Shown piece by piece: positions 1 to 46,901 of a stretch of 46,901 nt of DNA. Location: the NCBI GenBank assembly GCA_027491255.1, contig JAIXWM010000048.1, positions 1 through 46,901 of the forward strand, given 5' to 3'. Both the position numbers and the translations under genes were made by a program. A model generated the notes under the pieces. The model did no database searches, was not told where the DNA came from, and saw only the letters and a list, made by a program, of their open reading frames with translations. Source of the DNA: Rubrivivax sp. GTDB lineage: Bacteria > Pseudomonadota > Gammaproteobacteria > Burkholderiales > Burkholderiaceae_C. Each line of letters begins with the position of its first letter. The first letter of the stretch is position 1.

Positions 1-469
1 GCCGGCCGCCGACGTGGCGTCCGGCCGTTGGGTGGCGCGCGGCATGCCGGTGGGCGCGGTGGTCGATCCACGGGACTGGCGTTTCGTGGCCGTGCTGCCC
101 CAGGTGTCGACCCACCTCTTCGACAACGAAGTGCAGCAGGTCGAGGTGCGCCTGCGCGGCGAGGAGGGTGTCAACGTGCTCGGCACGGACGTGCGCATCG
201 TGCCCTTCGAGACGGGCAAGCTGCCCACGCCGGCGCTCGGCTTCCCCGGCGGCGGCGAGATCGCGGTCTCGCCGCAGGACGCACAGGGCCTGACGGCGGC
301 CGAGCCCTTCTTTCGCATCCATGCGCGCCTGCCGGCCCACGGCGGGGACATGCCCCGTCTGGCCCACGGCAGGCTGGGCACCATGCGCTTGACGCTCGAC
401 AACCGGCCCCTGCTGTTCCAGTGGGACCGCAGCTTGCGGCAGTTCCTGCAGCGGAGGTTCCGCGTGTGA
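1..469 (+). CDS. C-terminal fragment of a HlyD/membrane-fusion-like (possibly M50 peptidase-HlyD) protein
   Basis: The frame is open from base 2 and ends at TGA 467-469, so the gene is cut at its 5' side by the window edge and about 155 residues remain. The ATG near the start of the visible frame is internal, not a real start. The residues read like the C-terminal half of a periplasmic adaptor: a G-x-P-[VL]-G-x-V-V-D-P stretch, then WRFVAVLPQV, then a beta-rich part containing LPTPALGF and PGGGEIAV, and a basic end RSLRQFLQRRFRV. Similar tails occur in HlyD-like adaptors and in M50-type membrane peptidases fused to a HlyD-like domain; the catalytic part, if any, lies outside the window. The product would sit in the inner membrane and periplasm. 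The stop overlaps the start of the SecA-like gene by GTGA, which puts it in the same operon. The family call rests on remembered patterns, so the general class is fairly sure and the exact family is not. Confidence 0.62.
   Translation, partial: PAADVASGRWVARGMPVGAVVDPRDWRFVAVLPQVSTHLFDNEVQQVEVRLRGEEGVNVLGTDVRIVPFETGKLPTPALGFPGGGEIAVSPQDAQGLTAAEPFFRIHARLPAHGGDMPRLAHGRLGTMRLTLDNRPLLFQWDRSLRQFLQRRFRV
453..457 (+). promoter_or_regulatory. Ribosome binding site deciding the GTG start at 466
   Basis: GGAGG lies 8 nt upstream of the GTG at 466-468, inside the 3' end of the preceding gene. This is an ideal Shine-Dalgarno match and spacing. It supports the GTG start over the far-upstream in-frame ATG near base 28, which would overlap the adaptor gene almost completely. 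Confidence 0.75.
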
Positions 470-2544
470 GCGCCACCGCAGGCACTTTGCAACACCCGCT
501 GCCGGGCCTGCTGCCGCTGCAGGGCGGTGGGCCGCAGGCTGCACCGCATGCGGACGCCCTGGCGGACCCGCCCGCGCGGCTGCCGCCCCCAGCGCGCCTG
601 CCCGAGGGCGCTGACCGGCTGGGCGACTGGCTGCGCGGTGTCATTCGGCGCCGACCCGGCCACGCCCGCGCGCTGCTGCGCCAGGCGCAGGCCTGCGCCG
701 AGGCCTGCGTCGCGTTGGCCCCGTGCGACGAGGCGGATCTCTCCCAGCGCCTGGTCGCGGCGCGCGAGGCGGTGCGCTGCGACCCCCTGGCGGCGCGTGG
801 CCGCCTCGTCGAAGCCTTTGCCGTCGTCGGCGAGGCGGCCTTCCGCGCGCTCGGATTGCGGCCCTACCCGGTGCAGTTCATGGGGGCGCTCGCCCTGCAC
901 CACGGCTGGCTGGCGGAAATGGCCACGGGCGAAGGCAAGACCTTGACGGTGTCGCTGGCGGCCGTGCTTGCCGCCTGGAGCGGCCGGCCCTGTCACGTCG
1001 TGACCGCCAACGACTACCTCGCCGAGCGCGACGCACAGCACATGCGGCCGCTGTACGAGCGCTGCGGTGTCACCGTGGCTGCCGTGTTCGCCGGGCTCGA
1101 ACACCCGAGCCGCCCCGAGCGCTACGACTCGGACGTGGTCTATCTCACGGCCAAGGAGCTGCTGGCCGATCACCTGCGCGACCAGCTCGCGGCGCGTTCC
1201 GGCGCCGACCCCGGGCGCCTCGCGCTGCGCCGGTGGCTGGGCGTCCCCGTCCCGCAGCGGATGTCGGTCTTGCTGGTGCGCGGCCTGCACACGGCCATCG
1301 TCGACGAGGCCGACAACGTGCTGATCGACGAGGCGGTGACGCCGCTGATCCTGTCGGCGCCACGCGAGAGCCTGGGGCTGACCGCGGCGGTGCGCGTCGT
1401 CTCCGCGCTCGCCGACGCGGTGGTCGTGGGGCGCGACTACGAGCTCCTGCCCCGGCAGCGCACGGTCAACATCGGGCAGGGCGGCAGGCGCGCGCTGGCT
1501 GCGCTCGCGTCGGCGCTGCCGGCGGTCTGGCGGTCCGAGCCGCGGCGCGAGGAACTGCTGCGGCAGGCCTTGACGGTGCGTCACTTCATCCGCCGCGACC
1601 ACCAGTACCTCGTCGACGACGGCAAGATCGTGCTGCTGGACGAGTTCACCGGCCGCATGACCCCGGGGCGCACCCTGACGGCCGGCCTGCACCAGGCGGT
1701 GGAGGCGCGCGAAGGCCTCGAGGTCACGGACCCAAGCGAATCGCTCGGGCAGATGAGCTTCCAGTCCTTCTTCCGCCGCTTTCCCCGCCTCGCGGGCACC
1801 TCCGGCACCGCCCGGGAAGCCCGTGGCGAGCTGTGGCGCATCTACGGCCTGGGCGTGCTGCCTGTCCCCACCCACCGGCCCCGCCTGGCCCGCATGGAGC
1901 CGGTGCGCGTGTTCGAGACCGCGGAGTGCAAGTGGACGGCCGTCGTCGAGCTGGTGGAGTCCCTGCACCGTGAAGGGCACCCCGTCCTGGTGGGGGTGCG
2001 CAGCGTGCAGGCGAGCCAGCAGGTGGCCGACCGGCTGCAGGCCCGCGGTCTGCCTTTCTGGCTGCTGAACGCGGTGCGGCACGCGCAGGAGGCCGACATC
2101 GTGGCGCATGCCGGTGAACCCGGGCGCATCACGGTGGCCACGAACATGGCGGGGCGGGGCACCGACATCTCCTTGGCGCCCGGTGTGGCGCAGTCCGGGG
2201 GGCTGCAGGTCGTCATCGCCGAGGCGAACGAGTCCGGGCGCATCGACCGCCAGCTGGCCGGCCGCTGCGGCCGGCAGGGTGATCCGGGCCGGGTCTGGAC
2301 GCTGTTGAGCCTGGAAGACGGCCTGCCCGAGCGCTTCCTCTGGCCGGCCGCCCGCGCGACCCTTTCGACCATGATGCGATCGGGCGCCGGTGCGCGCGGC
2401 CAGGCCATGGCGGCGCGCTCCCTGCGTCTGGCCCAGTGGCGTGCCGAGGCTGACGCCTTCGCGCGGCGCCGCAGCGTGCTGAAGAACGACGACTGGCTGG
2501 ACCAGGCGCTGCCCTTCGAGGGCGGCGGCGGTCTGGCGGCCTGA
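466..2544 (+). CDS. SecA-like preprotein translocase ATPase, C-terminally short
   Basis: This 692-residue protein is a SecA-family DEAD-motor ATPase, which would couple ATP hydrolysis to moving an unfolded protein across the inner membrane. Visible motifs in order: the Q-motif-like region PYPVQFMGALALHHG just before Walker A, ATGEGKT (153-159, Lys158); the VTANDYLAERDA block; Walker B DEAD (280-283) followed by NVLIDEAVTPLIL; a preprotein-binding insertion; DEFTGR (393-398) with GLHQAVEAREG; ATNMAGRGTDI (558-568); and the arginine-finger block GRCGRQGDPG (599-608). Canonical SecA is about 830-900 residues. Here only about 84 residues follow the last motif, so most of the helical scaffold and wing and the zinc-binding tail are missing. 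The N-terminus is Pro/Ala-rich and unlike the usual membrane-binding helix. The start is GTG 466, with a strong ribosome binding site and a 4-bp overlap with the upstream gene. Its position beside a giant exoprotein gene suggests an accessory SecA dedicated to it. Family assignment is near certain; substrate is inferred. Confidence 0.93.
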   Translation: MSATAGTLQHPLPGLLPLQGGGPQAAPHADALADPPARLPPPARLPEGADRLGDWLRGVIRRRPGHARALLRQAQACAEACVALAPCDEADLSQRLVAAREAVRCDPLAARGRLVEAFAVVGEAAFRALGLRPYPVQFMGALALHHGWLAEMATGEGKTLTVSLAAVLAAWSGRPCHVVTANDYLAERDAQHMRPLYERCGVTVAAVFAGLEHPSRPERYDSDVVYLTAKELLADHLRDQLAARSGADPGRLALRRWLGVPVPQRMSVLLVRGLHTAIVDEADNVLIDEAVTPLILSAPRESLGLTAAVRVVSALADAVVVGRDYELLPRQRTVNIGQGGRRALAALASALPAVWRSEPRREELLRQALTVRHFIRRDHQYLVDDGKIVLLDEFTGRMTPGRTLTAGLHQAVEAREGLEVTDPSESLGQMSFQSFFRRFPRLAGTSGTAREARGELWRIYGLGVLPVPTHRPRLARMEPVRVFETAECKWTAVVELVESLHREGHPVLVGVRSVQASQQVADRLQARGLPFWLLNAVRHAQEADIVAHAGEPGRITVATNMAGRGTDISLAPGVAQSGGLQVVIAEANESGRIDRQLAGRCGRQGDPGRVWTLLSLEDGLPERFLWPAARATLSTMMRSGAGARGQAMAARSLRLAQWRAEADAFARRRSVLKNDDWLDQALPFEGGGGLAA

Positions 2545-2547
2545 GGA
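2543..2547 (+). promoter_or_regulatory. Ribosome binding site of the SapC gene
   Basis: GAGGA overlaps the SecA-like stop codon and sits 10 nt before ATG 2558. The gap between the two genes is only 13 bp, too short for its own promoter or terminator. Confidence 0.5.
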
Positions 2548-2557
2548 CGGCCGGCAC

Positions 2558-3304
2558 ATGCTCACCCAGCCCGTGGCCCTGGATGTTCGCGAGCACGCGC
2601 GCTGGCGCCTGCGCCCGCAGCGCGGTTTTCCCTTCGCCGCAGGCCTGCACATGGCCAGCGTGATGCAGCCGGAGTTCAGGCGGCTCTCGGTGACCTACCC
2701 CATCGTCTTCGTCGAAGACACCGAGTTCGACGCCTTCCGCCCCATGGCGCTGTTCGGCCTGAAGGCGGGAGAGAACCTCTTCGTCGAGCCCGACGGGCGC
2801 TGGGACGCTCCTTACGTGCCGGCGGTGGTGCGGGCCTACCCGTTCGCGCTCGCGCGTGCCGCCGACGGCGACCGCCTCGCCGTCTGCATCGACGCCAGCG
2901 AGCAGGCGGTTTCCCCGACCCACGGTGTGCCCCTGTTCGAAGACGACGGTCAGCCTTCGGCCGCGCTGCGGGACGCCAAGGCCTTCCTGGCGCGCCTGCG
3001 CCAGATGCAGGTGCTCACCGACGCCTTCTGTCGGGCGCTGGCCGAGCGCAACCTGTTCACCCCTTTCGCCGTGCGTGCGCGGCGCGGCAGCGAGATCGTC
3101 GAAGTCGACGGCTGTTACGTGATCGACGAAGATCGGCTGGACCGCCTGTCGGACGCCCGGCTGTCCGGACTGCGTGAGCGCGGCTGGCTCGCCGCCGTCT
3201 ACGCGCACCTGGTTTCACTTTTGCAATTGGATCGGCTCAGCCACGGACCGTCCGGCGACCTTGCCGCACGCAGCCCGATGGCCAGCCCCGGAGTACACAG
3301 ATGA
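2558..3304 (+). CDS. SapC family protein
   Basis: This 248-residue protein matches the SapC family (Pfam SapC type, not the ABC permease SapC of antimicrobial-peptide uptake). Hallmarks seen: FPFAAGLHMASVMQPEF (24-40), YPIVF (47-51), FGLKAGENLFV (66-76) followed by GRW (80-82), a YVPAVVRAYPF block (86-96), a CID motif near 110, a GVPLFEDDGQPS stretch, and a C-terminal AHLVSLLQLDRL. Length is typical of the family. No signal peptide or membrane helix is apparent, so a cytoplasmic or membrane-associated place is likely. The family's biochemical role is poorly defined; members are often linked to surface-layer or large surface proteins. Here it lies between the SecA-like gene and the giant exoprotein gene, 13 bp after the former, and its TGA overlaps the next ATG (ATGA, 3301-3304). 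A helper role in export or surface placement of the giant protein is inference. The last few dozen bases of the conserved part are visibly less GC-rich than the surroundings. Confidence 0.88.
   Translation: MLTQPVALDVREHARWRLRPQRGFPFAAGLHMASVMQPEFRRLSVTYPIVFVEDTEFDAFRPMALFGLKAGENLFVEPDGRWDAPYVPAVVRAYPFALARAADGDRLAVCIDASEQAVSPTHGVPLFEDDGQPSAALRDAKAFLARLRQMQVLTDAFCRALAERNLFTPFAVRARRGSEIVEVDGCYVIDEDRLDRLSDARLSGLRERGWLAAVYAHLVSLLQLDRLSHGPSGDLAARSPMASPGVHR
3290..3293 (+). promoter_or_regulatory. Ribosome binding site of the giant gene
   Basis: GGAG lies 7 nt before ATG 3301, inside the end of the SapC gene. Together with the ATGA stop/start overlap it fixes the start and suggests translational coupling, so production of the giant protein would follow that of SapC. 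Confidence 0.6.
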
Positions 3305-6300
3305 GCAGCAAGTCCAAGCCCTTCAAGCGCTGGTCCTTCCAGGGGCGTCGGCAGCAGGCGTGGTCGCGTCAGCGGGCCCAGGTCGAGAGGCTGGAGGACC
3401 GCGTGCTGCTGTCGGCCGAGCCGATGCTGCAACTCCTCAAGCCGGACGCGAACAAGGACCTCTCGGCCGACAACGTGACGCTGGCGGCGGTGGCGCGCCA
3501 GGTCGTGGCGCCCGACATCGAGTCCTTCCGCGCCGCCGCCACGGTGATCGACCTTGGTCGGGGGCCGTCGCAGGACGGCCGCCTGAGCTGGTCCGACGGC
3601 TCGAACGATCTGATGCAGTTCAATGCCCAGATCGCCAACCTGGTGATCGACCTGTCGGCCTCGGCCGACGAGGTCAGCCTGAGCACCGAGGCCGATGGCC
3701 GGCTGCGGGTGTCGGGCGACGGGCTGTACGACCTCGTCTTCGCGCCGCCGACCAACCTGTTCGCGGTGCGCGGCCTCGGTGGCGCCGACAAGGTCGTGAT
3801 CAACACGGCGGATCTCGGCAATGCCGCGCTGGTGGTGGAGTCCGAGTCCATCCGTGTGACCGAGTCGGCCACGCTGCGCGCCGACAACGGTGTCTACCTG
3901 GTGGCGGAGTCCGTGCTGTCGGGCTCGCCGGCGATCGGTCTGTCGGCCGAGCCGACCACCTCCATCGTCGTCGACGGCACCGTGCGCACCACGGGCGAGG
4001 TCATGCTGGCCGCCCGCACCGGCGTGCAGTGGTCGTCCCGGCCCGAGGCCGCGCTCGCCGACCTGAGCCTGTCGGCCCAGCCCAGCGCCTCCGCGGTGAT
4101 CGGCCCGAAGGCGTCGGTCACCGCGGCCGGGCTGTTCGTCACGGCCGACACCGATGTCCAGATCGACGTCTCGCGCACGGAGGCGACGCTCTCGGCGGTC
4201 AGGCTGGGCGCCAAGCAGTTCAGCGAGGCCGGCCTGCGTGGCAACGCGTCCGTGACGCTGCTCGACGCCGCCAGTCCGTCCACCGTGCAGGTGCTGATCG
4301 AGGCCACCGACACGACACAGCTGCGCAGCGTGGTCGCGGTCAAGGACGAGATCAAGGGCGACAGCGACGAGTTCGACCAGGTCACGAACACGCTGGCGCT
4401 GGACCGGCAGGCCAAGGCCTACGTCGGCGACGGTCAGGGCAAGGTCGTGATCCGTCCGGCCACCGGCGTGGCGGCGCCGACGGTCCAGGTCGCAGCCCTC
4501 GTGCGCGACCGTTCCACGGGCGGCATCCACAGCGAGTTCGTCTCCCAGCAGGCCGGCACCAGCAACATCCTGGCGATGACGGCGATCGAGTCCGCCCTCC
4601 AAGGGGCCGAACTCGACGTCGCCGGCCTGCGGATGTTCGCGCTGGACGCGAGCAGCTACACGGCCAATGCGCGCCAGGCGCAGAACTTCGGCAGCGGTGA
4701 CACCGCGGTGCGCCTGTCCGATGCGACGGTGCGCGCCACCCAGGTCGTGAGCCTGGTCGCGCAGGACCGCTCGGCCTGGAAGGCCACGGGGGGCGGCTAT
4801 TCGGGCACGGCCGAGGAGAACTGGTACGGCCAGTCCGCCATCCCCGACAGCCTGGCGGGCAACCAGGTCAGCGCCTCGGTGACGGTGGACGTGGGCAACG
4901 CGAGCCTGCGCGGCGCAGAGCTGCGCGGCTGGGCGCTGGCCACGCAGACGCTGGATGCCGAAGTCAAGCTGGGCAAGGTCGGGCCGATCGAGGACAGCAT
5001 CCTCGGCTTCTTGCTGCCCTTCGACATCGATCTGGGCGCGCTGCGCGCCTGGAACGCCTTGAACGGCTCGACACAGGTCGACTTCGATCGGGCTACCGTG
5101 CTGACCTCCCAGGGCATCAGCCTGGCGGCGCGCGACGCCGCCAAGCTCTCGGCCCTGACCCCGGCGGGCTCGGTGGCGCCCGGGGGCGGGGACCAGGAGC
5201 CCGTGCTTGCGATCAACCTGGTCGGCTGGCGCGACGCGAACCTGGGGACCCTGTCCTTGTCACGCCTGGGCGGTGGCGAGCCTGCCGACCAGCTGACCGG
5301 CCGCGAAACCACGGTCACCGTCCAGGGCTCGCGCCTCGAGGCGGGAGGCGCGCTGGCTGCCGACGCGCGCTCTTCCCTGGTGCTGCGCGCGATCGCCGGG
5401 GCACTGACCGACACCCGAGACGGCGAGGTCCGCAGCGTGCTGGTGACCGCCGCCGGCCTGGCGGCGGTCAACCGCAGCCGCACCGACACGCGCACCCGCA
5501 TCGGCTCGCAGACCGGCGTGGCCACACTGAAGGCGGGTGGCACGATCTCCGTCCTCGCGCGTGACGCCGCGACCGTGCAGGCGCAGGCCGGTACCTGGGG
5601 TGTGGGCAGCTCGGGCAGCGTGGAGGCAGGCGGCCTGCTGGTGCTCAACGATCTGCGCCGTGACGTGTCGGCCGAGATCGACGGGCTCGGCCTGGACGCG
5701 GGCGCGCTGGTGATCGATGCCCTCGACGCGGCGACGATCGAGGCCAAGGCCGCGGGCCAGGTGTCGGCCTACGGGTCGAACCCCTTCGAGGACTGGACCG
5801 AGCTCGCCGACAATGGTTCGGTCGCCACCAACTGGCTCGTCGGCGGCGTGAGCGCGGCGGCGAACGACGCCGACATCCGGCTGTCGGGCGACGCGACGCT
5901 GCGTGCCGACGCGGCGGCGACGCTGGAGGCGAGCAACAAGGTGCTGACGCGCAGCTGGGGCGGCGCGGGCACGGCCCTGGCGTTCAACGCCATCGGGCGC
6001 CAGGGCGCCGGGACCTTGAAGTCCGACGGCGTGAGTGAATTCCTGTCCGCTTCGCGCGGGACGGTGGCCACCTACGAGGTGGGTGCCCGCTTCGACAAGG
6101 GCTTCGTCGACATCGGTGGCGACCTGGCGATCAACGGCAACCTCGCCTTGAAGGCCACTGCCACGCTGGAGCAGGGCACCCGGGGCACCTTCGGCAGCTC
6201 CAGCGCAGCGCTGGCGCAGAACCTGAGCGAGGCGTCGACCGTGGTGCGCTTCGCCCCCGACACCGGAGTCGATCACTACATCGGCGGCGACCTGCGGCTG

Positions 6301-9300
6301 GGCGCGAAGGACGCAGCCACGCTCAAAGCCGATGGCAGCATGAGCGCAACAGGCGCTATCGCCACGGTCGGCCTGGCGGCCGTCCGCAACCAGGTCAACC
6401 ACGTCGTCGACGCGAAGCTGTCGGGCGCCGATCTGACCACCGGAGGTGACGTCGAGGTTCTGGCCGACTCGGCGCTGAAGGTCGATGCACGCCTGCGCGG
6501 CAAGGTCGGCTTCGGCTCGACAGCGAGCGCGCTCGGTCTGGGAGGGCTGTCGCTGAACTCCCTGATCGCGAGCAACCTGATCCTCGGCGAGGTCTCGGCG
6601 CTGGTCACCGGCAGCAAGATCGCCGCGGCCGGCGACCTGGACGTGCGTGCGGCCAACGACGCCGTCATCATTGCCGACAACACGGCGAGCACCCAAGGCA
6701 CCACGGCGGCCAGCCTCGCGCTGGCCTTCAACGGCATCGGCTGGAAGTCGCAGAGCCTGAGCTCGCTGAAGCTGACCGAGCTGCTGGGCACCGGCATGGG
6801 CACCGAGGACGCGCTGGTGGCGCGCGCCAGCGTGGTCGACACCACGCTGGCGGTCGCCGGCGACGCCGTGGTCAAGGCCACCAGCGGCGGCGAGATCGAC
6901 GCTCGGCTGGGCTCGAAGACCGATGGCGGCTACACCGGCGCGGCCGGTTTCGCGCTGGCCCTGAACCGCTTGAGCTCGGGGGCCTATGCGCGCCTGGGCG
7001 CCAGCCCGCTGCCGACGACCGGCCGCGACCGCAGCATCGACGTGGCCATTGGCGGGGACTTCGACCTGGGGGCCGAGGACACATCGACCATCACCTCGTC
7101 GGTGGACCTGGCCAGCACCGCCGGCATGGCGTCGGTGGGCGGCGTGGCGGTGCGCAACGATGCACGCGCGAGCACGATCGCGAGTGTCGACGACGCCGTG
7201 CTGAAGGTGGGCGGGGACGCGACCATCGAGGCCGACGAGTCGGCCACGGTCAAGGCGCTGGCCTCCGGCACCGCCAAGACCGACCAGGGCACGTCGTCGC
7301 TCATCGGCGCGAGCTTTGCCGCCAACGGGCTGATCGCCACCAACCTGGTGCTCGGGCAGTCGCAGGCCACGGTGACCGACAGTGACCTCACCGTCCAGGG
7401 CGACTTGACGGTGCAGGCCGCGCATTCGGCCGAGATCAGCGCCGACAACATCGCGTCGCTGCGCTCGGGCGGGCTCGCGCTGGGCGTGCTGCTGGCCTAC
7501 AACACCGTCGGCTGGAAGGCCGAGGACCTGCTGTCGCAGACGGCCGACACGATCGTCGGCGAGGTCGGCACCGCCGATCCGGTCAAGGTCGGGGCCACGG
7601 TCTCGGCCAGCACCCTGGACGTTGCGGGCGACACGACGATCGACGCCCAGATGGCCGCAACCGTCGAGGCCAGGATCAGCAACGAGGTCGTGGCCCGCGC
7701 CGGCATGGCCTCGGCGAGTCTGGTGCTCGCGTCCAACCAGGTGCAGTCCAGCGCCGACGCGCGGCTGGCCGATGCCGGCCGTCAGAGCGGCGCGCGCGGT
7801 GGCGCCAAGGTGGGCGGCGAACTCGCGATCACCTCGGCCAACGCCCCGACCGTGCAGGCCGACACCGTGATGGTGGCCGCCGCCGGCGAGACCGAGGATG
7901 ACGAGCCCGATGGTCTGACGGCCGATTTCATCAGCGCCGACGGGGTGCAGAACGTCAATTTCGACACCAAGGTGCGCCTGCTCGACGGTTACCGCAACGG
8001 CGGCGAGGGCGGCAAGGTCTACCAGTACAAGGGCGGAGAGCTGCGCTCCATCGACCTCGGCAAGGAAGACTACTCGGACCAGGGCTACTGGCTCGAGTTG
8101 AAGCCCAAGGGCAGCCTGCCGGGGGCGCTCGGGGCGCTGACCGATCTCGCGCAGAACCTGTTCCAGGTCTTCACGCTGCCCGCCCCCTTCGGCGGGGCTG
8201 GTGACTGGAAGACGCTGGAGCCGACGAGTGCCGGCACCGACGGGGCGGTGGAGCGACAGCAGTTGACGCTGGTCGCGCCGGCCTCGGGCAGCGGGCAGTT
8301 CCGGCTCGGCGTGGGCGACGCCGTGACCGATGCGATCGAGCTGCTGCCCATCGGCCGCGCCTCGTCGGAGATCCAGCGGATCACGATGATCCATCCGCAG
8401 ACGACCACTGGCAGCCGCGTGCGGCTGACGCTGGCCGGCAAGTCCGACGTCGAGTTCGAGATCGATGCCACCGCGGCCGCCACCGCTGCGCGGATGCAGG
8501 ACGCGCTCGAGACCTGGTTCGGCGACGCCAACGTGAAGGTCGCGGCCCAGCCCGGCCGCGCGGCCGGTTGGGCCTTCGACATCACCTGGGCCGGGGGCCT
8601 GCTGGGCAGCGACATCGGCGCCATCGGCGCCCGGGTGGCGCAGAACGTCGGCGCAGACCGGCTCGCCGTGCGTGCCGAGACCGTGCGCAACGGCATGGCG
8701 GCGCCCACCCGTGCCGACCAGGCCTTGCGCATCGAGACCGCACTGCGCGCGGCCCTGGCCGAGCCCGGGCTCAAGGTGACCGCGGGCACCGGGCAGGCGC
8801 TGAGTTTCGATATCGATTTCGCGCGCAAGGGCGATCGCCCGCAGATGCGCGTGCTCGAGCCGAGCGCCGGCGTGTCCGGGTCGGCCGAGACGCTGGCCGC
8901 CGGTGCCGTGTCGACCGGTGCGAGCTACACGATCCGCCTGGCCGCCGCGGCCACGGTCAGCCGCTTCGACCTGTCCTTCGACCACGGCGGTGTGACCTAC
9001 GTGGCCGAGGGCGTGTCGCGTGACGCCACCGAGAACCAGTTGCAGCAGGCGGTGCTGAAGGCCCGCAGCGCGCAGGGAGCGCGCTTCGAGGACAAGGCAG
9101 TCGCAGTCAAGGCGGCCCTGCTCGTGACCAAGGACGGAGCCTCGGCCTGGCGGCTGGACTTCGGCGGCGCGAAGGGCGTGACGGCCTCGAATCTGAAGCT
9201 GCGCCAGACCGACCCGAGCTTCCTGGGCACGCTGACCGACATCGTGTCGGACTTTGCGCCCTCGGGCGGCTTCTCCGTGGGGGGGCTCGTGACCCGCAAC

Positions 9301-12300
9301 GACGTGCGGGGCGCGGCGCAGGCGCTGCTGCTGCGCGCCGACCTGCGGGCCGGCTCGCTGACGATCGAGGCCAGCGACGAGGCGGCGATCGAAGCCTGGG
9401 TCGACTCCATCGTCGTGGCCTCCGGTGGCTTGACGGGCGGCGGCCTCGCCGCCAACGGGGTCATTGCCACCAACATGGTGCTGTCGGAGTCCCTGGCCGA
9501 CATCCAGTCCAGCACGGTCGTGACCACCGTCGGCGATGTCTCTGTCGTGGCCGACGAGGTGGCCTCGATCGAGGCCACGAACAAGAGCCTGACCCAGGCG
9601 CAGGGCTCGTCCATCGGGGTGACGCTGGCCTTCAACACCGTGGGCTGGCAGGCCCAGAACGTGCTGAAGCTCGCGGCCGACGCGATCGCCAACACCGAGC
9701 TCGGCGCCGCGCAGCCGGTGCGCTCGCGGGCCTCGGTGACCGATTCGACGGTCCGGGCCGCAGGGGCGATCGATTTCCGCGCCACCACCGACGCCTTCAT
9801 CGAGGCCGAGCTCACCAACAAGTCGGGCAACGTCGGCGGCCTGCTCGATTCCTATTTCGGCGCCGGCGCCTCCGTGGGCGTGGGCCTGGCGATCGCCAGC
9901 AACATGGTCAGCTCCGAGGCCAAGGCCTATGCCTCGGGGACCGGTGTCGTCCTCGAGGCTGGCGGGTCGCTGGACTTCGTGTCGAACAACGCCTCGGGCA
10001 TCGACTCCAGCGCCGCGCTCGAGCCGGTGGCCACCGAGACCACCGGCTCGAGCATCGTCGACCTCGCGGTCGGCAGCAAGTTCGACGTGCGTTTCACCGA
10101 CCGCTCGGGCATCAAGACGGTGAAGCGGGGCGACCTTGTGCTCGTCAGCGAGGCCGACTACAAGTCCACCGATCGCGTCGACGTGATGTCGCGTGGCGAG
10201 CGCGTGCGCATGCTGCAGTCCGTGGCTGGCGCGGTGGCCGGCACGACCTACGAGTACATCGGGGCCACACCGCTGAAGAAAGTCGATTTCACGAAGCAGA
10301 ACTTCGGCGACAAGGCGTTGTGGCGTGCCCTGTCGGGCCAGGCGGGCGCGACCTACCTGCGCCTCGGCGCAGCGTTGGAGATGAATCTCGGCGGCGAGGA
10401 TTTCTCGAACACGAGCCGCTGGATGAAGTTCGATGTCAAGGCGCTGGACGCCTTCGGCCTGGAACTCGCGGGCGAGCTGATCGATACCTTCGGCAAGGAC
10501 GAAGGTGGCGCCTCGGTAGGCTTCGGTGGTCTGGTCGTGCGCAACGACGTGCGCTCGGCGGTCGAGACCCTGCTCGACGGCGTGAGCGCGAAGGCCGCGG
10601 GCGATCTGTCGCTGCGGGCTGCCGACTCCACCGAGATCGTCGCCGTCGACGAAAGCGCGGTGTCGGCGGGCGACGTCGGCCTGAACCTGGTCGTGGCCAC
10701 CAACACCGTGCTCGGCGGCGCGAAGGCCACCGCGCGCGGGGGCAGCCTGACCACCACCGGTGCCGGTGATGTCACGGTGTCGGCGCTGAACGACTCGACG
10801 ATCGACGCGTCGGTCGACAGCTCGGTGTCGGCCGGCGTCTCGGTGGGCGTGACCCTGGCCTTCAACACCATCGGCTACCAGCCGGTCAACGTGCTGAAGA
10901 ACATCGCCGACTCGATCGCGGGCTCGAGCTACGCCGGCAAGCAGCCGCTGGCGACACTGGCCACGGTCGACGGCGCGCGCATCGCTGCGGCGGGCCACGT
11001 TTCGGTCACGGCGGCGGCGATCGGAAACATCGACGCGGTGATCGAGAACTCGGCCCTGTCCTTCAACGTCGAGCCGGGCGAGGACAAGGCGACCTCGATC
11101 ACGGTCGCTCCGGTCGTGGCGATGAACAAGGTCGCGATGCAGACCAAGGCCACGGTCACGGGCGTGCCGACGCTGGTCGCCGGGGGCGACCTGACGATCG
11201 ACGCCGACGGCCTGACGCTGATCGCCTCCGAGGTGTCGGCCAGCGCGATAGCGATCGCCGCGTCGCTCAAGGGCGCATCGACATCGTTTTCGGTCGGCGT
11301 GGCCTTCAGCCGCAACGACATCGACAACGACATCGAGTCGGGCCTGTCGGGCCTGGCCGACGGCACGTCGACCGCGCGCGTCGGCGGCAACGTCTCGGTC
11401 GGCCTGGACCGCAGCGCCGAGATCCTCGCCTCGGGCAGCGCGACCGCGGTCGCGGTCTCGGCCAGCCCGGACGGCGGCCCGGCCGTGGGCGGCGGCGGCA
11501 CGCTGGTGTTCAACCAGATCAACGGCACGGCCGACGCCTATCTGAAGCAGGTCGCACTGACGACGCTGGCCCAGGGCATCAAGGCCGGCGACGTGCGCGT
11601 CGAGGCCGTCGACGACTCGGTGATCGATGCCACGGTCAAGACGCTCGCGGTGGCCGTGTCGGTGGCTGGCGGCAAGTCCGCGCCCGCGGTGGCGCTGGGC
11701 CTGTCGGTGGCGCGCAACATCATCGGCCAGCGGCCGGTGGCCGTCAGTCACGACTACAAGGCCTCCGAGTACGACGCCGAGCGCAAGCTCACCAAGCTCG
11801 AGAAGGGCAAGCGGGTTCTCAACGATACCGGGCTGCTGAACTTCGAGGTCTATGAATTCATCGGCGACACCTTCAGCAGCGACAAGGGCATCGATCTTCG
11901 CAACCAGAATTACGGTGACGAAAGCCGCTGGAAGCTGCTGAGCTACACCCCCGACATCTCGCGCACACGCGCCCGCATCGACGACGCCTCGGTCGACGCC
12001 CGCGGCACCCTGACGGTGGACGCCCACGGGTCCGGCGAGATCACCGCCTGGGTCCAGACCCTGGCCGCCGCGGTCGGCGCGAGCGGCAAGTCGGCCCTGT
12101 CGCTCAGCGGGGCGGGCTCGTATGCGGAGAACCGCATCTACTCGAGTCTGGACGCGCGCATCGATGCGCCGGCCGCCGACCCGAAGACGGTTGCGGCCAA
12201 GTCCATCGCCGTGCGTGCCGATGCTGACGGCTCGATCGACGCGGTCTCGGGCGCAGCGTCCCTGGCGGCCTCGTTCTCTGGCCAGACCTCGCTGGCGATC

Positions 12301-15300
12301 TCGGTGGGCCTGTCGCTGGCCTTCAACAGCCTGGACACCGACGTCACCGCCAACGTCTCGGGCGCACGTCTGCAGGCGCGCGATGGCGACCTGGACATCG
12401 GCGCGTCGTCGGGCGGCATCGAGCTCGCCTCCTTCGGATGGGAGGACTTGCAGAACCGCGGCATCACCGCCGCCCGGCTCGACGCCGAGGCGAATGCCGG
12501 CAAGAAGGCCTCCTTCGAGAGCACCGAGGACCAGGAGTGGGACTTTGCCCTTCCTCGGGACCAGATCGCCCGCCTGCAGGATGGCGACCAGGTGCGGGCT
12601 GCCGACGGGCGGATCTACGAATTCAACGGCGATGACGACACGCTGGTGGCCCTGTCGACCGAGAACTTCAGCGGTTCGCGCTGGGAACTCGTGTCCACCG
12701 ACAGCCAGAAGGTCAGGGCAGGCTACACGGTCAAGGTCGACCGCATCCACACCGCCGGTGGCCTGCCCGGCGTCGTCTACCGCTTCATCGGCGTGACGGC
12801 GAACTACTCGACCGAGGAGGGCCGTCGCGCCGTCGCCCAGGGCGACGCCGTGCGCGTGGCGTCCAACCATGAGGACAGCGACCTGCTCGGCAAGGTCTTC
12901 AAGTACGTGGGCGCGACGGGATCGGTCGATCTGACCGACACCGATTTCGGTGACAGCGACCTCTGGACCGAGGTCAAGACCGAAACCGAGATCGCGCTGT
13001 GGAAGGAGAACTATGCCGACACGACGCGCTGGCAGGTCGCCACCGAATTCGCCACCCCGGGCGTCGGCACCGCACTTGTTGCGGCGCTCGAGTCCCATGG
13101 CATGAGCCTGCCGCAGGACGACCTGATCCGCTCGTCCTACCGGTACCGCAGTTCGGACGGCGTGCAGTGGGACTTCGACACCAAGAGCGGCAAGCAGGAA
13201 CTCTCCACCGGTGACCGCGTGGGGGTGTCCAGCGGCGCGAAAGCCGGACAGGTCTTCGAGTACATCGGCACCCGCAAGCGGACCATCGATCTGGGCACGA
13301 CCAACTTCACCGACACGAAGCTGTGGAAGATCGTGGCGCCCGGCGAAAAGACGCTCTTCCGTGATGACGTGGTGCGCGTCAGCGCGGAGCACGTGTCGGG
13401 GGGCGTGGCGGGCGCCGACTACCGCTACATCGGCCTGAACCGGGCCTCGGTCGCCCTGTCGACGGCCAACTACGCCGACACCACCCGGTGGGAGCGGGTG
13501 CGGCCGAACCTGGACATCTCGGTGCTCGAGGCCGGCAGCCGCTGGCTGGCCAGTGACGCGCACGGCAAGTCCTACTTGCTGCAGAAGGTGGGCGACACCT
13601 TCAAGGTCACCCGCACCAACATCAACGCCATCTCGGTCGCGGCGTCCGCCGCGGTAGGCATCGGCAAGACCGGGATCGCGATCTCGGGCGCCGGCGCGGT
13701 GGCGGTCAACACCTTGGCCGGCGGCACCGACGCCGTGCTGCAGGACAGCCAGGTCGATGCGAAGGGCGACGTGCGCCTGCACGCGACCAGCGACTCGACG
13801 ATCGCGGCCCGCGTGGCCGCCCTGTCGGTGGCCATCGCCGCGGGCCAGACCGCAGTGGGCGCGTCGATCGGCGTGTCGGTTGCGCGCAACCTGATCGGCC
13901 AGGAAGGCTTCGGCAAGGTCGGGGACGACTCGATCGCCACGGTGCGCGCGCTCGTGATCGACAGTGACATCACCGCGACCGGCGATCTGGACCTGTCGGC
14001 GACGACGCGCCAGACCATCGACGCCTTCGTCGTCGCCGGCTCGGCCGCGATCGCTGGCGGCCAGACTGGGGTGGCCGTCAGCGGCTCGGGCGTCTGGGCC
14101 GAGAACCAGATCGGCATCCGGGTGCTGTCGGGGGTCGAGACGGCCTCCACGACCGTCGGCGCCCGGCCCTCGCGCATCGTCGTGCAGGACGCGGCGGTGC
14201 GCGCGACCGACACCTCGACGATCAACGCCTTCGCCGGCGCGGCAACGATTGCGGCCGCCTTCGGCCAGACCGGGGTGGCGATCTCGATCGGCGTCTCGCT
14301 GTCGCGCAACGTCATCGACGGCGTGGTCCAGGCGGGCCTGCACGGCGCCGAGCTCGATGCGCGCGGCACGGTGGACGTGCTGGCGTCGTCGGACTCGACG
14401 ATCCGGGTGACCGCCGCCGCCGCTTCGGTGGCCCTGGCCGCGGGCCAGCTGGGCCTGGGCGTGGCCGGCGCCGGCGCGGCAGCGATGAACGTGATCCTTG
14501 GCGATGCGTTCGCCAAGGTCGACGACAGCCTGGTGCGTGCCGGCTCGGACGTGACCGTCCATGCCGAAGCCACCAACCTGATCGACGCCTGGATCGTATC
14601 GGCGGCGCTCGGGGTGGGTGTCGGCCAGACCGGCATCGGCGCATCCGTGGGCTTGTCGATCGCGCGCAACTACATCGGCTACGACCCCAAGGGCTACACC
14701 GGCGCGGTGACCTACACCTCGGGCACCGACCAGCCCAAGCGCATCCGCAAGGGCGAGGTGATCCGGCTCGGCCCGGCCTCGGGCGGGCGTGCCGGCGAGG
14801 TCTACGAGTACATCGGTACCGACGACCTGAAGGCCCAGGACAAGGACAAGGACGGCAAGGACGAGGACCTGATCCTGGCCCAGGACTACGCCGACACGAA
14901 GAAGTGGAAGCACCTGGTCAACCCGGCGGCCAACCGCATCGTCTCGTCGGTGGAGCGCTCTTCGATCCTGCGCCTGGCGCCGGTGGCGGGCGCCACCGGC
15001 GCGGCGACCACGCTCGACCTCTCGGTGACCGCCGACACCGACCAGGAGATCGACTCCACGGTGTTCTCCGGCTCGGTCGCGGCCGCCGGCGGCCAGATCG
15101 CCGCCGCGCTGTCCGGGGCGGGCGCCAGCGCGGTCAACCGCGTGGGCTCGCAGACGCAGGCCTTCATCGCCTCGACCACGGGTGCGGGCATCGACGTCGA
15201 AGGCAACGTCACCGTCGAGGCCCGTGACGAGTCGTCCATCGATTCCAGCGTGTTCGCCGTCTCGGTGGCGGCCTCGTTCGGCATGTTCGGCGGCTCGGTG

Positions 15301-18300
15301 GCCATCGGCGTGTCGACCGCGACCAACGAGATCACGAACCTGGTGGACGCGCACGTCGACCGCGCCCTCGTCGAGGCCGACGGCAACGTCACCGTGCGCG
15401 CCGTCAACAACGCGAGCATCGACTCGGAGTCGACCGCGATCGCGTTCGCGCTGTCCATCAGCACCGGCGTGGCCTTCGCCGGTGGCGGGGCCAATGCCTT
15501 CAACACGATCGACACCCGCACCACGGCGGTGGTCGACCGCAGCACCGCCGACCGGGTGGCGGGCAGCGACACGGGTTTGACCCGCATCGCCACGGGCAAG
15601 ACACTGACGATCTACGCCGACGAGCAGTCCGATTCGAACGCCCAGGTCAAGGCCGCGGCGCTCAGCTTCGGTTTGATCGCCGCGGCCGCGGCCGGCACCG
15701 TCACCGAGAACATCCTGTCGCCCGTCGTGCTGGCGCAGCTGCGTGCCACCGAGGTGGCCGGCTCGCGCGACACGACGACGGTGGAGGTGACCGCGCGCGG
15801 CAGCCAGAAGGGCATGGCCAAGTCGGACGCGCTGGCCGTCAGCACCGGCGTGTCGGTGGGTGTGTCCGAGGCGAAGACCGTCGACAGCGGCTCGATCACC
15901 GCCGACATCGGCGACGACGCCCGCGTCAAGGCCTCGGTGCTGCGCGCCCGCGCCGTCGGCCAGGACGACATGTACCAGCGTGCCACCGCCTCCAGCGGCG
16001 GCCTGTTCGTGGGCATCGCCGGCGCCAACACCTCGATGTCCATCCTCGCCACGACACTGGTGCGCATGGGCGATCGCGGGGTGCACGACGTGGGCCTGCT
16101 CGACCTGTCGTCGACCCGCACGCAGAACTTCGACGCGACGTCGAAGAACCTGGCCATCGGCCTGCTCGCGGGCAGCGGCGCGGCGATGAGCACGCTGCTC
16201 ACCGGCGCGGCCGACGTGAAGATCGGCGCGAGCCAGGTCACCGCCGGCTCGATCACGGTCAGTGCCGACAACACCGCGGACAAGAACCGCTACTCGGCCA
16301 CCGAGGAAACCCTGCGCTCGGGCTCGGCCGGCCTGGCCTCGATCACCGCGATCATGGCCGACACCGACATCGGCACGTCCGCACGGCGCTTCGGCGCCAA
16401 TGTCGAGATCGGCCGCGGGGCCGACCTCACGGTTTTGGCCGACCCGGGCAAGACCGGCCTGTTGCGCATCGGCACCTACGCCAACGCCAACGTCACCGAC
16501 AAGGTGCGCGTGGACGGCGTGGGCGGTTATTCGATCACCACCGCCCAGGCCGACCAGCAGGCCCGCATGCGCTCGACCATCAGCGTCGACGGCGCCAGCC
16601 TGCGCAACCTCAGCGGCGACCTGGAACTCGCCACGCGCAGCGATGCCGACCTGACCTCGGCCGCCAACGTGCTGTCGGTGGCCTTCCTCTCTGGCGCCTA
16701 CGCGACGGCCGACGCCGTGGTCGACGCCGACCAGACCATCCGCCTCGCCGACGCCAGCCTGCTGGGCAACGATGTGAAGCTCATGGCCGGCCAGGACCGG
16801 CTGCGCACGCCCAACATCCTGCTGACGACGGCGCAGGTCGACGCCTCGCTCGTGGGCCTGGGCGGGGCGATCCCGCTGGGCACCTCGAAGATCACCGAGA
16901 CCAACGCCATCGACATCGGCGGCACGAGCACGGTCAAGGCCATCGGCAACGTTTCCCTGCTGGCCCAGCCGGGACTGGGCAAGGGCGAGCGCGCGATGGT
17001 GGACGGCCTCGTCATCGCCCCTGCGCCCGTCGTCTTCGATCCGCGCGAGGACACGGCCGACAACAGCCTGAACACCGTCACCGTGGGCAGCCAGGCCCGC
17101 GTCGAGGCCGGCATCAACTACCGCACGCTGGTGCAGCTGCTGCCCTACGTGGTCAACGGCGAGGAGAAGCTGGCCGCCAGCCGCATCGGCAGCGACCTGA
17201 CCGCGGCCGAGAAGCAGACCCTCGGCCTGGACGCCGACCAGCAGTACGCCTACGCAGCACTCGATCTGGAGGACGTGTCGCTGTCGATCGCGGCCAACTC
17301 GATCGTCGAGCTCGTGCCCGGCAACTTCAAGGCCGGGGTGGCCGGTCAGGCCTACCGCTTCACGCCCGGCTCGGGCATCACCGAGGAAAGCCTCGTCCTC
17401 GAGACCCAGGACTACACCGACACCCGGCGCTGGACGCCGATCACGCCCACGCACACCCCGAGCTTCGCCGTCACCTCGCTCGCGGTGAAGGCGGGCGACA
17501 CGGTGCGCACGGCCGACGGACGCTGGTTCATCCGCATCGGCGCGGCGGCCACGATCAACCCGTCCACCGAGACCTACGCCGACCAGCAGGCCTGGCAGGT
17601 GATGGCCACCACGCGCAGCGACAAGGGCGCGATCTTCGCCAAGGAGCTCAGCGACGACTTCTATGTCGTCAAGCCCAAGAACCTGGCGCTGCCGACCCTG
17701 AAGTACGCCAATCTGGCCAACAACCTGTTCGAGGACCGCGCCAAGATCCTCGGCTGGATGGAGAGCCACGCCGGCAACGCCGAGGCGATCACGCGCTACC
17801 AGGCCCTGCTGAGCAAGATCGACGAGCAGCTGAAGAAGCTCGGCCTGACCGACGGCAGCGCGCCGGCGGGCACGGTGGTGGCGCGCGACAGCCTGGACCT
17901 GCTCTTCCTGGAGATGCCCACCATCCAGGCCGCGCCCGGTCTCATCCACATCCTGGCCGACGCGGCGTCGCAGACCTCGCTGGCGGGCGCAGCCACGGGC
18001 AAGCGCCTGGTCGCCCACGGCGACGCCAGCATCAAGGTGGTCAACAACACGCCCTTCGGCATGGAGATCACCGACGTCAGCATCCGCTCGACGCAGCTGA
18101 CGGAGCGTGTCGACGGCAAGCGCGTCGTGCTCGACCCGGGCGTCGTGTGGTTCAACGGGCGCAACATCGCCGGCACCCCCGGCGGCGCGGACAGCGTCAT
18201 CGACATCCTGCAGGATGCCTACCCGAAGGCGATGTACACCTCGCTGGCCGGCTTCAACCTGCCCGAGGCGCCGCAGGACATCTACGTGCGCGGCCGCATC

Positions 18301-21300
18301 GTCAACGCCGCCGGCCTGCTGAAGCTGACCAACCAGGAAGGCAGCATCGACGTCACCGGCGAGCTGCGCGCCGGGCAGGTCGACCTGGCCGCCTCCGGTG
18401 ACTTCAACCTCTCGAGCGAGGACTGGTACCACACGAACCGGGATCCGCGGCAGTACCTGGGCTTCAACAAGACCTTCGGCCAGCAGGTCTACAACGACGC
18501 GGGCACCCTGAGTCGTCTGAACTTCAACTATGGCGATTCAGCCCTGGCGGGGCTGGAAGCCGCGATCGCGGTGTCCAAGTCGCGCGTGTTCGCGATGGGC
18601 GAGGTCAACCTGAACGCCCGCTTCCTGAACATCAACGGCCTGGTGCAGAGCGGCGTCGACAACATCGAGTTGACGTTCACGCCCGACTTCCGGCCCACGG
18701 GCACGGTCAACTTCACCGACACGCAGGGTCGGCTGCAGCCGGGCATCAGCATGGGGGCGGCGGGCTTCGGCACCGTCGACGGCGCATTCGACGCCACCAA
18801 CCAGAAGATCATCGTCGAGCCCATCAAGCCCGAGGCCGGGCGCATCAACGTCACCGGGACCATCGTCAGCACCGGCAACGGCACCTTGCGTGCGGCCAGC
18901 GGCTACGCCTCGGTGCTGATCGACAACCAGACGAACTACGCGCTCGAGGTCGGCAAGATCGACGTCTCGGAAAACCGCGTCGGCCGCATCTCGGTGACCG
19001 ACAGCACGACGCTGCGCCAGGACGAGTACGTCTACGAGAACGGGCAGGTCAGCATCACGCGGCGCCAGGGCGAGCTGACGCCGGCTGCCAACGGGCGGCC
19101 GAGCTCGATCCGCTACACCCAGGTCGGTGACACCGTCGTTCAGAGTGCCGCCACCCCGCTGAGCTACCAGCCCGAGCAGGGGCGCTACTACGTCTGGACC
19201 GAGGGCCAGGCCAAGACCAGCACGCTGCTGGAGATCTACGAGCAGAAGAGCTTCAACCTGCTGGGCTTCGACTGGGACGCGCTCGCCGCCGACGAGCAGG
19301 CGAACTTTGCCGACACACGCTTCACCGACGGCACGCCGCTGCTGGAGTCCGAGCTCGTGGTGCAGGGCTCGACGGTGGCCGGGCTGCAGGGCGACGACGC
19401 CTTCTTCGTCCAGTTCGAAACCAAGCGCAACGCCTCGGTGGACATGGTCAAGGACAAGTCGCAGGTGCGCGACATCCTGACCAACAAGCTCTACCTCTGG
19501 GTGGGTGACAACGGCAAGCAGCAGTTCCCGGTCACCGACTTCAGCGACACGGCGAAGTGGCAGCTGCTCGAGACCTTGAGCGGCGGCAAGAAGATCCTCG
19601 ACTCCGCCTCGTTCTTTGCCGCGCCCTTTGATTCATCGAAGTGGACCTACCGTTTCGAGGCCACCAAGGACAGCCCTTGGAAGCGCGCCAGCGGCGAGAC
19701 CTGGCTGGCCAAGAAGGCCAACGACCGCTTCGACAGCGATTTCCAGAACCAGGAGATCACCGTCGACGGCCCGACGACCACTGGCGGCGGCTGGCTGCGC
19801 GAGAAGACCGTGACGACCAAGGTCACCACGGTGACGGGCCTGAAGGACTTCTACACCTACGCGCTGCGCGCCGACCGGCCGATCAAGGTCGAGACCGTGG
19901 TTGGCTCGACCGCGCCGAGCATCGACATCCGCACCGTCGGCCGACTGTCGCTGACGGGTGATGTGAACTTCGGCGAGAACACGCCGCTGCAGGAGGCGCC
20001 CGACAACGCGCCCGAGCCCTTCAAGCCCATCGCCCTGGCCGCCGACGCGCTGACGGTGGCGGGCGACGTGGAGTTCACCGGTGCGGTGCCCGACATCCGC
20101 GCCAAGGGCGACATCACGCTCACGGTCAAGGACCCGCGAGGCCGTCTGAACGTCCAGGCCACGGGCGACATCACGGTGCGCCAGGTCGTGGGCAAGACCA
20201 GCAACGTGCTGAAGGTCGGTCAGGTCGTCTCGGGCGTTTGGGACAGTGCAGGCGCCCTGGTGTCTGCCGGTGACGTGACCATCCAGTCGCTCAACGGCGT
20301 CAGCGCGGCGCTGAGCGCGTCGCGCATCTTCGGCGAGGTGGTGCAGATCGACGGCGGCGCGGGCTCGATCTATGCGCGCGTCGACAGCGACGTGCAGGGC
20401 AATGGCGGCTTCGCGGCGCGTGCCGCCGGCACGATCGACATCACCGAGACCGACGGCGACCTGAAGCTGAAGGCGCCCACCGCCTGGAAGAACGACCCCG
20501 TGTCGGTCCATTCCAGCGCCGGCGACGTGCGGCTCGAGGTGACCTACGGCGAGATCCTGGACGGCATCCGCGAGGGCTCGTCGGCCACCGCGGCCGACCT
20601 GCTCGCGCACCTCAACGCCACGGGCTGGTCGCAGACGCAGTTGCGCCGCGCCGGCCTGCCCACCGGGGACGCCCTCGCGACCCTGGCGAAGTACCCGATC
20701 TCGCCGGCCATCGTCGCTGCGCTGTACCCGCACGACGGCATCGACGTGCCGGCGTCGGGCCCCGAGACGCTCAACATCCAGGGCGTGAACGTCTTCCTGA
20801 AGGCGCATTCGGCCCAGGGCGGCGTCGGCGCTTCCAGCGAGCGGCTGACCATCGTCAACCCGGGGCGCTTCTCGGCGCTGCCCGAGCCCTGGCTGAGGGC
20901 GCTGTCGCAGGCTGCGCCGCGCGACATCGTCGACGTCGAGTACCAGCACTACCAGTGGATGGGCACCGACGAGACGATGGACCTGGCCTTCGACGGCCTG
21001 TTCTACGGCGACAACTGGCGCAAGGTCGAGCCGGGCGAACTCGCCCCGCAGTCCACGCCGGTGCTGGCCTCGACCGATGGCATCGTGCCGGTCAAGGCGG
21101 GTCAGTGGGTGGAGAACCGGCGCGAGGTGCGCAGCCTCACGCTGCAGGCCTTCGACGACGTGAACCTCGCTGCCAGCGGGGTGGTGGCGATCAAGAGTTC
21201 CGGTGACGTCGTCGTGCATGCGCAGGGCGATCTGCGCATCCGCGACCAGCAGGACATGCTCACGCGCGGCATCGAGTCCGGCGCGCGCATGCGGCTCGAA

Positions 21301-24300
21301 GCCACCGGGTCCATCCTGACCAACCACGCGGGCAGCGACCCCATCCTGCGCAGCGCAGGCGACATGATCCTGGTCGCGCAGGGCGTGGCCGGCGTCACCG
21401 GCGGCATCATTGGCAGCAATGCCGGCGCGCTGCGGGTGGAGATCGGCGAATTCGGGCTGCAGCTGCCCGGTGACGACGGCTGGCTGCCGGGCACCTTGCA
21501 GGCGAGCGCCAAGGGCGACATCGACGTCGTGGCGCTGGGCGGTCATCTGCTGCTGGCCGGCGTGGCCTCGTCGGCGGGCGACGTCACGCTGCAGGCCTGG
21601 GACGGCAGCATCCTGGGCTCGGCGCGGTCCTTCGACCGCGGCATCGTCCACGTCGCGGGCCAGGATCTGTCGCTGGAGGCCGGCAACGTCGTCGACGCCC
21701 AACAGGCCCCGGGCACGCGCAACATCGGCAGCCTGCTGGCGGCGCTGGACATCGATGCCGACACCCTGCAGGCGCGCACCCACACCGCGCTGCGCTCGGT
21801 CATCGCCGTCGAGGATGCCGACGACCTGACGATCGCGGGCGACGGCCTGGTGGTCGAGCGGCAGGGCCAGTTCGTCGTGCGCGCGGGCGCCGACCTCACG
21901 GTGCAGACCCGTCTGCGCGTGGCCGCGGACGAGGGCGGCGCGGTGCTGCTCGAGGCCGTCTCGGGCACGCTGACGGTCGCCGACGTGATCGACGTCGCCG
22001 AGGGCGTGCTGTCGCTGATCGCCGGCGAGGACGTGGTGCAGCAGGCGGGCTCGACCGTCCTCAATCCGAAGGGGGTGGTCGACATCGAGGCGCGCGGCGG
22101 TGACTTCGTGCAGCACGAAGGCGCGCTGATCGAAACCCGCGGCGCCCAGGGCGTGGGCGGTAACGTGCGCATCCTGGCCGACGGCGACGTCACGATCGAC
22201 CTGGTCGATGCCGGGGACGCGACGGTGGCGCTGGTCAGCGCGGCCGGCCGCGTGATCGAGCGTGGCGACGACGCCGGGGAGGAGGTCGTCGCGGGCGCAT
22301 TGATGGTGGACACGGTCCAAGGCCTGGGCGCGCTCGGGCGTCGGGCCGATCCCTTCGAGGTCGCCGTGGCCCGCGTGGCGGTGCGCAGCGATAGTGACAT
22401 CGCGCTCGTGTCGGGCCGCGCCTTGACGGTGGGCGAGATCGAGGGCGCCTTTGCCCGCGTGTCGGCGATCGAGGTCGATGCCGACGGCTTCGTCCAGGCG
22501 GGCGGGCGGCGTATCGCCTCGACGATGACGCTGTCGGGGGTGGCGGCGGGGACGGCCGAATCTGCGGCCGGGGCCTCGCTGCGCACCACGCAGGGTGCGC
22601 TGACCGTCACCGCACCAGTGACGGTGACGGGCGGTCACCTTTACCTGGGCGCAGCCGATGCGCTGGTCATCGGCCAGGGCGCGAGCCTCACCACCCACGG
22701 TGGCGCGGTCGCTCTGCGCGCCGGTGCCGGCATCACGATGGGCGCGTCCAGCCTCGTCACCACCGATGGCGGAGACGTGGGTGCCGAAGCCGCGGCCGCG
22801 ATCGCGATGGCGGCCGATGCGCGCATCGTCAGCGGCGGCGGCGACGTCCACCTGGTCGCCTCCGGCGCTTCGGGCGGGCTGGCGGTGGCGTCGATCGACA
22901 CCCGCTCTGCCGATGCGGACCCCGCGAAGTCGGGGGCGGTGCTGCTGGTGGCGCTCTCCGGCGCGGTCACGAGCGCGCTGCCTGCAGGCGGCAGCGGCTG
23001 GAACGTGCAGGCAGGCACGCTGGCGCTGCAGGCGCGCGATGGCGTCGGTGGCGGCACCGACGCCACGGCCTTGCGCACCGCGGTCGACCAGTTGTCGGCG
23101 GCGGTGAGTGCCGGTGACTTGCGCGTGGTGGAAAAGGATGCGCTGCTGCTGGCACCCGGTGGCCTGATGCCCCTTGACACCGTGCAGGTGACCGGGCTGG
23201 CTGCGCCGGGCGGGCGCGTCATGCCCGCCGCCGCGGCGGTGCAGGCGCGTGCAGTCTCGATTTCGACGCTGGACGGCTCGATCACCGTGCGCACCGATCC
23301 GCTGCTGGACCGCGGGTACGGCATCGTCGGCACCGGCGGCATCACCCTCGTGGCCGGTGGCGCCGCCAGCGACGTCGCCCTGCAGGCCGCGACGCTGTCG
23401 ACCGTGGGCACCTTCGGCGGGACGGCGGCCAGCTGGGCGTCTGCAGGCGCGATCAGGATCGAAGCCGGCCGCGACATCCGCATGAGCGCCGACTCGGTGA
23501 TCGAGAGCGGTAACGCGGCCGTCGTGCTCGTGGCGGGCCGGGACATCGAACTCGCGCGGGTCCGCTCGGCGGCCTGGGTCTCGTCGTGGGCCGATCGGTC
23601 CGCCCCCGGCGTGGGCGCGGCGGCCGGCGCGATGACGGTGCAGGCCGCCGGGGCGGTCGGTGTGGCCGCGGGTGCCGCGGCCGAGGGCGAGCCCTTGCTC
23701 GTGGCCGGGCGTCTTGCGCTGTCGGCAGGCACGTCCGTGGCGGCGCTGGCCATCGCCGCGGCCGAGTTGACGGCCTCGGCCGGGGAGGGCTCGATCGAGC
23801 TCGTGGACATCGACCCCGTGGCCGGCCCGGGGGTCGGCCTGGACATCGTCGACGTCCAGGCGCTCGACGGCGGCGTGGCGCTGCGCAGCGCAGGCGCGGT
23901 GAACGTGCAGCGCGTGCGTGTGGCGGCCGATGCCGAGGTCGACATCGAGAGCACCGGCGGCGCGCTGGCGCTGGCCGGCGGCGGCGCCGTCGCCGCAGCT
24001 TCCGGGGCGATCGGCGAATTGACGCTGGCGGCTGCCGGAGCGCTCGGCACCTCGCGCCTGTTCACGGGCTCGCGGCGCACCGAACTGCGCTCGGGCGGAC
24101 CGCTTTCCTTCGACCTCGGTGGCGACGCGCCGGCCACGGCGGCGTTGACGCTGCGCAGCGACGGTTCGGTCGCGCTGGCGGGCGATCTGGCCTCCACGCT
24201 CGTGCTCGACGTGCGCGCGGCCGACGACATCGACATCGTGCGCCGTGGCGCCTCGGCCGCGCAGGCCCTGGACCTGTCGGCGAGCGCCTGGACGCTGGGA

Positions 24301-27300
24301 ACGCTCGAGGCCGGCGGCACGCTGGCCCGCCTGTCGATCGTCACCGGCGGCGACCTCACGCTGTCCGGCGCGGCCGCGGCGGCGCTGGCTGCCGACGAGA
24401 TGCGCCTGATGGCCGGCGGCGACCTGACGGTGGACCGCGGCGCGGGTGCGCTCGACTTGTCCGGCGGCGAGTTCGTCGCCGGCCAGGGCCAGGCCCAGGG
24501 CGGGCGTACGCTGACGCTGAAGGCCGCGGCCGGTCTCGGGCTCGGCGCTGCCACGCTCACCGCCGCGCGCGGGACCATCGTGCTCGAGACCGGCCCGCAG
24601 GGCCGCATCAGCGCCTCGGGGTCCGGCCTGGCAACCGCGGCCACCATCGAGGCCCGCGCAGGCACCGACCTGCGCCTGCGCACCGATGCCGACACGGTGA
24701 CGGCGACGCTGTCCGGCACCTCCGGCGGCACGGTCCGCATCGACGACATCGGCAACGTCACGATCGACCGCGCCGGCGCGGCCGGCGCCACCTTGGCGGC
24801 GACCGTGGGCGACATGCGCCTGACGGCCGCGGGCGACCTGCGCGTGGCGCAGGCGCGTGCCGGCGGCACCCTCACGGTGGCCGCGGGCGGTGTGCTGACC
24901 CTGGTGGACGTCTCGGCGGCGGGTGACCTGTCGCTCGACAGCGCCGGCGAGGGCATCGAGATCGGCCGTGCCGCTGCGGTGGGTGATGTCTACCTGTCCT
25001 TGTCGGCGCCGCTGGGTTCCTCGCTGACGCCCGCTGTCTTCGAATTGGACGGCACCGAGGCCGACGCCGATGTCGACCTCGAGGGCAACCGCCTGCACTT
25101 CTACCGCAGCACGTCGGCCAACGGCTACGCGTCCAATGGCGGGCAGTTGCAGGCCCCGGGCGGTCTGCTGCCGGCGGGCGAGGCCCTGCCGGGATCGGTG
25201 ACGAAGACGGCGGCGGGCAACGCCGTCGCCGCCGACGGGCCCATCGGTCCGACGGTGTGGACGATGACCGTCGGCGACCCCGCGGGCCTGAGCGGCACGC
25301 GCGACGTCGTCGCCGGCTTGACGGTGGACGGGCGCGAGGTGCTCGTGGCGGTCCGCCTAGAACTCGCCGGCATGAGCGCCGCGCAGATCGCCTCGGCGCT
25401 GGGCCAGGCGGTGCGCGCGGCCAACCTGCCGGGGCTGCGCAGCGTCGTCGTCGACGGCGCGGTGATCACCTTCACCGGGGCTGCCAACGGCACCGACACC
25501 TTCGCCGTCCGCGGGCCCATCTTGTCGTACGCGAACCCGGGCTGGTTGCAGGCCCAGGGCTCGCGCACGCTCGAGGTGCGCCTGCACCCCGGTGCCGCCA
25601 CCGAGACGGGCAGCCGGGTCGTCATGGGCACGGACGGCAACGTCGCCGCCGCCGTGCCCGCCTACGTGCCGGTCGGCGCGGGCCAGTACGTGTTCGCTCC
25701 CACCGTGGTCCTGCCTGCGTCCTTCGACAATGTGGCCGGTGTCGGCGGGGCACTGGAGCTGCCGTCGACCATGCTCTCCGGCGCCGGCGCGCTGACGGTA
25801 CGCTTCGACGTCGACCGCGGGGCCCTGTCGCTGGCGACGGTGCCTCCAGGGGTGGGCGCCGTGATCGCCCCGAGCGCGCTGCGCGTCACCCTCACCGGCA
25901 CGGCCGCGGCCCTGAACGCCTACGTGGGCGCGGGCGGGGTCCGCTACGAGGCGGTCGAGGCCGACGCGCGGTTGACGGTCATGGCGGACAACGGCGTGGC
26001 CACCTCGCGGGCGGTGTCGAGCCTGCGCGTGCGGGTGGGCGAGCCTGTGGTGGACTCGCCGCGCCTGCGCCTGCCGGCGGCCTTCCCCATCGTCGTGGGC
26101 AGCCCGTCCGACCTGGTGTTCCGTGGCGCCGAGGTGATGGCGCCGGACGACGGGTCCGGCGCTGCGTTGACCTTGAGCCTGCAGGCGGGCTCGGGCGCCG
26201 GAGTCTTCGTCGCCGGCACGTCCGTCCAGGGCGTCACGGCCGACTTGCAGGACCAGGGCCGTCGGCTCGTCCTGACCGGCACGGCCAGCGCCCTCACGGC
26301 GGCGCTCGGCACCGCCGGTGCGGTGCGTTTCGACGCTGCCGTGGCCAGCACGACGCTGGAGGTGAGCCTGTCGAGCGCCGATGGCCAGCGCCGCACGGTC
26401 ACCCCCGTGGCGCTGGCGCGCCACGTGACGACGGAGGTGCCGGCGCCGGCAGCGCTCGGGCTGAACCTGCCCGAGAAGTACCTGCTCAAGCCCGGGCAGG
26501 TCCTGGACCTGCGGTTCAGGAGCAGCCCGGTGGTGAGCGTCGCTTCCCAGGTCCGGGTGGTGCTGGAGGTCGATGCGGGCACGTTCGCGCTGACGCAGAC
26601 CGGTGGCCTGTCCAGCGCCGACATCCTGGACGGCGGACGCAAGGTCCAGGTCGAGGGCTCCGTGCAGGCCGTCAATGCCTGGCTGACCTCGCGGCAGCAG
26701 TTGTCCTACACCGGCGGGCAGACCGGCGGCACCCTGGCGCTCAGCGTGCAGGAGATCGGCTTCAGCCGGCAGTCGGTGGCCCGGATCGCGATCGAGTTGC
26801 TGCCCACCCAGGCCACGAGCGCGCCGCCCACCGTGTCCACCGTGGGCCTGCTGGCGCCGGCCTCGATCCCGGTGGCCGACTCGCAGGAGACGGCGCTGCG
26901 TTTCGAGCTCTTCGACGGCGGTTACACCGGGACGACGACGGTCTCGGTGGCGGCCTCGGGCGGCGCCACGCTCGGCCTGGACGAGACCGTGCTGGCGGCA
27001 CACCCCGAGGTCCAGGTCGCTGGGCGCCCGGCGCTCGCGCTGCCGCGCACGCTGCAGCTGGCAGCGGCCACCAGCGGCGCCGCCGATGCTTCGGCGGTGC
27101 TGGCCTTCGGTTCGTCTGACCTCATCTCGGGGATCGATGCGCAGACCGCGGTCGATTGGGTCCTGCGCGCGAGCAGCGGCAGCCTGCTGCTGCAGGCGGG
27201 CCCGCAGGCTGCCTCCGCCTTCGGCGTGGCGGTGACCGGCTCCGGGTCGGGGGCGCTGACCCTGAGCGGACGGGTCCAGGACCTGAACGCCTATGTCGCC

Positions 27301-30300
27301 TCCGGCGTGACGGTCAAGCACGTGCGCGCCGTCACCGCCAGCACGCCCTTGCTGGAGGAGCGGGCCGTCGTGGCCACGCTCTCGCGGTCCCCGGTGGGCA
27401 CCACGGCGGCGCAGGTTCTCGTCAGCGCCGGGATGGACCTCGCCCGCGTCGCGCCTTCGACCGGCGCGGCCATCGACACGCTGACGCTGCAGTCGCGCTC
27501 GGCGCTGTTTGCCGCCGTCGGACAGCCCGTCGACCTGCGCCTGGGTGATGTCGTCCAGGGCCCGGCGGGTATGCGCGTCGACCTGACGCTGCGGGCCACC
27601 ACGGACCAGACGGCCATCGTCGCGCCCGACACGCTCGCCTGGGCAGCCGAGCCGACGCTCGGGCTGGCGGCGGGTTCGGGCCCCGAGCTGAAGCTGAGCG
27701 GCACGGTCGAGCAGTTGAACGCCTACCTGCGCGCAGCCGGCAAGGTCACGCTCACGCTGTCGTCTGGCCTGCCGGAGTTCAGGGGCCTTCGCAAGGCCAT
27801 CGCGCAGGTGGAGGCCCGGTCCGGGCCTGTCGAGGCGCAGCTCGGCTTCTCGATCGCGGTCGAGGGCGAGCAGCGCTACGACCTGCTGCTTGCAGGGACC
27901 ACCGGCGTCACGGTGACGCCGGTGCCGCGCACCCTGCCGCAACCCGCCTTCTCCCTGCCGGCCAGCCTGCAGGCGCCGCTGCAGGCCAGCGGCACGGGCA
28001 TCGTGCTGGACTTCCCGGGCACCCCGATCACGCAGGACGACGGACAGACCTGGACCTTGAAGATCGGCCGGGTGGCCGGCAACACGGAGCACGCGGCCTC
28101 GGTGCACGTGCGCGATGCGACGCGTCTGCAAGGCCTGGGCATCACCCGCCTGTCCAACGGGTCGGCCGAGTTCTCGGGCCGCATCGACGCGCTGGCCACG
28201 GCGCTGGCCGAGGGCCTGCTGATGGTCACCGATGCCGGGGTGGACGCGCTGGCGCTTTCGCTGAGCCGCAGCCAGGGCGCCGAGTATTCGCGCGTCAGTC
28301 AGCAGGTCACCGTCACGCGGGTGACGGTCGCGGCCGATGTCGCGCCCAGCCGGGTGGGTGAACTGGTGCTCGTCGCCTCCGCCACGGCGCTGGACGCCTT
28401 CCTGCAGGCCGGCGGGCTGCGCGCCTCGGCCGCCGGCAGCGGTGTGCCCACGCTGAGCATCGTCGCCCGCAACGAGGACGACACGCTGCGCGGATCGACG
28501 CAGACCGTGCTGCAACGGCCCGCCGTGGCGGACGCCCTGCGCGCCGGGTCCGCTGCGGGCCTGGCCGGCGTGCTGCTGCCGCCGAGCCTGGTGCTCGGCA
28601 ACGGCTCGAACGGGAGTCAGCTGCAGGACCTGGTCTTCCCCGAGGGCGCCTTCGGATCGAGCATCGACGGCGGCACGGTGACGCTGCGCCTGAGCGGCGG
28701 CGGCACGCTGTCGGTCGACACGGCAGGCGACCAGGCCTTCGGCGTCACCGCCACCCAGGACACTGCCAGCGGGGTCGTGACGGTGGAGGGCCCGATCGCC
28801 GACATCAGCCGCTTCCTGGCCTCGTCGGGTCGTCTGCGCGCCACGGTGCCTGGCAGTGACGTGACATTGCAGGTGTCGCTCAGCATGTCCGAGGGTGCGG
28901 CCTCGCGCGGCATCGCGCTGCTCACGTACACCCAGGCCCTGCAGCAGGCGCCGGGCTTGAGCGTGCCCGGCGCCTTCCGGCTGACGAGCCCGGGCAACAC
29001 GAGTGCTCTCACCATGACCGGGGCGTCGATCACCGCGCTGGCACCGACCGAGGCGATGACCCTGCGGGCCGTGCTCGTGGGCGGCGGCAGCGGCTCGGGC
29101 CTGAGCATCGTCGGCGACAACGCGCTGCGCGCCAGCCGGACCTTCACCGGCACGGCGTCCGAACTGCAGGCCGTGCTGACAAGCGGCGGCCTGCGCTACA
29201 CCGGCGGCACGGCCGACCTGGTGCTGACGCTGGAGCGCGCCAGCGGCGCGTCGTCGTCGATCACGATCCTGCTGCAGGCCGAGCCGACGGCCGCGGCGCT
29301 CGTCGGCCCGGCGCTGCAGGCCCCGGCCACCCTGACGGTGGCGCCGGCGCCCACGGGCGTGGCGCTGCCCGACCTGCTGTCGCAGGTGCAGGCCGACGCC
29401 GACACGCAGCTCACGCTCGTGCTCGACGTGGTCACGGGCGGCGGGTACACCACCGGCCAGCGCACCGAGATCAAGGGCACGCTGGCGGCGCTGGACGCCT
29501 ACCTGTCCGATGCCTCCAACCTCGTCCTCGACATGAGCGAGGGCATGGGCGCGGCGGCGCTGGCGATCAGCCTGACGATGAACGGCGCCACGGTGACCGA
29601 CCACGTGCCCATCGTCGTCGACCGTGCCTGGGGCACGGACGCGCCGGGCACGAACCAGCGCCAGACCGTGGGCGAGTTCTACCTGCCCAAGAGCCTGACG
29701 CTCAGCCCCGGGGTTGCCACGCCCTTGGACTTCTCGGCCACGCCCCTGTTCGCGGGCGAAGCCAGCCGCGAGGTGTTCGCGGGCATCGCCGGCGGGTCGC
29801 TCGACGCTTTGAAGGCCGACGCCGACTTCATCGCCGGCAGGCCGGACAAGACCGAACGCGTCGACACGCTCGCCCTGTCCGCGCCCGTGCTGACGGGCTC
29901 GACGCCGGCGACGAACTTCGGTGAGCGCATCACCGGCCGCCTGCTGAACCTGACCGGCGGCTACTCGTTCTGGCTGCAGTCCGACGACGAGGCCGAGTTC
30001 TGGCTCGAGCGCCCGGTGGGCAACGGGCAGTACGAGTTCACGCTCGTGGCGCGCACCGCGGGCGGCGGCGACAACGCCTCGGGCACCTCCTGGAGCGACT
30101 ACCGGCAGGGCGTGGTCGGCCTGACGGAGTTCACGGGGTATGCAGCGGGCTACTCGCCGCGCTTCATGCTGCTGCATGCGGGGGATGCGGCCGGTGTGAA
30201 CTCGGTGAACCTGCGCTGGATCCAGAGCGCTCCGGGCAGCCAGCGGCTCGGCGACCACGACGAGGGTTACCGTACCGTCGAGGGGCTCGTGAACGGGGTA

Positions 30301-33300
30301 AAGACCAGCTGGCTCGAGCCGAATCACATGCAGATTCCGGCGTCCGTGCTCTTCCCGGACCTGCTGCCGGAGCGCGTGACTGTCACCTTGAACGCCACGG
30401 CGGGCACGTTGCAGGCGTCGGCCCTGCCAGCCTCGATCACGGCCACGGGCAACGGCACGGGCACGCTGGCCTTGACCGGCTCCCCGATCGACCTCGCGCA
30501 GTACCTGCGTGGCGGCCAGGCCTTCAGCGCCTACGCGTCGCAGAACGCGGCGGCCGAGGCCCTGTCGCGCACGGTCGGGCGCGTGCTCTACACCGGCAGC
30601 GCGGCGGCGCAGCTCACCTTCTCGGTGGTTTCCGCCGGCAGCGCATCCTCCGCGGCGCCGGTGGGCGTGCGTGCCGTCGTCGTCGACGATCCGGGCTCGG
30701 GTTACCGCAGCATGCCCACGGTCACCATCACCGGCGGCAGCGGCAGCGGCACGGTGGCGGCGTCGGCCTTGGGCCTCGTCAGTGCGACGCTGACACCAGG
30801 CACCGGTGGCACGGCGGCGAACATCGGCTCCGCCATCCGCGTCGGCCAGACGGCGACGGTCTACGCGCCCGCAGCCCTGCAACTCACTGCGGCGATGCCC
30901 GCCGACACCGGCCTGCCCGGCTGGACGGTCCAGGGGGACGCGACGCTGGCGGTGGAACGCGTGCAGCTCAGCAGCGCCACGGTCGACACCGAGGCCGCGG
31001 GCACGGGCTACCAGGTGGGCGACGTGGTGTCGCTGTGGAGCTCGGGCGAGTACGTCTCGTACGACAACGGACGCATCCAGGCGCCGGGCACGATGATGGT
31101 CGTCGACGGCAAGCTCGTCGTCGAGGACCCGCTCTTCGGCAAGGGCTCGGTGTCGTGGAAGCTCGACAACACCATCAGCGATCGCACGGGAACGGTCGAA
31201 GCCGACAAGGCGGGCATCGGCGCCAGCAGCAGTCGAAACCAGGAACTCTGGGGCTGGCTGGTGCCGCCGGAGACCGGCAAGTACCGCCTGTACCTGAGCG
31301 CCGGGGAAGAGGGCCGTCTGTACCTGAACCCGGTGGGCAGCGACACGGGCGTCCCGGGCAGCACGTCCGCGGGATCTTTCTCTTCGTTGGGCCAGGTCGC
31401 CTCCGACAGCATCGGATTCTTGTTCGACGGCGTGGGCAATTGGGAACAGGCCGGGTCGACCACCGAATACACGCTGCAGGCGGGCAAGTACTACGCGTTC
31501 AAGGTGACGCAGAGCTCCAACACGGGCTTTTTCGACTTCCTCGGCGCCGACAGCTACGCCAGCGTCGGCTACTCGCTGAACGGCAGCAACCCGGTCTACC
31601 TGCCGACGACCTGGGTCGTCCCCGGGCTCGTGCCCGACAGCCTCACTGTCACCTTGTCTGCGGCCAGCGGCGCATTCAGCGCCGCGAGCGCCGACGGCGT
31701 CACGGTGGCGGCCGTCGGCCCTGCAGGCGCGCCGAACAGCCAACTGCGCTTCACCGGCTCGGTCTTCGCGCTGAACAACTACTTCATGAAGCCCGGCACG
31801 ATCGGCTTCGACGGCCCGTCGCAGGCGATCACCTTCGCGCTCGAGGGCAGCCAGGCGGGCCGCACGGGCATCCAGGCCACCTCGTCGACGATGGCCTACC
31901 AGGCGGCCAAGGTGCGCGTGACGAGCGTGGCGGCCAACGGCGCGGTCACCGGCGTGGAGATCGTCGACCGCGGCAGCTTCGGCAGCAATCCGAAGCTGCA
32001 GGATGTGCGCGTCGTCGGCGGCGCGGGCAGCGGCTTGAAGCTCGACACCGAGACCGGCCTGCGCGACCTGAAGGTCGCCGACGATGGCTGGTTCCGCGCG
32101 CTGCCGCAGCGCCTGGACGCGGTGACGCTGGCGCTGAACGGCACCGGGTCGGCCGACCAGCCCACGGTCGACCTGAACTTCGGCCTGGCGGGCGTGACGC
32201 TGCTGTCGGCCGGCAGCGGCCACGCGAGCGCGCCGTCGGTGACCGTCTCTGGCGGCTCGGGCAGTGGGGCCCGGGCGACGGCGGTGCTCGAGGCCCCGAC
32301 CACCCGGCGCCACGCGCTGGCGCCGGCCACGGCGACCGTGGCGCTGAGCCTGCCGCAGCTCGGGCAGGCCAAGACCGGTCCGTCGCTGAAGACCTACGAG
32401 ACCCTGCTCCATCCGGGCGCGGGCCAGAACCTGCCGGCGCCCATCTTCCTGCCGCAGGGCGGCATCGAGTACGCCGATGCCGCGCGCACGCTGACCGCGA
32501 CCTTCACCACCATCGGTGGCGCGGACATCTCGCTGGTGGATTTCTCCGTTCGCAACACCGGCGGCCAAGTGATCTACGAGGACCTTCGCAACGGGCTCTG
32601 GCGCGATACCTTCACCTCGGAGGGCGGGGTTCGCGTGGACTTTGTGCACCTTGCGAATTCGCCCATTGGCAGTTTTGTGATCGAGGGCACGGCTGCGCAG
32701 CTGAGCACGTTCTTCGCCACCCCCGGCGCCATCGCCTACGGCGCGCAGGCCACGCAGCCCGAGATCGTGTTGACGGTGCGTGACGACAGCATCCGCGCGA
32801 GCGAGATCGCGGCGATTGCACCCGCCGGCACAGTCCCCGACCGGACCGACCTGGTGGCCTCGACGCGCCTGCGCTGGCAGGCCGTGAGCCCGGTGGACGC
32901 CGTCGTGCAGGCCCCGCGCCTGGTGTCCCCCGATCGCATCCAGGTGCCCGAGGGCGGGGCGTCGATCCCGCTGCACCTGGAGGCGGTCAGCCGCGCCGAG
33001 GGTGCGGCGTCGCACGAGCTGACGCTCGCCGTCAGCGTCAGCCAGGGCAGCCTGTCGGCCCAGGGGCTGGCGCTGTTGCCGCTGCCCGCGCAGATCCAGA
33101 TCGGCAAGGGCGACGCCGGCCGACTGCCCGTGGCGCTGGACGCCACCGCGGCCGGCACCTACACGCTGGAGCTGGCCGTGGCCGGTGCCGGCAACAGCCT
33201 GCGCTGGACGGCCGATGCCGCCGTTGGCGTGGCCCAGTCCGGCAACGGCTCCTTCTTGCGCCTGACGGGCACGGCCGCTGCGCTGAACGCCTATGTGGCG

Positions 33301-36300
33301 GGCCAGGGCGTGCGCCTCCTGGTCACGTCGGACACCGCCCTGACCGTCGGCTTGAGTCTTGGTGACGTGATCGTGACGCTGCCCGACGTGGTGGTGAACG
33401 TGGTCGACACCACCGCGGCCACGGTGGTGGCCGAGCAGAACAAGCCGGGCGCGCTGCAGTTGCCCGAGACCTATGTCGTGCGCAATGGCGAGCTGGTCTT
33501 CGGCGCGGCGCCCGTGCTGGGGGGCTCGGCCGCGGCCCAGCGCGGCACCGGCACGATCTCCCTGCGCACCGGCAACCTGTCCATGCCCACCGACAGCCCG
33601 GGGGAGAACTCCGGCTTCACGCAGACGCTGGAGGGCTGGTTCCAGCCGCCGACGAGCGGTCGCTACGTCTTCGCCCTCGACGCCAACGATTCGGGGAGTT
33701 TCTCGATCGCGCTCGCCGGCGATGTCGAGACCCCGCTGACGTCCGTGGTGTCGGATTCCGAGGGCGGTGGCGCGTCCCGGTCGGCCGCGGTCACGCTGGA
33801 TGCGGGCAAGCGCTACTACGTCAAGCTGACGCACAGCGAGTACCGCAACACCGAGAAGTTCCTCGGTTTCACGACCAGCGACGACACCACCAGCTACGCC
33901 AACGTCAGCTACTCGCTCGACGGGGGAGCGGACAGGCCCTTGTCCACGTCGGACCTGATCGCCGGGCGCAGCCCGGACGCGCTCACCGTGACCCTGTCGG
34001 TGCCCACGGGCACGCTGACACTGAAGCAACTCGCCACGGGCGTCACCTCGAACCTGACCGCCGGGGCCTCGGCGGCGTCGGTCCAGCTCACGGGCTCGGC
34101 CATCGCGCTGAACGACTTCCTCACCTCGGCCGGCCACATCGGCGTCAATGCCGATCCGGCCACGCTGACCGTGTCGGTGGCAGGCTCGCAGAGCGGGCGC
34201 CTGTCGGTCTCGTCGACCTCGTTGACGGTGCAGCGCACGATCAACCTGCTGCCCGCCGCCTCGGTCTTCAGCCCGACGGCGCAGGCGATGACGTCGCTGC
34301 GCATCACCGGCAACGCCGCCAGCATGGAGGCGCCGCTGCAGGCCTTCCTCGACGCCGGCAAGCTGCGCTACACGCCGCCCGCCTGGGACGCCGGCAGCAC
34401 GGCCGAGGCCACGCTCGAGGTGTCGCTGTCGACCTCCGCGGCCAACGGCCCGGTGGTGACCACGCAGGCGCGCACGGCCTCGGTTCACGTGGTCGACACC
34501 GGCGCGCAGACCTCCGGTCCGCTGAACCTGCCCACGGTGCTGACCGTGCAGCCCGGTGTGGCCACGGCGCTGGACTTCGACCGCGTCATCTTCGGCAGCG
34601 GGCTGACGCTGGACCGCTGGACGAACGTGTCGGGCACGACAGTGGCCAGCGTTCCGGTGAACAGCACGCCGAATTCGACGACCCTGATCAGCCAACCCGT
34701 GGTGGCGCAGACGCCGAAGGGAATCCTCGCCTGGGAAGGCGAGAACAACTTCGCCCAACGCCTGCGCGGCTACATCGTTGCGCCGCAGAGCGGCGAGTAC
34801 ACCTTCTGGATCCGCTCCGACGACAGCTCGTCGCTCAGGCTGAGCACGGATGCCGACCCCGTGAAGGCGGTGCAGATCGCTGCGGTCAATGGTGCCCAGG
34901 GCAGCTTCACCGGCAACACGTCGCAGAAGTCCGCGCCCGTCACGCTCGCGGCCGGGCAGCGCTACTACCTGGAGGTGCTGCACAAGGAAGGCTCGGGCGA
35001 CGACTTCCTCGAGGTGCGCTGGCAGCGCCCGGACGGCGAGATCGAAACCCCCATCCCGACCACGGCGCTCGAGCCCTTCGGCAGTGACACCACGGCGGTG
35101 ACGGTGCGGCTGGCGGCCACGGGCGGCACGCTCACCGTGGCCCCGCCGACGGTGGCCGGCGTCACTCTCAACCTCGAGGCCGACGGCACCGCGGTCCTGG
35201 CCGGCACTCTGAGCCGGGTGCGCTCGCAACTTTTGGTGCCTGGGTTGTTGTCCTACAACGGCGCTGGCGGCCAGCTGAACCTGAGCTATGCGCAAGCCGG
35301 CAACTCCACCCCGTCCACCGCGGTCGTGCGCCTGGAGCCCGCGGCCGGCGGCTGGTACCCCACCTCGGCGCTGCCCACCGTCTCCGCGCCGACCCACCTG
35401 AACCTGCTGCCCGGCGCCAGCCGCGCACTCGACGTCCGGGTGTCGGGCGCCGGTGAGCTCACGCTGCGGGTCGAGCCGGGCAGCTCGCTCGCGACCCTGG
35501 GCACGCTCACCTTCGGCACGGGCACTGCGGGCGTGACCGTCGTCTTCGACCAGGGCCGCCCCGTCGGCCTGCGGGGCCTGGCCTCGGCGCTGAACAGCTA
35601 CCTCGCCACGGGGGCGCTGTCCTTCGCGGCCCAGCATCTGTCGCCGTCCTCGGGCACGATCGCGCTCAGCCTGACCGATGGCACCGGCGCGAGCCAGACC
35701 AGCAACCTCAACCTGACCCTGCGCTCCCCGCAGGCCACCGACGGCACGGGTACGCTCAGCGCGCCGCTGTTCTTCGACCTGTCGCTGGTGCCTAAGGACA
35801 CCTCCGGACGGGCCATCCTCGCCTTCCCGGCCGATGCGATCGGCGGCTATGGCACGCAGGTGCTGGAACTGCAGATCAGCCTGAGCTCGCTCGACGAGGG
35901 CGTGGCCGGGACGCTCCACGCGGTCCTGCCCCCCACCGGCGTGCAGCGGCTCGAAGGGGTCGACGGCAGCCGCTTCATGCGCTTCAGCGGCACCGGCTCG
36001 GCGCTCGAGGCCTGGCTGGCCGGCGGCGGGCTGCGTCAGCAGAGCCCTGGCGATGCTGTCGCCGCGGCCAACGAGATGAGCCTGGGCGTGCGCCTCATCG
36101 ACGCCTCGGGCCAGGTCACTGACCATGTGGCGGCGGTCAAGACCACGCGCGACCCGGCCGGGCCGGCGGGCCGCCTGGCCACGCTCGCGCTCACGCTGCC
36201 GCAGAGCGTGACCGTCGTCAGCGGCGCGGACTCGCCGCTGAAACTGGGCACGGATCGCATCGCCTACACGGGCACGCAGGCCCTGGAGCTGCGGCTGTCG

Positions 36301-39300
36301 ACCAGCGCGGGCGTGCTGGCGGGCGCCGCCGGCACCGGGGTGACGATGGCGTCGCAAACCGATCCGAAGGTGCTGGTCGTCAGCGGCAGCGCCGACGCGC
36401 TGGACGCCTGGATCTCCGCCGGGGGGCTGACCCTGCGCACCGCCAGCGTCGCGACGGTGGGCGTGCAGCTCAAGGAGGCGTCGGGCGCCGTGGTGACGAC
36501 GGCAAGCCTCGTCGCCAGCGTCTCGCCGGCCACCGGCCAAGCCGCAAGCCTGGAACTGCAGAACGCGCCGGCTTCCTTCGCGGCCGTGGCCGGGCAGAGT
36601 TCGGCGCTGTTCCTGCCGGCGGGCTCGCTGCCGATGGCGCAGTTCGCCCCGACCGGCAACCCGGCCCTGACCCTGACGCTGCAGGTCACGGGGGGCACGC
36701 TGTCGGCCTTGCCGGCCGCGGGCACGGGTGTCGTCGTCGTCTCAGGCAGCGGCACCGATGCCTTGGTGCTGCGCGGCACGCGCGCCGACCTGGAGGGCTT
36801 CCTGGACAGTGTCGCCGCGAGCTCGCTGCGCTACACCTCGACCGGGGGCGCGAGCGGTCCGCAGACGCTGACGCTGACCTTGGCCGATGCGGCGCGTTCG
36901 ACGTCTGCATCGGTGACGAGCACGATCGGCTTCGAGGTGCCGGCGGCGTCGGTGGACATGCACATCGCCCCGCGTCTTGCGCTGCCCTCGGCGGTGACGC
37001 TGCGCGCGGCCGGCGTGCTCGACTTCGGTCCTTCGCCGCTGGGCACGGGCCTGGCGGCCGGCGCCACGGCGACGACATTGACCGTGGCGCTGGGCGGGAC
37101 GGTCTCGGGCAGCCTGCGTGCGGCGGCCGCGCCTGACGACGTGCAGGTGCTCACCGCCCAGGGCACGCAGGTCGTGCTGCGCGGGACCACCGCGGCCTTG
37201 AGCCGCTACCTCGCGGTGCCCGGGTCGCTGACCTGGACCGGGTCTGCGCAGGCCGCCAGCCTGCCCGCACTGGCGATCTCCGCCGCCACCGGTCTTGCCG
37301 GTTCGAACGCGGCGCTCGAGGTGTCGGCCTCGGTGCCGATGGCCCTGCCCGTGGGTGGCGCGGGCGCGGCGATCACCTATGCAGGGGCGCCGCCGAAGTT
37401 GCTGGTCGGCGACCTCCTGGTCGACGACGCACTCCTCGCGGCCTGGGGCGCGAGCGCAGGCGGCACGCTGTCGATCGCCGTCACGGGGAACATCACGCTG
37501 CGGGCGACGACCCCGGCACTGTCGGCGCTGACGCTGGAGGCCGGCGGGTCGATCCTCGTCGCCGGCAGCCCGGCCAGCGGGACGGCGCTGACGCTGCGCG
37601 CGGCGGCCGATGTCCGCATCGACGCCCGCGACGCCAGCGATCAGCCGGTGGCGCTGTCGCTGGGGGCCGGATCGCTGTCGGTCACGGCCGGCGGCAGCAT
37701 TGCGGGCGCGGGCGTCTCCGCGGCCCGCATCGACGTCCGCGGCGAGGTCCGGCTGGTGTCGGACGGCCGTGGCGACGTGCGCGTCCAAAACCTCGCCTCC
37801 ACCGGCGGCCGCCTGATGGCCGCGCGTGCCGCCGACGGTCGCTTCGAGTACACGTCGGCCGGCGCGCTGGTGCTGGCCGGAGTCGACGCCGGTGCGCGAA
37901 GCGCGGTCCGGCTGGTGGCTGCCAGCGGCATCTCCATGCTCGACAACACGGGTGTGGTGCGCGGTGGCGATCTGGTGCTGGACGCCGGTGGCGTGATCGA
38001 TCTGCGCACGGCGCTGCGCAGCGTCGCGGTCGAACGGGCCGGCGGCGCGGTCAGCCTGGCCGAGCAGGCTTCGGGCGGCGACCTGCGCGTGGCGGGCATC
38101 GCCGCAGGCGCGAACCGCGTCGAAGTCCGGGCCCTCGGGGGTTCGATCGCCATCGACTCGGCGATCCGCAGCACGGGCGACGTCCGCCTCGAGGCCACCG
38201 GCTCGGTCCGCGCCTCAGCCGCAGGTGTCGCGGTGCCGGCGCTGGGCAGCGCGGCCACGGCGGCTGCCGATGCGGCGGCCGCGAGCGCGGCCGCGGTCCG
38301 GGCTGCCGGGCTCACCATCGTGGCCGGCGGCGACGTCGCGGGCCGGGGCGCGACCGTCGGCGGCGCATTGCCGCCGGCGCTCGCGGTCGACGCCAACCGA
38401 CTGGACATCCGGGCCGGGGGCGATCTGCTGATCGACCACCTGTCGTCCTCGGCGCTCACCATCGACCGGCTGTCGGCCGGCACGGCGTCGGCGTCGGCCG
38501 ATCTGGTGCTGCGCAGCCTGGCCTCGGCGGCCGCGGCGGGTGACGTGGCCCTGACGGTGGCCGGTGCGGTCAGCGCCCTGGGCGCTGGCGGCACGGTTCG
38601 CATCGATGCCGCCGGCCTTCAGGGCCGCGTGCTGCTGGATGCGCCGATCAGCGCCCAGGGCGCTGTGGCGCTGTCCTCGCGCATGGGCATCGAGCGCGGC
38701 GCCGGCACGGCGGTGATCTCGGCGGGCTCCTTGCGCGTCGACACCGCGGTGGGCAGCACGGCCGGCGCGGGCAGCCGCACCGCGCCGCTGCTCGTCGACC
38801 TGCGCGGGCCGCTCGGCGGCTCGATGGGGGGCTCGCTCGCGGTGCGCGAGACGGCGGGCGACCTGCAGCTGGGCGGTGTGGTGCTGCGCGAGTCGGGCAC
38901 CGAGGCGCGGCTGGAGACGGTCTCCGGCCACATCACCGGCCTGGCCGGCCCGGCCGGCCTCGACCTCGTCGCGCAGCGCGTCGGGCTGTTCGCCCAGGGC
39001 GGGGGAATCGGCATCGCAGCCACGGCCAACTCGGCGGCCGACGCCTTGCGCATCGGCTCGACGGGCGACCGCCCCGACCACGTGACGCTCGAGGCCCAGG
39101 CCGCGTCCGGATCGCTGCTGGTGCGCGCTTCGGGCGTGTCGGTGGGGCAGGGCGGTGTGGCCCTGGCGGGCAGCGGCGACCTGCTGCTCTCCGCCGCAGG
39201 GCCCTGGGGCTTGGTGCTCGACACCGCCGGCGGCATCAGCGCCGGTGGCGGGGCGATGAGCCTCGTGGCGGCCTCGGGCGCGATCGCCCAGCAAGCCGGC

Positions 39301-42300
39301 GCCGGTGCGATCGTCAACCTGGACGGGACCATCGAGATGACGGCCGCGCAGGCCATCCTCCTGGAGGCAGGCACCCAGGTACTGACCGCCGGCACCCATG
39401 GCGGGGGCGCGATCCGCATCGCCGCGGGCCAGGGGCTGGCCGGCAGCTTGCGCGTCTCCGAGGTGCGTGCCGGCACGGGCGCGGTGGCGCTGCTGGCGCG
39501 CGGCGGCTCGATCGAGGATGCCGATGGCGCCAGCGAAGGCGCCGGCCCCGACGTGGTGGCCGACAGCCTGCTGCTGCAGGCCGGCGAGGACGTGGGCGGC
39601 GCGCTGGGCGCGGGTGGCGTGCCCGCGACCGACGCCGCACGGGCGGCCAATGCGCTCGAGACACAGGTCGGTGTCCTGGCGGCCGAGGTGGGCGCGAATG
39701 TGCGCCTGGCCGAGTCCGATGGCGTCACGATCGGTGCGGTGAGCGTGAGCGTGCCGCGCGCGGGCGGGGCGGTTGCTTCGCTCACCTCGAGCCTGAACGG
39801 CCTGCGCAGCACCGGCACCGGTGACCTGTGGCTGGTGGCGGGTTCCGAGACCACGAGTGCCACCGTGCGCAGCCTCGCGCAGGCGCCGGTGGTCACCGGC
39901 GGCGTCGGCACGGTGACGATCACCGCGCGCGGCGCGGCGTCGAAGATCGTCCTGGGCGACGACGTGCGCTCGGGTTCGGGGGCGGTCACGCTCCAGGCGG
40001 CGACGACGGTCGACAAGATCGATGCTGCCCGGTTCGTCACCGAGGGTGACGTGACCGTGATCGCGGCCGATGGCCTGCGCATCGTCAACGCACAGGGCCA
40101 ACTCGACGCGGCCGGCACCATCGGCCGCGGCACCTCGCCGGGCCTGCTGCGCGTCGTGGGCAACCAGACCGTGGCCGCCGGCCAGACGCTGGCGCTCACG
40201 CTCAGCGAATCCGGGCCGCAGGGCCACGACAGGCTCGAAGTCACCGGCACGCTGACGCTGGCGGCGGGCTCCGTGCTCGACGTGCGTCTGCGCCAGCCCG
40301 TCATGGGCACCGAGATCGTCGACACCGAGACCGTGGACGTCGTCGTCGAGCCCGGCTACCAGCCGGTGCTGGCGCAGCGCTATGCCCTGGTCAGCGCGGG
40401 CACGATCACCGGCCGCTTCACCGAGGGCCGCGGCCTGTTCGGCTTCGGCGACGGCTCGCGCCTGCTGCAGGTCGACGACGCGACCGCGGGCGTGCTCGCG
40501 GTCCAGACCGTCACCCGGCCGCTGGCCGAGCTGATCGACATCCAGGCGCACTCCACGGCCGACGCCGACCGCCTGGGCATGTTCTTCAACGCCGACTATT
40601 TCGGCACCACGCGCAGCTACTCGGTGGGCATGACCGCCACCACGGTCGACTTCCTGACCGTCGACGGCCGCTTCAACCTGCGCAATGCCGATGCGATGGT
40701 GCGCCTGTCCGACGGCACCACCGTCCAGGCGCGCCGCTGGCTCATCGGCGGGCAGGACCTGTTCGCCTTTGCCGGCCTGAACGGGCCCTACCGGCTGGAT
40801 GCCGACCACGATGGCGACCTGAGCGACGAGACCCCCGACGCCAGCGCTGCCGGCTTCGAACTCACCGGCGTCGACCTGGGCCTGGCGATGGTCTTCGAGA
40901 AGCTGCCGCAGGGCAGCACCGCGCGTGCGCGCGGCTGGGTCAGTGTCAATGCGACGTCGAAGACGGCCGAGGCCTTCGGCCTGCCGCTGATCGAGGCCGA
41001 AGCGCGGCGCCTGACGGTGCAGGTCAACGCCGGCACCGACGGCGACACCGTGCTCGACTACAAGGGCAGCCCGATTTATATCGAAACCGGCGCATCGGGG
41101 TCGAAGGCGATCGACTTCGACGGTGGTCTGGGCACGCTCGTGCGTGCATCGGCCGACATCGACGTGCAGGTCGCCGATTTCGTCTACGTGCGCGGTTCCA
41201 TGGGGCTGGAGAAGTCCACGCGCGACGTCGTGCTGGCCGACGGCACGGCTGTGCGCGCCGACATGCTGGCCATCGGCGGCAAGGACCTGAACGCCTACGC
41301 CGGGCTGAACGGCCCGTACTGGGTCGACGCCGACTTCGACGGCGTGCCCGAATCGGTCAACCCGCGCGCCTTCGGCCTGGTGATGGAGGATGTCGACTTC
41401 GGTCTGGCCCTGTTCTCGCCCAAGCAGGGACAGGCCCAGGTCGCCGACCTGAAGTGGGCCGCGGCCACCGCGACGGCCGGGCGGGTCGAGTTCGTCGGCC
41501 TGCAGGACGTCACGCTCAAGGTCAGCAACATCGGCCTGGACATCAACCTGGTGACGGGGGTGGCGGCGGGCGTCGATTCCGACGCGAAGGTCATCGACTT
41601 CGCGGGCGGCGAGGGCCAGCGCAAGATCCAGGTCATCAACGGACCCAACAGCACGATCGCGCTCGACCACGATGGCCGGCTCGGCCAGTACGTGCGCGCC
41701 ACCGGCGATGTCGAGCTGCGCGTGGGCGACTTCTTCGAGGTCGAGGGTTCGCTCGGCTTCGAGCGCCGCTCGCAGACCGTGACGCTGGCCGACGGCAGCA
41801 GCGTCGACACCGAGCTGATCAGCATCGGCGGCACCGACCTCAGCGCCTTCGTCGGCGTCGGCCCCTACCGCAAGGACCTGAACCTGGACGGCAAGGTCGA
41901 CGACGACGAGATCAACCCCGACGCCCGCGGCCTGGGCGTCAGCGGCGTGGAGTTCGGCCTGGCGCTGTTCCAGGCGCAGGAGGACGAGACCGCCTACGCC
42001 GGCAAGCGCTGGACGGCGCTGACCGGCAGCATCGAGCGTGTGGACACCCTGATCGGGCTGCCCGACGACATCACGCTGCGGGTGCACTCGCTGGGTCTGG
42101 ACATCAACCTGGCGCACGGCTTCAGCGACGCCGAGGTCGACGACAAGGTCATCGACTTCGGCACCCGTATGGTCGCCGGCAAGGAGGTCAGCGGCGCGGT
42201 GACGGTGGCCACCGGCACCGGCAAGAGCCTGCTGCTGACGCTGGACGGCGAGCGCGGCGAACTCATCCGCGCCGCTGGCGGCATGGAGATCGACGTCGCC

Positions 42301-45300
42301 GGCTTCTTCCACGCCAGCGGCACGCTGGCGGTCGAGAAGTCCGCACCCGACTTCAAGCTTGCCGACGGCAAGACGGTCGACACCGACATGCTGTCCATCG
42401 GCGGCACCGACCTGAACCTGTTCGTCGGCGTCAACGGGCCGTACCGGCTCGACACCAATGGCGACGGGGTCATCGACCTGCGCGACGAGGCCAACCCCGA
42501 CGCCATCGGCCTGACCGCCTACGGCGGCGAGTTCGGCCTCGTGCTGGCCTGGGACAAGGCGAGCGACCGCGAATGGGTGGCGCTGGAGGCCAGCGCGAGC
42601 GAGGTGGCGCTCGTGGGCGTGCCCGGGGTCACGGCGGCAGCGCGCTACATCGACATCGGCATCAACCTCGTGAACCAGCCGCTGGCGGCCAGTGACGAGC
42701 GGCTGCAGGTGATCGACTTCAAGGCCAAGCCCTTCGAGGTCTCCACCGGCTACCGGACCACGCGCACGCTGGACCTGGACGGCCAGCGCGGCGAGTCCAT
42801 CCGTGCCTCGGGCGAGTTCGAGGTCGGCGTGGGCGGCTTCGTGCACGCCCGCGGCATGCTGGGCTTCGAGAAGTACAGCACGACCGTCAAGCTGGCCGAC
42901 GGGACGCCGGTGGTCGTCGACGCGCTCAGCTTCGGCGGCGACGGTCTGAACGTGTTCGCCGGCGTGGACGGGCCCTACGTCGTCGACAGCAATGCCGATG
43001 GCCGGATCACGGCCGCCGACACGCCCAACGCCGCGGCGCGCGGCTTCTCGCTCGAGGACGCCGATTTCGCGCTCGCGATCATGACGCCGCGTGGCGCGGC
43101 GCCGGCCGGGCTCGCCGGCGTGACCTGGCTCGGCCTGGAGGCCGGCGCGCAGGCGATCGAGTTCATCGGCGGGCCCGAGATCGACTTGTCGGTCAAGCGC
43201 TTGTCGGTCGAAGCCAACCAGGTCTTCGGCCTGCCCGACACGCTCGACCCGGTGCGCAAGGTCGTCGATTTCAAGGCCACGCCGCAGGACGTCGTCGTCG
43301 GCACCAACACGGTCACCGGCGCCAGCCTGACCCACCGCCTGGACGTCCAGGGCGACCGCGGCGCCTTGCTGCGCGCCGTGGGCGACGTCGAGATCCGCGT
43401 CGGCGACTTCTTCTATGTCGGCGGCTCGCTGGGCTTCGAGAAGTCCACGCGCGAACTGGCGCTGTCCGACGGCAGCACGGTCAGCCATGACGTGCTGACG
43501 GTGGGCGGCACCGACCTCCAGGCCTTTGCCGGTCTGAACGGCGGGCCGCTGGTGGACAGCGACCGCGACGGCGACATCGACAGCAACGACACCCCGGGCG
43601 ATGACGCGGTGGGCTTCTCGCTCGCCGATCTGGAGTTCGCGCTCGTGCTCGCCAACGAGCGCGAAGTCGTCAAGCCGGTGCTCGAGCAGGCCCTGGCCTG
43701 GCGTGACGTGGCCGTCTCCGCCACCGTGCAGGTGGCGGTTGCCGCGCAGCAGCCGGGCGCGACGTCCGCAGGCGTCTGGCGCTCCACCGACGGCGGCGTC
43801 ACCTGGACGGCGACGACGGCGCCGACCGGCCTGAACTACGAAGCCGTGAGCGTGTCGCCGGACGGCAAGACGATCGCCGCCACGGTCGAAGGCGGTCCGG
43901 TGGTGGTTTCGACCGACGGCGGCAAGACCTGGTCCCTGTCGGGCGCGCGCAGCGACGCCTACACCGACGTGGCCGTGCTGGCCGACGGGCAGGTGGTGGC
44001 GGTGGACATGGCCACGCGGCGCGAGCTCGACACGCTCGTCGTCTCGGGCACCTACGCGATCGGCTCGACCATCCTGATCTCGGGCCTGTCCGACACGGTG
44101 CTGGTCTACCGGGTGCAATCGGTCGACCTGTCGGCCGATGGCAAGGGGTCTTCTGCGCGCGCGAGCGCGGAGCAGATCCTGACGAACATTGCGGCAAAGT
44201 TGCGTGCCCGGATCAATGCGGCGCCGGGCAGCAACGCCGTGGCCGGCGGCAGCGGCGCCATCGTCACGCTCCAGGCGCGGACCGCCGTGGAACAGGGCGG
44301 CGGCTGGTACGGGCTCGTGACCCAGGTCATCGGCTCGGGCACGCTGTCGAGCGTGGCCGACTCGAGCGGCAGGAACGCACTGGGATCGCTGATCGTCGAA
44401 GGCCGGTTCTATCGCGGGACCGACATCCGCCTGCGCGGCCTGGCGGACCAGGACATCCGCTACTTGGTGCAGTCCGGAGATTTCTACGCCTCGGGCAGCT
44501 ACTCCTTTTTCGGCAACAGTGACAGCAAGAATGTGCCGTCGAACGTGGCCAAGAAGCTCGCCGAGCTGATCAACAAGGCCCCGGGTTCGCGTGCCATCGC
44601 CACCGCCTCGGGTGCCACGATCACGCTGCAGGCCCGCACGCCGGTGGCCCAGGGGGGAGGCTGGTCGACGATCCTCGCGGCCACCGACTCCGTTTCCAAT
44701 CGCGTGCGTGTCGCAGACGCCGGCTCGCCGGTCGGGCGCCAGACCGACGCGCTCGCCATCACCGGCACCTGGCAGGTCGGCGACAGAGTCACGCTGTCGG
44801 GCATCTCGACGACGCCGATCCCCTACACGGTCACCGCGAACGACCTGACCGTCAACGGCGACGGCACCGGCGGCACTGCCAGCGCCGAGCAGGTGCGCAG
44901 CAACGTCGTGCGCCGGCTCTTCGACCTGCTGGACCAGCCGCGCCAGCAGGAAGCCAAGATCGCCGCCAAGCAGGTGGAATACCACCGGGCCGTGCTCGCC
45001 GAGGTCCGCAAGACCGGCAAGTTCCGCTACATGGAAACCTACGACGACGGCAGCTATGACCTGACGGCCGGTTACTACGTAGGGAACAACACCTTCGGCA
45101 AGGCGCTGACCGAGGCGCAGATCACCGCCTGGGAGGGCTCGATCCTCTCGACGGAGGCGAAGGCCAGGTACAAGAAGGTCGCCGACGAGCTCGCCAGCCT
45201 CAAGGCCACGAAGCTGCCGGCGGACGGCCTCACCGTCGTGGCCAAGGCGTCCGGCTCGGTGCTGACGCTCTACGGGCGTGAGGCCGACGTGCGGTTCACG

Positions 45301-46901: not shown

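Follow-up and report, generated by a model that had tools for sequence, protein, structure and literature searches.

How far does a bacterial reading frame that shows no stop codon extend, does it encode a protein, and by what route could a product of such size leave the cell? These questions are raised by a stretch of 46,901 nucleotides from Rubrivivax sp. (contig JAIXWM010000048.1 of assembly GCA_027491255.1), referred to below as the window, whose source is a bacterium close to uncultured betaproteobacteria.

Extent and coding capacity of the giant frame

Translation of the window, together with the listing of its open reading frames, confirmed that the frame starting with ATG 3301 runs without interruption to position 46899 of the forward strand (14,533 codons, containing neither a stop nor an N). 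A preliminary description had presented the gene as still open. This holds throughout the window, but it is a contig-end effect: the window is the entire contig C196 (exactly 46,901 b), and the frame lacks a stop because this contig ends. C146, another contig of the same genome, begins with the 119 bases that close the window, and none of the 12 other listed matches to the window end is an exact contig-end match. On C146 the same frame comprises 4,884 open codons (39 of them shared with the window) and terminates at a stop codon at positions 14,653-14,655. The giant gene (3301..46901, forward strand) therefore extends into C146, where the last base of its stop codon is 14,655. When both contigs are joined over the 119 bases, the predicted protein has 19,378 amino acids (aa), a mass of 1,965 kDa and a pI of 4.57, and the frame in the window is predicted to represent the first three quarters of the gene.

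An open frame arising by chance was ruled out, since approximately 140 stops would be expected from the base composition of the frame at its three codon positions (ln P of no stop approx. -141), and the GC content of the third position exceeds that of the other two in 144/144 windows of 200 codons. Three long open frames were also observed on the opposite strand (5260-18432, 25357-36540 and 38215-46674; 4,390, 3,727 and 2,819 aa), which likely mirror the high third-position GC. With high-GC DNA yielding antisense frames as long as 4,390 aa, length is no proof of coding, and selection is the better test.

A suitable comparison was provided by the genome G150 (entitled uncultured beta proteobacterium isolate Loclat_bin-11913), whose DNA in locus L045 is 88-90% identical to that of the genome analysed here. 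A single contig of this relative (C271) carries the counterpart of window positions 37,385-46,901 beside that of C146 positions 1-14,698, with an identical 119-base overlap. The junction is bridged there by a frame of 8,867 codons, which has the same stop and an identical C-terminal sequence, SKEVRGA. In a further orthologous piece (L132) the same frame is open over 6,294 codons. The dN/dS values, calculated for blocks that overlap slightly and leave out window positions from approx. 27,000 to 37,200, were 0.24 over 1,679 codons (L045), 0.31 for L132, 0.37 over 3,221 codons of the window tail and 0.21 over 4,874 codons on C146. Of the 6,259 codons aligned in L132, 5,700 entered the pooled value; the other 559, those with the lowest similarity, form two blocks with omega of 0.91 and 1.08 and identity of about 0.4. 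Along L132, blocks of 300 codons gave dN/dS of 0.12-0.43 as far as base ~22,400, then 0.46-0.60, and finally 0.91-1.08 in the part with only about 0.4 identity. The giant frame is under purifying selection in most of the compared blocks.

That several genes were wrongly joined, by the assembly or by gene fusion, might be suspected in a draft of 202 contigs, in which the C196-C146 join consists of 119 bases. Such an artefact is extremely improbable and can be dismissed, because the frame is open in a separate assembly, across the junction as well as in L132, and selection in most blocks speaks against it. The values of 0.21-0.37 in four blocks and the junction within one contig of a relative identify the frame as coding sequence. 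The earlier assertion that it is real and not fused is thus borne out by codon statistics, dN/dS and an open, collinear orthologue. The protein may fairly be counted with the largest bacterial ones, as stated earlier, but it sets no size record: an ORF of 39,678 aa was reported from Omnitrophota (PMC10066038), and a frame on contig C56 of the same genome has at least 19,918 codons.

Anatomy of the giant protein

The N-terminus of the protein is basic and is followed by a LEPR-XLL (LEPR-8K) domain, VERLEDRVLLSAEP (3379..3438, forward strand, as are all features of the protein given below), the proposed export leader. Its match to NF012209 (19.8 and 26.6 bits, curated cut-off 17) near the N-terminus places the protein in the LEPR-XLL family. 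The first 80 residues contain no hydrophobic stretch. Further on lies a region of LktA_tand_53-type repeats (5032..15711; NF012206, 2.7e-86), in which an iterated profile recognized 22 segments spanning residues 578-4137. LktA_tand_53 is the name of an NCBIfam model, and the likeness concerns the repeat only, implying no toxin. An iterated profile also picked out 14 modules of the YxYIG...W type, each 21-46 residues long and dispersed over 7993..19563. A PA14/GLEYA domain (Pfam PA14 1.2e-15, GLEYA 1.2e-9) occupies 34741..35058, and a second, weaker PA14 match, below cut-off (1.5e-4), lies at 31252-31518.

The end of the window (40615..46899) consists of tandem repeats of ~178 residues, interrupted by a BNR-like stretch at 43738-44004. 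There are nine matches to the repeat in the window and three on C146, the last of the former and the first of the latter being one repeat split by the contig end. This region matches NF045728 below its cut-off (39.1 bits), and the BNR-like stretches of the protein also score below cut-off. In an AlphaFold model of one tandem pair (mean pLDDT 90.8), the ~178-residue repeats are predicted to form a long-stranded antiparallel beta sheet. RTX repeats (HemolysinCabind, 1.6e-8) are present at residues 2502-2528 of the 4,884 encoded on C146, i.e. approx. 2,360 residues before the C-terminus, and the C-terminal tail is rich in Pro and Ala. By eye, C146 residues ~500-2470, which follow the ~178-residue repeats, show an alternation of hydrophobic and polar residues in the style of beta-strands, and residues ~3000-3150 resemble a discoidin (F5/8 type C) domain, with no family match at E <=0.01. 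The 19,378 aa contain no cysteine, as compared with 83 cysteines in the 7,963 aa that 18 of the genome's ordinary genes encode.

Eight copies of the LEPR-8K domain, i.e. eight LEPR N-termini, were found in this genome. The longest of the other giant frames, on C56 (22405-82158, reverse strand; loci L019-L021 and L036), has at least 19,918 codons, is cut at its 5' end by the contig end and encodes no cysteine. The frames on C137 (at least 13,347 codons, 3' end cut), C45 (12,528 codons) and C181 (8,939 codons) are further examples; the first two, counted with untrimmed starts, contain 3 and 6 cysteines, respectively. Taken together, the giant frames occupy at least ~250 kb, near 4% of the genome.

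Two observations concern the regions adjoining such genes. Behind the giant on C146 (14.6-31.9 kb; L016, L017) lies a gene for a periplasmic adaptor (TIGR01730), and past it, on the opposite strand, genes that look flagellar by eye (fliJ, fliI, fliH, fliG, fliF, flhA). A second type of giant C-terminus, with a motif like LLSDMSYGL, often accompanied by LLRSTGQ and unlike the Pro-rich tail described above, was seen beside the cassette discussed below at L084, L089-L090, L092-L094, L102 and C52 32075-35584.

A gene cassette upstream of the giant gene

Three genes precede the giant one on the same strand. The nearest encodes SapC (2558..3304; Pfam SapC, 6.1e-67), and its stop codon overlaps the giant's ATG (ATGA). 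Before it lies a gene for a SecA-like ATPase without the C-terminal scaffold/wing (637..2544, start codon at some point upstream of 637), which matches SecA_DEAD (2.1e-82), P-loop_SecA and SecA_PP_bind, and shows no SecA_SW. The window opens with the C-terminal ~153 residues of an RRE-M50-HlyD fusion (2..469; own profile, C196:5-463, model residues 569-721).

The remainder of the fusion gene is probably located on contig C91, which also carries OEP and GAF-HlyD. Window positions 1-573 and C91 22375-22947 are 95.5% identical, with 26 mismatches and no gaps, and the same gene order is found on one contig in L045. From this overlap and synteny we infer the link between the two contigs. The mismatches may stem from differences between strains in the assembled data, or the two ends may be near-copies.

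An M50-HlyD gene with a SecA-like gene is also present on C56, C52, C151, C94 and C181. The parts of the C56 and C52 cassettes, with genes called by a simple GC3 method, were named by Pfam; the order on C56 deviates (M50-HlyD, SapC, OEP, GAF-HlyD, SecA-like). No ABC gene was found in these two cassettes (nine proteins scanned by Pfam, the SapC and M50-HlyD of C56 by our own profiles). At the listed loci, L049 excepted, GAF-HlyD, M50-HlyD and SecA-like follow one another too closely for an ABC gene to fit between them.

Distribution of the cassette

Related M50-HlyD loci numbered 215; the 80 best were taken and gave 79 loci, several of them from one assembly. Organisms were named by record title, and LEPR starts were recognized by a text pattern. 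The titles include Comamonadaceae/Limnohabitans, Azohydromonas, Magnetococcales, Altererythrobacter, Azospirillum, Pelagicoccus, Desulfobulbus, Planctomycetes, Verrucomicrobia and others. Within this best 80 of 215, the M50-HlyD protein reaches at least 440 bits in 64 of the 79 loci; GAF-HlyD lies just upstream of it in 61 of these 64, and the SecA-like gene is next downstream on the same strand in 53 of the 58 loci whose downstream side is long enough (accession prefixes indicate 47 assemblies). A LEPR-type start was seen in 30 of the 64, that of L091 being doubtful and many contigs ending first, and 13 more show only a frame of >700 codons that is cut by the upstream edge. The exceptions for the SecA-like gene are L049, where it is found 3.9 kb further on in an arrangement resembling that of C56, L101, where it lies on the other strand, and L104, L106 and L109, in which our profile did not find it.

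In the 15 distant M50-HlyD loci of the same best 80 of 215 (324-370 bits; by title 12 Planctomycetota, 2 Verrucomicrobiales and 1 Myxococcales), the profile found no SecA-like gene (0/15), a result that argues against this protein as a universal motor. In two of them (L115 and L120) a LEPR-type giant lies directly behind M50-HlyD. Since some Planctomycetes (L082, L098) do have the SecA-like gene, its presence or absence tracks the M50-HlyD subfamily more than the phylum. At the distant loci the housekeeping SecA may serve instead.

Among 150 genomes of the order, including the one analysed here, LEPR-8K was detected in 21, M50-HlyD in 31 and both in 20 (Fisher p 4.5e-16, kinship ignored), which leaves 11 of the 31 with M50-HlyD and without detected LEPR-8K. 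Distances between SecA-like proteins match those between M50-HlyD proteins in 51 loci (r 0.95; maximum of 1,000 permutations 0.19), a match that would also follow from simple co-inheritance. The cassette and a LEPR giant occur together in the named strains Limnohabitans planktonicus II-D5 (L067) and Azohydromonas australica DSM 1124 (L116), which makes the export proposal below testable.

Features of the RRE-M50-HlyD and SecA-like proteins

Matches to PqqD (RRE) were obtained for 10 of 37 M50-HlyD members at E <=1. When ten members were scanned singly, five showed PqqD at residues 31-99, two of them over the cut-off; in most members it is below the Pfam cut-off or absent, and it was not found in the C91 protein. 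All 37 members match the daptide protease model NF041824 at E <=0.1, the C91 protein with 193.7 bits, below the 300-bit equivalog cut-off. According to PMC10036551, the daptide protease represented by this model is an RRE-dependent leader peptidase. Residues H214, E215, H218 and D316 are invariant in 37/37 members and presumably bind zinc.

The profile of the SecA-like family aligns to residues 30-609 only of Bacillus subtilis SecA. The ATPase motifs are kept (Walker A in 53/54), and in 49/49 measured copies the protein ends 81-100 residues past the GRQG motif. The missing part of SecA is the one which presumably holds the two-helix finger and which we take to reach into SecY. PF07516 (SecA_SW) has one match in the genome, on C112, the only SecA with a scaffold/wing; the cassette SecA-like proteins are without it. 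One SecY was detected in the genome, with no second SecY found, and SecA2 models match the SecA-like protein below cut-off.

Proposed route of export and its alternatives

We consider it likely (probability approx. 0.6) that the cysteine-free LEPR-XLL protein of 19,378 residues is pushed through the envelope by the SecA-like/RRE-M50-HlyD/GAF-HlyD/TolC cassette, the functional links between cassette and giant being suggested by gene neighbourhood and homology. In the proposed scheme the basic N-terminus with its LEPR-XLLSA motif, devoid of a hydrophobic Sec signal core, would act as a leader. This leader would be bound by the N-terminal PqqD-like (RRE) domain of M50-HlyD, in the way that RREs bind RiPP leaders, and the M50 site-2 protease may cut it. 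The SecA-like ATPase would supply the push, and the HlyD adaptors with a TolC-type protein would form the conduit. Once outside, the giant might constitute an extended surface fibre or an adhesin-like secreted polymer, built of beta-repeats and containing PA14, BNR-like and RTX segments. The scheme would account for the conserved N-terminus, the lack of a Sec signal, the lack of an ABC gene in the scanned cassettes and the lack of cysteine; the distant loci without the SecA-like gene are unexplained by it, and another ATPase must act there if the scheme holds. More tentatively, at somewhat less than even odds, the cassette may represent an undescribed class of secretion system, in which a RiPP-type domain reads the LEPR-XLL leader, a site-2 protease frees it, and a SecA devoid of the finger propels megadalton proteins via HlyD/TolC with no ABC transporter.

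It is rather unlikely that the protein is instead secreted as RTX adhesins are, by a type I system, C-terminus first through an ABC exporter encoded elsewhere in the genome, with the cassette as an accessory. HlyD and OEP genes beside the giant, the RTX nonapeptide repeats and the lack of cysteine would suit this route, adhesins of type I systems being generally cysteine-free. Yet the conserved element is the N-terminus, the RTX repeats lie approx. 2,360 residues before the C-terminus, no ABC gene was found in the C56 and C52 cassettes, and except at L049 the core genes of the listed loci leave no room for one.

Export through the housekeeping Sec translocon, with LEPR serving as an atypical Sec signal and the SecA-like protein as an alternative SecYEG motor comparable to SecA2 of Gram-positives, is an improbable route. 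The SecA fold with its ATPase motifs, the sub-threshold SecA2 matches and the single SecY, which would then be shared, agree with it. The absence of a hydrophobic core, the uniform ending of the SecA-like proteins before the presumed SecY-reaching part and the need for a further step across the outer membrane count against it. Two-partner secretion of the FHA type and autotransport were ruled out, as the first 5,000 residues match no Pfam family at E <=0.01, including the N-terminal TPS domain (Haemagg_act), and HemolysinCabind is the sole match at E <=0.01 in the 4,884 residues of C146, where no C-terminal beta-barrel was found.

Comparison with known systems

Our search of a library of openly accessible published papers found no description of the cassette. 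Should the cassette indeed serve as the exporter, RiPP leader recognition would be joined with SecA-driven export, and the LEPR-XLL domain would gain a function. A very long frame thereby becomes a testable system for the export of a ~2 MDa chain by a bacterium.

Huge proteins have been surveyed (PMC11573180). Each giant ORF of Omnitrophota is likewise one frame extending over tens of kilobases, in some cases with domains of the adhesion type; these ORFs are larger, the 39,678-aa one has 42 predicted transmembrane helices, and the passages of PMC10066038 consulted mention no such cassette. Type I secretion of RTX adhesins shares with our locus HlyD adaptors, a TolC-type protein, RTX repeats and the lack of cysteine, whereas the cassettes scanned here are without an ABC exporter and the candidate signal is N-terminal, not C-terminal. 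The accessory Sec system (SecA2/SecY2, exporting serine-rich repeat adhesins; mentioned in PMC12863079) also places a second SecA beside a very large repetitive surface protein, but here there is no second SecY, the SecA-like protein is truncated, and the partners are of the Gram-negative HlyD/TolC type. With the daptide peptidase MpaP (NF041824) and PqqD/RRE proteins, M50-HlyD has in common an RRE-like N-terminal domain and an intramembrane M50 protease with HExxH and Asp; it differs in its additional HlyD adaptor, its position beside giants rather than a small peptide, and its score below the equivalog cut-off.

The closest resemblance is to the LEPR-XLL proteins (NF012209) themselves, which combine an N-terminal domain above the cut-off with a very long repetitive protein. 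They include a Vibrio giant of ~8,000 aa (PMC10868602), and a Limnohabitans transcript with LEPR-XLL is mentioned in the literature. The protein described here is about twice as long as the Vibrio one, has several counterparts in its genome and is linked to a proposed export cassette. The giant thus belongs to an established kind of protein, here longer and in several copies per genome, and its exporter may be of a kind as yet undescribed.
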